The notes beneath the pieces are model-generated. The model did no database searches and was not told the DNA's origin. It saw nothing but the letters and a program-made list of their open reading frames with translations. A stretch of 64,000 nucleotides of DNA from contig NZ_CP139195.1 in the NCBI RefSeq assembly GCF_034057115.1, forward strand, positions 3,534,001 to 3,598,000, written 5' to 3'. Positions 1-64,000 of the stretch are shown one piece after another. Made by a program: the position numbers and the translations under genes. The first letter of the stretch is position 1, and the number at the start of each line of letters is the position of its first letter. This DNA comes from Pseudomonas sp. AN-1 (GTDB lineage Bacteria; Pseudomonadota; Gammaproteobacteria; Pseudomonadales; Pseudomonadaceae).

Positions 1-1
1 G

Positions 2-748
2 TGGCGCGACGATGCGCGGGCCACCGTGCTGCTGCTGCACGGCTACTACGACCACATGGGCCTGTACCGCCACGTGTTCGACTGGGCGCTGACGATGAAC
101 TTCGCCGTGCTGTCCTGCGACCTGCCCGGTCACGGCCTGTCCGAGGGCGAGCCGGCGAGCATCGGCGACTTCGCCGAGTATCAGGCGGTGCTCGCCGCGC
201 TGTTCCAGGCCGCCGAGCTGCTCAACCTGCCGCAGCCCTGGCACCTGTTCGGCCAGAGCACCGGCGGCGCCATCCTGCTCGACTATCTGCTGACCGGTGC
301 GCCGCGCCCGGATCTCGGCCAGACCGTGCTGCTCGCCCCGCTGGTGCGCCCGCGCGCCTGGCTGCGCTCACGGCTCAGCTACCACCTGCTCAACCCCTTC
401 GTCAGCCGGATCGCCCGCCGCTTCAGCGACAACTCCGGCGACGCGGCCTTCCTCGACTTCGTGCGGCGCGATCCCCTGCAGGCGCAGGTGCTGCCCACCG
501 CCTGGGTCGGCGCGCTGGCGCGCTGGATTCCGCGCATCGAGGAGGCTGCGCCTTCGGCGCGCACGCCGCTGATCATCCAGGGCGACGCCGACATGACGGT
601 GGACTGGCAGCACAATCTCGAGGTGCTGCAGGACAAGTTCCGCGGCGCCGAGCAGCTGATCCTGCCCGGCGCGCGGCATCACCTGGTCAACGAGGACGAG
701 GAGCAGCGCCGGCGGCTGTTCGCCCTGCTCGGCGAGCGCTTCGCCTGA
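2..748 (+). CDS. alpha/beta hydrolase (monoacylglycerol-lipase-like), 5' end cut by window
   Basis: C-terminal 248 residues of a serine hydrolase of the alpha/beta fold, probably of the S33 aminopeptidase/lysophospholipase group. The reading frame is open to base 2 (WRDDARATVLLLHG), so the true start lies upstream; the GTG at 26 falls inside the conserved first strand and HG oxyanion motif. The nucleophile elbow is GQSTGG (Ser codon near 257), the acid is probably in GDADMT (near 590) and the His in ARHHLV (near 680), so the triad looks complete. It probably acts on acyl esters, but the substrate cannot be read from the sequence. It is followed after 88 bp by a dedA-family gene on the same strand. 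Confidence 0.75.
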   Translation, partial: WRDDARATVLLLHGYYDHMGLYRHVFDWALTMNFAVLSCDLPGHGLSEGEPASIGDFAEYQAVLAALFQAAELLNLPQPWHLFGQSTGGAILLDYLLTGAPRPDLGQTVLLAPLVRPRAWLRSRLSYHLLNPFVSRIARRFSDNSGDAAFLDFVRRDPLQAQVLPTAWVGALARWIPRIEEAAPSARTPLIIQGDADMTVDWQHNLEVLQDKFRGAEQLILPGARHHLVNEDEEQRRRLFALLGERFA

Positions 749-836
749 GCGGCGCTGCTAGCATGGCGGCCGTTTCGATCCGCCGCGACGGCGGCACAGG
801 CAACCCGGGCGCGCCGGCGCGAGAGAGTTTCACCCC

Positions 837-1445
837 ATGTTTGAAGGCATAGTCGATTTCATCGCGCAGACGGGCTACCTCGGCGTGTTCCTGCTGATGG
901 TCCTGGAGAACGTCTTCCCGCCCATCCCCTCCGAGCTGATCATGCCGCTGGCCGGCTTCGCCGCCGCCAAGGGCGAGCTGAGCGTCGCCGGCGTGCTGCT
1001 GGCGGGTACCGCCGGATCGGTGTTCGGCGCGCTGCCCTGGTACTACGCCGGCTACTTCTTCGGCAGCGCGCGGCTGAAGCGGCTGGCCGGGCGTTTCGGC
1101 CGGGTGATGACCCTGTCGCCGCGCGACGTGGATACCGCCTGCGCCTGGTTCGAGCGCCACGGCTGGCAGGCCACCCTGTTCGGCCGCCTGGTCCCGGCGG
1201 TGCGCACGCTGATCTCGGTCCCTGCCGGCATGGTCGCCATGCCGCTGCGCGCCTTCCTGTTCTACTCGACGCTCGGCTCGCTGGTGTGGACCGGCGCGCT
1301 GACCGCCGCCGGCTACCTGCTGCACGGCCAGTATGCGCTGGTCGCCGACTACGTCGATCCGCTGTCCAAGGTGGTGGTGCTGGTGGTGGTCGGCGTGTAC
1401 CTGTACCGGCTGATCACCCACAAGGGCGCCAACGGCGAGGCCTGA
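837..1445 (+). CDS. DedA-family inner membrane protein
   Basis: 202 residues, the usual DedA length. The family signature is present: an N-terminal ENVFPPIPSE stretch (about residues 22-31) and the FGRLVPAVRTL motif (about 122-132) with its conserved Arg and Pro, set among four to five hydrophobic segments. DedA proteins are inner-membrane proteins now linked to lipid-carrier (undecaprenyl phosphate or phospholipid) flipping and to proton-motive-force homeostasis; the specific lipid is not predictable here. Start ATG at 837 is preceded by a weak GAGAG. A clear intrinsic terminator follows the stop, so the hydrolase-dedA unit ends here. Confidence 0.85.
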   Translation: MFEGIVDFIAQTGYLGVFLLMVLENVFPPIPSELIMPLAGFAAAKGELSVAGVLLAGTAGSVFGALPWYYAGYFFGSARLKRLAGRFGRVMTLSPRDVDTACAWFERHGWQATLFGRLVPAVRTLISVPAGMVAMPLRAFLFYSTLGSLVWTGALTAAGYLLHGQYALVADYVDPLSKVVVLVVVGVYLYRLITHKGANGEA

Positions 1446-1470
1446 AGCGCCGTCCGCGTTCGCCAACACA

Positions 1471-1495
1471 GCCCGAGGCCATCCTCGGGCTTTTT
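1471..1495 (+). terminator. intrinsic terminator after dedA-family gene
   Basis: An 8-bp perfect stem (GCCCGAGG / CCTCGGGC) with loop CCAT is followed by TTTTTG. It lies between the stop of the DedA gene and the convergent rtcB gene. Confidence 0.85.
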
Positions 1496-1509
1496 GTTGG
1501 CGCCGCGCC

Positions 1510-2940
1510 TCAGCCCTTGACGCACACCAGCGGGCGCAGCCGCGCCACCCGCCGCGCGAGGCCGGCCTGCTCGGCGGCCTCGACCACCGCGCCGACGTCC
1601 TTGTAGGCCAGCGGCGCCTCCTCGGCGACGCCGCGCAGGCTCGGGCTGCGGATCAGGATGCCGCGCCGTGCCAGCTCGTCGACCACGCCGCGGCCCTGCC
1701 AGCGGTTCAGCGCCTCGTGGCGGCTCATCGCCCGCCCGGCGCCGTGGCAGGCCGAGGCGAAGGCGTGCTCCGGCGCACCGCCGGCGCCGGCCAGAATCCA
1801 GGAGCCGGTGCCCATGCTGCCGCCGATCAGCACCGGCTGGCCGACCGCGCGGTACTCCGCCGGCAGCTCGGGGTGGCCGGGGCCGAAGGCGCGGGTGGCG
1901 CCCTTGCGGTGGACGAACAGGCGGCGGCGCTCGCCGCCGACGATGTGGCTCTCCTCCTTGCAGGTGTTGTGCGACACGTCGTAGAGCAGCGGCATGGCGA
2001 TGCCGGGGAACAGCTCGGCGAACGCCTCGCGCGCCAGCTGGGTGAGGATCTGCCGGTTGGCCAGCGCGCAGTTGATCGCCGCGCGCATGGCGCCGAGGTA
2101 GCTGCGGCCCAGCTCGGAGTCGAGCGGCGCGCAGGCCAGCTCGCGGTCGGCGAGCTGGATGCCGGCGCGCGGCGCGGCGATCACCATCTCGCGCAAAAAA
2201 TCGGTGCCGATCTGGTGGCCCATGCCGCGCGAGCCGCAGTGGATGGTGGCCAGCACGTCGCCCACCGCCAGGCCGTAGGCCTCTGCCGCCTCGAAGTCGA
2301 ACAGCTCGTCGACCACCTGCAGCTCCAGGTAGTGGTTGCCGGAGCCGAGGGTGCCCATCTCGTCGCGCTGGCGGTGCTTGGCCTCGGCCGAGACCTCGGC
2401 CGGCACCGCGCCGGCCATGCAGCCGCCTTCCTCGATATGGGCGAGATCGGCCACCGTGCCGAAGCCCTGCTCGACCGCCCACTTGGCGCCGCCGCGCAGC
2501 ATGGCGCCCATCTCCGATCCGCTCAGGCGCAGCGCGCCGGTGCTGCCGAGACCAGCCGGGATGCGGCGGAACAGCAGGTCGGCCAGACGCTCCTTGACCG
2601 CCTCGATGTCGGCTTCCTTCAGGCCGGTGTGCAGGCTGCGCACCCCGCAGGAGATGTCGAAGCCGACCCCGCCGGCGGACACCACGCCGCCCTGCTCGGC
2701 GTCGAAGGCGGCCACCCCGCCGATCGGGAAGCCGTAGCCCCAGTGGGCGTCGGGCATGGCGTAGGCGGCGTCGACGATGCCCGGCAGGGCGGCGACGTTG
2801 GCCAGCTGCTCGCCGACCTTGGCGTCCATCGCCTCGAGCAGCTCGCGCGAGGCGAAGATCACCCCCGGCACGCGCATGGCGCCGTGCCGGGGCATTTCCC
2901 ACTCGAAGGGGCCGCGCTGGCGGAACTGGGCGAGGTTCAT
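1510..2940 (-). CDS. rtcB: RtcB-family RNA ligase
   Basis: 476 residues. RtcB joins RNA ends bearing 3'-phosphate or 2',3'-cyclic phosphate to 5'-OH ends, using GTP and Mn2+, in tRNA splicing or RNA repair. Visible family motifs in order: MPDAHWGYGFPIGG, GGVGFDISCGVR (metal-binding Cys), GSGNHYLE, HCGSRGMGHQ, DVSHNTCKEE, and near the C-terminus ACHGAGR, which carries the His expected to be guanylylated. The start ATG is preceded by AGGAGG on the minus strand. Its usual partner archease is not adjacent but lies at 37115-37528, beyond the catabolic genes, as if they had been inserted between the two. rtcB is divergent from the mhp operon. Confidence 0.93.
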   Translation of the reverse strand: MNLAQFRQRGPFEWEMPRHGAMRVPGVIFASRELLEAMDAKVGEQLANVAALPGIVDAAYAMPDAHWGYGFPIGGVAAFDAEQGGVVSAGGVGFDISCGVRSLHTGLKEADIEAVKERLADLLFRRIPAGLGSTGALRLSGSEMGAMLRGGAKWAVEQGFGTVADLAHIEEGGCMAGAVPAEVSAEAKHRQRDEMGTLGSGNHYLELQVVDELFDFEAAEAYGLAVGDVLATIHCGSRGMGHQIGTDFLREMVIAAPRAGIQLADRELACAPLDSELGRSYLGAMRAAINCALANRQILTQLAREAFAELFPGIAMPLLYDVSHNTCKEESHIVGGERRRLFVHRKGATRAFGPGHPELPAEYRAVGQPVLIGGSMGTGSWILAGAGGAPEHAFASACHGAGRAMSRHEALNRWQGRGVVDELARRGILIRSPSLRGVAEEAPLAYKDVGAVVEAAEQAGLARRVARLRPLVCVKG

Positions 2941-3082
2941 GGAGCCTCCTGCCGGCGGTGCAGGGCCGCCGGCGCTGGCGTGGATGTCGTCGAGTCACTA
3001 TAGGCCTGTGGCGCTCGCGCGGGCGGGCCGGTCATCCGCCCGCCGGGCGCGCTGGGTAGGCAACTCGGCCAGCGCACAATCC

Positions 3083-3144
3083 TGCACTGCCGGGATAACG
3101 CCGTGACTCGGCGGAGCGCTGCGCAGCGGGGCGCTTCGCATAAT
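3083..3144 (+). promoter_or_regulatory. XylS/OxoS-type operator-promoter A (mhp operon)
   Basis: Distal half-site TGCA-CTGCCG-GGATA (3083-3097) exactly fits the XylS/BenR consensus TGCA-N6-GGNTA. After 6 bp comes the proximal half-site TGAC-TCGGCG-GAGCG (3104-3118), then 20 bp, then a CATAAT -10 box (3139-3144). Predicted start of transcription is about 3151, leaving a leader of about 160 nt before mhpB. The geometry is the same as at four other sites in the window. The rest of 2941-3311 shows only the rtcB ribosome site and this leader, with no convincing ORF. Confidence 0.8.
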
Positions 3145-3311
3145 CGGATCATTGCAGCCGCAACGCTTCTGGCGTGCCGCCCGTGCGGGCCGTCGCGCGG
3201 GCGGCGTTGCCCGAGCCCGCCACGGAGTCACCGGCCCATGATCGATGCGATGCCCCCGCGCAACCCTGTCCCGTACCGCCCCGTCGCTGCCGTCATGCGG
3301 GAGGCGCTGAG

Positions 3312-4268
3312 ATGAGCGTCTACCTGCAGTGCCTGTCGCACACGCCGCTGGTGGGCCATGTCGATCCGGCGGCGGAGGTGCTGGCCGAGGTGGACGCCGT
3401 GGTGAGCGACGCCCGCCAGCGCATCGCGCGCTTCGACCCGGAGCTGGTCATCCTGTTCTCGCCGGATCACTACAACGGCTTCTTCTACGACCTGATGCCG
3501 TCGTTCTGCATCGGCATGGCCGCCCACGCCATCGGCGACTACGGCACGGCCGCCGGCCCGCTGGCCGTGCCCCGCGAGCTGGCCGAGGCCTGCGCGAGCG
3601 CGGTGCTGGAAGCCGGGGTGGACGCCGCGGTGTCCTACCGCATGCAGGTCGACCATGGCTTCGCCCAGCCGCTCGAGCTGCTGCTCGGCGGCCTGGAGCG
3701 CTGCCCGGTGATTCCGGTGTTCATCAACGCGGTCGCCACGCCGCTGCCGAGCTTCCAGCGCGCCCGCCTGCTCGGCGAGGCCATCGGCTGCTTCGCCCGC
3801 ACGCTGGACCAGCGCGTGCTGCTGCTGGCTTCCGGCGGCCTCTCGCACCAGCCGCCGGTGCCCGAGCTGGCCAAGGTGGACGCGCGCATGGCCGAACGGC
3901 TCATGGGCGGCGGCCGCAACCTGCCGGCCGACGAGCGCGCGGCGCGCCAGCAGCGGGTGATCGATGCGGCGCGCGGCTTCGTCGACGACCCGCAGTCGCT
4001 GCACCCGCTCAACCCCGAATGGGACCAGGCGTTCCTCGACCTGCTGGCCGACGGCCGCATCGCCGAACTGGATCGCCTGGGCAACGCCGAGCTGTCGCGC
4101 CTGGCCGGCCGTTCCACCCACGAGGTGAAGACCTGGGTGGCCGCCTGCGCCGCCCTGTCGGCCTTCGGCCCCTACCGGGCCGGCGCGCGCTACTACCGGC
4201 CGATTCCCGAATGGATCGCCGGCTTCGGCGCGCTCAGCGCCCGGCCGGTCGGCCAGGCCGACGCCTGA
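3312..4268 (+). CDS. mhpB: 2,3-dihydroxyphenylpropionate 1,2-dioxygenase
   Basis: 318 residues, class III (LigB-type) extradiol dioxygenase that opens the ring of 2,3-dihydroxyphenylpropionate (or its cinnamate analogue) next to the hydroxyls, using Fe2+. The N-terminus has the CLSHTP iron-ligand motif (His10). His115 (QVDHGF) and His179 (GGLSHQ) fall at the same numbers as the acid-base histidines described for E. coli MhpB. Start ATG 3312 has GGGAGG upstream; the longer frame from 3174 has no family similarity. First gene of an mhpBCDFE-globin operon under operator A. In a quinoline setting this substrate is the product of the 8-hydroxycoumarin route, which ties the operon to oxoO/oxoR. Confidence 0.88.
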
Positions 4269-4294
4269 CCCCACCCGAGCAAGGAAAACAGCCC

Positions 4295-5164
4295 ATGACG
4301 ACCCCACCCCAGACCCCGAGCGAAGCGGCCAGCAGCCGCTTCGTGCGCATCCAGGACGGCGAACTCGACCTCAACATCCACTACAACGACTGCGGCGAAG
4401 GTGCGGAAACCGTGGTCATGCTGCACGGCTCCGGTCCCGGCGCCAGCGGCTGGGCCAACTTCAACCGCAACATCGAGCCGCTGGTGAATGCCGGCTACCG
4501 GGTGATCCTCATGGACTGCCCGGGCTGGAGTCGGAGCGATTCGATCGTCTGCAGCGGTTCGCGTTCCGACCTCAACGCCCGCGTGCTCGCGGGCCTGCTC
4601 GATGCCCTCGACATCGACCGCGTGCACATCCTCGGCAATTCCATGGGCGCGCACAGCGCGGTGGCCTTCACACTCGCCAACCCCGCGCGGGTCGGCAGGC
4701 TGGTGCTGATGGGCGGCGGCACCGGCGGCGCCAGCCCGTTCGTGCCGATGCCCACCGAGGGCATCAAGCTGCTGCAGGGCCTGTACCGCGAGCCGAGCAT
4801 CGACAACCTGAAGAAGATGATGAGCGTGTTCGTCTACGACAGCAGCGAGCTGACCGAGGCGCTGTTCCAGGCGCGCCTGGACAACATGCTGGGCCGTCGC
4901 GACCACCTCGACAACTTCGTCAAGAGCCTGGCGGCCAACCCCAAGCAGTTCCCCGATTTCGGCCCGCGCCTGGCCGAGATCAGCGCGCCGACCCTGATCG
5001 TCTGGGGCAGCAACGACCGCTTCGTGCCGCTGGACAGCGGCCTGCGCCTGCTCGCCGGCATCCCCGACGCGCAGCTGCACGTGTTCAACCGCTGCGGCCA
5101 CTGGGCGCAGTGGGAGCACGCCGACAGGTTCAACCGCCTGGTGCTGGACTTCCTCGGCCACTGA
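4295..5164 (+). CDS. mhpC: 2-hydroxy-6-oxonona-2,4-dienedioate hydrolase (meta-cleavage product hydrolase)
   Basis: 289 residues, alpha/beta hydrolase of the C-C bond hydrolase group. It would split the MhpB ring-fission product into 2-oxopent-4-enoate and succinate. The oxyanion motif [10 protein letters not shown] (about 44-53), nucleophile elbow GNSMGAHS (Ser116), acid in GSNDRFVPL and His in RCGHWAQWE (about 267) are all present. ATG 4295 follows AAGGAAAACAGCCC. The gap to mhpB is 26 bp, and order and length match mhp operons. A second hydrolase of the same group lies at 33299-34156 beside a different dioxygenase, so the two probably serve different ring-fission products. Confidence 0.85.
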
Positions 5165-5211
5165 GCCGGCTGCGGCGCTTTTCCTTCCTTCGTCACTATT
5201 CGAGGCAACTC

Positions 5212-6006
5212 ATGAGCGTGACCCAACAGACCCTGGAACAACTGGCCGCTGCCCTGCGCGGCGCCGAGGCGAGCGGGGCGGCCGTCGAGCCGCTGCGCGC
5301 TCTGATCGGCGAGGACAACGGCGCGGCCGCCTACGTCATCCAGCGCCTCAACGTCGCCCACGGCGTCGCCGCCGGCCGTCGCGTGGTCGGCCGCAAGATC
5401 GGCCTGACCAACCCCAAGGTGCAGGCCCAGCTCGGCGTCGACCAGCCGGACTTCGGCACCCTGTTCGCCGACATGGGCTACGGCGACAACGAGGTGGTGC
5501 CGTTCGGCCGCGTGCTGCAGCCGAAGATCGAGGCCGAGATCGCCCTGATCCTCGAGCGCGACCTGCCGCGCGTCGACACCACCTTCGCCGAACTGGTCGA
5601 TGCCACCGGCTGGGTGCTGCCGGCGCTGGAGATCGTCGGTAGCCGTGTGCAGAACTGGAACATCCGCTTCGTCGACACCGTGGCCGACAACGCCTCCAGC
5701 GGCTGCTACGTGCTCGGTGGTCCGGCGCGGCGCATTGCCGACGTCGACCTGCGTCAGGCGGCCATGCGCATGACCCGCAACGGCGAGGAAGTCTCCAGCG
5801 GCAGCGGCGCCGAGTGCCTCGGCCATCCGCTGAACGCCGCGGTATGGCTGGCGCGCACCATGGCCGGCCTGGGCGAGCCGCTCAAGGCCGGCGACGTCAT
5901 CCTCACCGGCGCCCTCGGCCCGATGGTCGGCGTGGCCGCCGGCGACCGCTTCGAGGCGGTGATCGAAGGCCTCGGCCAGGTCGCCGTCAACTTCTCGGCC
6001 GAGTGA
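5212..6006 (+). CDS. mhpD: 2-oxopent-4-enoate (2-hydroxypentadienoate) hydratase
   Basis: 264 residues, hydratase/decarboxylase family of meta-cleavage pathways. It adds water to 2-hydroxypenta-2,4-dienoate to give 4-hydroxy-2-oxovalerate, using a divalent metal. Family features seen: [12 protein letters not shown] (about 63-74), PKIEAEIAL (metal-binding Glu residues, about 104-112), a central [10 protein letters not shown] motif and a C-terminal GAVVG-like region (GALGPMVGV). Start ATG 5212 follows GAGGCAACTC. It stands 47 bp after mhpC and 32 bp before the acetaldehyde dehydrogenase. Confidence 0.88.
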
Positions 6007-6038
6007 TCGGCGCGCTGCGTGCACAAGAGAACGACATC

Positions 6039-6974
6039 ATGAAAAAACTCAAAGTCGCCATCATCGGCTCCGGCAACATCGGCACCGACCTGATGATCAA
6101 GATCCTCCGTCACGGCCAGAATCTGGAAATGGGCGCCATGGTCGGCATCGACCCGGCCTCCGACGGTCTGGCCCGCGCCGCCCGCATGGGCGTGGCCATC
6201 ACCCACGAGGGTGTCGGGGGCCTGACCCGCATGGACGTGTTCAAGGACATCGACTTCGTCTTCGACGCCACCTCGGCCGGCGCCCACGTGAAGAACGACG
6301 CCTTCCTGCGCTCGCTCAAGCCGAACATCCGCCTGATCGACCTGACCCCGGCGGCCATCGGCCCGTACTGCGTGCCGGTGGTCAACCTGGAAGAAAACCT
6401 CGCCGCGACCAACGTCAACATGGTCACCTGCGGCGGCCAGGCCACCATCCCGATGGTCGCCGCGGTGTCGCGGGTGGCCAGGGTGCACTACGCCGAGATC
6501 GTCGCCTCGATCGCCTCGAAATCCGCCGGTCCCGGCACCCGCGCCAATATCGACGAGTTCACCGAGACCACGTCGAAAGCCATCGAAGTGATCGGCGGCG
6601 CCGCCAAGGGAAAGGCGATCATCGTCATGAACCCGGCCGAGCCGCCGCTGATCATGCGCGACACCGTGTTCGTGCTCTCCGAAGCGGTCGACCAGGCCAA
6701 GGTCGAGGCCTCGGTCGAGGAAATGGCCCAGGCCGTGCAGGCCTACGTGCCCGGCTACCGCCTCAAGCAGAAGGTCCAGTTCGACGTCATCCCCGAGGAC
6801 AAGCCGCTGACCATCCCCGGCCACGGCACCTTCTCCGGACTGAAGACCTCGGTGTTCCTCGAAGTCGAAGGCGCCGCCCACTACCTGCCGGCCTACGCCG
6901 GCAACCTCGACATCATGACCTCCGCCGCGCTGGCTACCGCCGAGCGCATGGCCCTGTCGATGCTGAACGCCTGA
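6039..6974 (+). CDS. mhpF: acetaldehyde dehydrogenase (acylating)
   Basis: 311 residues, NAD-dependent acylating aldehyde dehydrogenase that turns acetaldehyde and CoA into acetyl-CoA. It forms a complex with the aldolase encoded next, which channels acetaldehyde to it. The Rossmann motif [10 protein letters not shown] (about 8-17), the catalytic Cys in [11 protein letters not shown] (about 131) and the substrate-domain stretch [15 protein letters not shown] are all typical. Start ATG 6039 ([10 protein letters not shown]). It sits 11 bp before mhpE. The order BCDFE is that of mhp operons. Confidence 0.92.
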
Positions 6975-6985
6975 GGAGACGTGCC

Positions 6986-8017
6986 ATGACCTTCGACCCG
7001 AGCAAGAAGCTGTACATCTCCGACGTGACCCTGCGCGACGGCAGCCACGCCGTGCGCCATCAGTACTCGATCCAGAACGTGCAGGACATCGCCCGCGCCC
7101 TGGACGAGGCGCGCGTCGATTCCATCGAGGTGACCCACGGCGACGGCCTGCAGGGTTCCTCGTTCAACTACGGCTTCGGCGCGCACACCGACCTGGAGTG
7201 GATCGAGGCCGCCGCCGAGGTGATCAAGCAGGCGAAGATCACCGTGCTGCTGCTGCCCGGCATCGGCACGGTCCACGACCTCAAGGCCGCCTACGACGCC
7301 GGCGCCCGTTCGGTACGCGTGGCCACCCACTGCACCGAGGCGGACGTCTCCAAGCAGCACATCGAATACGCGCGCAGCCTGGGCATGGACACCGTCGGCT
7401 TCCTGATGATGAGCCACATGATCCCCGCCGAGCAGCTCGCCGCCCAGGGCAAGCTGATGGAGAGCTACGGCGCGCAGTGCATCTACATGGCCGACTCCGG
7501 CGGCGCCATGAACATGCAGGACATCCGCGACCGCATGCGCGCCTTCAAGGCCGTGCTCGATCCGGCCACCCAGACCGGCATGCACGCCCACCACAACCTG
7601 TCGCTCGGCGTGGCCAACTCCATCGCCGCGGTGGAGGAAGGTTGCGATCGCATCGACGCCTCGCTGGCCGGCATGGGCGCCGGCGCCGGCAACGCGCCGC
7701 TGGAGGTGTTCATCGCCGCTGCCGAGCGCCTGGGCTGGAACCACGGCACCGACCTCTATCGCCTGATGGACGCCGCCGACGACCTGGTGCGTCCGCTGCA
7801 GGACCGTCCGGTGCGCGTCGACCGCGAGACCCTCGGCCTCGGCTACGCCGGGGTGTACTCGAGCTTCCTGCGCCACGCCGAAGTGGCGGCGGCCAAGTAC
7901 GGCCTGAAGACCCTCGACATCCTCGTCGAATTGGGCCGCCGGCGCATGGTCGGCGGCCAGGAAGACATGATCGTCGACGTCGCGCTGGATCTGCTGGCGG
8001 CCGGCAAGGGCCACTGA
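6986..8017 (+). CDS. mhpE: 4-hydroxy-2-oxovalerate aldolase
   Basis: 343 residues, class II (DRE-TIM barrel) aldolase that splits 4-hydroxy-2-oxovalerate into pyruvate and acetaldehyde. The N-terminal [16 protein letters not shown] motif contains the catalytic Arg and metal Asp, and [13 protein letters not shown] (about 198-210) holds the two metal-binding His. Start ATG 6986 is preceded by GAGGAGACGTGCC. It is the partner of mhpF and the last pathway enzyme of this operon; the globin gene follows after 88 bp. Confidence 0.92.
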
Positions 8018-8105
8018 GCGGCCCGGCTGCATGCGGGCTGGCGGGCCGTGCTGCGGGGCCCGCCGTGCCCGCCTTGCCGGGGTACATGAGAGAGGAGAGA
8101 GGCGC

Positions 8106-8498
8106 ATGCTGCCGACCAGTCGTGTGATGCAGAGCTACGGGCGCTGCTGCGCCAGCCCGGGCTTTTTCGATGACTTCTACCAGCGGTTTCTCGCCAGCTC
8201 GCCGGTGATCCGCGCCAAGTTCGCCGCCACCGACATGCTTGCGCAGAAGCATCTGCTGCGCGCCGGCATCCTCAACCTGGTGCTCCATGCGCGGGGGATG
8301 TCCGACTCCAAGCTGCGCGCGCTGGGGCAGAGCCACTCGCGAGAGGGGTTCGACATCCGCCCGGAGCTCTACGACCTGTGGCTGGATGCGCTGCTGCAGA
8401 CGGTCGCAGAGCATGACCGGGAGGTGCGTGCCGAGGACCTGACGGCCTGGCGCGAGGTCCTCGGCAAGGGGATTGCCCTGATCAAGTCGTGCTACTGA
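8106..8498 (+). CDS. single-domain globin at the end of the mhp operon
   Basis: 130 residues resembling the globin domain of flavohaemoglobins and single-domain bacterial globins. Seen: an N-terminal MQSYGRC...FFDDFYQRFL helix A/B pattern, FAATDM with the likely CD1 Phe, LAQKHLLRAGI in helix E and LGQSHSREGFDIRPELYDLW, whose His is the likely proximal haem ligand. There is no reductase domain. ATG 8106 follows an AGAGAGGAGAGAGGC ribosome site, and a terminator follows at 8538. The position suggests co-expression with the oxygen-consuming ring-cleavage enzymes, perhaps for O2 supply or NO/redox protection; this role is inferred. Confidence 0.72.
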   Translation: MLPTSRVMQSYGRCCASPGFFDDFYQRFLASSPVIRAKFAATDMLAQKHLLRAGILNLVLHARGMSDSKLRALGQSHSREGFDIRPELYDLWLDALLQTVAEHDREVRAEDLTAWREVLGKGIALIKSCY

Positions 8499-8537
8499 AG
8501 GTGGCAGGGTCCTCCCGGCGCTGCCCGAGGAGGTTTG

Positions 8538-8575
8538 GGCCGATGCTTCGCTGCCGGAGCATCGGCCATTTTCTT
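8538..8575 (+). terminator. intrinsic terminator after the mhp-globin operon
   Basis: Ten-base-pair perfect stem (GGCCGATGCT / AGCATCGGCC, 8538-8547 and 8558-8567) followed by ATTTTCTT. It separates the mhp operon from the transport operon promoter. Confidence 0.82.
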
Positions 8576-8602
8576 GCCGGCAGGGGACGCTTGTCCGGGG
8601 AG

Positions 8603-8682
8603 TGCACGGGCGGAAATTAATCTGCACCAACGGGACAAGCCGCGCGGTGGGCGGATAGTTGCTCCTCCGGGGTCTCCATAAA
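8603..8682 (+). promoter_or_regulatory. Divergent XylS/OxoS-type operator-promoter F (transport operon)
   Basis: Half-site TGCA-CCAACG-GGACA (8623-8637), then about 20 bp further on CGCG-GTGGGC-GGATA (8643-8657), then 19 bp to a CATAAA -10-like box (8677-8682). A further TGCA-CGGGCG-GAAAT lies 20 bp upstream (8603-8617), so three half-sites may stand at helical spacing. It fits the shared consensus less well than sites A-E, so its place in the regulon is probable, not certain. It lies just upstream of the YCF48-like gene. Confidence 0.5.
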
Positions 8683-8715
8683 GTGAGGTCAACGTCAACC
8701 CAGCGGACTTGACCC

Positions 8716-9762
8716 ATGTCAACACTGATCAATATCGACCAAGCCACATCCCAGGTGGTGTCCCGTCCGGGCCTCGTCCAGCGCGGCACAAAGGTGCTCA
8801 TGACGGTACTGCCCTGGGCCATCATCGGCGGCCTGCTGTGGGCGGGCCTGTTCATCAAGCCGCAGCCGGTGGGCGCCACCGTGACGCCGCCGCTGCTCGA
8901 GCGCCGCGACCACTTCTACGGCCTGGCCCTGTCGCCGGCCGGCGACGTCTGGGTCAGCGGCTCCGGCGGCAAGATCCTCGCCATCGCCGAGGACGGCAGG
9001 GTCAGCCGCCTGGCCACCCCGACCCAGCGCACCCTGCAGGACATCGCCGTGTGGGATGCCCAGCATGCGGTGGCGGTCGGCAACGACGGGGTGATCCTGT
9101 TCAGCGCCGACGGCGGGCAGAGCTGGCAGACCGCCCAGGACGTGCCGCGCTCGGAAGTCGCCAACAAGCTCAACCGGGTGCGCGTCGCGCCGGGCGGCCA
9201 GGCCATCGCCACCGGCGAGATGGGCGCGCTGCTGGTCAGCCGCGACTTCGGGCAGAACTGGCAGCGTCTGCGCGAGGAGGAGGACGTGGCCTGGAACGAC
9301 GTGGCCATCCTCGACGACGGCCGCCTGCTGGTGGTCGGCGAGTTCGGCCGCATCCTGCTCGGCGACGTGCAGGGCCAGAACTGGGAGGAGATCGCCAGCC
9401 CGGTGCCGGCCTCGCTGATGTCGGTGCAGTTCCGCGACGCGCTGAACGGCGTGGCGGTCGGCCTGGAAGGCGCCCTGCTGGTCACCCGCGACGGCGGCCG
9501 GCAGTGGGACAGCGTCGACCTGGGCATCAACGATCACCTGTTCGACGTGCTCTGGGATGCCGGCAACGGCCGCTGGTTCGCCAGCGGCGCGCTGGGCCGT
9601 TGGGTGAGCGGCAGCGCCGACGGCGGCTGGCAGAGCGGCGCTCTCGACGAGCGCAACCTGGCCTGGCACACCCGCGCCCTGCTGGTCGGCACGGGCATCT
9701 GGCTGGCCGGCGCCGACGTCGGTCGCTGGGACGGCCGCCAGTGGTCGCCCGTGAACCCCTGA
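8716..9762 (+). CDS. YCF48/HCF136-like beta-propeller protein, membrane anchored
   Basis: 348 residues. An N-terminal hydrophobic segment (about residues 30-50, VLPWAIIGGLLWAGLFIK) looks like a signal anchor. It is followed by repeated propeller blades with the BNR/YCF48 pattern: FSADGGQSW, SRDFGQNW, TRDGGRQW and related GDVWVSG or VGEFGRIL strands. Proteins of this family often stand beside RND permeases together with DUF1302 and DUF1329 genes; the function is unproven but is usually taken to be periplasmic assembly or partner binding. First gene of the transport operon, 37 bp before the RND gene. Start ATG 8716 has a weak ribosome site. Confidence 0.78.
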   Translation: MSTLINIDQATSQVVSRPGLVQRGTKVLMTVLPWAIIGGLLWAGLFIKPQPVGATVTPPLLERRDHFYGLALSPAGDVWVSGSGGKILAIAEDGRVSRLATPTQRTLQDIAVWDAQHAVAVGNDGVILFSADGGQSWQTAQDVPRSEVANKLNRVRVAPGGQAIATGEMGALLVSRDFGQNWQRLREEEDVAWNDVAILDDGRLLVVGEFGRILLGDVQGQNWEEIASPVPASLMSVQFRDALNGVAVGLEGALLVTRDGGRQWDSVDLGINDHLFDVLWDAGNGRWFASGALGRWVSGSADGGWQSGALDERNLAWHTRALLVGTGIWLAGADVGRWDGRQWSPVNP

Positions 9763-9799
9763 ATCGCCTGACCTGGCCCCTCTTCTGCGAGATACGACC

Positions 9800-12175
9800 A
9801 TGATCGAACGCATAGCCGAATTCTGCATCCGTCGGCGCGCCTGGGTGACCGGCGTGCTGCTCTGCCTGACCCTGATCCTCAGCTGGTTCGCGCTGCACAT
9901 CGAGGTGCGCACCGTGTTCGAGGACATGCTCCCCTCGCGCCACGAGTACGTTGAGACCCACGAGAAGTTCAAGGACACCTTCGGCGGCTCGAACATGGTC
10001 ACCATCATGTTCGAGGTGGAGGAGGGCGACATCTTCCAGACCGCCGTGCTCGACAAGGTGCGCAGCGTCACCCTCGGCCTGCGCGAAGTCTCGGCGGTCA
10101 ACCAGTACCAGATCACCTCGCTGGCCTCGAAGAAGCTCAAGGAGGTGCGCGCCTCCACCGCGGGCATCGAGAGCCGCCCGCTGATGTGGCCCGACCTGCC
10201 GGCCGACGCCGAGGCGATGGCCGAGCTGAAGCGCTCGGTGCTGCGCAACCCGATGGTCTACGGGCCCTACGTGTCCAAGGACCTGCAGGCCACCCTGGTC
10301 ACCGTCGACTTCATCGACCAGCAGGTCGACTACAGCAAGGTGTTCCACGAGGTCCGCGCGCTGATCGCCAAGGTCGACGACGGCAGCGTGAAGATCCGCG
10401 TGGTCGGCGACCCGATCCTCTACGGCTGGGTCAACCACTACCTGCCGGAGACCATCCAGCTGGTGCTGGCCGCCCTGGCGGTGACCCTGGTCATGCTGTT
10501 CGTCCTGCTGCGCACCTGGCGCGGGCTGTTCCTGCCGCTGCTGGCCGGCGTGGTCAGCGCGGTCTGGGCGCTGGGCATCTGCCGCCTGCTGGGCATCCAC
10601 TTCGAGCCGCTGGTCATCGTGGTGGCCATGCTGATCACCTCGCGGGCGGTGTCGCACTCGGTGCAGATCGTCAACCGCTTCGACGACGAGATCGAGCTGC
10701 TGCCGCCGGGCACCGACACCGCGCGGATCGCCGCGCGCATCGCCCTGGCCGACCTGTTCCGTCCCGGCATGCTGGGAGTGATCGCCGACGCCGCGTGCAT
10801 GGCGGTGGTGGCGCTGAGCCCGATCCCGATGCTGCAGAAGCTCACCGTGCTGTCGGTGGTCTGGGTGTCGACCCTGACCGTCAGCGCGGTGATCCTCACC
10901 CCGGTGCTGCTGTCGTTCATCCGCAAGCCGCACGGCATGGCCCATCCGCTCGACTGCCTGCCGGTGCTGCGCAAGGTGCTCGACCTGGCCGTGGCGGTCA
11001 GCCTGTCGCGGGCCCGCTACGCGGTGCTCGGCGTCAGCCTGCTGGTGGTGGTCGGCGCCGGCCTGTACTCGCTGAACCTGAAGATCGGCGACGCCAATCC
11101 CGGTTCGCCGATCCTCTGGCCGCAGGCGCAGTACAACCAGGACTCGGCGGCGATCAATGCGCGCTTCGAGGGCGTCGACCGCATGTTCGTGGTGCTCGGC
11201 GACGACAGCCGCCCCGACCTGATCAAGGGCAACGAGGCCCTGCAGGCGATGAACAGCTTCCAGCGCTTCATCGAGGCGCAGCCCGAGGTCGGCGGCTCGG
11301 TGTCGATCGCCGACGTGCTGCCGCAGGTCAACGCCAGCCTGCGCGAGGGCAACCCGCGCTATCTGGAGCTGGGCGACACGGGCAACCTCAACGGCAGCCT
11401 GATGGCCATGCTCGACTCGGTGTCGGAGCCCGGCGACATCTCGCGCTTCGCCGACGAGCATTACGCCAACGGCTCGGTGACCCTGATGTTCCGCGACCGC
11501 CAGGGCGAGACCATCCGCACCGCGGTGGCGCGCATCAAGGAGTTCATCGCCAGCCATCCGCTGAGCGAAGGCCAGTGGCACCTGGCCGGCGGCCTGATCG
11601 GGGTGATGGCCGCGGTCAACGAGATCATCCTGTCCAGCCAGATCGAGGCCATCGCCCTGGCCCTGCTGGTGCTCGCCGTGCTGTGCACCATCGTCTACCG
11701 CTCCAGCGTCGCCGGCATGCTGTTCATGGTCCCGGTGATCATCTCCAACATGCTGACCTTCGCCTTCATGACCTGGAAGGGCATCGGCATGAACATCAAC
11801 ACCGTGCCGGTGGCCGCGCTCGGCATCGGCCTGGGCGTCGACTACGCCTTCTACATCGCCGACCGCGTCAAGGAAGAGATCGCCGCCGGCAGCAGCCCCG
11901 AACACGCCATCCGCCAGGCCCTGCACAGCTCGGGCATGGGGGTCATCGTCACCGCCAGCGTACTGATCCTCGCCACCCTGCTGTGGTGGGTGTCCTCGCT
12001 GCGCTTCCAGGCCGAGATGGGCCTGCTGATGGCCATCTGGCTGAGCGTGTCGGCGTTCTCCGCGCTGTTCGTCATGCCCGCGCTGATCTACGTCTGCCGC
12101 CCGCGCTTCATCTTCGGCGAGCGCGCGCCGGAGCCGGCGGCCAGTGCCCAACCCGCCCCGTTCCAGCCGGCCTGA
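9800..12175 (+). CDS. MMPL-type RND transporter permease
   Basis: 791 residues, within the range of MMPL/HAE3-like RND proteins. The layout is one N-terminal membrane helix (about 14-33), a large periplasmic domain (about 34-210), a cluster of helices (about 215-370, including LVIVVAMLITSRAVSHSVQ), a helix near 405-425, a second periplasmic domain (about 430-620) and a final helix cluster (about 625-770, including GIGLGVDYAFYIADRV, the typical RND Asp-containing helix). It probably moves a hydrophobic compound, lipid or pathway substrate across the inner membrane or envelope. No periplasmic adaptor (MFP) gene is nearby. The operon with DUF1302 and DUF1329 suggests these are its envelope partners. 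Confidence 0.88.
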   Translation: MIERIAEFCIRRRAWVTGVLLCLTLILSWFALHIEVRTVFEDMLPSRHEYVETHEKFKDTFGGSNMVTIMFEVEEGDIFQTAVLDKVRSVTLGLREVSAVNQYQITSLASKKLKEVRASTAGIESRPLMWPDLPADAEAMAELKRSVLRNPMVYGPYVSKDLQATLVTVDFIDQQVDYSKVFHEVRALIAKVDDGSVKIRVVGDPILYGWVNHYLPETIQLVLAALAVTLVMLFVLLRTWRGLFLPLLAGVVSAVWALGICRLLGIHFEPLVIVVAMLITSRAVSHSVQIVNRFDDEIELLPPGTDTARIAARIALADLFRPGMLGVIADAACMAVVALSPIPMLQKLTVLSVVWVSTLTVSAVILTPVLLSFIRKPHGMAHPLDCLPVLRKVLDLAVAVSLSRARYAVLGVSLLVVVGAGLYSLNLKIGDANPGSPILWPQAQYNQDSAAINARFEGVDRMFVVLGDDSRPDLIKGNEALQAMNSFQRFIEAQPEVGGSVSIADVLPQVNASLREGNPRYLELGDTGNLNGSLMAMLDSVSEPGDISRFADEHYANGSVTLMFRDRQGETIRTAVARIKEFIASHPLSEGQWHLAGGLIGVMAAVNEIILSSQIEAIALALLVLAVLCTIVYRSSVAGMLFMVPVIISNMLTFAFMTWKGIGMNINTVPVAALGIGLGVDYAFYIADRVKEEIAAGSSPEHAIRQALHSSGMGVIVTASVLILATLLWWVSSLRFQAEMGLLMAIWLSVSAFSALFVMPALIYVCRPRFIFGERAPEPAASAQPAPFQPA

Positions 12176-12237
12176 GACGGGATAACAACAACAAGAAACC
12201 ATCGGTTCCTCGCTGCCAACCACTCTGGGGATAACAC

Positions 12238-13845
12238 ATGAACAAGCACGGCATTCCGGGTGCGCGCTCGCGCACCCCTCTGGACAAGCTCGCCCTGGCG
12301 ATCGCCCTGGCCACCGCGACCACCCCGGCCTTCGCCGAAGACCGCCTCAAGGTCGACGGCTACCTGCGCCAGGAAATGTCCTGGAATATGAAGAACTGGG
12401 AGGACACCCCCGGCTACGACGACAAGGGCAAGCTGTCGATGGCGCGCAGCACCGCGCGCCTCAACCTGGAGTGGAAGGCCACCGAGGACGTGGCCGTGGT
12501 GGCCAAGCTGCGCGCCTCCCGCGAGGTGAAGACCAACTTCCTCGAGCACCTCGAGGAAATGGGCGCCTACAACTACCGCGCGGCCGACGGTCAGGGCGAC
12601 ATCATGGATCTCTACAACGACGAGGAGATCCGCGAGCTGTACGTCGACTTCCCGGTCGGCGAGCGCCTGCAGTTCCGCCTCGGCAAGCAGCAGATCGCCT
12701 GGGGCGAGACCGACTTCTTCGCCGCCAACGACCTGGTGCACGGCTTCGACTACACCTGGCGCAGCTTCCTCGAGCCGGCCAACGAGGAACTGCGCAAGGC
12801 CAACATCATCGCCAAGATGAACATCGACGTGCCGGAGCTGGACGGCGGCCTGGAAGTGTTCGTGCGCCCGGGCTGGGACCGCAAGGAGGACATCGGCACC
12901 GAGCTGGACATCTACGGCGGACGCTGGTCGAGCCAGCCGTACGCCGGCGTCGACTTCCGCAACATCGACCCGTACAACTTCGAGAACGACGAGGGCGACT
13001 ACCGCGACGTCACCGGCGGCATCCGCTGGAACGGCCTGTACGGCGACACCAACTACTCGGTCTCCTACCTGAAGACCTTCTACCCGTCGCCGATCCTCAA
13101 CGCCTCCAACAACCTCGCGCTGTTCGGCCAGCCGGGCGTGCCGTCCGGGGCGGAAACCAAGGGCACCGAGCAGACCCGCGGCCCGGCCGGCGAGATCATC
13201 TACCCGATGGTCGACATCTTCGGCTTCACCGCCAGCCGCTATTCGGAGTGGGCGGACGCGGTGTTCAGCACCGAGATGGCGTACATCAAGGATGCGCCCT
13301 ACCAGATCCTGCAGTCGCCGCCGACCCTGATCAGCCAGGCCGTGGCCCCCGGCTTCGACGGCTACGCCACCAAGGACGTGGTCGCGCTGATGCTGCGCAT
13401 GGACAAGAACATCGCCGCCACCCAGGACTGGCTGGGTACCGAGAAGCCGATGTTCTTCTCGGTGCAGCTGTTCGACAAGTGGGTGCAGAACTACGACGAG
13501 GACGACGCGCTGCTCTACAGCGTCGGCTGGGGCGGCAAGGTCAAGGAGCACTCGGTGCTCGCCACCGGGATCTTCGACCTCAGCTACAACAGCGGACGCA
13601 TCCGCCCCAACCTGGTGGTCGGCGCCGACCTCAGCAACGGCGGCGGCTTCGCCGTGCCCTCGGTCACCTTCGAGCTGTCCAGCAAGCTGCGCTGGAAGGT
13701 CGAGTACGACGCCTTCTGGGGCAGCGACGCGCGCGACGGCGACAAGTGCGGCTTCCCGAATGCGGCCTCCTGCGACAACGCCACGCTGTTCGACTACTTC
13801 AACAACCGCGACCAGCTCTACACCAGCCTGACCTACCTGTTCTGA
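12238..13845 (+). CDS. DUF1302 family outer-membrane protein
   Basis: 535 residues. A cleavable signal peptide is visible (ALAIALATATTPAFAED, cleavage about residue 33). The rest is rich in alternating polar and hydrophobic strands and aromatic residues, ending in LYTSLTYLF, the terminal Phe typical of outer-membrane beta-barrels. DUF1302 genes occur with DUF1329, YCF48 and MMPL-RND genes in many Pseudomonas clusters for hydrophobic substrates; the exact role is unknown. The leader 12184-12198 is an AAC-rich stretch (AACAACAACAAGAAA) like Crc/Hfq targets, though it lies 40 nt before the start. 62 bp separate it from the RND gene. Confidence 0.82.
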   Translation: MNKHGIPGARSRTPLDKLALAIALATATTPAFAEDRLKVDGYLRQEMSWNMKNWEDTPGYDDKGKLSMARSTARLNLEWKATEDVAVVAKLRASREVKTNFLEHLEEMGAYNYRAADGQGDIMDLYNDEEIRELYVDFPVGERLQFRLGKQQIAWGETDFFAANDLVHGFDYTWRSFLEPANEELRKANIIAKMNIDVPELDGGLEVFVRPGWDRKEDIGTELDIYGGRWSSQPYAGVDFRNIDPYNFENDEGDYRDVTGGIRWNGLYGDTNYSVSYLKTFYPSPILNASNNLALFGQPGVPSGAETKGTEQTRGPAGEIIYPMVDIFGFTASRYSEWADAVFSTEMAYIKDAPYQILQSPPTLISQAVAPGFDGYATKDVVALMLRMDKNIAATQDWLGTEKPMFFSVQLFDKWVQNYDEDDALLYSVGWGGKVKEHSVLATGIFDLSYNSGRIRPNLVVGADLSNGGGFAVPSVTFELSSKLRWKVEYDAFWGSDARDGDKCGFPNAASCDNATLFDYFNNRDQLYTSLTYLF

Positions 13846-13865
13846 TCCCCACCGGAGAGACCCAC

Positions 13866-15134
13866 ATGAACGCACTCCGCTTCCCCCTGCGCCACACCCT
13901 GACGGTCGGTCTCCTCGCGGCGGCCGGCAGCCTGTCGACCCTCGCCATGGCCGCCGAACTGCCGGCGGGCACGGTGATTTCCGCCGCCAACCTCGACCAG
14001 GTCAAGAACGACACCTTCGAGGGCCACAGCATCGCCAGCCTGCTCACCGAGAAGATGGAATGGCGCATCCGCAACAACGGCTGGAAGCTGCCGCTGGCCA
14101 AGTCCAGGGAAGTGCCGCTCGACCCGCGCTGGGTCAAGGCCTCGCAGGCCAACGAGGGCAAGGCCGTGCTCAACAAGGAAGCCTGCCGGGTGGACAACTG
14201 GGGCGCCGGCGCGCCCTTCCCGAACATCGACATGAAGGACCCGCAGGCCGCCGAGAAGCTGGTGTGGAACTGGCACCTCGGCCAGCTGGTCGGCGACGTC
14301 TCCCAGGTGCCGCAGTACACCCAGCTGCTGATCGACGGCAAGAAGGGCGTGCACGCCGAGCCGGTCGCCGAGTTCAGCCGCTACAGCATGAAGGGTCGCC
14401 TGACCAGCGAGCAGGCGGTGGAAGGGGACGGCAGCGAGCGTGGCCGCCAGCTGCTGTACTTCAAGTCGCCCTCCGACATGAAGGGCCTCGGCACCTACAC
14501 CGTGATGTACGACTCGGACAAGGTCAACAGCGTGTGGGCCTACATCCCCGCCGTGCGCCGGGTGCGCCAGCTGTCCGGCGGCGCCTGGATGGATCCGGTC
14601 GGCTCCTCCGACCAGCTGCAGGACGACCTGGAGATCTTCAACGCCCGGCCGTGCTGGTACCCCGAGTACAAGCTGCTCGGCAAGCGCTGGGTGCTCGCCG
14701 TGGCCAACAGCAAGACCGGCCTGTGGAATCCGCAGGGCAAGAGCTTCGCCGAGAAGTACCCGGTGGTGGAGGACGCCGCGCCCTTCTGGAACATGAACAA
14801 CAACGACTTCGAACCGCGTGAGGTCTACGTCATCGAGGCGATCACCCCGTCGGCGCACCCGTACAGCAAGAAGGTGCTGTACATCGACGCGAAGTACCCG
14901 CGCTTCTACTACGCCGAGGCCTACGACCGCAAAGGCGAGTTCTGGAAGTTCATGGAGTTCCATTCCTACTCCAACACCGCCGACGGCGACATCCGTACCA
15001 CCGCCGGGGCGGTCATCGACTTCCAGCGCAACCACGCCACCCTGTCGATGATCGACACCAAGTCGTGGAAGACCAACTTCGACGCCAAGGCCAGCGACTT
15101 CTCCCTGCAGACCCTGCAGCGGGTTGGCCGCTGA
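13866..15134 (+). CDS. DUF1329 family periplasmic/outer-membrane lipoprotein-like protein
   Basis: 422 residues with a signal peptide (LTVGLLAAAGSLSTLAMAAE, cleavage about residue 29). No lipobox Cys is evident. The rest matches the DUF1329 pattern: ISAANLDQVKNDTFEGHS near the N-terminus and the conserved GTYTVMYDSDKVNSVWAYIP and RRVRQLSGGAWMDP stretches in the middle. The family is thought to have a LolA/LolB-like fold that could bind a lipid-like ligand in the periplasm. It follows DUF1302 by 20 bp. With the RND permease and YCF48-like protein it probably forms one envelope system; the cargo is unknown. Confidence 0.82.
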   Translation: MNALRFPLRHTLTVGLLAAAGSLSTLAMAAELPAGTVISAANLDQVKNDTFEGHSIASLLTEKMEWRIRNNGWKLPLAKSREVPLDPRWVKASQANEGKAVLNKEACRVDNWGAGAPFPNIDMKDPQAAEKLVWNWHLGQLVGDVSQVPQYTQLLIDGKKGVHAEPVAEFSRYSMKGRLTSEQAVEGDGSERGRQLLYFKSPSDMKGLGTYTVMYDSDKVNSVWAYIPAVRRVRQLSGGAWMDPVGSSDQLQDDLEIFNARPCWYPEYKLLGKRWVLAVANSKTGLWNPQGKSFAEKYPVVEDAAPFWNMNNNDFEPREVYVIEAITPSAHPYSKKVLYIDAKYPRFYYAEAYDRKGEFWKFMEFHSYSNTADGDIRTTAGAVIDFQRNHATLSMIDTKSWKTNFDAKASDFSLQTLQRVGR

Positions 15135-15149
15135 TTCAGCGCCACGTCT

Positions 15150-15177
15150 GGCGGGACCGGTTCGCGCCGGTCCCGCC
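15150..15177 (+). other. strong inter-gene hairpin after DUF1329 gene
   Basis: An 11-bp perfect stem (GGCGGGACCGG / CCGGTCCCGCC) with a TTCGCG loop, followed by ATTCCCTT. Without a real T-run this is a weak terminator or mRNA-processing/stability element rather than an absolute end of transcription. Confidence 0.6.
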
Positions 15178-15233
15178 ATTCCCTTCCAGACAGAGCCGTC
15201 CGGCAGCCCTGGCGGGCTGTCCGGTCAGCGGAG

Positions 15234-15241
15234 AACAACAA
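15234..15241 (+). promoter_or_regulatory. possible Crc/Hfq CA motif at MDR gene start
   Basis: AACAACAA fits the AAnAAnAA Crc/Hfq target pattern of Pseudomonas and directly abuts the start codon at 15243, where it could block ribosome entry under catabolite repression. Confidence 0.45.
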
Positions 15242-15242
15242 G

Positions 15243-16349
15243 ATGCCGACCATGAAAGCCGCGCGCCTGCACCAGATCGGCGCGCAATTCGTCCTCGACG
15301 AGGTGCCGGTTCCGGCACCCGGCGCCCACGACGTGCTGGTGAAGGTCGAGGCCAGCACGGTGATCCCCAACCTGAAGAACGTCACCACCCACTTCCCCGA
15401 GTGGTACCCGTTCCTGCCGCTGCCGGCGCTGCCGGCGATCTTCGGCCTCGACTCGGCCGGCACCGTGGCCGCGGTCGGTTCGGCGGTCACTTCCTTCAAG
15501 CCGGGCGACCGCGTCTACGTCAATCCCGGCATCGGCTGCGGCGAGTGCCGCCACTGCAAGCAGGGCGAGACGCCGCGCTGTGCGGCCTACACCTTCCTCG
15601 GCTACTTCGGCTTCGGCCCCGGCTCGCAGGCGATCTTCGCGAAGTATCCCTACGCCGGCTACGGCGAGTACCTGACCGCGCCGGCCAGCAACCTGGTGCG
15701 CCTGCCGGACAACCTGTCGAGCGCCCAGGCCACCCGCTTCGGCTACCTCGGCACCGCCTACTCGGCGATCCGCAAGGCCGCCCTGCGCCCGGCGCAGAGC
15801 ATCCTGATCCTCGGCGCCAGCGGCACCCTCGGCGTCGGCGCCACCCTGCTGGCGCTGGCCTTCGGCGCCGCCCGGGTGGTGGTCGCCGCCCGCGACCGCG
15901 CGGCGCTGGAGCGCCTCAAGGAGCTGGACCCGCGGCGGGTGGAGATCGTGCCGATCGGCGCGCGGCCGATCCGCGAGCAGGTGCTGGAACTGCTGCCGGA
16001 CGGCGTCGACGCCATGCTCGACACCCTCGGCGCCAAGGCGCCGGCCGCGCTGTCGGTGGACGCCATGGGCGCGGTCGGCCGCGGCGGGCGCATCGTGCAG
16101 ATCGGCGGCGTCGCCGGGCCGATCCCCATCGACCCGCATCCGTTCATGTGCCAGCAGCTGCAGTACATCGGCTCGCTGTGGTTCACCACCGCCGAGGGCG
16201 ACGAGATGGCCCGCATGGTCGAGTCGGGCCTCCTCGACCTGTCGCTGCTGGAGGAGCGCGCCTATCCGCTGGCGCAGCTCAACCAGGCGCTCGAGGACAT
16301 CCAGAGCCAGGCCAACGGCTTCACCAACTTCCACATCGTCCACGGCTGA
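15243..16349 (+). CDS. MDR-superfamily (zinc-type alcohol dehydrogenase-like) oxidoreductase without a catalytic zinc site
   Basis: 368 residues. The structural zinc lobe is intact (CGECRHCKQGETPRC, about residues 100-114). The catalytic zinc site is not: the usual Cys region reads VEASTVIPNLK, and the usual GHE motif reads IFGLDSAGTV. The Rossmann motif is GASGTLGVGA (about 195-204). It may therefore be a reductase (quinone or C=C double bond) rather than an alcohol dehydrogenase. Reduction of the C3-C4 double bond of a coumarin or quinolone intermediate would be a fitting job, but this is conjecture. The start ATG overlaps the A-rich sequence AACAACAAG (15234-15242), a possible Crc/Hfq site. 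Confidence 0.78.
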   Translation: MPTMKAARLHQIGAQFVLDEVPVPAPGAHDVLVKVEASTVIPNLKNVTTHFPEWYPFLPLPALPAIFGLDSAGTVAAVGSAVTSFKPGDRVYVNPGIGCGECRHCKQGETPRCAAYTFLGYFGFGPGSQAIFAKYPYAGYGEYLTAPASNLVRLPDNLSSAQATRFGYLGTAYSAIRKAALRPAQSILILGASGTLGVGATLLALAFGAARVVVAARDRAALERLKELDPRRVEIVPIGARPIREQVLELLPDGVDAMLDTLGAKAPAALSVDAMGAVGRGGRIVQIGGVAGPIPIDPHPFMCQQLQYIGSLWFTTAEGDEMARMVESGLLDLSLLEERAYPLAQLNQALEDIQSQANGFTNFHIVHG

Positions 16350-16368
16350 CCCTCAGCCCCTGCGGCGA

Positions 16369-16400
16369 CGCGGGCCGTCGGCGTGAGCGGACGGCCCGCG
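16369..16400 (+). other. hairpin between MDR and cupin genes
   Basis: An 11-bp perfect stem CGCGGGCCGTC / GACGGCCCGCG (16369-16379, 16390-16400) with a 10-nt loop and no T-run. It may modulate read-through or mRNA stability between the two genes. Confidence 0.5.
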
Positions 16401-16426
16401 CCCGCACCACAACGGAGCACCACGGC

Positions 16427-16972
16427 ATGCAAACGCAGCGCATCGTCACCGGCCACGATCAGGCCGGCCGCTCGACCGTCGCCAGCAGCGGCCCGCTGCC
16501 CAGCGTCGGCGAATTCCGCCAGTTCCCCGGCTTCGCCGTCGAGCTGATCTGGCAGACCGCCCCCGGGCCCATTCCCGCGCATCCAGTCGATCCCGCCTGC
16601 CCGCCGCACTCGGTGCTGCCGGCCGCCGGCGGCAGCTGCGCGATGCGCGTCACCTTTCCACCCCAGCACGCGGCCATCGCGGCGGACTTCGATCCGCAGG
16701 TGGCCGCCCGCGAACTGTGCGAACGGCTGCCCGGGCTGGGCGAGCTGTTCGAGGCCGACGCCCCCGGTTTCCACCGCTCCGACACCATCGACTACGGCGT
16801 GCTGCTGGAGGGCGAACTCACCCTCGAGCTGGACGACGGCGAGCGGGTGCTGCGTCAGGGCGATGTGGTGGTGCAGATGGGAACCCGGCATGCCTGGCGT
16901 AACACCGGTAACAGCCCGGCGCGGATGCTGTTCGTGATGGTGGGCGCGGCGCGCGGGAAGTCAGTTGCGTAA
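16427..16972 (+). CDS. cupin-domain protein
   Basis: 181 residues. The C-terminal third has the single cupin fold: DTIDYGVLLEGELTLELDDG (motif 1, about 127-146) and GDVVVQMGTRHAWRNTG (motif 2, about 150-166). In motif 1 the usual metal-binding HxH has become Y-G-V, with Asp and Glu nearby and only one His kept in motif 2, so metal binding is uncertain. Such proteins sit in many catabolic clusters as small dioxygenases, isomerases or sensors; this function is open. Start ATG 16427 has GGAGCACCACGGC upstream. Last gene of the block before the AraC regulator. Confidence 0.75.
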   Translation: MQTQRIVTGHDQAGRSTVASSGPLPSVGEFRQFPGFAVELIWQTAPGPIPAHPVDPACPPHSVLPAAGGSCAMRVTFPPQHAAIAADFDPQVAARELCERLPGLGELFEADAPGFHRSDTIDYGVLLEGELTLELDDGERVLRQGDVVVQMGTRHAWRNTGNSPARMLFVMVGAARGKSVA

Positions 16973-17296
16973 TTTCTAAATAGTCTAATTTTTCGACTTT
17001 ACAGAGCGATTCGGCGCTTATCTGGAAGCGAATGCTCTGAAACAGGAGGGTTTTTCGTAACTGGTATCTTTCTTGCTTTGAAGTGTGTGGAGCGTTCGAT
17101 TTTCCGGTTGTGTTACGCGGTTTTACCGGTAACGGCGGACTCTGCGCATGGTGGGACGACAGACAGGGAGAGCGTTTGCACCAACAGGGATCACTCCGGA
17201 GCCGCATGCGTGCCAGTTCAGCGAGCGGAGTGAGGGTAGCGGTGATGAACAACGACCATGCGCCTTATAAGAAAAAAGATAGAGGCTGAACGAAGT
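16973..17296 (+). other. AT-rich intergenic region upstream of AraC/XylS regulator
   Basis: 324 bp with no supported gene. The first 150 bp are clearly poorer in GC than their surroundings, with runs such as TAATTTCTAAATAGTC and GGGTTTTTCG. An imperfect dyad GAGC...CGCTT...AAGCG...GCTC (17001-17035) could end the cupin transcript. TGCA-CCAACA-GGGAT at 17177-17191 resembles a regulator half-site but is off by one base. The short frame 17083-17289 has no ribosome site or similarity and is not called. Confidence 0.5.
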
Positions 17297-18301
17297 ATGA
17301 ATAGTCTGATGTTTGCCACGGCGACGCCCCCGGACGCCGTGCTGGCCAAGTTCGAGGTATGCCACACCCAGGATCTCGAAGAAGCGCGCCGCTGGGGCGA
17401 ACGCATCTTCTGCGAGAACCGCCTGCGCCACCAGGATCGCCAGGCGCCGGTCGACACGCGCATCTACTACCGGCGCCTTGGCGGCATCGGCGTGGGGCGC
17501 ATGAGCTACGGCAGCGACATCACCATCGACCCCGGCGTGCTCGATACCTTTTCCCTGGTCATGATGCCGATCCGTGGCCAGGAAGTGATCGAGTTCGGCA
17601 GCCGCCAGGTGTGCTCGACCCCCACCCAGGCCTCGGTGCTCAACGCCCACCTGCCGTGCCGCATCCACCATCGCAAGGACACCGAAAAGCTGATCATGCG
17701 CGTCGACCGCAGCCTGCTCGAGCGCATCTGCCAGCAGCACCTCGGTCGCACCCTGGCCAAGCCGGTGGAGTTCCAGCCGGACATGCCGCTGGACACCGCC
17801 GAGGGGCAGCGCTGGATGCGCATGGTCGGCTGGATCTACGACAACCTGTCCCACGACGAGGGCAGCCTGCCGCCGCTGCTCGCCGCGCAGTTCGAGCAGG
17901 CGATGGTCACCGCGCTGCTGACCTGCCAGCCCAACAACTACAGCGCCGAGCTGTGCGCCGACGAGACGCAGTCGATCGCGCCGTCGTTCGTCAAGCGCGT
18001 GGAGCGCTACATCGAGGAGCACGCCCACGAGCCGATCTCCATCGTCGAGATGGCCGAGCACGTGGGGGTCAGCAGCCGCTCGCTGTTCGCCGGCTTCCGC
18101 CGCTTCCGCAACACCTCGCCGATGCTGTACCTGAAGGAAGTGCGCCTGCGCCGCGTGCACGAGGAGCTGCAGCAGGGCAGCGCCGGCAGCACCACGGTGA
18201 CGGCGGTGGCCTTCCGCTGGGGCTTCAGCCATCTCGGCCATTTCACCACCGACTACAAGCGCCGCTTCGGCGAGAGCCCGTCGGAAACCCTGGCGCGCTG
18301 A
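17297..18301 (+). CDS. AraC/XylS-family activator 1
   Basis: 334 residues. The N-terminal ligand domain is of the AraC-binding-like type found in XylS, BenR and FeaR. The C-terminal double helix-turn-helix begins about residue 235 (ISIVEMAEHVGVSSRSLFAGF, then VTAVAFRWGFSHLGHFTTDYKRRFGESP). Start chosen at ATG 17297 (MNSLMFATA) after GAACGAAGT; an upstream ATG at 17258 adds 13 basic residues unlike the family. It stands between the transport and oxo blocks, is followed by a terminator and may act on operators A-F. It is a paralogue of the regulator at 23159; one of the two is probably the counterpart of OxoS of P. putida 86, but I cannot say which. Confidence 0.85.
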   Translation: MNSLMFATATPPDAVLAKFEVCHTQDLEEARRWGERIFCENRLRHQDRQAPVDTRIYYRRLGGIGVGRMSYGSDITIDPGVLDTFSLVMMPIRGQEVIEFGSRQVCSTPTQASVLNAHLPCRIHHRKDTEKLIMRVDRSLLERICQQHLGRTLAKPVEFQPDMPLDTAEGQRWMRMVGWIYDNLSHDEGSLPPLLAAQFEQAMVTALLTCQPNNYSAELCADETQSIAPSFVKRVERYIEEHAHEPISIVEMAEHVGVSSRSLFAGFRRFRNTSPMLYLKEVRLRRVHEELQQGSAGSTTVTAVAFRWGFSHLGHFTTDYKRRFGESPSETLAR

Positions 18302-18309
18302 CGCCGCGA

Positions 18310-18338
18310 CGAGGAGGGCGCCGGCCCTCCTCGGCTTT
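18310..18338 (+). terminator. probable terminator after AraC/XylS regulator 1
   Basis: Ten-bp stem CGAGGAGGGC / GCCCTCCTCG (18310-18319, 18324-18333), loop GCCG, followed by GCTTTCGG. The T-run is short, so efficiency is uncertain. Confidence 0.65.
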
Positions 18339-18397
18339 CGGCGCTCATCTGGCGCAAGCACTCCTTCGCCTTCCCGGGCCGCGCCGCGGCAGGAATC

Positions 18398-18459
18398 TGC
18401 TCTGTCGGGATAGACGCGTGACTTCTCGGAGCGCTGGCGGGGAGCCTCCTTCCTATGAT
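18398..18459 (+). promoter_or_regulatory. XylS/OxoS-type operator-promoter B (SDR gene)
   Basis: TGCT-CTGTCG-GGATA (18398-18412), 6 bp, TGAC-TTCTCG-GAGCG (18419-18433), 20 bp, TATGAT -10 (18454-18459). The proximal half-site overlaps where a -35 box would lie, the class II arrangement of XylS-type activators. The predicted transcript starts near 18466, about 50 nt before the SDR gene. Confidence 0.82.
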
Positions 18460-18517
18460 CGAGCCGGGGCGCCTTCCGCGCGGCCCGGCTCATTTCCCAT
18501 TCCAGGAGGCTCGCTAG

Positions 18518-19276
18518 ATGAACCCTGACTACCAACTGCAGGACAAAGTGATCATCGTGACCGGTGGCGGCAGCGGCATGGGCCGCGATGCCAGCCTGGC
18601 CCTGGCCAGGGCCGGCGCCCGGGTGGTGATCGGCAACCGCAACGCCCGGGCCGGCGCCGATCTGCTCGAGGAAATCGTCGCCGCCGGCGGGCAGGCGCTG
18701 TTCCGCGCCACCGACGTGTCGCGGCCGGCCGACTGCCAGGCGCTGGTGGCGCTGGCCATGGAGAAGTACGGACGGGTCGACGGGGCGTTCAACAACGCCG
18801 GCCTGCAGCGCGAGTTCACCGACGTGCACGAGACGCCGGTGGAGGACTTCTCCGATGTCATCGACATCAACCTCAAGGGCATCCTGTACATGATGAAGTA
18901 CGAGACGGCGGCGATGCTGCAGAGCGGCGGCGGCGCCATCGTCAACAACGCCTCGATCTTCGGTCTCAAGGCGATGCCGAAGACCGCCTACTACGTGGCC
19001 TCCAAGCACGGCATCGTCGGCGCCACCCGCGCCGCCGCGCTGGACTACGCCACCCGCGGCATCCGCGTCAACGCGATCTGCCCGGGGCCGATCAAGACGC
19101 CGAGCTTCGACCGCGTCACCGGCGGCGACGCGCACATGTACGACGACGGGGTGCCCATGCATCGCGTCGGCCAGCCGCAGGAGGTCAGCGCGGCGGTGCT
19201 CTGGCTGCTCTCCGGGCACTCCTCCTACATCACCGGCGCCACCCTGTCGGTGGACGGCGGAATGTCGGCCGAGTAG
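18518..19276 (+). CDS. short-chain dehydrogenase/reductase (SDR)
   Basis: 252 residues, classical SDR. The cofactor motif TGGGSGMG (about 15-22), the NNAG motif (about 91-94), the catalytic Ser in NNASIFG and YYVASK with Tyr and Lys (about 155-160) are all present, so the enzyme should be active and prefers NAD(H), judging by the acidic/neutral turn. It has its own operator B and an AGGAGG ribosome site. It would oxidise or reduce a hydroxy/keto or dihydrodiol intermediate of the oxo pathway; an SDR gene is also reported in the P. putida 86 quinoline cluster, as I recall. Monocistronic: operator C follows its stop directly. Confidence 0.85.
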   Translation: MNPDYQLQDKVIIVTGGGSGMGRDASLALARAGARVVIGNRNARAGADLLEEIVAAGGQALFRATDVSRPADCQALVALAMEKYGRVDGAFNNAGLQREFTDVHETPVEDFSDVIDINLKGILYMMKYETAAMLQSGGGAIVNNASIFGLKAMPKTAYYVASKHGIVGATRAAALDYATRGIRVNAICPGPIKTPSFDRVTGGDAHMYDDGVPMHRVGQPQEVSAAVLWLLSGHSSYITGATLSVDGGMSAE

Positions 19277-19303
19277 GCATGGAGCCCCCTCTTTCTTCTT
19301 TTC

Positions 19304-19365
19304 TGCACTGCCGGGATAACCCCCTCGGTCATTGGAGCGTCAGGCAAGTCCCTGCTTCTTAGGAT
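19304..19365 (+). promoter_or_regulatory. XylS/OxoS-type operator-promoter C (oxoO)
   Basis: TGCA-CTGCCG-GGATA (19304-19318) is base-for-base the same as in site A. After 6 bp comes TCGG-TCATTG-GAGCG (19325-19339), then 20 bp, then TAGGAT as -10 (19360-19365). The proximal half-site carries CATTGGAG, a variant shared only with site D. Confidence 0.82.
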
Positions 19366-19428
19366 GACTCTCAAGGGTGCCGCACAGGGCGGCACCCACT
19401 CTCCAAGTCAGCCTTCCGGGGGTTTCCA

Positions 19429-20763
19429 ATGTCCGAGCAACCCATCGTCCGTCGCCGCCAAGTCAAGACCGGCATCAGCGATGCCCGCGCCAACAACGCC
19501 AAGACCCAGAGCCAGTACCAGCCGTACAAGGACGCCGCCTGGGGCTTCATCAACCACTGGTACCCGGCGCTGTTCACCCACGAGCTGGGCGAGGACCAGG
19601 TCGAGGGCATCCAGATCTGCGGCATCCCGATCGTCCTGCGCCGCGTCGACGGCAAGGTGTTCGCCCTCAAGGACCAGTGCCTGCACCGCGGCGTGCGCCT
19701 GTCCGAGAAGCCGATGTGCTTCAACAAGAGCACCATCTCCTGCTGGTACCACGGTTTCACCTTCGACCTGGAGAGCGGCAAGCTGGCGACCATCGTCGCC
19801 AACCCGGACGACAAGCTGGTCGGCACCACCGGCATCACCACCTACCCGGTGCACGAGGTCAACGGCATGATCTTCGTGTTCGTCCGCGAGGACGACTTCC
19901 CGGACGAGGACGTGCCGCCGCTGTCCTCCGACCTGCCGTTCCGCTTCCCGGAGAACAGCGACCGCTTCCCGCACCCGCTGTGGCCGGCCTCGCCGAGCGT
20001 GCTCGACGACAACGCCGTGGTGCTCGGCATGCACCGCACCGGCTTCGGCAACTGGCGGATCGCCTGCGAGAACGGCTTCGACAACGCGCACATCTTCGTC
20101 CACAAGGACAACAGCATCGTCCACGTCAACAACTGGGTGCTGCCGCTCGGCCTGCTGCCGGTCGGTGACGACGCCATCCAGCTGGTCGAGGACGACAACG
20201 GCCCGAAGGGCATGATGCAGATGATGTTCACCGAGAACTGGCAGCCGGTGCTGGAGAACGAGGAACTCGGTCTCAAGGTCGACGGCGTCAACGGCCGCTA
20301 CTACCGCACCTCGGTGGTGCTGCCGGGCGTGCTGATGGTGGAGAACTGGCCGCAGGACCACGTGGTGCAGTACGAGTGGTACGTGCCGATCACCGACGAC
20401 ACCCACGAATACTGGGAAGTCCTGGTGCGCGTGTGCAACACCCCCGAGGAGCGCGCCAAGCACGAGTACCGCTACGAGACCGTGTACAAGCCGCTGTGTC
20501 TGCACGGCTTCAACGACTGCGACCTGTACGCCCGCGAGGCGATGCAGAACTTCTACGCCGACGGCACCGGCTGGGACGACGAGCAACTGGTGGCCACCGA
20601 CATCTCGCCGATCACCTGGCGCAAGCTGTCCTCGCGCTGGAACCGCGGCATCGCCAAACCCGGCCGCGGCGTGCAGGGCTCGGTCAAGGATCTCAGCCTG
20701 ATCTTCAAGCAGACCGCCGACGGCCACCGCCCGGGCTACAAGGTCAAGAAGATCGAAGAGTAA
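19429..20763 (+). CDS. oxoO: 2-oxo-1,2-dihydroquinoline 8-monooxygenase, Rieske oxygenase component
   Basis: 444 residues. The Rieske [2Fe-2S] ligands are Cys84-x-His86 and Cys105-x2-His108 (CLH, CWYH). The mononuclear iron site is in ENGFDNAHIFVH, with His221 and His225, the same numbers I recall for the crystallised OxoO of P. putida 86; overall length and the N-terminal VRRRQVKTGISDARANNAKT region also agree with that protein. It hydroxylates 2-oxo-1,2-dihydroquinoline at C8, taking electrons from OxoR (27734-28762), which lies 7 kb away under a sister operator. Carbazole 1,9a-dioxygenase is the nearest alternative family. First gene of an operon with a hydrolase and an amidase. Confidence 0.87.
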   Translation: MSEQPIVRRRQVKTGISDARANNAKTQSQYQPYKDAAWGFINHWYPALFTHELGEDQVEGIQICGIPIVLRRVDGKVFALKDQCLHRGVRLSEKPMCFNKSTISCWYHGFTFDLESGKLATIVANPDDKLVGTTGITTYPVHEVNGMIFVFVREDDFPDEDVPPLSSDLPFRFPENSDRFPHPLWPASPSVLDDNAVVLGMHRTGFGNWRIACENGFDNAHIFVHKDNSIVHVNNWVLPLGLLPVGDDAIQLVEDDNGPKGMMQMMFTENWQPVLENEELGLKVDGVNGRYYRTSVVLPGVLMVENWPQDHVVQYEWYVPITDDTHEYWEVLVRVCNTPEERAKHEYRYETVYKPLCLHGFNDCDLYAREAMQNFYADGTGWDDEQLVATDISPITWRKLSSRWNRGIAKPGRGVQGSVKDLSLIFKQTADGHRPGYKVKKIEE

Positions 20764-20826
20764 GTCCGCTTCGCAGTCCGGCGCGCGCCCCTCGCGCCGG
20801 GCTGCGGGCAACCGGGAGCCTGTCGC

Positions 20827-21690
20827 ATGCATAACGACGTCTTATCTCGCAGCCATTTCGTCACCGTGGATGGCGTGCGCCTGCACTACCGTATGGTCGA
20901 CGGCCCGGCGGGCAGCCTGCCGGTGATCTTCACCCACGGCGGCGGCCCCGGCAGCACCGCCTGGAGCAATTTCCGCCTCAGCGCGCAGGCCTTCGCCGCC
21001 AACCACACCTGCTACTTCCTCGACTTCGCCCAGTACGGCGGCTCCGACATGGTGCCGGTCGAGGGGCCGGCGCTCGCCTGGCACGCGCGCAAACTGCTGG
21101 GCTTCATGGACGCGCTGGGCATCCCGCGCGCCCATCTGGTCAACCAGTCGTTCGGCGGCTGCGTGGCGACCCGCTTCGCCGCCGACCATCCCGAGCGGGT
21201 CGGCCGCCTGGTCATGATCGGCTCGCAGCCGGTGGCGCGCGGCGTGCTGCAGCCGCTGCCGCTGTTCAGCAAGCATGCCGCGACCCTGATGAGCGACTAC
21301 TACTTCGCCGGCGGCGGACCGAGCCTGGCGAAGATGCGCGAGCTGATCTGCCGCTACGAGCTGCACGACGACGCCAAGCTCGACGAGGAGACCCTGCGCC
21401 TGCGCTACGAGGCCAGCGCCAACCCGGCGCTGCTCGAGCTGCTCAACACCCCCGGCGCCTTCGGCGAGTGGGAGGACCTGACCGCGGTGTTCGCCTGCGT
21501 GCAGGCACCGACGCTGATCCTCTGGGGCCTGCACGACTGGTTCGGCGGCATCGACGTGCCGATGCTGATGCTCAACCGCTTCGCCGACGCGCGCCTGCAC
21601 GTCATGGGCAACGCCGCCCACCACCTGCAGAGCGAGTGCCCGGACGAATTCAACGCCGTGGCGACGGCCTTCATCGGAGGCTACGCATGA
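20827..21690 (+). CDS. alpha/beta hydrolase in the oxoO operon
   Basis: 287 residues of the C-C hydrolase/haloalkane dehalogenase-like group. The oxyanion motif HGGGPGSTAW (about 38-47), nucleophile elbow NQSFGGC (Ser about 106), acid in GLHDWFGG and His in GNAAHHLQSE (about 266) are visible, so a working serine hydrolase is expected. The next gene overlaps it by 4 bp (ATGA), so it is translationally coupled to the amidase. In this operon it might open the lactam or lactone ring after 8-hydroxylation; this is inferred from context alone. It differs from the two meta-cleavage hydrolases at 4295 and 33299. Confidence 0.8.
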   Translation: MHNDVLSRSHFVTVDGVRLHYRMVDGPAGSLPVIFTHGGGPGSTAWSNFRLSAQAFAANHTCYFLDFAQYGGSDMVPVEGPALAWHARKLLGFMDALGIPRAHLVNQSFGGCVATRFAADHPERVGRLVMIGSQPVARGVLQPLPLFSKHAATLMSDYYFAGGGPSLAKMRELICRYELHDDAKLDEETLRLRYEASANPALLELLNTPGAFGEWEDLTAVFACVQAPTLILWGLHDWFGGIDVPMLMLNRFADARLHVMGNAAHHLQSECPDEFNAVATAFIGGYA

Positions 21691-23090
21691 ACACTCCCAG
21701 CGATCTGCACTACCTGGAGATGCACGAGCTGTCGCTGCTGATCCGTACGCGCAAGCTGTCGCCGGTCGAGGTCGCCGAGGCCCAGCTGGCGCGCATCGAA
21801 CGCCTCGACGGCGCGCTGCACAGCTACGCCCACGTGGCGGCCGAGCAGGCCATGGCGCAGGCGCGCCAGGCCGAACAGGAGCTGATGCGCGGCCAGTGCC
21901 GCAGCCCGCTGCACGGCATCCCGCTGGCAGTGAAGGACCTGTTCCACACCGCCGGCATCCCCACCGCGGCGGGCATGGCGATCCATCGCGAATTCATCCC
22001 CAAGGAAGACGCCACCGTGGTGGCGCGCCTGCGCGAGGCGGGCAGCGTGCTGCTCGGCAAGCTGCAGATGACCGAGGGCGCCTTCGCCACCCATCACCCG
22101 GCGTTCGCCGCGCCGGTCAATCCGTGGGGCGCTGGGCACTGGGCCGGCGCCTCGTCCAGCGGCTGCGGCGTGGCCACCGCCGCCGGGCTGTGCTACGCCG
22201 CGCTGGGCACCGACAGCGGCGGCTCGATCCGCTTCCCCTGCGCGGCCAACGGGCTGACCGGCCTCAAGCCGACCTGGGGGCGGGTCAGCCGCCACGGCGC
22301 CTTCGAGCTGGCCGCCAGCCTCGACCACGTCGGGCCGCTCACCCGCAGCGCGCGCGACGCGCTGTTCCTGCTGTCGACCATCGCCGGCCACGATCCGCTG
22401 GACCCCACCTCGCTGCCCAGCGTGTGCCTGGAGATCCCCGGCATCGAGGAGTCGTTCCACGGCCTGCGCATCGGCGTCGACGAGGCCTGGCTGAGCGACG
22501 GCGTCGACGAGGAGATCGTCGAGGCCCTCGACGAGGTGCTGACCATGATCCGCGCCGGCGGCGGCAGCCTGGTGCGCGTGCGCATGCCGGACACCCGCGC
22601 GGTGAGCGCCAACTGGGAGAAGCACTGCGGCGTGCAGACCGCGGTGGCGCACGCCGCCACCTACCCGAGCCGCGCCGGCGAATACGGCCCGGCGCTGAGC
22701 CGGCTGATCGACGGCGGCCGCGCACTGTCCGGCATGGACTACCAGCGCGTGCTGCTCGACGCGCAGCGCTTCACCGGCGAACTGGAGTGCGTGCTGGGCG
22801 AGGTCGACCTGCTGCTCGCCCCGGTGCAGCCGTATGCCGCGCCGACCCACGCCCAGCTCGGCGCGCTGGCCCAGGACCCGGAAGCCAACCGCCGGCTGAT
22901 CCAGTTCACCGCGCCGTTCAATGTCAGCGGCCACCCGTGCCTGAGTGTGCCGATCGGCTTCACCACCGGCGGCCTGCCGATCGGCGGCCAGTTCATCGCC
23001 GGCAAGGGCGGCGAGGGCGTGCTGTGCCGCGCTGGCATGGCGCTGCAGAAGGTCAGCGACTGGCATCGGGTGCGTCCGGCCGGGCTATAA
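21687..23090 (+). CDS. amidase signature family hydrolase 1
   Basis: 467 residues. The Ser-cisSer-Lys triad is intact: Lys in LAVKDLF (about 79), cis-Ser in GASSSGCG (about 154) and the nucleophile Ser in TDSGGSIRFP (about 178). It starts with ATG 21687, overlapping the hydrolase stop. Amidase signature enzymes cleave amide or C-N bonds; a lactam or amide released from the quinolone ring is a plausible substrate here. A second amidase (30874-32322) is only distantly similar, so two different amide bonds or substrates may be handled. The AraC regulator 2 follows after 68 bp and may be co-transcribed. Confidence 0.87.
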   Translation: MNTPSDLHYLEMHELSLLIRTRKLSPVEVAEAQLARIERLDGALHSYAHVAAEQAMAQARQAEQELMRGQCRSPLHGIPLAVKDLFHTAGIPTAAGMAIHREFIPKEDATVVARLREAGSVLLGKLQMTEGAFATHHPAFAAPVNPWGAGHWAGASSSGCGVATAAGLCYAALGTDSGGSIRFPCAANGLTGLKPTWGRVSRHGAFELAASLDHVGPLTRSARDALFLLSTIAGHDPLDPTSLPSVCLEIPGIEESFHGLRIGVDEAWLSDGVDEEIVEALDEVLTMIRAGGGSLVRVRMPDTRAVSANWEKHCGVQTAVAHAATYPSRAGEYGPALSRLIDGGRALSGMDYQRVLLDAQRFTGELECVLGEVDLLLAPVQPYAAPTHAQLGALAQDPEANRRLIQFTAPFNVSGHPCLSVPIGFTTGGLPIGGQFIAGKGGEGVLCRAGMALQKVSDWHRVRPAGL

Positions 23091-23158
23091 CGGCCGGGCC
23101 GGGGCCGGCGCAGGGGGCGTAGCATTCAGGTTGCCAACAGGGGGGAGGGGCGCCGGTC

Positions 23159-24133
23159 ATGAATGCCACCAACCGGGTCGAAGAGCTGTGTTCGCAGGAT
23201 CCCGACGAGACCCGCCAGCTGGTGGCGTCGGTGTTCTGCGAGCATCGCCTGGAGGTCCGCCAGGCGCCGGACGGCCTCGACTACCGGCATCATCACCTGC
23301 GCACCGGGCACCTCAGTTTCAGCCGCATGGGCTATGGCGCCGAGGTGCGCGTCTCGCCCGGCGAGCTGGGCTCGTTCTATCTGGTGCAGCTGCCGCTGGC
23401 CGGGCATGACCGGCAGCGGGTCGGGCGGCACGAGCTGCTCAGCGACAGCCGCTGCGGCAGCGTGCACGGGCCGGACGAGCATCTGGCGATGCACTGGAGC
23501 GCCGACTGCCACAAGCTGGTCGTGCGCATCGAGCGGGGCGCGCTCGAACAGCATGCCGTCGCGCTGCTTGGCTGCGCGCTGCACGATCCGCTGACCTTCG
23601 CCAACCCGATGGATCTGGGCTGCGCCCACGGCGCCGCCTGGGGCCACACCGCCCGGCAGCTGTTCGACCAGCTGCAGCGCGCCCCGCAGCTGTTCGAGCT
23701 GCCGCTGGTGCGCACGCAGTTCGAGCAGACGCTGATGACCACCCTGCTGGCCTGGCAGCCCAACAGCCTGAGCGCACGGCTGGGCGAGCCGGCGGCCAGG
23801 GTACTGCCGCGCCACGTCAAGCTGGCGGTGGACTTCATGCGCGCCCATCCCGAGCAGTCGATCAGCGTGGCCAGCCTGGCGGCCATCAGCGGGGTCAGCG
23901 GCCGCTCGCTGTACAACGGTTTCCAGCAGTTCCTCGGCGTCAGCCCCATGCGCTACCTGCGCGATCTGCGCATGGAGCGGGTGCGCGAGGATCTGCTCGA
24001 TCCGCGCCAGCCGCGCAGCGTCACCGCGATCGTCACCCGCTGGGGCTTCTTCCAGCTGGGGCGGTTCGCCATCGAATACCGCCGGCGCTATGGCGAGACA
24101 CCCCGGGAGACCTTGCTCAAGGCCCGCATCTAG
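23159..24133 (+). CDS. AraC/XylS-family activator 2
   Basis: 324 residues with the same domain order as the regulator at 17297. The N-terminal ligand domain spans about 1-215. The C-terminal double helix-turn-helix includes ISVASLAAISGVSGRSLYNGF and VTAIVTRWGFFQLGRFAIEYRRRYGETP. The RSLYN recognition helix and HLGRF-like second motif are close to XylS, which fits the TGCA-N6-GGNTA operators nearby. The start follows GGGGGAGGGG. Placed directly after the oxoO-hydrolase-amidase operon, it is a good candidate for an OxoS-like regulator, but its paralogue at 17297 is equally possible. A terminator follows. Confidence 0.85.
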   Translation: MNATNRVEELCSQDPDETRQLVASVFCEHRLEVRQAPDGLDYRHHHLRTGHLSFSRMGYGAEVRVSPGELGSFYLVQLPLAGHDRQRVGRHELLSDSRCGSVHGPDEHLAMHWSADCHKLVVRIERGALEQHAVALLGCALHDPLTFANPMDLGCAHGAAWGHTARQLFDQLQRAPQLFELPLVRTQFEQTLMTTLLAWQPNSLSARLGEPAARVLPRHVKLAVDFMRAHPEQSISVASLAAISGVSGRSLYNGFQQFLGVSPMRYLRDLRMERVREDLLDPRQPRSVTAIVTRWGFFQLGRFAIEYRRRYGETPRETLLKARI

Positions 24134-24141
24134 TGCCTTTT

Positions 24142-24161
24142 GCCGCCGTTAGGGCGGCATT
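24142..24161 (+). terminator. probable terminator after AraC/XylS regulator 2
   Basis: Hairpin GCCGCC-GTTA-GGGCGGC followed by ATTTCT. It is short but right after the stop codon. The following stretch to 24307 is relatively AT-rich and holds a perfect dyad GACTGC-ACCC-GCAGTC (24261-24276) and a TGATAAT (24288-24294) that could be a -10 box; no TGCA-N6-GGATA operator was found there. Confidence 0.6.
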
Positions 24162-24307
24162 TCTGCCCGAAAATGGTGCGTTTCATATTTCTGCAATTTC
24201 CGCATGCTGGCTGCGGGAACTGCATATTCGCCCCGCACGCCTTGCTCCACATTGGCAGCCGACTGCACCCGCAGTCCTTGGCAAACCTGATAATGGAGCT
24301 GGAGCGC

Positions 24308-25531
24308 ATGAGAAAGATAACGATCGTTGGCGCCGGACAGGCCGGCCTGCAACTGGGCATCGGCCTGCTCAAGCAGGGCTACGCCGTCACCCTGATCTCC
24401 AACCGCACCGGCGCGGAGATTGCTGCCGGCCGGGTGCTGTCCAGCCAGTCGATGTACGACATGGCACTGGAATTCGAACGCGAGCTGGGGCTGTCGTTCT
24501 GGGACGACAGCTGTCCGCCCACCACGGGCGTGCACCTGCGCGCCGGCAACGAGCAGGGGCTGCTGATCGACTGGCGGGCGCGCATGCCGGCTCCCGGCCA
24601 GTCGGTCGACCAGCGCATCAAGATGCCGCGCTGGATGGCCGAGTTCGAGCGCCTCGGCGGCCGCCTGGTGATCGAGGAGGCGGGCCTCGCCGAGCTGGAG
24701 CGCTACGCCGCCGCCAGCGACCTGGTGATAGTCGCCAGCGGCAAGGGCGAGATCGGCAAGCTGTTCGAGCGCGACGCCGAGCGCAGTGTGTTCGACCGTC
24801 CGCTGCGCACCATCTCGCTGACCTACGTGCACGGCATGCTGCCGCGCGAGGACTACAGCGCGCTGAACATCAGCGTCAATCCGGGCATCGGCGAGTACGT
24901 CAACTTCCCCTGCCTGACCCACAGCGGCGCGGGCGACATCATCAACCTCGAGTGCGTCGAAGGCGGGCCGATGGACCGCTGGGACGAGGTCACCACGCCC
25001 GAGCAGCACCTGGCCCTGGCCGTCGAGCTGATCGAGCGCTTCTTCCCCTGGGAAGCCTGGCGCTGCCGCGACCTGCGCCTGACCGACGAACTCGGCACCC
25101 TGGTCGGCCGCGTCACCCCCACCGTGCGCAAGCCGATCGGCTACCTGCCGTCCGGGCGCACCGTGCTGGGCATGGCCGACGTGCTGGTGCTCAACGACCC
25201 GATCACCGGACAGGGTTCGAACAACGCCAGCAAGTGCGCCAACATCTACATGAACGCCATCCTCGAACAGGACGGCGCGGCGTTCGACGATGCCTGGAAG
25301 ACGGCGACCTTCGAGCGCTACTGGGACTACGCGCAGTGGGTCGCGCGCTTCACCAACACCCACCTGCTGCCGCTGACCGAGCCGGTGCTCAAGGTGCACG
25401 GCGCCTGCGCCGACCGGCCGGAGCTGGCCGCGACCTTCGCCAATGCCTTCAACGACCCGAAGATCCTCACGCCCTGGTACTACGACTCCGCCGCGGCGGA
25501 TCGCTTCATCGCCTCGTTCGCCGCTGCCTGA
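24308..25531 (+). CDS. StyA-like FAD monooxygenase (styrene/indole monooxygenase family)
   Basis: 407 residues, close to the length of StyA. The dinucleotide motif IVGAGQAGLQLG is at the N-terminus and a PITGQGSNNASKC stretch (about 297-309) forms the usual flavin-contact region near the C-terminus. Start ATG 24308 (MRKITIVGAG) chosen because family members begin directly before the FAD motif; upstream in-frame starts add unrelated sequence. The flavin reductase at 26761 would supply reduced FAD, as StyB does. The enzyme could epoxidise or hydroxylate a bicyclic aromatic such as indole or a quinolone. No phenylacetaldehyde-forming isomerase (StyC) is near, so classical styrene use is not supported by this block. 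Confidence 0.83.
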   Translation: MRKITIVGAGQAGLQLGIGLLKQGYAVTLISNRTGAEIAAGRVLSSQSMYDMALEFERELGLSFWDDSCPPTTGVHLRAGNEQGLLIDWRARMPAPGQSVDQRIKMPRWMAEFERLGGRLVIEEAGLAELERYAAASDLVIVASGKGEIGKLFERDAERSVFDRPLRTISLTYVHGMLPREDYSALNISVNPGIGEYVNFPCLTHSGAGDIINLECVEGGPMDRWDEVTTPEQHLALAVELIERFFPWEAWRCRDLRLTDELGTLVGRVTPTVRKPIGYLPSGRTVLGMADVLVLNDPITGQGSNNASKCANIYMNAILEQDGAAFDDAWKTATFERYWDYAQWVARFTNTHLLPLTEPVLKVHGACADRPELAATFANAFNDPKILTPWYYDSAAADRFIASFAAA

Positions 25532-25542
25532 AGGACGCCGTC

Positions 25543-26745
25543 ATGCTCGAACACAACCACAAGCGGCACTCTGCAGCCGCGTTCGGCGTCCTTGCCGCGT
25601 GCCTGCTGCCCCTGCAGATCGCCCAGGCGACCCAGGGCACCATGCCCCATGGCTACGGGGTCAAGTCCGAAGGCATGGGCGGGGTGGTCATCGCCCTGCC
25701 CCAGGATGCCCTGGCCGGCGCCTCCAACCCGGCCGGCATGGTACTGGTCGGCGACCGCCTGGATCTCGGCGTGGCCCTGCTCAAGGTCGACAACGGCGCG
25801 GAGTTCGCCGGCAGCACCGTCAGCGGCGTCGAGGACCGCGACCTCTACGTCATCCCGCAGTTCGGTGCCAACCGGATGCTCGACGAGCACAGCAGCCTCG
25901 GCCTGTCGCTGGTCGGCAACGGCGTGGGCACCGCCTATGGCGACGACGCCAACTTCGGCGGGCTGCAGGAGCCGGGGGCCGAGTTCCAGCAGATGGTCGC
26001 CACCCTCAGCTACGCCCGCCAGCTGGACGAGCGGCACAGCGTCGGCCTGGGCCTGATCCTGGTGCGCCAGGTGCTGGACATCGACGGCACCGCCAGTATC
26101 GGCCTGCCGCAGGGGCGCGACGAGGCCCACGGTGCCGGCCTGCGCATTGGCTGGATCGGCCGCCTGACCCCGGAGCTGAGCCTCGGCGCCAGCTATTCCA
26201 CCCGCGGCTACATGTCGAAGATGGACAAGTTCGACAGGCTGCTGGCCGAAGGCGGCGACCTCGACCTGCCGTCCACCTGGGCCCTCGGCGTGGCCTGGCA
26301 GCGCGGGCCGCTGACCCTGGCCGCCGACGTGCAGAAGATCCTCTGGAGCGACGTCCGCTCGCTCGGCAACCCCGGCGTGGGCCGTGCCACGGGCGCGCCG
26401 GGCGACTCCGACGGGCCGGGCTTCGGCTGGCGCGACCAGACGGTCTGGCGGGTCGGCGCCGCCTGGACGCTGAACGAGCGGCTGACCCTGCGCGCCGGCT
26501 ACAACGACGCCAACCAGTTGCTCGACAGCCGCGATACCTACCTGGGCATCCTCGCGCCGTCGGCCAACCACCGCCACGTGACGGCCGGCGCCAGCTACCG
26601 GCTGGGCAACGGTCACGAGCTGTCGCTGGCCTACGCCCGCTCGTTCAAGGACAAGGTGCACGGCGACGGTCCCGGGCCGAATGCCGTCACCTCGCCCTAC
26701 ATGGGCCAGCACTGGCTGTCCGTGGGCTATGGCGTGGACTTCTGA
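25543..26745 (+). CDS. FadL/TodX/OmpP1-type outer-membrane hydrocarbon porin
   Basis: 400 residues. A signal peptide ends about residue 29 (LPLQIAQATQG). The mature N-terminus MPHGYGVKSEGMGGVVIALPQD with ASNPAGM matches the FadL family hatch and NPA-like motif, and the C-terminus ends in a strand with terminal Phe (SVGYGVDF). Such porins take up hydrophobic aromatics or fatty acids through the outer membrane. It lies 11 bp after the StyA-like gene and 15 bp before the flavin reductase, so transport and oxidation of the same hydrophobic substrate are likely linked. The frame is open far upstream, but only the part from 25543 is supported. Confidence 0.85.
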   Translation: MLEHNHKRHSAAAFGVLAACLLPLQIAQATQGTMPHGYGVKSEGMGGVVIALPQDALAGASNPAGMVLVGDRLDLGVALLKVDNGAEFAGSTVSGVEDRDLYVIPQFGANRMLDEHSSLGLSLVGNGVGTAYGDDANFGGLQEPGAEFQQMVATLSYARQLDERHSVGLGLILVRQVLDIDGTASIGLPQGRDEAHGAGLRIGWIGRLTPELSLGASYSTRGYMSKMDKFDRLLAEGGDLDLPSTWALGVAWQRGPLTLAADVQKILWSDVRSLGNPGVGRATGAPGDSDGPGFGWRDQTVWRVGAAWTLNERLTLRAGYNDANQLLDSRDTYLGILAPSANHRHVTAGASYRLGNGHELSLAYARSFKDKVHGDGPGPNAVTSPYMGQHWLSVGYGVDF

Positions 26746-26760
26746 GCAGGAGCGACAGCG

Positions 26761-27252
26761 ATGATCGAAAGCAGACAATTGCGCCAGGCGCTCGGCCAGT
26801 TCGCCACCGGCGTCACCATAGTCACCACCCGCGACGGCGAGGGCCAGCCCATCGGCGTCACCGCCAGCAGCTTCAACGCGGTATCGCTGGAGCCGCCGCT
26901 GGTGCTGTGGAGCATCGGCCGGAACGCCTTCAGCTACCCGGCGTTCGCCGAGGCCGGGCATTTCGCCGTGCACGTGCTGGACGCCGGGCAGCGCGGGCTG
27001 TCCGACCGTTTCGCCCAGGCCGCGACGGACAAGTTCGCCGGCCTCGAGCTCGGCAGCGGCCTCGGCGAGGTGCCCCTGCTGCCCGGCTGCCTGGCGTCGT
27101 TCGAGTGCAGCACCGAGCACCGCTACGAGGGCGGCGACCACCTGATCCTGGTCGGCCGGGTGCTGCGCATGGAAGTGGCGCGCAGCGCGGCGCAACCCCT
27201 GCTGTTCCACCGCGGGCGCTATGCGGAACTGGTCTGCCCGGAAACCGCGTGA
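26761..27252 (+). CDS. flavin reductase (StyB-like)
   Basis: 163 residues, flavin reductase domain of the short-chain type. GQFATGVTIVTT near the N-terminus and ASSFNAVSLEPPLVLW (about 39-54) are the family's FMN/FAD-binding motifs, followed by FAVHVLDAGQ. It would reduce FAD or FMN with NADH and pass it to the StyA-like oxygenase encoded two genes upstream. Start ATG 26761 follows GCAGGAGCGACAGCG. Its stop is 32 bp before operator D. No terminator is seen directly after it; the first is at 27464. Confidence 0.88.
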   Translation: MIESRQLRQALGQFATGVTIVTTRDGEGQPIGVTASSFNAVSLEPPLVLWSIGRNAFSYPAFAEAGHFAVHVLDAGQRGLSDRFAQAATDKFAGLELGSGLGEVPLLPGCLASFECSTEHRYEGGDHLILVGRVLRMEVARSAAQPLLFHRGRYAELVCPETA

Positions 27253-27284
27253 CGCCGCCTGGGCCGTCTGCCGCGGGCGTTTCC

Positions 27285-27346
27285 TGCGGTGGCGGGATAA
27301 GCGCGCAACCCATTGGAGTGCCGGCACCGTCCCCGCTTCCTAAGAT
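27285..27346 (+). promoter_or_regulatory. XylS/OxoS-type operator-promoter D (no protein gene behind it)
   Basis: TGCG-GTGGCG-GGATA (27285-27299), 6 bp, CAAC-CCATTG-GAGTG (27306-27320), 20 bp, TAAGAT -10 (27341-27346). The geometry is the same as at sites A, B, C and E. Its CATTGGAG proximal half-site is shared with oxoO's site C. It lies 388 bp before oxoR, which has its own site E; what follows D is a structured stretch ending in a terminator. Confidence 0.78.
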
Positions 27347-27352
27347 CGGGCC

Positions 27353-27492
27353 ATGGCAGCGAAGACTCGCTGCCCGGCCTGGTCCGGCCTGGCCTGGCCG
27401 GGCCCGGTCGCCGACCGGCTCCAGTTTCGTCCCGACAGTCTCGCGCTGACTGTCCCATGTTTGCCCGTGCCGTTGCGGCACGGGTTTTTTTT
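27353..27492 (+). ncRNA. candidate small RNA of the oxo regulon
   Basis: Predicted 5' end about 7 nt after the -10 box of operator D, 3' end at the T-run of an intrinsic terminator: about 140 nt. Hairpins in order: GGCAGCGA-AGAC-TCGCTGCC (27355-27374), CCGGTC-GCC-GACCGG (27404-27418), GACAGTC-TCGCGCT-GACTGTC (27434-27454, perfect 7-bp stem) and the terminator. The only frame, from ATG 27353, has no ribosome site and runs through the terminator. Alternatives: an attenuator leader for oxoR, or an operator left orphaned by a deletion, with the terminator belonging to the flavin reductase gene. Target and function are unknown. Confidence 0.5.
27464..27492 (+). terminator. strong intrinsic terminator
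   Basis: Nine-bp perfect stem CCCGTGCCG / CGGCACGGG with loop TTG followed by eight T. It is the best terminator in the catabolic region. It ends whatever is transcribed from operator D and any read-through from the flavin reductase gene, before promoter E. Confidence 0.9.
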
Positions 27493-27561
27493 GCCCGCGA
27501 TTCGCCTTCCAGCCCCCGTGTCTGCTGCCCGTCGCGATATCCGACCACGGCAGCAGGAATT

Positions 27562-27623
27562 TGCACTGGCGGGATAAGCCGGTAACTCGCGGGAGCGCTC
27601 GGCCGCTACCCGCTTCCTATGAT
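27562..27623 (+). promoter_or_regulatory. XylS/OxoS-type operator-promoter E (oxoR operon)
   Basis: TGCA-CTGGCG-GGATA (27562-27576), 6 bp, TAAC-TCGCGG-GAGCG (27583-27597), 20 bp, TATGAT -10 (27618-27623). Predicted transcription start about 27630, about 105 nt before oxoR. Half-site, spacing and -10 match sites A and B. Confidence 0.83.
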
Positions 27624-27733
27624 CGGGGCAAGTCAGCAGTAACCGGGCGGCCGTTCCAGCCGCCATCCAATCCAGGCGCCCAGCACGCCACCGCTGCTGG
27701 TCGCCGATGCCTGTAAGACGGAGGCAACCGATC

Positions 27734-28762
27734 ATGAACGACGCAATCCACCAGGTCACCGTGAATTTCGCCGACGGCGTCAGCCGCAGCTTCGCCGTGC
27801 CCGCCGAGGCCAGCATCCTCGATGCCGCCATCAAGGCGGAGATCCCGCTGCTCTACCAGTGCCGCTCGGGCGGCTGCTCCAGCTGCATGGCCCAGCTCGC
27901 CGACGGCGACGCGCGCACCCGTCCCGGCGCCAGCTCGTCACTGCTGGCCAGCGAGTACGCCGCCGGCCAGCGCCTGCTGTGCCTGTGCCAGGCGCAGTCG
28001 GACTGCACCTTCGAGGTGCCCTACGGCAGCGAGGTCGGTTCCAGCGCGGCGAAGGAAGTGCACGCCTTCATCGATTCCATCGAGCGCATCGCCGTCAACG
28101 TGGTGCGCCTGACCCTGGAGCTGGCCGACGGCGACTGGCTGGAGTTCCGCCCCGGCCAGTTCGTGCAGATCGAGGTGCCCGGCTTCGGCGTGCTGCGCAG
28201 CTACTCGCCGTCCAGCACCCTAGCCGACCTGCCCCGGCTGCAGCTGCTGGTGCGCCTGCTGCCGGGTGGGGCGATGTCCAGCTACCTGGAGGAGAAGGCC
28301 CAGGTCGAGGACGTGCTGACTCTGCGCGGCCCCTACGGCGCGTTCTTCCTGCGCGAGGAGCACCGCCGCGCGCCGCACATCTTCGTCGCCGGCGGCACCG
28401 GCCTGGCGCCGATCCTGTCGATGATCGACACCCTGCGCCAGAACGGCGGCAAGAAGCCGCCGATGCTGCTCAGCTTCGGCTGCGCCACCCCGGAGGTGCT
28501 GTTCGGCCTCGACGACATCGAGCTGCGCCAGCAGTGGCTGCCGAGCCTGGAGGCGCGCATCTGCGTCGACCGCGAGCCGACCGAGGGCCTGCACCACGGC
28601 AGCCCGGTCAGCGCCCTGCGCGAGGGCGATGTGGTCAGCCCGGACACCGTCGCCTACCTGTGCGGCCCGCAGCCGATGATCGATGCCGCCACCGCGCGGC
28701 TGGTCGAGCTGGGCGTCGCCCCGCAAAACATCTTCAGCGAACAGTTCGTGGCCAGCCACTGA
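27734..28762 (+). CDS. oxoR: 2-oxo-1,2-dihydroquinoline 8-monooxygenase reductase component
   Basis: 342 residues. The N-terminal plant-type [2Fe-2S] ferredoxin domain has Cys43-x4-Cys48-x2-Cys51 and a fourth Cys at 83 or 85. The FAD domain has RSYSPSS (about 156) and the NAD domain GGTGLAP and CGPQPM. It passes electrons from NADH to the Rieske cluster of OxoO. Start ATG 27734 follows GGAGG at a spacing of 9; nine residues further upstream are open but unlikely. It heads a tightly packed seven-gene operon under operator E. Similar reductases serve benzoate and carbazole oxygenases, so the oxoR name rests on the presence of oxoO and the shared operator. Confidence 0.85.
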   Translation: MNDAIHQVTVNFADGVSRSFAVPAEASILDAAIKAEIPLLYQCRSGGCSSCMAQLADGDARTRPGASSSLLASEYAAGQRLLCLCQAQSDCTFEVPYGSEVGSSAAKEVHAFIDSIERIAVNVVRLTLELADGDWLEFRPGQFVQIEVPGFGVLRSYSPSSTLADLPRLQLLVRLLPGGAMSSYLEEKAQVEDVLTLRGPYGAFFLREEHRRAPHIFVAGGTGLAPILSMIDTLRQNGGKKPPMLLSFGCATPEVLFGLDDIELRQQWLPSLEARICVDREPTEGLHHGSPVSALREGDVVSPDTVAYLCGPQPMIDAATARLVELGVAPQNIFSEQFVASH

Positions 28763-28772
28763 GGAGCCTCCC

Positions 28773-30101
28773 ATGCAACCGACCGTGTCCGTGCCGTTCT
28801 CGGCCGAGCAGATGAAGTGGTACGAGCAGGCCTGCGCGCGCATCGACCCCAAGCGCCTGCAGTACCTGTTGTTCGACCTGACCAACATCCACAGCCCGAC
28901 CGGCGCGGCCGGCGCGGCCAGCCAGTTCATGGCCCGCCACCTGGAGTCGGTCGGCCTGTCGGCGCGCTACCAGCCGATGAGCGCGACCAGCGGCAACGTG
29001 CTGGCCGAGCGCCGCGGCAGCGGCGGCGGTGCCAGCGTGCTGCTCTACGCGCCGATCGACACCCACCTGGAGGAGGGCGACGAGGCCCAGGAGATCCTCA
29101 CCGGCAAGGCGCCCGAGGCCGACATGCAGATCACGGCGCGGATGATCGACGACTGGGTGTTCGGCCTCGGCGCTTCCAACCCCAAGGGCATGGTCGCGAC
29201 CCTCACCGAGGTGGCCACCGCGCTGATCGAGGCCGAGGTGCCGCTGGTCGGCGACCTGCTGGTCGGCATGGCCGACGGCGGCATGCCGGTGGACATTGCC
29301 GGACGCGATCACGCCGGCATGTCCAACGGCGTGTTCCACCTGCTCAATCGCGGCGGCTCGCCGGACTTCGCGGTGATCATGAAGCCGTGGAACTGGGTCT
29401 ACCACGAGGAGCCGGGCATGGCCTGGTTCAAGCTGCGCGTGCACGGCACCCTCGGCTACGCCGGCGTGCCGCGCGACATCCCGGGCTTCCGCAGCTCGGT
29501 GGTGCCGGCGGCCACGGTTATCCAGGAGCTGGAGCGCTGGATCATCGACTACGCCGAGCGCAACACCTCCGGGCAGATCAAGCCGCACGGCTGGATCGCC
29601 GGGGTGCGTGGCGGCGACGTGCAGCGTCCGGCCTTCCCCTCGGCGGTCACCGAGATCTTCTTCGACGTGCGCGTCAATCCGCGCAGCAGCCCGGCCGATG
29701 TGAAGGCGCAGTTCGCCGCCTTCGTCCGCGAGCTGCAGGCGCAGCGCCCCGAACTGGAGCTGGACTGGGAAATGTACGGCTCGGTGGCCGGCGGCAGCAC
29801 CGACCCGCAGAACTGGATCATCCAGTCGTGTCGGCGCGGCTGGGAGCACATCGAGCACCGTCCGCACGGCCAGGCCGACCTGCTCGGCGGGCAGACCGAC
29901 GGCGCCGCGCTGCGCCGCCTGGGCATCCCCACTGCGCGCATCGGCTGGCCGTGGCCGGCGCAGGGCGCGCCGCTGCCGGTGGCCGAGGGCCTCGGCGGCA
30001 TGGGCGCCACCTACATTCCCGACCTGATCCCCTGCGCGAAGAAGATCATGTACGCGCTGATCGACACCCTGACCCGCCCGCGCCACGAGCTGGGCCTGTG
30101 A
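28773..30101 (+). CDS. M20-peptidase-like protein with degenerate metal site
   Basis: 442 residues with the M20 zinc amidohydrolase layout, but the metal ligands are mostly missing. Motif 1, normally HxD, reads LLYAPIDTH (His to Pro, Asp kept). Motif 2, normally GxGxxDxKGG, reads GLGASNPKG (bridging Asp to Asn). Motif 3, normally DEE, reads MADGGMP (both Glu lost). The region of the last His reads GGMGATYIPD. The Asp in GGQTDGAA is kept. A classical two-zinc peptidase is therefore unlikely; it may use another mechanism, bind one metal differently, or be a binding/scaffold protein. Start ATG 28773 after GAGGAGCCTCCC, 10 bp from oxoR. A role in C-N bond handling is only suggested by context. 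Confidence 0.75.
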   Translation: MQPTVSVPFSAEQMKWYEQACARIDPKRLQYLLFDLTNIHSPTGAAGAASQFMARHLESVGLSARYQPMSATSGNVLAERRGSGGGASVLLYAPIDTHLEEGDEAQEILTGKAPEADMQITARMIDDWVFGLGASNPKGMVATLTEVATALIEAEVPLVGDLLVGMADGGMPVDIAGRDHAGMSNGVFHLLNRGGSPDFAVIMKPWNWVYHEEPGMAWFKLRVHGTLGYAGVPRDIPGFRSSVVPAATVIQELERWIIDYAERNTSGQIKPHGWIAGVRGGDVQRPAFPSAVTEIFFDVRVNPRSSPADVKAQFAAFVRELQAQRPELELDWEMYGSVAGGSTDPQNWIIQSCRRGWEHIEHRPHGQADLLGGQTDGAALRRLGIPTARIGWPWPAQGAPLPVAEGLGGMGATYIPDLIPCAKKIMYALIDTLTRPRHELGL

Positions 30102-30115
30102 GGAGCACCGCGACG

Positions 30116-30877
30116 ATGAGCAAGCGCATCAAGATGATCTTCCCGGTGCCGATGAGCGAGGCGACCCGCCCGCTGGTGGAGTCGCAGCTGCCGGCGGAGC
30201 TGATCCGCCCGGACATCGAGGTCAGCTTCGTCGGCGCCGGCCAGGTGCTGACCCTGGCCGACAGCTACTACGACATGGCGATCATGGAGCAGGCGGTGAT
30301 CGCCGCCGGCATCCAGGCCGAGGCGGAGGGCTTCGACGCGGTGTGCATCAACACCGTCAGCGACTCCGGTCTCGCCGCCCTGCGTTCGCGCCTGAGCATC
30401 CCGGTGCTGGCGCCGGGGCAGGGCGCCTTCCACCTGGCCAGCATGCTCGGCCACAGGTTCAGCATCCTGACCATGTGGCCGCGCTGGTTCCCGCTGTACC
30501 GCAAGACCCTCAAGGAGTACGGCCTGGAGTCGCGGCTGGCGTCGATCCGCGCGATCGACGTGCGCCCGGACACCGAGGCGCTGCTGCAGGGCAAGGAGGA
30601 AGTGGTGTTCGGCCGCCTGTTCGAGGAGGCCAAGCGCGCCATCGCCGAGGACGGCGCTGACGTGATCGTGCTCGGCTCGACCACCATGCACCAGTCGCAC
30701 GCCTTCCTCGCCGAGCGCCTGCCGGTGCCGGTGCTCAACCCCGGCCAGGTCGCCTACAAGCTCTGCGAGCTGTTCCTCGACCTGGGCCTGGCGCACAGCA
30801 AGTTCGCCTATCCGAGCCCCGAGGCGTTCAAGGACGCCGCCTTCGATTCCTTCTCCGCTACCGGGAGCCGCCCATGA
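30116..30877 (+). CDS. Asp/Glu/hydantoin racemase-like protein lacking both catalytic Cys
   Basis: 253 residues. The fold pattern fits the Asp/Glu racemase superfamily (also hydantoin racemase, maleate isomerase, arylmalonate decarboxylase). The two catalytic Cys positions read Thr (INTVSDSG, where hydantoin racemases have CFGDPG) and Ser (VLGSTTMH, where they have LGCAGM). One other Cys (VCIN) lies three residues before the first site. Racemisation by the two-Cys mechanism is thus unlikely; lyase, isomerase or hydrolase chemistry, or a binding role, are possible. It starts 14 bp after the M20-like gene and its stop overlaps the amidase start by 4 bp (ATGA). Confidence 0.75.
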   Translation: MSKRIKMIFPVPMSEATRPLVESQLPAELIRPDIEVSFVGAGQVLTLADSYYDMAIMEQAVIAAGIQAEAEGFDAVCINTVSDSGLAALRSRLSIPVLAPGQGAFHLASMLGHRFSILTMWPRWFPLYRKTLKEYGLESRLASIRAIDVRPDTEALLQGKEEVVFGRLFEEAKRAIAEDGADVIVLGSTTMHQSHAFLAERLPVPVLNPGQVAYKLCELFLDLGLAHSKFAYPSPEAFKDAAFDSFSATGSRP

Positions 30878-32322
30878 AACTGCCCGTGTTCGCGCAGGCC
30901 GCCTGCGCCACCGACCTGACCATCGCCGAGGCGCTCGACGCCCTGCGCAGCGGCCGCCTGAGCAGCCGCCAGCTGGTCGAGGCCTGTCTCGCCCGTGCCG
31001 AGGCCGCTCGCGAGCTGAACGTGTTCGTCACCCTCGACGCCGCCGGCGCGCTGGCCGCCGCCGATGCCGCCGACGCGGCGCGCCGTGCCGGCCTGCCGCT
31101 CAAGCCGCTGGCCGGCATCCCCATCGTGGTCAAGGACAACATCCACGCCGCCGGCCTGCCGGCCACCGCCGGCACCCCGGCGCTGGCCGACTTCGTGCCC
31201 GGCGAGGACGCGCCGAGCCTGCGCCCGCTGCGCGAGGCCGGCGCCATCGTGCTGGGCAAGACCAACATGCACGAGCTGGCCTTCGGCGCCACCGGTTACA
31301 ACCCGGCGTTCAACACCGGCGAGCTGCTCGGCGTGCGCAACCCCTACGACTTCACCCGCATCGCCGGCGGCTCGTCCTCCGGCAGCGCGGCGGCGCTGGG
31401 TGCACGCATGGCGCTGGCGGCGCTGGGCACCGACACCGGCGGCTCGATGCGCATCCCCTGCGCGCTGAACGGCTGCGCCTCGCTGCGCCCCAGCCACGGC
31501 CGCTACTCGGGGCGCGGGGTGATCCCCATCGCGCCGAGCCGCGACACCGTCGGGCCGATGGCGCTGTGCATGACCGACGTCGCCCTGCTCGACGGCCTGA
31601 TCAGCGGCGAGGCCGCGCTGCCGCCGGTGACCCTGGCCGGCCTGCGCCTGGGCATCGCGCCGGGCTTCTGGCGCGACCTCGACGCCGACACCCGCGCGGT
31701 CGCCGAGGCGGCGCTGGACAAGCTGCGCGCCGCCGGGGTGACCCTGGTGGAGGTCGGCGAGGAGCGCCTGCAGGAACTCACCCAGCCGATCGGCACGCTG
31801 GTGGTGATCCACGAGGCCCGTCCGGCGATGCAGGCCTGGCTGCGCGAGCAGGGGCCGGGCATCGACATCGACGAACTGGCCCGCGGCATCGCCAGCCCGG
31901 ACGTGCAGGCGATCTACCAGCAGCTGGTGCTGCCGAGCCAGGTGCCCACGGCTGAAGGCCTGGTCGACTCCGCGCCGCTGTATGCAGAGGCCATGGCCAG
32001 CGGCCGTCCGGCGCTGCAGGCGCACTACGCCGAGCTGTTCGAACGCCATGCGCTGGACGCCTTCATCTTCCCGACCACCCCGGTGGTGGCGCCGGCGGCC
32101 GGCCCCGAGGTCAACGAGCCGGCCTGCTTCGAGCGGCTGATCAGCAACACCGAGCCGTCGGCCAGCGCCGGCCTGCCGGGCATCCAGCTGCCGGCCGGCC
32201 TCGGCGCCGCCAGCGGCCTGCCGGTCGGCCTGGAGCTGGACGGCCCGGCCGGCAGCGACCGCCGCCTGCTGGCCATCGGCATCGCCCTGGAGGCGGTGCT
32301 GGGCCGCATCCCCCGCGCCTGA
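30874..32322 (+). CDS. amidase signature family hydrolase 2
   Basis: 482 residues, similar in layout to indoleacetamide hydrolase and mandelamide hydrolase. The triad is complete: Lys in VVKDNIH (about 89), cis-Ser in GGSSSGSA (about 168) and Ser in TDTGGSMRIP (about 192). It is translationally coupled to the racemase-like gene. It could hydrolyse an amide formed from the N-heterocycle, perhaps releasing ammonia; the substrate is not known. Twenty bp separate it from the extradiol dioxygenase gene. The other amidase in the window (21687) has a different active-site context (GASSSGCG). Confidence 0.87.
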   Translation: MKLPVFAQAACATDLTIAEALDALRSGRLSSRQLVEACLARAEAARELNVFVTLDAAGALAAADAADAARRAGLPLKPLAGIPIVVKDNIHAAGLPATAGTPALADFVPGEDAPSLRPLREAGAIVLGKTNMHELAFGATGYNPAFNTGELLGVRNPYDFTRIAGGSSSGSAAALGARMALAALGTDTGGSMRIPCALNGCASLRPSHGRYSGRGVIPIAPSRDTVGPMALCMTDVALLDGLISGEAALPPVTLAGLRLGIAPGFWRDLDADTRAVAEAALDKLRAAGVTLVEVGEERLQELTQPIGTLVVIHEARPAMQAWLREQGPGIDIDELARGIASPDVQAIYQQLVLPSQVPTAEGLVDSAPLYAEAMASGRPALQAHYAELFERHALDAFIFPTTPVVAPAAGPEVNEPACFERLISNTEPSASAGLPGIQLPAGLGAASGLPVGLELDGPAGSDRRLLAIGIALEAVLGRIPRA

Positions 32323-32342
32323 AACCATTGGAGAGCAGACAG

Positions 32343-33302
32343 ATGATCAAGGCACTGAGTTACGTGGTGGTGCACACCCCGCACCTGGCGGAGTGGCTGA
32401 AGATGGCCGGCGAGCACATCGGCATGCAGGTCGAGATCGTGCAGCCGGGCGAGTGTGCGCGGCTGCGCGTGGACGAGAAGGCCCAGCGCTTCGTGCTGCA
32501 GGCCGTCGACGGCGAGTCCTCGATGGTCATGGGCCTGGAGGCCAGCGATGCGGCCGCCTTCGCCCAGGCACGCCAGGCGCTGCAGGAGGCCGGCTACCAG
32601 ACCCGCCAAGGCAGCCGCGCCGAGTGCGAGCTGCGCGCAGTGGACGACCTGTTCCACTTCGACGATCCGGACGGCTGCCGCGTCGAGGTCGCCTTGGGCC
32701 TGCAGGATGCCGCCACGCCCTTCGTCCCCGGCCGCCCGCTGGGCGGCTTCCGCACCGGCGAGCTGGGCCTCGGCCACGTCGCCTTCATCACCCCGAAGTT
32801 CGAGGAGATGTGCCACCTGTACAAGGAGGTGCTGCAGTTCCGCCTCAGCGACTACACCAGCGTGCCGTTCCGCGTCGAGTTCCTCCACGTCAACCCGCGC
32901 CACCATACCCTGGGCATCGCCTACACCGGCGGACCGCGCAAGCTGTACCACCTGATGATCGAGTACAACGACTTCGACGACCTCGGTCGCGCCCATGACC
33001 TGGCGCTGGAGAATCCCGACTCCATCGGCGTCACCTTCGGCCGCCACATCAACGACCACATGACCTCGTTCTACCTGAAGAACCCCGACGACTGGATGCT
33101 CGAGCTGGGCTGGGCGGGACGCACCATCGGCCCCGACTGGCAGGTCGAGGAGCTGTCCGGCATGAGCCTGTGGGGTCACGACCGCACCTGGCTGCCGGCC
33201 GACAAGCGCGAGCATGCCCGGCAGATTCTCAAGGACCTGTCCAAGCGCGGGCTGCGCGCCCCCGTAGTAACCAACAGCCAAACCGCCAAGGTGAGCCAAT
33301 GA
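32343..33302 (+). CDS. type I (VOC-fold) extradiol ring-cleavage dioxygenase
   Basis: 319 residues made of two vicinal-oxygen-chelate domains, as in biphenyl-2,3-diol dioxygenases. Fe ligands are expected at His in GLGHVAFI (about 145), His in the NPRHHTLGIAY/YHLMIEY region and Glu in DDWMLELGW (about 260), all present. Start ATG 32343 follows GGAGAGCAGACAG; the TTG 15 bp upstream is less likely. It would open a catechol-type ring, followed by the C-C hydrolase encoded next with a 4-bp overlap. Since MhpB (class III) is also present, this enzyme probably acts on a different catechol, for example a bicyclic or N-containing intermediate; inference. Confidence 0.87.
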   Translation: MIKALSYVVVHTPHLAEWLKMAGEHIGMQVEIVQPGECARLRVDEKAQRFVLQAVDGESSMVMGLEASDAAAFAQARQALQEAGYQTRQGSRAECELRAVDDLFHFDDPDGCRVEVALGLQDAATPFVPGRPLGGFRTGELGLGHVAFITPKFEEMCHLYKEVLQFRLSDYTSVPFRVEFLHVNPRHHTLGIAYTGGPRKLYHLMIEYNDFDDLGRAHDLALENPDSIGVTFGRHINDHMTSFYLKNPDDWMLELGWAGRTIGPDWQVEELSGMSLWGHDRTWLPADKREHARQILKDLSKRGLRAPVVTNSQTAKVSQ

Positions 33303-34156
33303 CGACCCTCAACCCCGCCGCCTCCCCGGAGGTGGCCAACAGCCTCCAGGTCGGCGACTGCACGATCAACTACCACGACCGCGGCCAGGGCGAGCCTATC
33401 CTGCTGATCCACGGCTCCGGTCCCGGCGTCACCGCCTGGGCCAACTGGCGCGGGGTGATCCCGGCGCTCGCCGAGAAGGCGCGGGTGATCGCCCCCGACA
33501 TGCTCGGCTTCGGCTACACCCGCTGCCCGATGGATCGTCCGCTCGATCCGCAGGCCTGGGTGGCGCAGCTGGTCGGCCTGCTCGATGCGCTGGACATCCC
33601 CAGGGTGGCGGTGGTCGGCAACTCGTTCGGCGGCGCCATCGCCCTGGCCTTCGCCCTGCGCCATCCCGAGCGGGTCAGCCGCCTGGTGCTGATGGGCTCG
33701 GCCGGCCTGTCGTTCCCGCTCACCGAAGGGCTGGACAAGGTGTGGGGCTACCAGCCGTCGCTGCAGGCGATGCGCGAGCTGATGCAGGTGTTCGCCTGGG
33801 ACCACGGCATCATCACCGACGACCTGGTGCGCATGCGCTACGAGGCGAGCATCCGCGACGACGTGCAGAGCCGCTTCGCCCAGCTGTTCCCGGCGCCGCG
33901 CCAGCAGGGCATCGAGATGCTCGCGGTGGACGAGGCCGCGCTGCGCCAGCTGCCGCAGCCGACCCTGATCATCCATGGCCGCGACGACCAGGTGATCCCG
34001 CTGGAGGCTTCCGAGCGGCTGCTCCGCCTGATCCCTCACGCCCAGCTGCACGTGTTCGGCGAGTGCGGCCACTGGGTGCAGATCGAGAAGGCCGCCGACT
34101 TCACCCGACTGCTCATCGACTTCCTGTGCGCGGCGCGCGAGGAGAACCCGGCATGA
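33299..34156 (+). CDS. meta-cleavage product (C-C bond) hydrolase
   Basis: 285 residues, alpha/beta hydrolase of the XylF/CmtE/BphD group. HGSGPGVTAWANW (about 39-51), nucleophile elbow GNSFGGA (Ser about 108), acid in GRDDQVIPL (about 226) and His in ECGHWVQIE (about 258) are complete. It starts inside the dioxygenase stop (ATGA overlap), and its own stop overlaps the next gene, so the three are translationally coupled. The pairing with a VOC dioxygenase gives the operon a complete ring-opening module separate from mhpBC. Confidence 0.87.
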   Translation: MTTLNPAASPEVANSLQVGDCTINYHDRGQGEPILLIHGSGPGVTAWANWRGVIPALAEKARVIAPDMLGFGYTRCPMDRPLDPQAWVAQLVGLLDALDIPRVAVVGNSFGGAIALAFALRHPERVSRLVLMGSAGLSFPLTEGLDKVWGYQPSLQAMRELMQVFAWDHGIITDDLVRMRYEASIRDDVQSRFAQLFPAPRQQGIEMLAVDEAALRQLPQPTLIIHGRDDQVIPLEASERLLRLIPHAQLHVFGECGHWVQIEKAADFTRLLIDFLCAAREENPA

Positions 34157-34590
34157 ACAAGGAAACCATCCGCGGACGCTGGAACATCCTGTCTTGGGAA
34201 CAGCTGTACGACGACGGCCGCGTCGTCCATCCGATGGGCACCGAGCTGGAAGGCTTCATCGAGTACGGCCCCTACGGCATGTTCTGCGTGATCGCCCGCA
34301 AGGACCGCGAAGCCTTCACCACGGGCGGCCAGTGGTCGGCCAGCGACGCCGAGAAGGCCGCCGCCTACGGCAGCTACCTGACCTATGCCGGGCCCTACGA
34401 CGTCGAGGGCGACACCGTCCGCCACCATGTGCGCCACAGCCTGTTCCCCAACTGGGAAGGCGGCTCGCAGAAGCGCGTCGCGGTGCTGGACGGCGGCGTG
34501 CTGTCGCTCACCGCGCGCCTGGAGGAGGGCACCCCGGAGGCGCGCACCGCCAAGCTGGTGTGGACCCGCGCGTTGCCGGCGCAGGGCTGA
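34153..34590 (+). CDS. lipocalin-like domain protein
   Basis: 145 residues matching the small lipocalin-like family found in aromatic and polyketide clusters: an N-terminal IRGRWNILSWEQ with the conserved GxW, GFIEYGPYGMFCVI, then a YLTYAGPYDVEGDTVRHHV strand pair and SLFPNWEG. No signal peptide, so cytoplasmic. Such proteins may bind hydrophobic intermediates or act as isomerases or cyclases; nothing more can be said. Last gene of the oxoR operon, coupled to the hydrolase by a 4-bp overlap, and convergent with the ACP-like ORF 1 bp away. Confidence 0.75.
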   Translation: MNKETIRGRWNILSWEQLYDDGRVVHPMGTELEGFIEYGPYGMFCVIARKDREAFTTGGQWSASDAEKAAAYGSYLTYAGPYDVEGDTVRHHVRHSLFPNWEGGSQKRVAVLDGGVLSLTARLEEGTPEARTAKLVWTRALPAQG

Positions 34591-34591
34591 G

Positions 34592-34801
34592 TCACTCCGC
34601 CAGACGCCGGTACAGGTAGGCCAGCAGCACATCCAGGGTGGTGAGCTGCTGGTAGTCGGCCTCGGGGATGTTCACCCCGAGGCGCTGGTGCAGGGCGGCG
34701 AGGAAGCGCAGCCATCGAGGTTGACCTCGCCGCGCAGTGGGCGGCAGCTCGGCGTTGTAGGCGGCGAGCCAGTCCAGCGCCGCGGCGATGGCCTGGCGCA
34801 T
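34592..34801 (-). CDS. small ACP-like hypothetical protein
   Basis: 69 residues. The C-terminal half (RLGVNIPEADYQQLTTLDVLLAYL) looks like the last helices of acyl carrier proteins, where IPEADY and the LTTLD...AYL pattern recur. The Ser that carries phosphopantetheine is not recognisable, so it may not be a working carrier. It starts 4 bp after the groEL stop on the same strand, so it is probably in one transcript with it. Possible real but unknown gene. Confidence 0.5.
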   Translation of the reverse strand: MRQAIAAALDWLAAYNAELPPTARRGQPRWLRFLAALHQRLGVNIPEADYQQLTTLDVLLAYLYRRLAE

Positions 34802-34805
34802 GGCG

Positions 34806-36431
<1,626 letters not shown>

Positions 36432-36571
36432 GGGCGGACCCTCCCTCATCGTGGTGCGGCGGCGAAGTCCTATCAGCGTAGCGAGGGGCCGGGGAGTTCG
36501 CCGGCCGGCTTGACGGATCGTTCACGCCGGACGGTCCATACTGGAGCCATCTCATCTCCGGAGGATTCGCC

Positions 36572-37102
36572 GTGCCTTGCAGACTGACAGGTTCGTTCGC
36601 CGCCGCAGCACTGGTGCTGCTGGCCGGCATGCCCATCGCGCAGGCGGGGACGCCGGAGATCTATGGCTGGGTCGAGGAGAGCCGGCTGCTGCCGGAGAAC
36701 GTCACGGTGAAGAGCAAGCTCGACACCGGCGCGCTGACCTCGTCGCTGGACGCCCGGGCGCTGGAGCGCTTCGACAGGAACGGCGAGCCGTGGGTGCGCT
36801 TCAAGGTCGAGGTCAAGGACAGCGACACCGGCCAGCAGGTGAGCATCCCCTTCGAGCGCCGCGTCGAGCGCGACGTCAAGGTGCGCGGCGCCGGCGGTGC
36901 CGAGCGGCGCCCGGTGGTGCTGATGCGGATGTGCATCGGCAGCCAACTGCTCGACGAGCAGTTCTCCCTGAACGATCGCGGCGACATGCTCTACCCGGTG
37001 CTGATCGGCCGGCGCACCCTGGAGCACCTCGGTGCGGTGGACGTCTCGCGCACCTTCACCCACAAGCCGGACTGCCCGGCAACCAAGGCTCAGGGCAGGT
37101 AG
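36572..37102 (+). CDS. retropepsin-like/ATP-dependent zinc protease family protein
   Basis: 176 residues starting at GTG 36572 after CCGGAGGA. A signal peptide is present (LVLLAGMPIAQAG, cleavage about 25). The domain of the so-called RimK-associated zinc protease family follows, with the retropepsin-type KLDTGALTSSLDA motif (Asp about 51) and the ENVTVKSKLDTGA and LIGRRTLEHLG flanks typical of the family. It is a periplasmic aspartic-protease-like protein; substrate not known. Monocistronic, convergent with archease. Confidence 0.8.
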   Translation: MPCRLTGSFAAAALVLLAGMPIAQAGTPEIYGWVEESRLLPENVTVKSKLDTGALTSSLDARALERFDRNGEPWVRFKVEVKDSDTGQQVSIPFERRVERDVKVRGAGGAERRPVVLMRMCIGSQLLDEQFSLNDRGDMLYPVLIGRRTLEHLGAVDVSRTFTHKPDCPATKAQGR

Positions 37103-37114
37103 CGCCGCGCGGCC

Positions 37115-37528
37115 TCAGACATCCACTACCGCCTGTGCCAGCCACTGGCCGTCCGCTTGCCGGGCGACCTTCAGCTCGCAGTACGACACGCCCTTGGCCT
37201 CCGCCGCCGGCTGGTGGCGCGCCACGTCCACCGGCTCGCCCCAGGCGGTGGCGTGCAGGCGCGTGCCGTCGATCCTTACCTCGAAGCGCGAGAACAGCAG
37301 GTGGCGGGTGGCCATGCGGTAGATCAGCGCGTTGAGCCAGTCGACCAGCAGCAGCTCCAGGTCCGGGGCGGCGCAGTCGATGGTCAACGACTGCTTCGGC
37401 AGCACGGTGGCCGGGTCGCAGATCGCCGAGGTCAAGGCCAGCGCCGCGCCGGCGAACGCCTCCTCCAGCGTGGCGCCGCTGCCGCGTACGCCGATGTCGG
37501 CTTCGTGGGGGAAGGTCTGGGAGGGCAT
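37115..37528 (-). CDS. archease (RtcB cofactor protein)
   Basis: 137 residues. The N-terminal FPHEADIGVRGSGATLEEAF motif, the central LLLVDWLNALIY and the end VVDV are the archease signatures, with metal-binding Asp/His residues. Archease helps RtcB guanylylation and lets it turn over. Start chosen at 37528 (MPSQTFPHEAD) with GGAGCCGCCC upstream. In many Pseudomonas genomes, as I recall, this gene is next to rtcB; here rtcB is 34 kb away, which suggests that the catabolic block was inserted between them. Confidence 0.88.
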   Translation of the reverse strand: MPSQTFPHEADIGVRGSGATLEEAFAGAALALTSAICDPATVLPKQSLTIDCAAPDLELLLVDWLNALIYRMATRHLLFSRFEVRIDGTRLHATAWGEPVDVARHQPAAEAKGVSYCELKVARQADGQWLAQAVVDV

Positions 37529-37582
37529 GGGCGGCTCCGTGATCGACAGGGAAATGGGCTCGCTACCTATGGAGTAGCCCAA

Positions 37583-38911
37583 TCAGCCCTTGTGCGCCGG
37601 GCCGGCAGCCTCCGCGCCAGCCTGCGGTGTGGTGCGGGTGACCATCACCTGGTCGATGCGGTAGCTGTCGACGTCCATCACCTCGAAGGTGTAGCCGCCC
37701 CAGGTCACGCTGTCGGTGCGCTTGGGTACGCGGCGCAGCATGGTCATCAGGAAGCCGGCGAGGGTTTCGTACTCGTCCTCGTGGGGCACGCTGTCGATAT
37801 CCAGCGCGCGGCGCACGTCCTGGATCGGGGTGACGCCGTCGATCAGCCAGGAGTTCTCGTCGCGGCGGACGATCTGCTCCTCGTACCAGGGCGAGACCAT
37901 GTCGCCCATGACGATGCTCATCACGTCGTTGAGGCTGATCAGGCCGACCACCAGGCTGTATTCGTTGACGATCAGGGCGAAGGTTTCGCCGGCCTGGCGG
38001 AACTGCCTGAGCACTTCGGCCAGGGTCAGGCGATCCGGCACCACCAGCGGCTTGCGGATCAGCGCGGGGTCTTCGAGGGAGATCGGCTGGTTGTGCAGCA
38101 CCCGCTGGAACAGGTCCTTGATGGTGACGTAGCCGACGATGTGGTCGATGTCGCCGTCGCAGACCGGGTAGGCGGAGTAGGGCTCGTCGGCGATCCGCGA
38201 GCGGATCAGCGCATCGGGGTCGTCGCGCAGGAAGAAGACGATGCCTTCGCGGTGGGTCATGGCGCTGGGCAGGGTGCGGGTTTCCAGCTCGAAGATGTTC
38301 TCGATGACCTGGTGCTCGCTGGCCGCCAGGGTGCCGGACTGGGCGCCGGCTTGGGTCATGGCCATGATGTCCTCGGGGGTGACGCTGTCGTCGCGCTGCT
38401 TGGGCAGCTTGAGCAGGTTGATCAGGCTGCCGACCAGCCAGGCGTAGACCAGCACCAGCGGCTTGAGCAGCGTGGAGAGTACGCGCATCGGGCCGATGAC
38501 GCGGATGGCGAGCTGTTCGGGAACCGCCATGGCGACCTGCTTGGGAATCAGGTCGGTGATGACGATGAACAGCGAGGTGGTGAGGATGAAGGACACCACG
38601 AAGCCCAGGGTGGCCGCCTGCTGCGCCTCCAGACGCAGGGCGAACAGCTCGGTGAACAGCGGACTGAACATGCCCTCGCCGACGATGCCGCCGAGGATGG
38701 CCAGAGCATTCATGCCGATCTGTACCACGGTGAAGTAGTGGCCGGGCTTTTCCTGGACCTGCATGACCCGCAGGGCATTGACGCTGCCTTCATCGGCCAT
38801 CTGCCGCAGTCGCACCGGGCGCGAGGCGGCCAGGGCGATTTCGGCGAGGGAGAAGAACGCGCTGACCAGGATGAGCAGCGCGAGGAGCAGCAGGCTTTGA
38901 CTGAAGTTCAT
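37583..38911 (-). CDS. CNNM/CorC-type membrane protein (DUF21-CBS-CBS-HlyC domain)
   Basis: 442 residues. Three to four membrane helices in an N-terminal DUF21 (CNNM) domain (about 1-190, including LILVSAFFSLAEIALAASR), two CBS motifs (about 210-335, for example GIVFFLRDDPDALIRSRI and VGYVTIKDLFQ) and a C-terminal CorC_HlyC domain (about 350-430). Members are tied to Mg2+/Co2+ efflux or homeostasis; older names such as haemolysin are not supported. The start ATG at 38911 precedes NFSQSLLLLAL. The 137 bp to the SulP gene hold no supported feature. Confidence 0.85.
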   Translation of the reverse strand: MNFSQSLLLLALLILVSAFFSLAEIALAASRPVRLRQMADEGSVNALRVMQVQEKPGHYFTVVQIGMNALAILGGIVGEGMFSPLFTELFALRLEAQQAATLGFVVSFILTTSLFIVITDLIPKQVAMAVPEQLAIRVIGPMRVLSTLLKPLVLVYAWLVGSLINLLKLPKQRDDSVTPEDIMAMTQAGAQSGTLAASEHQVIENIFELETRTLPSAMTHREGIVFFLRDDPDALIRSRIADEPYSAYPVCDGDIDHIVGYVTIKDLFQRVLHNQPISLEDPALIRKPLVVPDRLTLAEVLRQFRQAGETFALIVNEYSLVVGLISLNDVMSIVMGDMVSPWYEEQIVRRDENSWLIDGVTPIQDVRRALDIDSVPHEDEYETLAGFLMTMLRRVPKRTDSVTWGGYTFEVMDVDSYRIDQVMVTRTTPQAGAEAAGPAHKG

Positions 38912-39048
38912 GGGGAGTGCATGCCATTACGCATGAAGAATGGATACCCGCTGGAGGGTAGCATGCGCGCCTGACGGGGACATGACCCGGGCAGGGATGC
39001 CGCTGTCGGCCTCGTCGGCGCAGGTCGGGGCACGGTCCCGCGCGGCGA

Positions 39049-40770
39049 TCATGTCTCCCCGGCATCGCCATCCGCCTGGTGGTCGAGAAAGGCCTTCACC
39101 GCCTTGCGCATGGTCGGGAAGTACAGGGTGTCGTCCTTCTCCAGCGCATGCGCCCTGCGCCATTCGGCGATCTCCTTGTAGCGCCCGGCGACCACCAGCT
39201 GCACGCCCTTCTCGCGCAGCGTCGCCTTCAGGCTCTCGACCGCGAAGTAGCCGGTGACATCCGACTGGGTGATCGGCATGGCGTCCACCACCAGCCAGCG
39301 CAGGCCATCGCCGGCGCGCTCGACGGCGCGTTCCACCTGCTGGCGGAAGTAGTTGGCATTGAAGAACACCAGCGGCGCATTGAAGCGCAGCAGCAGCAGG
39401 CCGGGCCAGGTGGTCGCCCCCGGATGGTTGGCCAGCGGGTGGAATCCGGAGATGCCCTCGACCTTGCCGAGCACATCGACGCGCGGCCGCGAGGAGAGCA
39501 TGACGAAGCGGATCAGCGAGAGGACGAGCACCACCAGGATCGCCTTGATGGCGCCCACCCAGATCACCCCGAGGGTGGCCAGCATGGCGAAGGCGAACTC
39601 GATGCGGCTGAAGCGGTACAGGCGCAGCAGGCCGCGCAGGTCGAGCAACGATATCGAGGCCATGACCAGCACCGCGGCCAGCGCGGCGATCGGCACGAAG
39701 CGCAGGGGCTCGCTGAGGAACAGCAGCACCAGGCCGATCGACAGCGCGGCGATGATTCCGGTCAGCTGGCTGCGGCCGCCGGCGGCGTCGCTCACCGCGG
39801 TGCGCGAGTCGGCGCCGCTGATGGCGAAGCTCTGGGTCAGGGCGGCGGCCAGGTTGGCCGCGCCCAGGGCGGCGAATTCGCGGTCGGCATCGATGTCGTA
39901 GTGGTTCTTGGCGGCGAAGCTGCGCGCCGTCAGCATCATGCTGGAGAAGCTGACCAGCGCCAGGCCCAGGGCGGCCGCCATCAGCTCGTCGAGCATGTCC
40001 CAGGGCACGCTCGGCAGCTTCAGCTCCGGCAGGCCGGCCGGTACCGCGCCGACCACCGCCACGCCGTGCTGGTCGAGGCCCAGGCCGGCCACCACCACCG
40101 CGCTGACCACCAGCGCCAGCAGCGCGGCCGGCAGGCGCGGCAGCAGGCGGGGTGCGAGCAGCAGCACGGCGAAGGCACCCAGACCGACCAGCAGGGTCGG
40201 CCAGTGGTAGTCGGCATGCTGCTCGATCAGCTGCAGGGTCGCCGGCACCACGCCGGGCGCATCGACGGGCACCCCGGCCAGCTTGCCCAGCTGGCCGGCG
40301 AGGATGTGCAGGGACACCCCGTTGAGGAAACCGACCAGGATCGGCTTGGAGAGGAAGTCGGCCAGCGCGCCGAGGCGGATGAAGCTGGCCAGGATGCAGA
40401 ACAGCCCGGCCAGCGCAGCGAGGGCGACCGACAGCGACAGGTAGAGTGCGCCGTCGCCGGCGGCGAGCGGCGCCACTGCCGAGGCGACCAGCGCGCAGGT
40501 CGCCGCGTCGGGGCCGACGATCAGTTGGCGCGAGGTGCCGAACAGGGCATAGACCAGCAGCGGCAGGATGCTGGCATACAGGCCGACCACCGGGCTGAAG
40601 CCGGCGAGCTGGGCATAGGCGACGCCGACCGGCAGGGCGACCGCGGCCACCGACACGCCGGCGACCAGGTCGCGCGGCAGATCGCTGCGTCGGTAGGCGA
40701 GCAGCGCGGCCAGCCCGGGGGCCAGGCGCTGCAGCCAGCGGGAGGAGCCTGTGCGTTGCGCTTTGCCCAT
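39049..40770 (-). CDS. SulP-family anion transporter with STAS domain
   Basis: 573 residues. About eleven to twelve membrane helices from residue 35 to 420 (LVAGVSVAAVALPVGVAYAQ is the typical first helix), then a STAS domain (about 440-560) with WLVVDAMPITQSDVTGYFAV. SulP proteins carry sulfate, bicarbonate or similar anions with H+ or Na+. Start chosen at 40770 (MGKAQRTG); the 41 residues upstream read as unrelated low-complexity sequence. It is followed downstream by no partner gene; the PPK2 gene lies just upstream on the same strand. Confidence 0.87.
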   Translation of the reverse strand: MGKAQRTGSSRWLQRLAPGLAALLAYRRSDLPRDLVAGVSVAAVALPVGVAYAQLAGFSPVVGLYASILPLLVYALFGTSRQLIVGPDAATCALVASAVAPLAAGDGALYLSLSVALAALAGLFCILASFIRLGALADFLSKPILVGFLNGVSLHILAGQLGKLAGVPVDAPGVVPATLQLIEQHADYHWPTLLVGLGAFAVLLLAPRLLPRLPAALLALVVSAVVVAGLGLDQHGVAVVGAVPAGLPELKLPSVPWDMLDELMAAALGLALVSFSSMMLTARSFAAKNHYDIDADREFAALGAANLAAALTQSFAISGADSRTAVSDAAGGRSQLTGIIAALSIGLVLLFLSEPLRFVPIAALAAVLVMASISLLDLRGLLRLYRFSRIEFAFAMLATLGVIWVGAIKAILVVLVLSLIRFVMLSSRPRVDVLGKVEGISGFHPLANHPGATTWPGLLLLRFNAPLVFFNANYFRQQVERAVERAGDGLRWLVVDAMPITQSDVTGYFAVESLKATLREKGVQLVVAGRYKEIAEWRRAHALEKDDTLYFPTMRKAVKAFLDHQADGDAGET

Positions 40771-40810
40771 GCTGCGTCTCTCTGCCAGTGGCCGGCAGGC
40801 GAGCCCCGGG

Positions 40811-41617
40811 TCAGGGCTCCAGCTGGCCGTCGCCGATGTTCGAGTAGGCGTAAGTGAAGACGATCCCCGGGTCGGCGCGCAGCAGGCGCTCATCCTTGCC
40901 GGCGTAGTGCAGCCGGCTGAGCAGGTCCTTGATCAGGTTGAGCCGGGTCAGGCGCTTGTTGTCGGCGCGCACCAGGGTCCAGGGCGCCGTGAGGGTATGG
41001 GTGCGCGCCAGCATCTCGTTGCGGGCCTGGCTGTAGGCCTTCCACTGCTTGAGCGCCTGGTCGTCGATCGGGCTGGACTTCCATTGCTTGAGCGGGTTCG
41101 CCTTGCGCTCCGCCAGGCGCCTCTTCTGCTCCTCCTTGCTGATGTCGAGGTAGTACTTGAACAGCTTGATCCCGGAGCGGACCAGCATGCTCTCGAACTC
41201 CTGCACCGAGCCCATGAACTCCTCGTATTCGGCCTCGCTGCAGAAACCCATCACCCGCTCTACGCCGGCGCGGTTGTACCAGCTGCGGTTGAACAGCACG
41301 AGTTCCTGGGCGGACGGCAGGTGCGGCGCGAAGCGCTGGAAATACCACGACGAGCGGTCGCGGTCCGAGGGCCGACCGAGGGCGACCACGCGCGTCTCGC
41401 GCGGGCTGAGGTGCTGGATGATGCGCTTGATGGTGCCGTCCTTGCCGGCCGCATCACGGCCCTCGAGGATGATCAGGATCTTGTCGTCGCATGCGATGAA
41501 GTGGTGCTGTAGCTTGACCAGTTCGACCTGCAGCTTGCGCAGGGCCTTCTTGTAGGTCTTCTTCGAGACCGGCGGCAGAGCACCGCCCGGCTTCGGCTGA
41601 TCGCCTTGCCTGCCCAT
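40811..41617 (-). CDS. ppk2: polyphosphate kinase 2 (PPK2)
   Basis: 268 residues. Walker A EGRDAAGKDGT (about 52-62), the NRSWYNRAGVER motif (about 112-123) with the family's lid region, and DISKEEQKRRLAER. PPK2 enzymes move phosphate between polyphosphate and nucleoside di- or monophosphates. Start at 41617 (MGRQGDQPK) has GAGGAAGCCGAT before it; the open frame upstream to 42412 overlaps dgkA on the other strand and is not real. The 229 bp to dgkA are a divergent promoter region in which I could not assign sites. Confidence 0.88.
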   Translation of the reverse strand: MGRQGDQPKPGGALPPVSKKTYKKALRKLQVELVKLQHHFIACDDKILIILEGRDAAGKDGTIKRIIQHLSPRETRVVALGRPSDRDRSSWYFQRFAPHLPSAQELVLFNRSWYNRAGVERVMGFCSEAEYEEFMGSVQEFESMLVRSGIKLFKYYLDISKEEQKRRLAERKANPLKQWKSSPIDDQALKQWKAYSQARNEMLARTHTLTAPWTLVRADNKRLTRLNLIKDLLSRLHYAGKDERLLRADPGIVFTYAYSNIGDGQLEP

Positions 41618-41846
41618 ATCGGCTTCCTCATCCACTACGGCCAGCAGCCGCTGCCCGTCATGCCAGTTAAGCCCAGGATGTCCGCTCGTGGAAATGGGCG
41701 CCGGGGAGAGGGCGGCTGCTTGTCGCCTGCCGCGGTCCATCGGGAAGGGCCCTGCCGCTGGGTGCCCGGGCACCGGCATTGAACTGGCCACAGGGGCTGC
41801 CACGGCTTGGCTACCCTGAAGTTCAGGGACATGGGGAGGAGTGGGG

Positions 41847-42203
41847 ATGAAGGGACAGCCGTTCATCAGGCGCGTGGGCTTCGCCCTGCACGGGCTGCGC
41901 CTGGCGGTGCAGCGCGAGGGCAGCCTGCGCAGCCATCTACTGGCCGCGGCGGCGGTGCTGGCGGTGCTGCTGGCGACGCGACCGGCGCCGCTGTGGTGGG
42001 CGCTGCTGGCGCTGGCGGTGGGGCTGGTGCTGGTGGCCGAGCTGGTCAACAGCGCGCTGGAGGCGCTGATCGACCACCTGCATCCCGAGCGCCATCCGGA
42101 GATCGGCGCGGCCAAGGACATCGCCGCCGGCGCGGCGCTGGTGGCCAGCGGCATCGCCGTGGTGGTGGGAGTGGCCTTCGTGCTGGACTGGCTGGCGGGC
42201 TGA
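41847..42203 (+). CDS. dgkA: diacylglycerol kinase
   Basis: 118 residues with three membrane helices. The signature ELVNSALEALIDHLHPERHPEIGAAKDIAAGAALV (about 65-99), written here in part, carries the catalytic Glu and the ATP/Mg site of prokaryotic DgkA. It phosphorylates diacylglycerol at the inner membrane. Start ATG 41847 follows AGGAG; the GTG six bases upstream is possible. Confidence 0.88.
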   Translation: MKGQPFIRRVGFALHGLRLAVQREGSLRSHLLAAAAVLAVLLATRPAPLWWALLALAVGLVLVAELVNSALEALIDHLHPERHPEIGAAKDIAAGAALVASGIAVVVGVAFVLDWLAG

Positions 42204-42267
42204 GGCGCGCGTGCAGAGACGCCTGAATTCAGGAAGCCGAACAAGGTGTCGGGCTGGCGGCGCGGAC

Positions 42268-42293
42268 AAAAAGACGCCGGCTTGTGGCCGGCG
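42268..42293 (-). terminator. intrinsic terminator for the paa transcript
   Basis: Read on the minus strand: CGCCGGC-CACAA-GCCGGCG followed by TC and TTTTT. It lies about 175 bp after the paaZ stop. The 42204-42466 interval holds nothing else that I can support. Confidence 0.78.
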
Positions 42294-42466
42294 CGGAGAG
42301 ACAGATCTGGAGTCCAACCGAAACGCTGCCGGGAGGCAGCGCGAGGGGCTTGGGGCGGGCCGAGGAACGGGCCCCGCTTGTGGCGGAGCGCCGGCCCTGG
42401 GCCGCGCCGCAAACCGTCCTGCAGTGACGCCGCGCCGGTGGGGCGCGGCGAAGTCTGGCGAAGGGC

Positions 42467-44503
42467 TCAGCCGCGCTTGGCCACCAGGGTCAGGATGTCG
42501 TAGCTGGCCACCAGCTCGCCGTTCTGGTTGGTGACTTCCACGTCCCAGGCCACCACACCCTGCGGGGTGCCGAGGCTGGACTGCTTGCCCTGGTCGATCT
42601 TGCGCTTGCAGGTCAGGCGCGCCTGGATGGTGTCGCCGATGCCCACCGGGCTGACGAAGCGCAGGGTGTCGAGGCCGTAGTTGGCCAGCACCGGGCCGAC
42701 GCCCGGGGAGACGAACAGGCCGGCGGCCGCCGACAGCACGAAGTAGCCGTGGGCGATGCGCTTGCCGAACTGCGATTCCTTGGCGGCGATCTCGTCGAAG
42801 TGCATGTAGAAGTGATCGCCCGACAGGCAGCCGAAGTTGACCAGGTCAGCCTCGGTGACGGTGCGGCGGTGGGTCAGCAGCGACTCGCCGATCTGCAGGT
42901 CCTCGAAGTGGCGACGGAACGGGTGCACTTCGGTCTCGATGACCTTGGCGCCGCGCACGTACTCGCCGGTGATGGCGCTGAGCATGGTCGGCGAACCCTG
43001 CACCGCGGTGCGCTGCAGGTAGTGCTTGACCGCACGGATGCCGCCCAGCTCCTCGCCGCCGCCGGCGCGGCCCGGGCCGCCGTGCTTGAGCATCGGCAGC
43101 GGCGAGCCGTGGCCGGTGGACTCCTTGGCGGCCTCGGCGTCCAGCACGTGCACGCGGCCGTGCCAGGCGGCGGCTGCCGGCACCACCCGGGCGGCGACGC
43201 GCGGGTCGCGGGTCACCAGGGTGGACACCAGGCTGCCCTTGCCGCGGGCGGCCAGGGCCAGGGCCTCGTCGATCTCGGCGTAGCCCATCAGGGTGCTGAC
43301 CGGGCCGAAGGCCTCGATGTCGTGGGCGCCGCCGGCGGCGTGCGGATCGCGGCTCTTGAGCAGGGTCGGGGCGAAGAACGCGCCCTCGGCGACCTGGTCA
43401 CCGACGAACTGCGCCTCGCCGCGGAACAGCAGCTCGCTGCTGGCCAGCAGGGCGTCGACGCGGCCGGAGACGTCCTCGAACTGGTCGTGGGAGGCCAGCG
43501 CGCCCATCTTCACGCCTTCCTTGCTCGGATCGCCGACCACCACCTTGGCCAGGCGCGCGGCCAGGCGCTCGGCGACGGCGTCGATGCGGCTCTCGGGGAC
43601 GATGATGCGGCGGATCGCGGTGCACTTCTGGCCGGCCTTGACCGTCATCTCGCGGGCGACTTCCTTGACGAACAGCTCGAACTCCTCGTCGTCCGGAGTG
43701 ACGTCCGGGGCGAGGATCGCGCAGTTCAGCGAGTCGGCCTCGGCGTTGAACGGGATCGAGTTGCGGATCAGGTTGGGGTGCACGCGCAGCTTGGCGGCGG
43801 TGTCGGCCGAGCCGGTGAAGGTCACCACGTCCGGGCCTTCCAGACGGTCGAGCAGGTCGCCGGTGCTGCCGACGATCAGCTGCAGGCTACCCTCGGGCAG
43901 CAGGCCGGATTCGTGCATCAGGCGCACGCAGGCCTCGGTGACGTAGCTGGTCGCGGTGGCCGGCTTGACGATGCACGGCATGCCGGCGAGGAAGGTCGGC
44001 GCGAACTTCTCGAGCATGCCCCAGATCGGGAAGTTGAAGGCGTTGATGTGCACGGCCAGGCCGCCACGCGGCACCAGGATGTGGGTGCCGGCGAAGTGGT
44101 TCTGCTTGCCCAGCGGGATGGCCGGGCCTTCGTGGACCAGGTTGCCGGAGGGCAGCTCGCGGGTGCCCATGCTGGCGTAGGCGAACAGGGTGCCGGCGCC
44201 GCCCTCGATGTCGATCCAGCTGTCCATGCGGGTCGCACCGCTGTGGTGGCTGATCGCGTAGAGCTGCTCCTTGCGCTCCATCAGGTACTTGCCGAGCGCC
44301 TTGAGGATCTGCGCGCGGCTCTGGAAGTCCAGCTTCATCAGCGCCGGGGTGCCGCTTGTGCGGGCGAAGCTCACCGCCTCGGCGAAGTCGAGCTTGTCGG
44401 CGTGGGTGTGGGCGACGATGTGGCCGTCGATGGCGCTCTTCAGCGCCTGGGCGGCGTCGGCGCCGATCCAGCGGCCGCCGATGAAACTTTGCAGGGTGGT
44501 CAT
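42467..44503 (-). CDS. paaZ: oxepin-CoA hydrolase / 3-oxo-5,6-dehydrosuberyl-CoA semialdehyde dehydrogenase
   Basis: 678 residues, bifunctional. The N-terminal aldehyde dehydrogenase domain (about 1-520) has [10 protein letters not shown], a catalytic Cys in [11 protein letters not shown] (about 295) and a Glu in FNAEADSLN. The C-terminal MaoC-like hydratase domain (about 540-675) has [19 protein letters not shown] with the hot-dog Asp and His. It opens the oxepin ring of the phenylacetate pathway and oxidises the resulting aldehyde. Start chosen at 44503 ([10 protein letters not shown]) with a GGAGATTCCCTG ribosome site. Two strong hairpins separate it from paaE. Confidence 0.93.
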
Positions 44504-44530
44504 CAGGGAATCTCCTGAAGCAAGGCAGAA

Positions 44531-44590
44531 CGGGCGGTCATGGCCGCCCGTGATTGTTCTGTCCTGCGGCGCCACGCTGGCGCCGCAGGA
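44531..44590 (-). other. two tandem hairpins between paaE and paaZ
   Basis: 13-bp perfect stem TCCTGCGGCGCCA / TGGCGCCGCAGGA (44562-44574, 44578-44590) with a 3-nt loop, then CGGGCGG-TCATGG-CCGCCCG (44531-44550). Neither has a T-run. They may set the ratio of paaABCDE to paaZ message by partial termination or by stopping 3' decay. Confidence 0.6.
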
Positions 44591-44602
44591 GTAGACGAGG
44601 GA

Positions 44603-45688
44603 TCAGAGCTGGTCGAAGTCCAGCACCACCTCGTCGCTGACCGGGAAGGCCTGGCAGGACAGCACGTAGCCGGCGGCCACCTCGTAGTCCTCCAGCGCGA
44701 AGTTGGCGTCCATCTCCACCTCGCCCTTGACCACCTTGCACTTGCAGGTCGAGCACACGCCGGCCTTGCACGAGTAGGGCAGCTCCATGCCGTGGGCGTT
44801 GCCGGCGTCGAGCAGGCTCTGGGTGTTGCGCGCCAGGTCGAAGCTCATGCTGCGGCCGTCGCTGGTCACGGTGACGTGGCTGACTGCGCCGCCGGTCCTG
44901 GCGGCGGCCTCGCGGGCGGCACGCTTCTCGGCGGCGGCGCCCGGGGTGCCGGCGGTGAACAGCTCGAAGTGGATGCGCTCGTTGATCAGGTCGTGGCGGC
45001 GCAGGGCGTCGCGCACGCACTCGGTCATCTCCACCGGGCCGCAGATGAAGGCGGCGTCGAGGTTCGGCGCGTCGACCCAGCGGGCGAACAGCGCGTCGCA
45101 CTTGGCGGCGTCGATGCGGCCGTTGTACAGGTCGATGTCCTGCTGCTCGCGGCTGAACACGAAGATCAGGTTGAGGCGGTCGAGGTACTGGTTCTTCAGG
45201 TCCTCGAGCTGCTCGCGGAAGATGGTGCTGGCGCTGGAGCGGTTGCCGTAGATCAGGGTGAAGCGGCTGTCCGGCTCGGTTTCCAGGGTGGTCTTGACGA
45301 TCGACATGATCGGCGTGATGCCGCTGCCGGCGGCCACTGCCAGGTAGTTGCCGGCGCGCGCCGGATCCAGCGGGATGGAGAAGTGGCCGGCCGGCGGCAT
45401 CACTTCCAGGGTCTGCCCGGCCTTGAGCTGGTCGTTGGCGAAGTTGGAGAACAGGCCGCCGTCCACGCGCTTGATCGCCACGCGCAGGTCGTCCTCGCTC
45501 ACCGCGCTGCAGATCGAGTAGGTGCGGCGCACTTCCTCGCCGTCGATCTGGGTGCGCATCACCAGGTGCTGGCCCTGGGTGTAGTGGAAGCTGTCCCTGA
45601 GCTCGGCGGGCACGGTGAAGGCCACGGACACCGTGTCGCGGGTTTCCGGGCGCACTTCGCGGATGGTCAGCGTATGGAACTTGCTCAT
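44603..45688 (-). CDS. paaE: phenylacetyl-CoA 1,2-epoxidase reductase subunit
   Basis: 361 residues. FAD domain with RRTYSICS (about 52-59), NAD domain with AAGSGITPIMS (about 121) and CGPVEMT (about 213), and a C-terminal ferredoxin domain with Cys in SCKAGVCSTCKC (about 302-313) plus LSCQAFP. It passes electrons from NADPH to the PaaAC di-iron oxygenase. The leader AATAACAA (45690-45697) touching the start codon is a possible Crc/Hfq site. Part of paaABCDE on the minus strand. Confidence 0.94.
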   Translation of the reverse strand: MSKFHTLTIREVRPETRDTVSVAFTVPAELRDSFHYTQGQHLVMRTQIDGEEVRRTYSICSAVSEDDLRVAIKRVDGGLFSNFANDQLKAGQTLEVMPPAGHFSIPLDPARAGNYLAVAAGSGITPIMSIVKTTLETEPDSRFTLIYGNRSSASTIFREQLEDLKNQYLDRLNLIFVFSREQQDIDLYNGRIDAAKCDALFARWVDAPNLDAAFICGPVEMTECVRDALRRHDLINERIHFELFTAGTPGAAAEKRAAREAAARTGGAVSHVTVTSDGRSMSFDLARNTQSLLDAGNAHGMELPYSCKAGVCSTCKCKVVKGEVEMDANFALEDYEVAAGYVLSCQAFPVSDEVVLDFDQL

Positions 45689-45689
45689 C

Positions 45690-45697
45690 TTGTTATT
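45690..45697 (-). promoter_or_regulatory. possible Crc/Hfq CA motif before paaE
   Basis: On the minus strand AATAACAA, between the GGAG ribosome site and ATG, fits AAnAAnAA. Confidence 0.4.
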
Positions 45698-45731
45698 CTC
45701 CAGGCCCGCGTCGCGGCGGTGGGCGAGCCGT

Positions 45732-46331
45732 TCAGATGCACTTGAAATAGTCGAAGGGCTCCAGGCAGGAGCGGCAACGGTACAGGGCCTTGCAGGCGGT
45801 GGACCCGAACTGGCTGACCACCTCGGTGTCGTGGCTGCCGCAGTGCGGGCAGCTGATCTCGTCCTTCTCGCCGAGCAGGCTGCGCTTGCTGGTGCTGCCG
45901 GACGGCGGGGCGATGCCGAAGGCGCGCAGGCGCTCGCGGCCCTGCTCGCTGATCCAGTCGGTGGTCCAGGCCGGCGCCAGGCGGCGCTCGATGCGCGGGG
46001 CGCGGAAGCCGGCGCGCTCCAGGGCCTTGCTCACCTCGCTCTCGATCAGCTCGGTGGCCGGGCAGCCGGAGTAGGTCGGCGTCACGGCCACCTGCAGGTG
46101 GCCGTCGACCCAGGCGACGTCGCGGATGATGCCGAGGTCGATCACGCTGACCACCGGCACCTCCGGGTCCATCACCTGCTCCAGCACCTGCCAGGCGCGC
46201 GGCAGGTCGGACTCGTCCGCCTCGCGGGCGCCGCCGTCGGAGGCGATCAGCCCGGAGGGCTGATCGCTGCTGCCCATGCCGGCGACGGGGCTGCCGCCGA
46301 ACAGGGCGTCGAGCTCGGAATCTTTGCTCAT
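45732..46331 (-). CDS. paaD: phenylacetyl-CoA epoxidase assembly protein PaaD
   Basis: 199 residues. A MIP18/DUF59-type domain (VMDPEVPVVSVIDLGII, about 53-69; TPTYSGCPATELIE, about 83) and a C-terminal zinc ribbon CPHC...CRSC (about 160-190). PaaD is thought to help iron-cluster or di-iron assembly of the epoxidase. The N-terminal 40 residues are a longer, less conserved lead (MSKDSELDALFGG) than in most PaaD; a later start is possible, but no better ribosome site was seen. Thirty-four bp after paaC. Confidence 0.88.
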   Translation of the reverse strand: MSKDSELDALFGGSPVAGMGSSDQPSGLIASDGGAREADESDLPRAWQVLEQVMDPEVPVVSVIDLGIIRDVAWVDGHLQVAVTPTYSGCPATELIESEVSKALERAGFRAPRIERRLAPAWTTDWISEQGRERLRAFGIAPPSGSTSKRSLLGEKDEISCPHCGSHDTEVVSQFGSTACKALYRCRSCLEPFDYFKCI

Positions 46332-46365
46332 GGCTCCTCCGCGGATCGTCGGTTGCGGACCGGGC

Positions 46366-47130
46366 TTACCAGGTCGCACCCGGGTAGGCGCGCTGCAGGA
46401 ACTGCATCTCCGCCAGCAGGATGCCCAGGTGCTCGGTGTGCAGGCCGCGCTTGCCGTCCAGGTAGAAGTAGCTGGCCGGCTGCGGCACCGGCAGGCTGGC
46501 GGCGCCGAACACCTGCTCGACGGTGGCCTGCCAGGCGCTCGCCACGGCCTCGGCGTCGGCGGCGATGCCGGCGGTGGCCAGGCGCTGCTGGATCTCGTCG
46601 CCGGCCAGCAGGTCGCCGGTGAAGCGCCACAGCTCGTCGATGGCGGCGAGCATGCGCTGGCGGCTTTCCTCGGTGCCGTCGCCCAGGCGCTCGACCCACT
46701 CGCCGGAGCGGCGCAGGTGGTAGGTCGCTTCCTTGAGGGCCTTGGCGGCGATGGCGGCGATGCGCTCGTCCTTGGAGGCGGACAGCGCCTGCAGGGTGTG
46801 CAGGTGCCAGGCGTCGAACAGGAACAGCTTGGCGGTGGTCACCGCGTAGTCGCCGTTGGGCTGCTCGACCAGCAGGGTGTTGCGGAAGTCGCGCTCGTCG
46901 CGGGTGAAGGCCAGCTGGTCGGCGTCGCGACCATCGGCCAGCAGCTCGGCGGCGTACTCGTACCAGTTGCGCGCCTGACCGACCAGGTCGAGGGCGACGT
47001 TCATCAGCGCCATTTCCTCTTCCAGGGCCGGCGCGTGGCCGCACCACTCGCACAGGCGCTGGCCGTTGATCATGGCGTTGTCGCCGAGGCGCAGCAGGTA
47101 TTCGATCAGGTCGTTCTTGTTGTCAGTCAT
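46366..47130 (-). CDS. paaC: phenylacetyl-CoA epoxidase structural subunit PaaC
   Basis: 254 residues, ferritin-like helical protein that forms the heterodimer with catalytic PaaA but has no full di-iron site. Start chosen at 47130 (MTDNKNDLIEYLLRLGDNAM); a five-residue longer frame exists. The pattern LGDNAMINGQRLCEW and IAAKALKEATYHLRRSGEWVERLGDGTEES is characteristic. 11 bp after paaB. Confidence 0.92.
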   Translation of the reverse strand: MTDNKNDLIEYLLRLGDNAMINGQRLCEWCGHAPALEEEMALMNVALDLVGQARNWYEYAAELLADGRDADQLAFTRDERDFRNTLLVEQPNGDYAVTTAKLFLFDAWHLHTLQALSASKDERIAAIAAKALKEATYHLRRSGEWVERLGDGTEESRQRMLAAIDELWRFTGDLLAGDEIQQRLATAGIAADAEAVASAWQATVEQVFGAASLPVPQPASYFYLDGKRGLHTEHLGILLAEMQFLQRAYPGATW

Positions 47131-47141
47131 GACCGGCTTCC

Positions 47142-47423
47142 TCACATGTGACCGACTTCGTCGGGCAGCTCGTAGAAGCTGGCGTGACGATAGACCTTGT
47201 CCTGGGACGGGTCGAAGAACGGCTCTTTCTCGTCGCCGGCGGTGGCGGTGATCTGCGCCGAGGGCACGACCCAGATGCTCACGCCTTCGTTGCGGCGGGT
47301 GTACAGGTCGCGGGCGCTCTCCAGGGCCATGTTGGCATCGGCGGCGTGCACGCTGCCGACGTGCTTGTGGTTCAGGCCGTGCTTGGAGCGGACGAAGACT
47401 TCAAAAAGGATCCATTCGGACAT
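47142..47423 (-). CDS. paaB: phenylacetyl-CoA epoxidase subunit PaaB
   Basis: 93 residues, the normal PaaB length. MSEWILFEVFVRSKHGLNHKHVGS-type N-terminus (seen as WILFEVFVRSKHG) and DLYTRRNEGVSIWVVP. PaaB bridges PaaAC heterodimers in the epoxidase complex. Lies 27 bp after paaA. Confidence 0.94.
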   Translation of the reverse strand: MSEWILFEVFVRSKHGLNHKHVGSVHAADANMALESARDLYTRRNEGVSIWVVPSAQITATAGDEKEPFFDPSQDKVYRHASFYELPDEVGHM

Positions 47424-47450
47424 GGCGGGGTTCTCCGATTCAGGCGCCGA

Positions 47451-48443
47451 TCAGGCAGCGTTTTGTTTTTGTTGGCGTTTGGCGGCGTGGGCGACGGCGG
47501 CTTCGCGGACCCACTTGCCATCCTCGAGCGCCTTGCGGCGGGTGGCGATGCGTTCGCGGTTGCACGGGCCGTTGCCCTTGAGCACGTCGTAGAACTCCTG
47601 CCAGTTGATCTGGCCGAAGTCGTAGTGGCCGCGCTCCTCGTTCCACTTGAGGTCCGGGTCGGGAGCGGTGCAGCCGAGGAATTCGAGTTGCGGCACGGTC
47701 TGGTCGATGAAGCGCTGGCGCAGGTCGTCGTTGCTCATGCGCTTGATCTTCCAGGCCATCGACTGGGCGCTGTTCGGCGAGTCGGCGTCGCTCGGGCCGA
47801 ACATCATCAGCGCCGGCCACCACAGGCGGTTGATGGCGTCCTGGACCATGTCCTTCTGGGCCTGGTTGCCGTGGCGCATCATGGTCAGGAGGATTTCGTA
47901 GCCCTGGCGCTGGTGGAAGCTCTCTTCCTTGCAGATGCGGATCATCGCGCGCGAGTAGGGGCCGTAGCTGGTGCGCTGCAGCACCACCTGGTTGACGATG
48001 GCGGCGCCGTCGACCAGCCAGCCCACCGCACCCATGTCGGCCCAGTTCAGGGTCGGGTAGTTGAAGATGCTCGAGTACTTGGCCTTGCCGGCGTGCAGCT
48101 TGTCGATCTCCTCGTCGCGGTCGGCGCCGAGGGTCTCCATGGCGCTGTACAGGTACATGCCGTGGCCGGCCTCGTCCTGGATCTTGGCCATCAGCTGCAG
48201 CTTGCGCTTGAGGGTCGGCGCGCGGGTGACCCAGTTGCCTTCCGGCAGCATGCCGACGATTTCCGAGTGGGCGTGCTGGGAGATCTGGCGGATCAGGGTC
48301 TGGCGATAGGCGTCCGGCATCCAGTTCTTCGGCTCGATCTTGATCTCGGCATCGATGCGTTCCTGGAAGGCGCGCTCCTCGGGAGTCATCTCCTCGAGGC
48401 TCTTGACGCGCTTGACTCCGGTTTCGACGAGTTGTGCGTACAT
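47451..48443 (-). CDS. paaA: phenylacetyl-CoA 1,2-epoxidase catalytic subunit
   Basis: 330 residues. The di-iron ligands are expected in the pattern with QDEAGHGMY (about 116-124) and [13 protein letters not shown] (about 200-212), both present. It forms the ring 1,2-epoxide of phenylacetyl-CoA with PaaB, C and E. Start chosen at 48443 ([13 protein letters not shown]); the open frame upstream to 48608 runs into the promoter. The ribosome region CTGGAGAAAACAAGAAAATG contains AACAAGAA, a Crc/Hfq-like motif. First gene of the paaABCDE unit. Confidence 0.95.
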
Positions 48444-48444
48444 T

Positions 48445-48452
48445 TTCTTGTT
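48445..48452 (-). promoter_or_regulatory. possible Crc/Hfq CA motif before paaA
   Basis: AACAAGAA (minus strand) directly between the GGAG and the start codon fits AAnAAnAA. This is a strategic site for catabolite repression of the epoxidase. Confidence 0.5.
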
Positions 48453-48506
48453 TTCTCCAGCCGGGGTTGCAGGCAGGGCAGGGCCTGGGCGTTGAGTATT
48501 TTTATA

Positions 48507-48520
48507 TGATACACAAATCA
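48507..48520 (-). promoter_or_regulatory. candidate paa regulator site upstream of paaA
   Basis: Dyad TGAT-ACACAA-ATCA about 64 bp before the paaA start. The half TGATACA recurs upstream of paaF and paaN, so a common paa regulator (for example PaaX-like) may bind here. No regulator gene of the PaaX type is in the window. Confidence 0.5.
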
Positions 48521-48599
48521 CATGCAAGAAAATATTTTCAGTGTCGCTTTGTGCGTTTTGGCGATGAGTGGAGGGGTTTTCAGAGCCGCTGAGCCTGAT

Positions 48600-48695
48600 G
48601 GCTCCCACGCTCCGGCGTGGGAGCCCGGGACGGGACGCTCCGCGTCCCTGGGCGCTGGAGCGCCCGTGGCGGCATGCCCACGCAGAGCGTGGGCA
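48600..48695. repeat. cluster of four hairpins, Pseudomonas-type intergenic repeat
   Basis: Four consecutive inverted repeats: GGCTCCCACGC/GCGTGGGAGCC (48600-48625), GGGACGC/GCGTCCC (48632-48648), GGGCGC/GCGCCC (48650-48665) and TGCCCACGC/GCGTGGGCA (48675-48695). Such TCCCACGC-type palindromes are frequent extragenic repeats in Pseudomonas. It fills the interval between the paaK terminator and the paaA promoter. Confidence 0.7.
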
Positions 48696-48724
48696 CGATC
48701 GGTGCAGCGGGCTTCCAGCAGGCG

Positions 48725-48750
48725 AAAAAAAGCCCCGCCGAAGCGGGGCT
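48725..48750 (-). terminator. intrinsic terminator after paaK
   Basis: On the minus strand AGCCCCGC-TTCG-GCGGGGCT followed by seven T (complement of AAAAAAA at 48725-48731). It ends the paaFGHIJK transcript before the paaA promoter region. Confidence 0.88.
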
Positions 48751-48765
48751 CTGGGGTGTTGCGGA

Positions 48766-50091
48766 TCAGGCGCTCTTGCGCTTGTCGTAGACGTGGCAGG
48801 CCTTGCCTTCCGAGCGCTTGAGGGCGAACGGCGCCTTGAGCTCGATGCGCGTGCTGATGCCGACGCTGCTCTTGATGTGGTGGGCCAGCTCGCGGCTCAC
48901 CGCGCTGCGCTCGGCGTCGCCCAGCTGCTCGAACTCGGGCTTGAGCTCGACGTGCACGTCCATGCCGTCGAGGTTGCCGTTGCGATACACGTGCAGCTCG
49001 TACTGGGCGGAAAGCTGTTTGACTTTCAGCACCTGCTCCTCGATCTGGGTCGGGAACACGTTGACGCCGCGGATGATCAGCATGTCGTCGCTGCGCCCGG
49101 TGATCTTGTCGATGCGGCGCATGGCACGGGTGGTGCCCGGCAGCAGGCGGGTCAGGTCACGGGTGCGGTAGCGGATCATCGGCAGCGCTTCCTTGGACAG
49201 CGAGGTGAACACCAGCTCGCCCATCTGGCCGTCCGGCAGCACCTCGCCGGTCACCGGGTCGATGATCTCCGGGTAGAAGTGGTCTTCCCAGATGGTCGGA
49301 CCGTCCTTGCAGTCGGCGCACTCCATGGCCACGCCCGGGCCCATCACCTCGGACAGGCCGTAGATGTCCATGGCCTGGATGCCCAGGCGGCTCTCCAGCT
49401 CGCCGCGCAGCTGGCCGGTCCACGGCTCGGCGCCGAAGATGCCCAGGCGCAGCGCCAGCTTGTGCGGGTCGATGCCCTGGCGCTCCAGCTCGTCGGCGAT
49501 GTTCAGCATGTACGACGGGGTGACCATGATGATGTCCGGCTGGAAGTCCTTGATCAGCTGGACCTGCTTCTCGGTCTGGCCGCCGGACATCGGGATCACC
49601 GTGCAGCCCAGGCGCTCGGCGCCGTAGTGGGCGCCCAGGCCGCCGGTGAACAGGCCGTAGCCGTAGGCGACGTGGATGCGGTCGCCCGGACGGCCGCCGG
49701 CAGCGCGGATCGAGCGCGCCACCAGGTTGGCCCAGGTGTCGATGTCGTTGGCGGTGTAGCCGACCACGGTGGGCTGGCCGGTGGTGCCGCTGGAGGCGTG
49801 GATGCGCGACACCTGTTCCATCGGCACGGCGAACATGCCGAACGGATAGTTCTCGCGCAGATCCGACTTGCCGGTGAAGGGGAACTTGGCCAGGTCGGCC
49901 AGCGACTTCAGGTCGCTCGGGTGCACGCCGAGGGCGTCGAACTTCTGGCGGTACACCGGCACGTTGTCGTAGGCGTGCTGCAGGGTCCAGCGCAGGCGCT
50001 CGAGCTGGTGAGCGCGCAGGTGGTCGAGGCTGGCGGTTTCCATCGGGTCGATGATGGCGGTGTGCGCAGAGGCATTGTGCATGGCGTTCAT
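48766..50091 (-). CDS. paaK: phenylacetate-CoA ligase
   Basis: 441 residues, adenylate-forming ligase. P-loop [14 protein letters not shown] (about 99-112), ATP/Mg region [10 protein letters not shown] (about 240) and the C-terminal hinge with [15 protein letters not shown]. It activates phenylacetate to phenylacetyl-CoA, the first step of the paa pathway. Here it sits last in paaFGHIJK, with an upstream gap of 122 bp to paaJ that includes an AAGAACAA motif, and it is followed by a terminator. Confidence 0.95.
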
Positions 50092-50102
50092 GGCGTCTCT
50101 CT

Positions 50103-50110
50103 TTGTTCTT
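50103..50110 (-). promoter_or_regulatory. possible Crc/Hfq CA motif before paaK
   Basis: AAGAACAA on the minus strand, followed by AGAGAGACGCC and the paaK start, fits AAnAAnAA and overlaps the ribosome-binding region. Confidence 0.5.
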
Positions 50111-50213
50111 GTGTGGAGCCACGGGCGACTGGCGAGGCCGCCCGTTCTTCTTGTTATTGCGAATCGTCGATCAGCGTAGCGCGCTCACGGGGCGGGGCGC
50201 GCTGCGCCGGGTA

Positions 50214-51415
<1,202 letters not shown>

Positions 51416-51419
<4 letters not shown>

Positions 51420-51889
51420 GCCTGGTTCTCCTGCTGGCGGACGGTGCCGCGGATCTTGTAGGACTTGCCGTGGAACACGGCGATCAGCTGGCCGTGCTGG
51501 TTCTCGATGCGCACGTCGTAGTTGCCGGTGCGGCCGCTGCGGCTGACCTGGGTGGCGCGTGCGGTGAGCACGTCGCCGAGGCGGCCGGGGGCGATGTAGT
51601 CGATGCTGCAGCCGAGCGCCACGCAGGCGTCGTCGTAGCTGTTGCAGGCGTAGGCGAACGCCGAGTCGGCGAGGGTGAACAGGTAGCCGCCGTGGCAGCT
51701 GTTGTGACCCTGGATCATGATCTCGCTGACGGTCATCTGCAGGTCGGCCTCGCCCGGCGCCATGCGCAGCACCTCGATGCCGAGGTGGCGCACGGCCAGG
51801 TCGCGCTCGTACATGGCGGCGGCGCAGGCCTCGGCCAGTTCCTGCGGCGGCAGCTGGCCGTTGTCGTCGTTATGAAGATGCTCAGCCAT
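51416..51889 (-). CDS. paaI: hydroxyphenylacetyl-CoA thioesterase PaaI
   Basis: 157 residues, hot-dog fold. QGHNSCHGGYLFTLADSAF (about 61-79) carries the catalytic Asp and the HGG motif. PaaI clears dead-end hydroxylated or ring-opened CoA esters so that CoA is not trapped. It overlaps paaJ by 4 bp and paaH by 8 bp, so the three are translationally coupled. Confidence 0.92.
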
Positions 51890-53399
51890 GGAAACGCTCC
51901 CCGGCGCAGTGCAGGCGGCGCAGCAGCAGGGACGGGCGGTAGCGGTCCTCGCCGTAGCTGCGCTGCAGGTTGTCGAGCACGCTCAGCACGGTGCCCACGC
52001 CGATGGCGTCGGCCCAGGCCAGCGGGCCCTTCGGATAGTTGACCCCGGCGCACATGGCCAGGTCGATGTCGGCGGCAGTGCCGACGCCCTGCAGCACGGC
52101 GTCGGCGGCCTCGTTGGCGAGCATCGCCACGGTGCGCAGCACCACCAGCGCCGGACTGTCGGTCACTTCGGTGACTTCGAGGCCGGCGGCCTGCAGCAGG
52201 CCGGCGACCGCTTCGCGGGCGGCACTGTCGCTGCCGGCGGCGAAGGCCACGGCCAGGCGGGTCGCCTTGGCGTAGTCGAGGGCCAGGTCGAACACGGCCA
52301 GGTTGCGCAGGCCCTCGTCGCGGGCGCGCTCGGCGGCCAGGCGGCCGTCGCTGAGCGCCAGCACCGCTTCGCCGACACGGATCAGGCCGGCGCCGTCGCG
52401 GCGGACGATTTGCACGCCGCAGGTTTCGATGCGCTCGATCAGCGCGCTGGCCGGGCCGAGGTCGCCTTCCACCACCACGCACTCGGGCCTGGCGGCGGCC
52501 GGCAGGCTCTGCGGAGCCGGACGCTCGGCGCCTTCGGCGTAGTCGTAGAAGCCGCGGCCGCTCTTGCGGCCGAAGCGGCCGGCGTCGACCAGCTCCTTCT
52601 GGATCAGCGAGGGCTGGAAGCGGAAGTCGCCGTAGTAGGCGTCGAACACCGAGCAGGTCACCGCGTAGTTGACGTCGTGGCCGATCAGGTCGGTCAGCTC
52701 GAAGGCGCCCATGCGGAAGCCGCCGGCGTCGCGCAGCAGGGCGTCGAGGCTGGCGCAGTCGCCTGCGCCTTCCTGCAGCAGGCGCAGGCTCTCGGCGTAG
52801 AACGGCCGGGCCACGCGGTTGACGATAAAGCCCGGCGTCGATTTGGTATGCACCGGCTTCTTGCCCCAGGCCCTGGCGGTGGCGTACAGGCAGTCGACCA
52901 CTGCCTTGTCGCTGGCCAGGCCGGCGACGATCTCCACCAGCGCCATCACCGGCGCCGGGTTGAAGAAGTGCAGGCCGGCGACGCGCTCGGGGCGCTTGAG
53001 GGTGGCGGCCAGCGAGGTGATCGACAGCGAGGAGGTGTTGCTGGCGAGGATGCAGGCGTCGCCGCAGATCGCTTCCAGCTGTGCGAACAGGCCGCGCTTG
53101 ACCTCCAGGTTCTCGACGATGGCCTCGACCACCAGAGCGCTGCCTTCGAGATCTTCCAGGCGGGCGGCCGGGGTCAGGCGGGCGACCACGGTGTCGCGCT
53201 CGGCGGCGTCCAGCTTGCCGGCGTCGACGCGCTTGCCGAGCTGCTTGGCGATGCCGGCGATGGCCTGGGCGGCGGCGCCTTCGCGGGTGTCGAACAGGGC
53301 GACCGGATGGCCGGCCTGGGCGGCCACCTGGGCGATGCCGGCGCCCATGGCGCCGGCGCCGATCACCGCGACGGCGGCGTCTTTATTCAGTGCGGTCAT
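51882..53399 (-). CDS. paaH: 3-hydroxyadipyl-CoA dehydrogenase
   Basis: 505 residues. NAD-binding IGAGAMGAGIAQ (about 13-24), catalytic ASNTSSLSIT and LHFFNPAPVMALVE (about 120-150), then two 3-hydroxyacyl-CoA dehydrogenase C-terminal domains, the second from about 395 (LRTVAMLANEAADA). The doubled C-terminus explains the length. It oxidises 3-hydroxyadipyl-CoA to 3-oxoadipyl-CoA. One bp separates it from paaG. Confidence 0.93.
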   Translation of the reverse strand: MTALNKDAAVAVIGAGAMGAGIAQVAAQAGHPVALFDTREGAAAQAIAGIAKQLGKRVDAGKLDAAERDTVVARLTPAARLEDLEGSALVVEAIVENLEVKRGLFAQLEAICGDACILASNTSSLSITSLAATLKRPERVAGLHFFNPAPVMALVEIVAGLASDKAVVDCLYATARAWGKKPVHTKSTPGFIVNRVARPFYAESLRLLQEGAGDCASLDALLRDAGGFRMGAFELTDLIGHDVNYAVTCSVFDAYYGDFRFQPSLIQKELVDAGRFGRKSGRGFYDYAEGAERPAPQSLPAAARPECVVVEGDLGPASALIERIETCGVQIVRRDGAGLIRVGEAVLALSDGRLAAERARDEGLRNLAVFDLALDYAKATRLAVAFAAGSDSAAREAVAGLLQAAGLEVTEVTDSPALVVLRTVAMLANEAADAVLQGVGTAADIDLAMCAGVNYPKGPLAWADAIGVGTVLSVLDNLQRSYGEDRYRPSLLLRRLHCAGERFHG

Positions 53400-53400
53400 T

Positions 53401-54192
53401 TCAGCGGCCCTTGAACTCGGGGGTGCGTTTTTCCATGAAGGCGGCGACGCCCTCGCGATAGTCCTCGCTGCGCCCGGCCAGGCGCTGCAGGTCGCGCTCC
53501 AGGTCGAGCTGCTCGTCGAAGCTGTTGCTGGCGCTGGCGTTCAGCGCGCGCTTGATCAGCGCCAGGCCGTAGGTCGGCTGGGCGGCCAGGTGGCGGGCCA
53601 GCTTGAGCGCCTCGTCCTGCAGGGACTCGTCGTCGACGCAGCGCCAGATCATGCCCCACTGCTCGGCCTGCTCGGCGCTGAGCTTGTCGCCCAGCAGGGC
53701 GAGGGCCTTGGCGCGGGCCATGCCGACCGCGCGCGGCAGGGTCCAGGTGCCGCCGGAGTCCGGCACCAGGCCGATCTTGCAGAACGCCTGGATGAAGCTG
53801 GCCGAGCGGGCGGCGAGGGTGATGTCGCAGGCCAGGGCGATGTTTGCGCCGGCGCCGGCGGCCACGCCGTTGACCGCGCACACCACCGGCATCGGCAGGT
53901 CGCGCAGGGTGCGGATCAGCGGGTTGTAGTTCTTCTCGATCGACTCGCCTAGGTCCGGCATGGCGGCGCCCGGCGCCACGTTGCGGTCGCTGAGGTCCTG
54001 GCCGGCGCAGAAGCCGCGGCCGTTGCCGGTGATCAGCAGGCAGCGCGCTTCGGGGCTCTGGCGCAGCTGCTTGAGGGCCTCGCGGACTTCCTTGTGCATC
54101 TGCGCGTTGAAGCTGTTGAGCTGCGCCGGGCGGTTCAGGGTCAGGGTGGCGACGCCCTGCTCGATGGTGAAGAGGATGTGTTCGAAGCTCAT
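53401..54192 (-). CDS. paaG: 1,2-epoxyphenylacetyl-CoA isomerase
   Basis: 263 residues, crotonase fold. GNGRGFCAGQDLSDRN (about 56-71) forms the oxyanion hole and includes the Asp of isomerase-type members; GAGANIALACDI (about 108) the second. It converts the ring epoxide to oxepin-CoA and shifts double bonds later on. Start ATG 54192. The gap to paaF is 68 bp. The only other crotonase here, paaF, has the hydratase pattern, which separates the two. Confidence 0.92.
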   Translation of the reverse strand: MSFEHILFTIEQGVATLTLNRPAQLNSFNAQMHKEVREALKQLRQSPEARCLLITGNGRGFCAGQDLSDRNVAPGAAMPDLGESIEKNYNPLIRTLRDLPMPVVCAVNGVAAGAGANIALACDITLAARSASFIQAFCKIGLVPDSGGTWTLPRAVGMARAKALALLGDKLSAEQAEQWGMIWRCVDDESLQDEALKLARHLAAQPTYGLALIKRALNASASNSFDEQLDLERDLQRLAGRSEDYREGVAAFMEKRTPEFKGR

Positions 54193-54260
54193 GAAGGCTC
54201 TCTCTTATTAGAGGAGGGCGCGCGGCGCGCCCCCGGTGCAGAGGTGGGCGGCAGGCGTGC

Positions 54261-55034
54261 TCAGCGGCCCTTGTAGGCCGGCTTGCGCTTTTCCTGGAAG
54301 GCGCGGATGCCCTCGTTGCGGTCCTCGGTGCCGGCCAGCAGGGTGAAGGCGTGGCGCTCGAAGCGCAGGCCGCTGGCCAGGTCGGTGTCCTCGGCCTTGA
54401 GCAGGGCTTCCTTGGCCAGGCGCACGGCCAGCGGCGCCTTCTCGGCGATCTTGCGGGCGATGGCCACGGCGCGCTCGACGGTCAGCTCGGGCTGGGTGAT
54501 CTCGCTGATGAGGCCCGCCTCGAGGGCGCGACGGGCGCTGATCGGCTCGCCGGTGAGGACCATCTGCATGGCCAGCGACTTGCCCACCGCGCGCAGCAGG
54601 CGCTGGGTGCCGCCGGCGCCGGGCATGATCGCCAGGTTGATTTCCGGCTGGCCGAACTGGGCGTCCTCGCCGGCGATGAGGATGTCGGCGTGCATGGCCA
54701 GCTCGCAGCCGCCGCCGAGGGCGAAGCCGTTGACCGCGGCGATCAGCGGCTTGGAGAAGCGGGTGATGCGCTGCCAGTGGGCCAGGCGCGGGTCCTCGAG
54801 GATGCCGACCAGGTCGCGCTCGGCCATCTCCTTGATGTCGGCGCCGGCGGCGAAGGCGCGGCGGCTGCCGGTGATGACCACGGCGCGGGTGTCGGCGCAG
54901 GCTTCGGCGGCATCCAGTTCGGCGGCGAGTTCGCCGAGCAGCTGGGTGTTGAGGGCATTCAGCGCCTCGGGGCGCTGCAGGGTGATCAGGCGCACGCCCT
55001 GTTCGGGAGGCAGGACGCTGAGGGTCTGAGGCAT
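54261..55034 (-). CDS. paaF: 2,3-dehydroadipyl-CoA hydratase
   Basis: 257 residues, enoyl-CoA hydratase. AFAAGADIKEMAERD (about 59-73) and GGGCELAMHADI (about 97-108) form the oxyanion hole; the catalytic Glu lie in GCELA and PEINLAIMPGAGGTQR (about 124-139). It hydrates 2,3-dehydroadipyl-CoA. First gene of paaFGHIJK. Upstream 55035-55455 (421 bp) is a divergent promoter region with paaN and holds the two TGATACA sites listed. Confidence 0.92.
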   Translation of the reverse strand: MPQTLSVLPPEQGVRLITLQRPEALNALNTQLLGELAAELDAAEACADTRAVVITGSRRAFAAGADIKEMAERDLVGILEDPRLAHWQRITRFSKPLIAAVNGFALGGGCELAMHADILIAGEDAQFGQPEINLAIMPGAGGTQRLLRAVGKSLAMQMVLTGEPISARRALEAGLISEITQPELTVERAVAIARKIAEKAPLAVRLAKEALLKAEDTDLASGLRFERHAFTLLAGTEDRNEGIRAFQEKRKPAYKGR

Positions 55035-55172
55035 GGAGGCACATCCTCGCGGTGCACGCCGGCAGATGGCGCCGGGCTCGTTCTTGGAATTGTTGTCGCT
55101 GCCGGGGCCCGTTCCTGCGCGGAGGACGGGACTTTAACGGGGCAGCCGTTTGAGCCGAGTATACCCATAAAG

Positions 55173-55184
55173 TGATACAGATCA
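55173..55184 (-). promoter_or_regulatory. candidate paa regulator site upstream of paaF
   Basis: Dyad TGAT-ACAG-ATCA, 138 bp upstream of the paaF start, sharing GTGATACA with the sites before paaA and paaN. The neighbouring TATACCCATAAAGT is AT-rich and may hold promoter boxes. Confidence 0.5.
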
Positions 55185-55377
55185 ACTAATGCAAAGTTGC
55201 TTTCCCGTGTCTGTTTTATCGCATTCCGTGCCCCGGCCGACGAGCGGAAGGGGTGGGCGATGGCCGCTCGTGGCGGCCCGGAATGCCGCCGGACAGGCCG
55301 GATTTACTGCCATTCCCTTGATTTGCAAGGGCTTTGCCCAGCGTATGGATTTCTCCGCCGGGCGCGGTTAAGGTGAT

Positions 55378-55385
55378 GTGATACA
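55378..55385 (+). promoter_or_regulatory. candidate paa regulator site upstream of paaN
   Basis: GTGATACA, 70 bp before the paaN start, the same octamer as at 55172. The other half of a dyad is not clear here. Confidence 0.4.
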
Positions 55386-55455
55386 AGAAAGTGGTCGCGC
55401 ATTAGACAAATGTCGTGTTTGTCGGGCCGGCCCGTCACCCCACGAGGAAGCCGCC

Positions 55456-57138
55456 GTGCCCGCAACCGTCTCCGCACTCGACCTGTTCGCCCGCCACCAG
55501 CCGCTGCTCGAGCGCGCCACCCTGGCCATCGCCAGCCGCGACCACTGGACGCCCTATCCGGAAAGCCAGCGTCCCTACGGCGAGGAGGCCGCGGCTGCCG
55601 GCCCGGCCAACTTCGCCGCGCTGCGTGACCGCCATTTCGAGCTGCACTGCCCGGTGGCCTCGACCCGCGTCGGCGGCGAGCGCTCGCCCTACGGCTTCGA
55701 CCTCGGCATCACCTACGACCAGCCGGACCTCGACGCCCTGCTGAGCCACCTGCAGGCGCAGCTGCCGAGCTGGCGCGCTGCCGGCCCCAGGGCGTGGATC
55801 GGCGTGTGCCTGGAGATCCTCCAGCGCCTCAACGCGCAGAGCTTCGACATCGCCCACGCCGCCGTGCACACCACCGGCCAGGGCCTGCCGATGGCCTTCC
55901 AGGCCGCCGGCCCGCATTCCCAGGACCGCGGCCTGGAGGCGGTGGCGCAGGCCTGGAAGCTGCTGCGCGAGGTGCCGGATACGGCGCGCTGGACCAAGCC
56001 GCAGGGCAAGCTCGACCCGCTGGTGGTGGACAAGCGCTTCCACATCGTGCCGCGCGGCATCGCCCTGGTGATCGCCTGCTCGACCTTCCCGACCTGGAAC
56101 ACCTATCCGGGCCTGTTCGCCAGCCTGGCCACCGGCAACCCGGTGCTGGTCAAGGCGCACCCCGGCGCCATCCTGCCGGTGGCGATGACCGTGCGCGTCG
56201 CCCAAGAGGTGCTCGCCGAGGCCGGCTTCGACCCGGCGCTGGTCAGCCTAGTGCCGGACACGGCCGATGCGCCGGTGGCCAAGCAGTTGGCCCTCGACCC
56301 GCGGGTCAAGGTGATCGACTTCACCGGCTCCAGCGCCTTCGGCAACTGGCTGGAGGATAACGCCCGCCAGGCCCAGGTGTTCACCGAGAAGTCCGGCCTC
56401 AACAGCGTGGTGATCGACAGCGTGACCGATCTGAAGGCGGTGGCGCGCAACCTGGCGTTCAGCCTCAGCCTGTACTCCGGGCAGATGTGCACCACCCCGC
56501 AGGCCATCTACGTGCCGCGCGGCGGCATCCGCACCCCGGAGGGCGTGCTCGGCTTCGATGAAGTCGCGCAGGCCCTGGCGACGGCGGTGAGCAAGTTCCT
56601 GTCCGACAACGAGCGCGCTTGCGCGGTGCTCGGCTGCATCCAGTCCGAGGCCACCCTGGCGCGCATCGACGCCTGCCGCGCACTGGGCGAGGTGCTGCTG
56701 GACAGCGAGGCGCGCGTGCATCCCGAGTACCCCGCGGCGCGCGTGCGCACCCCGCTGCTGCTCAAGGTCGACGCCAGCCAGCGCGAAGCCTATGCGGAGG
56801 AGCGCTTCGGCCCGATCAGCTTCGTCATCGCCAGCGACGACACCGCGCACAGCCTGCAGCTGGTGCGCGAGACCCTCGCCGAGAAGGGCGCGCTGACCCT
56901 GGCGGTGTACTCCACCGACGAGGCGGTGCTGGCGCAGGCCGAGGAGCTGGCGCAGGATGTCGGCGTGGCGCTGTCGGTCAACCTGGACAACGGCCTGTTC
57001 GTCAACCAGTCGGCAGCGTTCAGCGACTTCCACGGCACCGGCGCCAACCCGGCGGCCAATGCCGCGCTGACCGACGCGGCCTTCGTCGCGCGGCGCTTCG
57101 TGGTGGTGCAGAGCCGCCGCCACGTCGCCGTCGAATAA
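55456..57138 (+). CDS. paaN: phenylacetic acid degradation protein PaaN (aldehyde dehydrogenase family)
   Basis: 560 residues from GTG 55456, preceded by GAGGAAGCC; the ATA/ATG-like frame upstream to 55378 is unlikely. Aldehyde dehydrogenase fold with CSTFPTWNTYPGLFASLATGNP (seen in part), DFTGSSAFGNWL (about 314-325) and a Cys in SGQMCTTPQAIY (about 371) that would be the nucleophile. PaaN was once thought to be the ring-opening enzyme; PaaZ has that job where both occur, so PaaN's exact reaction stays open. Divergent from paaF. Confidence 0.9.
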   Translation: MPATVSALDLFARHQPLLERATLAIASRDHWTPYPESQRPYGEEAAAAGPANFAALRDRHFELHCPVASTRVGGERSPYGFDLGITYDQPDLDALLSHLQAQLPSWRAAGPRAWIGVCLEILQRLNAQSFDIAHAAVHTTGQGLPMAFQAAGPHSQDRGLEAVAQAWKLLREVPDTARWTKPQGKLDPLVVDKRFHIVPRGIALVIACSTFPTWNTYPGLFASLATGNPVLVKAHPGAILPVAMTVRVAQEVLAEAGFDPALVSLVPDTADAPVAKQLALDPRVKVIDFTGSSAFGNWLEDNARQAQVFTEKSGLNSVVIDSVTDLKAVARNLAFSLSLYSGQMCTTPQAIYVPRGGIRTPEGVLGFDEVAQALATAVSKFLSDNERACAVLGCIQSEATLARIDACRALGEVLLDSEARVHPEYPAARVRTPLLLKVDASQREAYAEERFGPISFVIASDDTAHSLQLVRETLAEKGALTLAVYSTDEAVLAQAEELAQDVGVALSVNLDNGLFVNQSAAFSDFHGTGANPAANAALTDAAFVARRFVVVQSRRHVAVE

Positions 57139-57147
57139 CCGGACCTT

Positions 57148-57179
57148 CCCGTAGGGGCGAATGAATTCGCCCCTACGGG
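57148..57179. repeat. 15-bp-arm palindrome between paaN and paaY
   Basis: Perfect inverted repeat CCCGTAGGGGCGAAT / ATTCGCCCCTACGGG with a 2-nt loop. Sequences of the GTAGGGGCGAAT type are common extragenic repeats in Pseudomonas. It may act as a hairpin stabiliser or weak terminator between the two genes. Confidence 0.7.
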
Positions 57180-57181
57180 GG

Positions 57182-57195
57182 AACAACAACAAGAA
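57182..57195 (+). promoter_or_regulatory. possible Crc/Hfq CA motif before paaY
   Basis: AACAACAACAAGAA directly before the GAGGA ribosome site of paaY (start 57207). It holds two overlapping matches to AAnAAnAA. Confidence 0.55.
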
Positions 57196-57206
57196 GAGGA
57201 ATACCC

Positions 57207-57800
57207 ATGCCCTGCTACCGTTACGCCGGGGTCACCCCGGTGGTCCATCCCACCGCCTTCGTCCATCCCACCGCCGTGCTGATCGGCGACGTGATCGTCG
57301 GTCCCGGCTGCTATGTCGGCCCGCTGGCCAGCCTGCGCGGCGACTTCGGCCGCATCGTCCTCGATGAGGGCGCCAACCTGCAGGACACCTGCGTGATCCA
57401 CGGCTTCCCGGAGAGCGTTACCCGCGTCGCCCGCAACGGCCACATCGGCCACGGCGCGGTGCTGCACGGCTGCCAGATCGGCGAGGACGCCATGGTCGGC
57501 ATGAACGCCGTGGTGATGGACGATGCGCAGATCGCGCCACGCTCGATCGTCGCCGCCTGCGCCTTCGTCAAGGCCGGCTTCGCCTGCGAGGAGCAGTCGC
57601 TGGTGATGGGCGCGCCGGCGCGGGTCAGCCGCCAGCTCACCGACAAGGAAGTGCGCTGGAAGCAGGCCGGCACCCGCGAGTACCAGGTACTGGCGCAGCG
57701 CTGCCGCGAGGCGATGGAGGAGTGCGCGCCGCTCGCCGAGCTGGAGGCCGACCGGCCGAGCCTGCCGGCCTCCGAGGTCAAGCCCAAGGGCGCATCCTGA
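57207..57800 (+). CDS. paaY: PaaY, hexapeptide-repeat thioesterase/gamma-carbonic-anhydrase-like protein
   Basis: 197 residues. Left-handed beta-helix hexapeptide repeats (VVHPTAFVHPTAVLIGDVIVGPG and following), with His in HGFPE, HIGHGAVLHGC that match the zinc ligands of gamma-carbonic anhydrases. PaaY acts as a thioesterase on ring-1,2-dihydroxy or ring-opened phenylacetyl-CoA side products. It follows paaN by 68 bp. Confidence 0.9.
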   Translation: MPCYRYAGVTPVVHPTAFVHPTAVLIGDVIVGPGCYVGPLASLRGDFGRIVLDEGANLQDTCVIHGFPESVTRVARNGHIGHGAVLHGCQIGEDAMVGMNAVVMDDAQIAPRSIVAACAFVKAGFACEEQSLVMGAPARVSRQLTDKEVRWKQAGTREYQVLAQRCREAMEECAPLAELEADRPSLPASEVKPKGAS

Positions 57801-57848
57801 CCGGCGATTCTTGGCGTGCGATATGCTGGGCATGCCGGGAGGTGGCGA

Positions 57849-58763
57849 ATGAACATGAAGCACATGGCGGTGGACCAGGCGCTCGACGGCTGGCTGCAGC
57901 GCGTCAACGAGCTGTGCGGGCGCTTCTGCGCCAAGGCGCTGGGCGAGGAGTTCGCCGGGCGCATCGAGCAGTACCAGGGTGGCGCGCTGCGCATGTCGTT
58001 CAACGACATCGCCCACGCGCGCCTGTACCGTACCGAGCGCGAACTGGCCACCGGCGAGGACAAGGGCTACTTCGCGGTGTTCCAGCTCGAGGGCCGCGCG
58101 CAGATGGCCCAGGACACCCAGCGCATCGTCCTCGCCCCCGGCGACATCACCCTGATCGACGCCGCGCGGCCCAGCGAGTTCGAGTACGGCGAGGGTTCGC
58201 GCCAGCTCAGCCTGATCCTGCCGCGCGAGGTGGTCGAGCGCAGCCTACGCTTCTCCAGCGTGCGCAGCTGCGCGCGGATCGCCGCGCACACCCCGGTGGC
58301 GGTGCTGGCCCACGGCCTGGTGCGCGAATCGGCGCGCCAGGAGGGGCTGAGCCTGGCGGAGAGCGAGGCGACCCTCGACGCGCTGGTCAACCTGCTGCGC
58401 CCGGCGCTGGCCGGCGGCGACAGCGACGACGATCCGCATGCGCGGCTGTTCCGCCGCGCCCAGGCGTTCATCGAACGGCACATCTGCGAGGCCGAGCTGT
58501 GCCCCGAGCTGATCGCCCGCGAGATCGGCGTGTCGCTGCGCGGCCTGTACCGGCTGTTCGCCCGCCACCAGCTGGTGGTGGCGCAGTACATCCGCAACCG
58601 CCGCCTCGACCTGTGCGCCGAGGCGCTGCGCCATGGCGGCGGCGAACTCAAGCTGTCGGCGCTCGGCTACGACTTCGGCTTCTCCGACGCCAGCTACTTC
58701 TCCAGCGCCTTCAAGGCGCGCTTCGGGGTTTCCCCCGGCGAGTACCGCAAGCGCTACCAGTAG
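57849..58763 (+). CDS. feaR: FeaR-like AraC-family activator
   Basis: 304 residues. N-terminal AraC-binding-like domain (about 20-180) and C-terminal double helix-turn-helix (LIAREIGVSLRGLYRLFARHQ and LSALGYDFGFSDASYFSSAFKARFGVSP). Start ATG 57849 after GGGAGGTGGCGA; eleven more residues are open upstream. FeaR activates phenylethylamine/tyramine breakdown with feaB, which follows after 155 bp on the same strand, so the assignment rests partly on that. The 58764-58918 gap shows no TGCA-N6-GGATA operator. Confidence 0.8.
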   Translation: MNMKHMAVDQALDGWLQRVNELCGRFCAKALGEEFAGRIEQYQGGALRMSFNDIAHARLYRTERELATGEDKGYFAVFQLEGRAQMAQDTQRIVLAPGDITLIDAARPSEFEYGEGSRQLSLILPREVVERSLRFSSVRSCARIAAHTPVAVLAHGLVRESARQEGLSLAESEATLDALVNLLRPALAGGDSDDDPHARLFRRAQAFIERHICEAELCPELIAREIGVSLRGLYRLFARHQLVVAQYIRNRRLDLCAEALRHGGGELKLSALGYDFGFSDASYFSSAFKARFGVSPGEYRKRYQ

Positions 58764-58918
58764 CGCTCGACCTGGCAGCCTCGGCAATGTGCCTGGCACG
58801 CACGGACCAGCTTCGCCGCCGACGCCTGCGCACAATGGCCCGTCCATGAGGATGGGCCGGCCCGCGGCTGCCCGTCCGTTCCTGCGCGCCAGCGCATTTC
58901 CGGAATCGAGGTACCCGC

Positions 58919-60409
58919 ATGAGTCTCGTCAACGTCCTGCCGCAGGTCGCGGCCTTCCTCCAGCGCCGCCACGGCTGCTTCATCGACGGCCAGTGGCTGG
59001 TCGACGACAGTCCGCGCAGCCCGGTGGTCAACCCGGCCACCGGCGAGCGCATCGCCGAGGTCGCCGAGGCCGACGAGGCGCTGCTCGACCGTGCCGTGCA
59101 GTCGGCGCACGCCGCGTTCAGGAACGGCGTGTGGTCCGGCCTGCGTCCGGCCGACCGCGAGCGCATCCTGCTGCGCTTCGCCGCGCTGGTCGAGGAACAC
59201 GGCGAGGAGCTGGCGCAGCTAGAGACCCTCAACCAGGGCAAGTCGATCAACATCTCGCGCATGCTCGACGTCGGCGCCAGCGTCGAGTTCATGCGCTACA
59301 TGGCCGGCTGGGCGACCAAGATCGAGGGCCAGACCCTCGACGTGTCCATCCCGGTGCCGCAGGGTGCGCGCTACACCGCCTTCGCCCGCCGCGAGCCGGT
59401 CGGCGTGGTGGCCGGCATCATCCCGTGGAACTTCCCGCTGATGATCAGCCTGTGGAAGGCCATGCCGGCGCTGGCCTGCGGCTGCACCGTGGTGCTCAAG
59501 CCGGCCAGCGAGACGCCGCTGTCGGCCCTGCGCCTGGTCGAGCTGGCCCATGAGGCCGGCGTGCCGGCCGGCGCGCTCAACCTGGTCACCGGCCGCGGCA
59601 GCCGCATCGGCAACGCCCTGGCCGGCCACCCGCTGGTCAGCAAGGTGTCGTTCACCGGCTCCACTGAGGTGGGCCGCGGCGTCGGCATCGCCGCCATGCA
59701 GAACATGACCCGCTTCGCCCTCGAGCTGGGCGGCAAGAACCCGATGATCGTGCTGGCCGACGCCGACCTCGACAAGGCGGTGCAGGGCGCGCTGCTCGGC
59801 GGCCTGCTCAACCAGGGCCAGGTGTGCGCCGCCGCCTCGCGCTTCTACGTGCAGCGCTCGCGCTACGCCGAGTTCGTCGACAAGCTGGGCGCCGCGGTGG
59901 CCAGCCTGCCGCTCGGTCCGGGCCTCGACCCCGACGCGGCGATCAACCCGCTGGTGTCGCGCAAGCAGCAGCAGAGCGTGCTCGAGCACATCGACAGGGC
60001 GCGCGCCGAGGGCGCCCGCGTGGTCACCGGCGGCCAGGCGCCGGCGCTCGACGGCTTCTACGTGCAGCCGACCGTGCTGGCCGACGTGCGCCAGGACATG
60101 GGCATCGCCCGCGACGAGGTGTTCGGCCCGGTGCTCGCGGTGCTGCCGTTCGACGACGAGGACGAGGCCATCGCCATGGCCAACGACAGCGAATACGGCC
60201 TGGCCGCCAGCCTGTGGACCAACGACCTGAGCAAGGCGATGAACCTGGTGCCGCGCATCGAGGCCGGCACCGTGTGGGTCAACGCCCACGTGCTGCTCGA
60301 CCCCAACATGCCGTTCGGTGGGGTCAAGCAGTCCGGCGTCGGCCGCGAGTTCGGCCGCGCGGCGGTCGAGGCCTATACCGAGATCAAGTCGGTGTGCATC
60401 GCGCACTGA
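58919..60409 (+). CDS. feaB: phenylacetaldehyde dehydrogenase
   Basis: 496 residues, NAD-dependent aldehyde dehydrogenase. GIIPWNFPL (about 165), VSFTGSTEVGRGV (about 243), the catalytic Glu in FALELGGKNP (about 263-272) and the Cys in NQGQVCAAAS (about 302) are all in place. It gives phenylacetate from phenylacetaldehyde, feeding the paa pathway next door. No phenylethylamine oxidase (tynA) or quinohaemoprotein amine dehydrogenase is in the window, so the amine step may be encoded elsewhere. Confidence 0.88.
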   Translation: MSLVNVLPQVAAFLQRRHGCFIDGQWLVDDSPRSPVVNPATGERIAEVAEADEALLDRAVQSAHAAFRNGVWSGLRPADRERILLRFAALVEEHGEELAQLETLNQGKSINISRMLDVGASVEFMRYMAGWATKIEGQTLDVSIPVPQGARYTAFARREPVGVVAGIIPWNFPLMISLWKAMPALACGCTVVLKPASETPLSALRLVELAHEAGVPAGALNLVTGRGSRIGNALAGHPLVSKVSFTGSTEVGRGVGIAAMQNMTRFALELGGKNPMIVLADADLDKAVQGALLGGLLNQGQVCAAASRFYVQRSRYAEFVDKLGAAVASLPLGPGLDPDAAINPLVSRKQQQSVLEHIDRARAEGARVVTGGQAPALDGFYVQPTVLADVRQDMGIARDEVFGPVLAVLPFDDEDEAIAMANDSEYGLAASLWTNDLSKAMNLVPRIEAGTVWVNAHVLLDPNMPFGGVKQSGVGREFGRAAVEAYTEIKSVCIAH

Positions 60410-60458
60410 TCGGTGCTGGAGACTGCCGGCCCGTGCAGTGGCGGGCCGGCAGGCGGGC

Positions 60459-61187
60459 TCACTCGTGATGGGCCTGGCCGACGAAGGTCAGCGAGGCGAA
60501 CAGGCCGCGTTCCTCGATGTCCTTGTCGCCCTTCACCGGCAGGCTGACTTCGGCGGCGATGACGTTGAGGCCTTCGTTGCGCACCGTCACCTCGGCGCGA
60601 CCCTCGGCGTCGGTTTCCGCGCTGACGCTGTCCGGGGCGCAGCGATAGTCGCCGATCAGCTTCACGCCGGCGGCCGGTTTGCCGTCCACCAGCACGCGCA
60701 CCGGCAGCCTGTGGCCGGCGCCGACGCTGAGCGGGTCGCGCTCGGGGACGATGACCATCTTCAGCGGGGCGAGGTCCGGCAACTGCGCGCCTTCCTCGTG
60801 GATCGCCAGGCTGTACTTCCAGGTGTGCAGCGAGCGCACCGATTCCGGCACCTGGCTGCGCCCGGCATTGATCCACTTCTTCTCCGGGGTCTGCGACCAG
60901 GCGCCGTTGTCCAGAGCCACGGCGAGCACCGCCGGTGCGGCCGCGGGCTTGAGGCGGGCGTGGTCGTCGAGGCGCTGGATCTCCACGGCGAGCGGGCGAC
61001 CCTGGCGGTCGAAGGCCCAGGCGCCGCTGATCTTCTCGGCCTTGAAGGCGTTGTCCTCGGCGCCGTGGCCGTAGATGGTTTCGATCTGGCCGCGGCGCTG
61101 CTCGGTCCACAGGCCGTGGGCGGCGACGGGGCCGGCGATCAGGCTGCCGAGCAGGGTGGCGAGCAGCAGGTGGCGGGTACGGGGCAT
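60459..61187 (-). CDS. DUF4198 family periplasmic protein
   Basis: 242 residues with a signal peptide (LLLATLLGSLIAGPVAAHG, mature protein begins AHGLW). The AHG...W start and the SVGAGHRLPVRVLVDGKPAAGVKL immunoglobulin-like region are typical of DUF4198, a family found next to TonB receptors and metal transporters. Start chosen at 61187 (MPRTRHLLL) after AAGGAGTCCGCC; the frame upstream overlaps the receptor stop. It follows the receptor by 14 bp in one operon, so a part in metal-complex uptake is likely. Confidence 0.8.
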   Translation of the reverse strand: MPRTRHLLLATLLGSLIAGPVAAHGLWTEQRRGQIETIYGHGAEDNAFKAEKISGAWAFDRQGRPLAVEIQRLDDHARLKPAAAPAVLAVALDNGAWSQTPEKKWINAGRSQVPESVRSLHTWKYSLAIHEEGAQLPDLAPLKMVIVPERDPLSVGAGHRLPVRVLVDGKPAAGVKLIGDYRCAPDSVSAETDAEGRAEVTVRNEGLNVIAAEVSLPVKGDKDIEERGLFASLTFVGQAHHE

Positions 61188-61201
61188 GGCGGACTCCTTA
61201 G

Positions 61202-63295
61202 TCAGAGGTCGAGTGTCAGGTTGAAGGTCAGGTTGCGCGGTGCGCCGGGGGCGACCCACAGGGCGCTGTAGGACCGCTCGTAGTACTTCTCGTCGAAGAC
61301 GTTGTTGAGGTTGACGCCCAGCCGTGCGCGTTCGCCGAGCGGGTAGTGGGCGAGCAGGTCGACGGTGGTGTAGGCGGGCAGCTCGAAGTCGCTGCCGCTC
61401 TGGCCGAGGCGGGTGCCGACGTGGGTGAGCGCCGCGCCGAGATCGCCGCCCTTGAGCCAGCCGTCCCGGAACTCGTAGACGCCGAGCAGGCTGGCGCTGT
61501 GCTCGGGCACGCCGAGCAGGCGGCTGCCGCTGGGCAGGCTGCTGTCCTTGGTGACCTCGGCGTCGATCCAGGCCCAGGCGCCGATCAGGCGCAGGGCATC
61601 GCTCAACTGGCCGCTGAACTGCAGGTCGATGCCCTGGCTGCGCGCCTCGCCGGCGGCGTGGCTGAAGCTCGGGTCGGCCGGGTCGGCGGTCAGCACGTTC
61701 TCCTTGGTCAGATGGAAGGCGGCCAGGGTGGCGCCGAGGCGGCCGTCGAACAGGTCCAGCTTGACGCCGCTCTCGTAGCCGATGCCCTCCTCGGGGTCGA
61801 AGGCGCGGCCACTGGCGTCCAGCCCGCTGTTGGGCTTGAACGAGGTCGAGGCGTTGGCGAACAGGCCGACCTGCGGGGTCAGTTGATAGAGCAGGCCGCT
61901 GCGCCAGGTGACGGCATCCTGCTGCTGGTCAGTGCTGTTGCCGCTGACCCGGTTGTCGATGGTCTGCTCGTAGCGCTCCAGGCGCACGCCGAGCAGGCCG
62001 TGCAGGCCGTTGCCGAAGTCGAGCTGATCCTGCAGGTTGAGGGCCTGGCTGGTCACCCGTTCGTGGAAGTCGCTGCCCGAGCGGGCACCATCCGGGCGCG
62101 GACGGCCGTAGACCGGCTGGTAGATGTCGATGGCGCTGCGCGGGCGGATCTCGGTAACCCGTTCGTTCTTGCGGAAGTTCTCGTACTCGCCGCCGATCAG
62201 CAGGCGGTGCTCGATGCCGGCGAGATCCAGGCGGCCGTGCAGCTCCAGCTGGCTGATGCTGTCGTGCCAGGTGGTGTCGCGCTCGCGGAAGCGCCGGGTC
62301 AGGGTGCGGCCGTCGGCGGCCAGGGACTGGTTCTCCGAGGCGAAGCCGGCGATGCGCCCGGTCTTGTAGTGGCTGGCCAGGCGCAGGTGCCAGTTGTCGT
62401 CGAGCACATGTTCGAGGCTGGCCTGCAGCTGGTCGTTGTCGTTGTCGATGTGGCCGTCGCTTGGCTCGCCGAGGAAGGTCGAGCGCGACACGCTGCCCAG
62501 CCGGCCGTTCGGCGCGACGATGCCGCGGTCGAACACCACGTTGCTGCGCGAGAACTCGCCCTCGACCAGCAGGCGGGTGTCGGCACCGAGCTGCCAGGCC
62601 AGGCTGGGGGCGACGAACTGGCGGCTGTTGTCGACGTGATCGCGGAAGCTGCCGTTGTCCTCCACCGCCAGGTTGAGACGGCCGAGCAGATTGCCGGCCT
62701 CGTCCAGCGGCGCGTTGGCGTCCAGGCTGGTGCGGTAGCGATCCCAGCTGCCGGCGCTGGTCTGCAGGCGGGCGAAGGTTTCGGCCTGTGGCTTCTTGGT
62801 GACGATGTTCACCGTGCCGCCCGGGTCGCCGCGGCCGTAGAGGCTGGCGGCCGGCCCCTTGAGCACTTCGATGCGCTCGATGTTGGCGGCGTCCGGGGCG
62901 CTGGGGTAGCCGCGGTTGGCGCTGAAGCCGTCCTTGTAGAACTCCGAGGTGGCGAAGCCGCGCACGCTGTACTCGTACAGGGTCAGACCGCCGAAGTTGT
63001 TCTGCCGGGCGACGCCGCCGGCGAAGTCCAGGGCGCGCTCCACGCTGGTGCTGTCGAGGTCGGCAAGCACCTGGGCGGGGATCACGCTGATCGCCTGGGG
63101 GATTTCCTCGATGGCGCTGTCGGTGCGCGTGGCGCTGGCCGAGCGGCCGGCGCGATAGCCCTGCACCGGGCCGTCGGCGGTTTCCCAGGTGTCCTCGATC
63201 GTCAGGCTGTCAAGCTCCAGTGGGGTGGCGGCGTGGACGGGGAGGGCGCTGGCGAACAGTGTCAGCAGCAGTCCGGCGCGTGGGGTGAACGGCAT
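61202..63295 (-). CDS. TonB-dependent siderophore-type receptor
   Basis: 697 residues. Signal peptide to about residue 22, a plug domain (about 50-170, EEIPQAISVIPAQVL and LKGPAASLYGRGDPGGTVNIVTK), and a 22-strand barrel to the end with the TonB-receptor final segment NLNNVFDEKYYERSYSA. The plug motif GRGDPGGTVN is that of ferric-siderophore receptors. No extra N-terminal signalling domain is seen, so it is not FecA/FpvA-like in regulation. The promoter holds a near-perfect Fur box. The ligand is unknown. Confidence 0.9.
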   Translation of the reverse strand: MPFTPRAGLLLTLFASALPVHAATPLELDSLTIEDTWETADGPVQGYRAGRSASATRTDSAIEEIPQAISVIPAQVLADLDSTSVERALDFAGGVARQNNFGGLTLYEYSVRGFATSEFYKDGFSANRGYPSAPDAANIERIEVLKGPAASLYGRGDPGGTVNIVTKKPQAETFARLQTSAGSWDRYRTSLDANAPLDEAGNLLGRLNLAVEDNGSFRDHVDNSRQFVAPSLAWQLGADTRLLVEGEFSRSNVVFDRGIVAPNGRLGSVSRSTFLGEPSDGHIDNDNDQLQASLEHVLDDNWHLRLASHYKTGRIAGFASENQSLAADGRTLTRRFRERDTTWHDSISQLELHGRLDLAGIEHRLLIGGEYENFRKNERVTEIRPRSAIDIYQPVYGRPRPDGARSGSDFHERVTSQALNLQDQLDFGNGLHGLLGVRLERYEQTIDNRVSGNSTDQQQDAVTWRSGLLYQLTPQVGLFANASTSFKPNSGLDASGRAFDPEEGIGYESGVKLDLFDGRLGATLAAFHLTKENVLTADPADPSFSHAAGEARSQGIDLQFSGQLSDALRLIGAWAWIDAEVTKDSSLPSGSRLLGVPEHSASLLGVYEFRDGWLKGGDLGAALTHVGTRLGQSGSDFELPAYTTVDLLAHYPLGERARLGVNLNNVFDEKYYERSYSALWVAPGAPRNLTFNLTLDL

Positions 63296-63329
63296 GGCGG
63301 TCTCTTTGGTGATGTAATAATGTATCTAA

Positions 63330-63344
63330 TGATAAATATTATCA
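63330..63344 (-). promoter_or_regulatory. Fur box upstream of TonB receptor
   Basis: TGATAAATATTATCA, a 7-1-7 inverted repeat with one mismatch to the Fur consensus, 35 bp before the receptor start, within an AT-rich patch. Iron repression is expected. Confidence 0.78.
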
Positions 63345-63439
63345 AATAAAAGACAATGTCGATGTGCCGCTCCGCGCACCCTGCATCGCCGCTCTGGCGC
63401 GGAACTTGCTGCAACTCGGGCAGTCCGGACGGCTACCGG

Positions 63440-63457
63440 GTTGACCTTTACGTCAAC
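63440..63457. promoter_or_regulatory. perfect dyad GTTGAC-N6-GTCAAC
   Basis: GTTGAC-CTTTAC-GTCAAC in the 350-bp interval between the receptor and the last gene. TTGAC could double as a -35 box with a long spacer, as in MerR-family promoters (LiuR-like sites look similar), but no such regulator gene is near. The rest of the interval shows only the Fur box and the ribosome site of the next gene. Confidence 0.35.
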
Positions 63458-63645
63458 GGGGTGCCGTGCAATGCTGTCCGCCCGCTCCCCTGCGCCCAGC
63501 CGGCGCCGGGGGCGCAGTGAACGACGGCCATCCGCTCCCCGGGCGATGGTTTCCCCCGGCCACACCTGGTGCGCCGGCGGGTGGTTTCCACTCACTCCGG
63601 CGCCTGCCGGGGCGGGCTTCCGAGTCGTGATTCGCTGGAGTACCC

Positions 63646-64000
63646 ATGGCCCTGTCGACAAGAACAACAGAAGACTTCATCGGGGCTTCGCGCAGGATCC
63701 GCCAGACCTTGCGGTCCGGCGGGCGACTGCCCGAAGGCGTCCTGCGTGCCGAGATCGACGCCTCCTGGCGGCGCAGCCTCGACTTCGGCGTGAGCTGCGA
63801 CGAGCCGGCGCTGGCCAGCGACGCCGCGCCCGACGCCGAGCAGGTGCTCGCCGTCAATCGCCTGCTGCTGGATGCCGCGACCCCGCAGCTTGACTACCTG
63901 ACCCGCCAGCTCGGCGACAGCGGGCTGATCATCCTCGGCGACAGCGAGGCGCGCGTGCTGGCCATCGAGGGGCAGACCGCCCAACTGGCGCGCTTCGGCC
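63646..64000 (+). CDS. AcoR-type sigma-54-dependent regulator, N-terminal part (cut by window)
   Basis: First 118 residues only, open to the window end. The pattern of an N-terminal RAEIDASWRRSLDFGVSCDEP followed by LLLDAATPQLDYLTRQLGDSGLIILGDSEARVLAIEG is that of the GAF sensor domain of AcoR-like, Fis-type enhancer-binding proteins; the AAA+ domain would lie beyond the window. Start ATG 63646 follows GGAGTACCC. A GAF domain protein of other kind cannot be excluded from this fragment. Confidence 0.65.
   Translation, partial: MALSTRTTEDFIGASRRIRQTLRSGGRLPEGVLRAEIDASWRRSLDFGVSCDEPALASDAAPDAEQVLAVNRLLLDAATPQLDYLTRQLGDSGLIILGDSEARVLAIEGQTAQLARFG

Follow-up and report, generated by a model that had tools for sequence, protein, structure and literature searches.

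The question raised by this locus is which gene products convert 2-oxo-1,2-dihydroquinoline into 2,3-dihydroxyphenylpropionate and, above all, which of them exchanges the ring nitrogen for oxygen. The 8-hydroxycoumarin route has been known for decades from its metabolites. In this route, 2,8-dihydroxyquinoline gives 8-hydroxycoumarin with the release of ammonium, and 2,3-dihydroxyphenylpropionate follows (PMC9029321). In the literature searched, no gene has been assigned to the N-to-O step on sequence evidence; a 2025 paper names a 2,8-dihydroxyquinoline dioxygenase, 'hdo', for which the available part of its text contains no sequence evidence (PMC11945285).

The window, that is the whole stretch of 64,000 nucleotides from Pseudomonas sp. 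AN-1 that was analysed, carries all the features described below on its + strand. A preliminary description had listed two amidases, a serine hydrolase, M20-like and racemase-like proteins, an SDR and an MDR reductase as members of one regulon. Each of these genes was found, most of the named genes lying within 19429-34590 and the SDR, MDR and mhpBCDFE genes outside those coordinates. It is rather likely that the regulon encodes the complete degradation of 2-oxo-1,2-dihydroquinoline through 8-hydroxycoumarin. The pathway is already known; the gene assignments, made by sequence and fold comparison, appear to be new.

Both ends of the pathway and a shared operator

The Rieske oxygenase of 2-oxo-1,2-dihydroquinoline 8-monooxygenase, OxoO, is encoded at 19429..20763. 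It scores 938.8 bits against PDB 1z01, with residues 1-444 aligned, and is 85.8% identical over its full length to the 2-oxoquinoline 8-monooxygenase of Pseudomonas putida 86, values that exclude a chance match and bear out the identity proposed earlier. The Rieske motif (C84-x-H86, read as C84LH86, and C105-x2-H108, read as C105WYH108) and the mononuclear-iron motif (D218-x2-H221-x3-H225, read as D218NAH221IFVH225) are intact. OxoR (27734..28762) is a [2Fe-2S]/FAD/NAD reductase of the BenC/MmoC type. By close orthology, OxoO and OxoR would together hydroxylate C8 of 2-oxo-1,2-dihydroquinoline. Quinoline 2-oxidoreductase (Qor) is absent: the only MoCoBD_1 protein of the genome is XdhB of xanthine dehydrogenase, above its cut-off. 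Quinoline itself is therefore probably not the entry compound, and the substrate of the first stage is uncertain. Entry of quinoline via Qor was rejected, as a Mo-hydroxylase besides xanthine dehydrogenase was not found in the genome.

The lower end is a complete mhpBCDFE operon at 3312-8017. It consists of mhpB (3312..4268), a LigB-type 3-carboxyethylcatechol 2,3-dioxygenase gene (NCBIfam PRK13370 equivalog), a BphD-like meta-cleavage hydrolase gene in the mhpC position (4295..5164), mhpD (5212..6006, 2-keto-4-pentenoate hydratase), mhpF (6039..6974, acetylating acetaldehyde dehydrogenase) and mhpE (6986..8017, 4-hydroxy-2-oxovalerate aldolase). MhpB, MhpD, MhpF and MhpE pass their NCBIfam cut-offs, and the BphD-type hydrolase is below its own. 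Assigned in this way, the operon would carry 2,3-dihydroxyphenylpropionate to central metabolism. OxoO occurs in 16 of 298 Pseudomonadaceae genomes, and in each of these the M20-like gene lies on the contig that carries oxoO (the total of genomes with the M20-like gene is 17). An MhpB orthologue of the same subclade (at least 70%) is present in 16/16 OxoO-positive and 1/24 OxoO-negative genomes; the p-values of co-occurrence across Pseudomonadaceae genomes take no account of shared ancestry. A class-wide sample of 369 genomes held no true OxoO orthologue except the window's own.

An operator-like sequence, TGCNNTGNCGGGATAR-N14-GGAGNG, precedes mhpB (3083..3118, with the XylS-type half-site TGCA-N6-GGNTA) and, as located by pattern search, the SDR gene (18398..18433; gene at 18518..19276), oxoO (19304..19339) and oxoR, where there is a distal (27285..27320) and a proximal (27562..27597) copy. 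With at most two mismatches the pattern has five matches in the 4.6-Mb genome, all in this region, and the reversed pattern has none. The correct spacer is 14 bases, the template with 15 having no match in the window or the genome. Among 79 related loci the sequence lies upstream of oxoO in about half; 45 matches precede oxoO, 25 oxoR and 8 mdr, and the reversed template gives 2 matches in total. The sites are likely read by the AndR-like AraC/XylS-type regulator (17297..18301), which would turn on all units together. The claim of a single regulon thus extends beyond adjacency, and the proposed link between 2-oxoquinoline and the Mhp route is supported by the identity of OxoO, the common operator and the co-occurring OxoO, M20-like and MhpB orthologues.

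Candidates for the exchange of nitrogen for oxygen

Full flanks are available for 49 related loci. The amidase is present in 48 of them, OxoR in 47, the M20-like protein in 46, and the MDR reductase and the cupin in 30 each. OxoO, OxoR, the amidase and the M20-like protein make up a core that hardly varies across Gamma-, Beta- and Alphaproteobacteria, and the comparison narrows the N-to-O step to two near-constant companions of OxoO. Amidase 1 (21687..23090), an amidase-signature protein and candidate lactam opener, would give (Z)-3-(2-amino-3-hydroxyphenyl)acrylate. The M20-fold protein (28773..30101), a candidate aromatic deaminase, would then replace the aromatic amino group by hydroxyl, the conjugated acrylate serving as electron sink; ammonia would be released and ring closure of the product would yield 8-hydroxycoumarin.

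What makes the argument for the M20-like protein specific is its kinship: among proteins of solved structure, 5-nitroanthranilate aminohydrolase is the nearest to it. That enzyme converts an aromatic amino group to hydroxyl, which is the type of reaction that the pathway needs. It is the nearest PDB sequence (5k8m-5k8p; profile E 8e-30, the next protein at 0.0045) and also the nearest fold (Z 38.0 over 401 residues, the runner-up at 32.7). The two proteins share an Asn at the bridging-metal position, but are only 22% identical, and four ligand positions of the metal site have changed in all M20-like orthologues examined: the first His is replaced by Pro94, two Glu by Gly170 and Lys204, and the last His by Tyr414. 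Arg289 of the aminohydrolase aligns with Ala287, and the invariant Arg285 is close by. Because the metal ligand positions are replaced, the M20-like protein, if it is the N-to-O exchanger, must work differently, and the metal-dependent mechanism is not simply transferable. No Pfam family, the M20 peptidase domain included, matches it at E 0.001; with its metal ligands replaced as well, the ordinary metallopeptidase is out.

The protein is thus a strong candidate, on sequence and fold kinship, for the conversion of 8-hydroxy-2-oxoquinoline to 8-hydroxycoumarin. A more detailed proposal is tentative, and may well be wrong: the protein might be an aromatic aminohydrolase that needs no metal or binds metal in another way, acting on 2-amino-3-hydroxycinnamate, an amine that lacks nitro activation, through an active site rebuilt on the M20 scaffold (Lys204, Tyr414, Asp96-x-His98, Glu212/Glu213), and might be the general N-to-O solution in bacterial 2-quinolone catabolism. 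If the assignment is true, the N-to-O step can be tested with two purified proteins, a biocatalyst that converts anilines to phenols would be at hand, and the marker genes and the operator sequence would serve to trace 2-quinolone degraders.

Alternative readings of the regulon

The genes oxoR, M20-like, racemase-like, amidase 2, dioxygenase, hydrolase and lipocalin follow each other with intergenic spacings of -4 to 20 bp. This operon holds other proteins that might exchange the nitrogen, namely amidase 2 (30874..32322), which is above the NCBIfam cut-off for indoleacetamide hydrolase, and the racemase-like protein (30116..30877). It is conceivable, though improbable, that one of these or the SDR performs the exchange, or that the exchange is spontaneous, the M20-fold protein being non-catalytic or accessory, as its missing canonical metal ligands would allow. 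The M20-like family, however, retains many invariant residues, the replaced metal positions among them, as active enzymes do, and it is present in 46 of the 49 full-flank loci, about half of which lack orthologues of the racemase-like protein and amidase 2. The racemase-like protein has the Asp/Glu/hydantoin racemase fold (PF01177, 116.5 bits; Z 29.2 to allantoin racemase), but both catalytic Cys positions align with other residues in 20 orthologues, Thr/Ser80 (T80 here) and Ser188. A racemase is thereby ruled out, and the racemase role considered earlier has to be abandoned. Cis-trans isomerisation by a mechanism like that of maleate isomerase is unlikely for the same reason, the missing Cys. 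The operon also encodes a BphC-like type I (VOC) extradiol dioxygenase (32343..33302), an HsaD/BphD-like second alpha/beta hydrolase (33299..34156) and a Lipocalin_5 protein (34153..34590); the ring-cleavage pair had gone unmentioned in the preliminary description. Cleavage of an aminophenol-type intermediate by this dioxygenase, with nitrogen lost later, is very improbable, since 8-hydroxycoumarin and 2,3-dihydroxyphenylpropionate are reported intermediates (PMC9029321) and the dioxygenase is found, at 45% or above, in only 15 of the 49 loci.

A cassette between amidase 1 and oxoR, likewise new to the description, encodes a second AraC regulator (araC2, 23159..24133), a StyA/IndA-like group E flavin monooxygenase (24308..25531), an OmpP1/FadL/TodX outer membrane protein (25543..26745) and the partner flavin reductase (26761..27252). 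The monooxygenase resembles VpIndA1 and StyA over its full length and in its adjoining flavin reductase; its closest structures are indole monooxygenases of the VpIndA1 type (490 bits), and it scores 202 bits against the NCBIfam styrene monooxygenase equivalog, whose cut-off is 550. It belongs to a separate group, with relatives of 62-86% in OxoO-positive Pseudomonadaceae as against 51-55% in other Pseudomonadaceae; all five relatives of at least about 62% among the 298 genomes are in OxoO-positive ones. The regulon might accordingly serve oxindole-type lactams from indole or skatole. The StyA-like protein would epoxidise indole at C2-C3, the epoxide would become an oxindole, OxoO would hydroxylate it next to the nitrogen, and the end product of the same amidase and M20 steps would be 2,3-dihydroxyphenylacetate or a related compound. 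For skatole, 3-methyloxindole is the product expected from group E epoxidation (PMC13101512), the cassette adjoins mhpB in one genome (G444) and stands alone in another that has no Mo-hydroxylase match (G424), and operator matches lie upstream of araC2 or styA in four related loci (L019, L032, L033 and L079). Yet the cassette is missing from most OxoO loci, the window's copy has no preceding operator at up to three mismatches, an ene-reductase and a propionate-type MhpB would be superfluous for oxindole, and the known enzyme 86% identical to OxoO acts on 2-oxoquinoline. The oxindole origin is thus unlikely.

Proposed reduction of the coumarin and comparison with known systems

For the degradation through 8-hydroxycoumarin, the candidate reductase is the MDR protein (15252..16349; MDR domains, the usual catalytic-zinc motif absent by inspection), encoded beside its cupin partner (16427..16972) in 37 of 38 among the loci listed. 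An envelope export/uptake-like block (8716..15134; YCF48-like, MMPL transporter, DUF1302, DUF1329) lies upstream of mdr in Pseudomonas loci. The same arrangement of MDR next to cupin is found in hcdDEFG of Pseudomonas mandelii 7HK4, where HcdE, the MDR member, reduces hydroxycoumarins and not 2-quinolones (PMC7913881). The inactivity of HcdE on 2-quinolones fits an N-to-O exchange that precedes reduction. By analogy with HcdE and HcdF, the MDR reductase would saturate C3-C4, and the cupin, an HcdF-like candidate dihydrocoumarin hydrolase, or the alpha/beta (serine) hydrolase (20827..21690), a candidate dihydrocoumarin lactonase, would open the ring. The likeness is one of family and gene arrangement rather than of sequence alignment; the substrate would be 8-hydroxycoumarin instead of 7-hydroxycoumarin, and no counterpart of HcdD (DUF1185) is seen here.

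The closest known system is the quinoline degradation of P. putida 86 (Qor, OxoO/OxoR and XenA), in which 8-hydroxycoumarin is reduced by XenA, an OYE unrelated to MDR (PMC5519977). Since XenA is already assigned to this step, only part of the middle pathway lacked genes; the earlier suggestion of an MDR reductase stands as a match to the HcdE pair in family and arrangement, and its premise of an unassigned middle pathway does not stand in full. The genome of the window has seven OYE-family genes. Both organisms would follow the same proposed route from 8-hydroxycoumarin to 2,3-dihydroxyphenylpropionate, but P. putida 86 has Qor where the present genome has only XdhB, and the candidate reductase of the locus is the MDR-cupin pair in place of an OYE.

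Gene content and conserved core

The 2-oxoquinoline gene region noticed in the preliminary description is confirmed. Gene calling and translation found all the genes named there and now give positions to mhpBCDFE (3312-8017), the MDR reductase (15252-16349) and the SDR (18518-19276); the source genome is complete (4.61 Mb). MhpB, MhpD, MhpF and MhpE score above the NCBIfam cut-offs, as does amidase 2 (30874-32322), an indoleacetamide hydrolase-like protein. A BphD-type hydrolase, scoring under its cut-off, occupies the MhpC position. A small globin-like ORF directly 3' of mhpE (8106-8498, by inspection) has no NCBIfam match at E 1e-20. The YCF48-like, MMPL, DUF1302 and DUF1329 block (8716-15134), likely with a role in transport, is located 5' of mdr-cupin-araC1-oxoO in most Pseudomonas loci. 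The oxoR operon contains, at 32343-34590, a Lipocalin_5 protein and a second ring-cleavage pair, a type I extradiol dioxygenase and an HsaD/BphD-like hydrolase, which coexists with mhpB and the meta-cleavage hydrolase. Phenylacetate (paa)-type catabolic genes occupy the opposite strand at 42467-55034 (gene calls, by inspection).

The Rieske protein of the window matches, over its full length, PDB 1z01 (938.8 bits, 85.8% identity), the oxygenase of 2-oxo-1,2-dihydroquinoline 8-monooxygenase of P. putida 86, and has both the Rieske and the iron motifs. Because of this match and the intact motifs, the predicted substrate of OxoO is well supported. The window's OxoO is 99% identical to that of P. 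sagittaria (L006). G392, another genome of the same species as the window, has oxoO in duplicate: the products share 86% and 82% identity with the window's OxoO, although its M20-like gene is 98% identical to the window's. The G392 copies and the P. sagittaria match suggest allele replacement or duplication of oxoO; two copies are also present in L023, L066, G528 and G536.

A search of 84,980 species genomes gave 79 OxoO loci, in Pseudomonas, Stutzerimonas, Massilia, Thauera, Zoogloea, Azoarcus, Cupriavidus, Paraburkholderia, sphingomonads and others. Among the 49 with full flanks, from which neighboring genes were counted, an amidase is found in 48, OxoR in 47, the M20-like gene in 46, the MDR and the cupin in 30 each, the racemase-like gene in 26 and a type I dioxygenase (at least 45% identity) in 15. 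Two Cupriavidus loci (L042, L044) have a compact form, in which cupin, mdr and mhpBDFEC diverge from oxoO, oxoR, the M20-like gene and the amidase. Across 298 Pseudomonadaceae genomes, the M20-like gene is on the same contig as OxoO in 16/16 OxoO-positive genomes, and one further genome (assembly 81% complete) has a more distant copy without OxoO (hypergeometric p ~1e-25, uncorrected for shared ancestry). MhpB has an orthologue of at least 70% identity in 16/16 OxoO-positive genomes versus 1/24 other genomes examined. Locus L133 (G453:C64), from a genome that lacks OxoO, has mhpBCDF with an MhpB of the OxoO-type clade (81%) and no operator nearby.

The operator and the entry compound

A motif, TGCNNTGNCGGGATAR-N14-GGAGNG, is common to four intergenic regions, 5' of mhpB, the SDR, oxoO and oxoR (twice at oxoR). 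Its first half presumably fits the XylS-type half-site TGCA-N6-GGNTA. The template was built from the window sites, which leaves the rest of the genome and the related loci as independent tests. No further match with up to 2 mismatches occurs in the remainder of the genome. The related loci have matches before oxoO (45), oxoR (25), mdr (8), ycf48 (6) and araC2 (3), and the reversed template matches twice in total. Spacing from oxoR to the lipocalin-like gene is -4 to 20 bp. Since the operator matches nowhere else in the genome and recurs before oxoO, oxoR and mdr of related loci, the word 'regulon' used earlier is justified, and on sequence grounds the predicted regulon takes in the mhp operon too.

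XdhB is the sole large Mo-hydroxylase subunit in the window's genome, and the OxoO-positive genome G424 has no match to such a subunit; thus Qor is predicted not to feed the pathway in either. The lactam may instead be supplied, from indole-like compounds or another substrate, by a StyA/IndA-like monooxygenase cassette, araC2-styA-ompP1-flvR (24308-27252 for styA to flvR), located between amidase 1 (21687-23090) and oxoR. StyA relatives at or above ~62% are confined to 5 of the 298 Pseudomonadaceae genomes, all OxoO-positive (p ~2e-7), and an operator match precedes cassette genes in four related loci; however, the cassette is absent from most OxoO loci. It moves as a block, beside mhpB in G444 (L129) and apart in G424 (L130).

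A candidate for the N-to-O exchange

The M20-like protein (28773-30101) matches no Pfam family at E 0.001. Its closest sequence of known structure is 5-nitroanthranilate aminohydrolase (profile E 8e-30; second protein, E 0.0045), which is also the best fold match (Z 38.0 over 401 residues; second, 32.7) of a confident structural model (mean pLDDT 84.8). That enzyme puts a hydroxyl in place of an aromatic amino group, the chemistry needed from 8-hydroxy-2-oxoquinoline to 8-hydroxycoumarin.

We place the metal ligands by what is generally known of M20 enzymes. Their positions are changed in the OxoO-linked family, with Pro94 for His, Gly170 and Lys204 each for Glu, and Tyr414 for the last His, whereas they are retained in 5-nitroanthranilate aminohydrolase, where its sequence is covered, and in the aminohydrolase-like proteins of L087 and L088. 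An Asn at the bridging position is common to the family and these relatives, and Asp96-x-His98 and Glu212/Glu213 are invariant in the family. The protein either catalyzes the reaction without the usual metal, or forms a new site, or has another function, and this choice is the main uncertainty. At L086 (G574:C22), in a genome with no OxoO detected, an SDR (72% identical) neighbors an M20-like gene (50% identical) whose metal positions are altered in the same way, possibly as part of a related pathway with a different first enzyme. The racemase-like protein adopts the allantoin/hydantoin racemase fold (Z 29), but Thr/Ser and Ser stand at the two catalytic Cys positions.

Order of the steps and known systems

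The pathway is already known; as far as we found, the literature searched assigns neither the operator nor the genes proposed here for the missing step. The earlier interpretation is partly supported and sharpened: the OxoO/OxoR and Mhp assignments stand, and we infer everything beyond them. The middle pathway had been called unassigned, but in P. putida 86 its reduction step is known to be performed by XenA (PMC5519977). The window's genome also has seven OYE-family genes.

Lactam opening would leave an acrylate double bond. Because this bond could take up electrons as water attacks the carbon that bears the amino group, the exchange would precede C3-C4 reduction. The cupin gene lies ~250-300 bp 3' of the MDR gene as aligned in 37/38 cases in OxoO loci; in the window its ORF could start at 16427, 77 bases past the MDR gene. 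In P. mandelii 7HK4, the MDR protein HcdE, whose gene lies next to a cupin gene, reduces hydroxycoumarins and not 2-quinolones (PMC7913881). The MDR gene adjoins a cupin gene in both systems, and the substrate preference of HcdE agrees with exchange followed by reduction.
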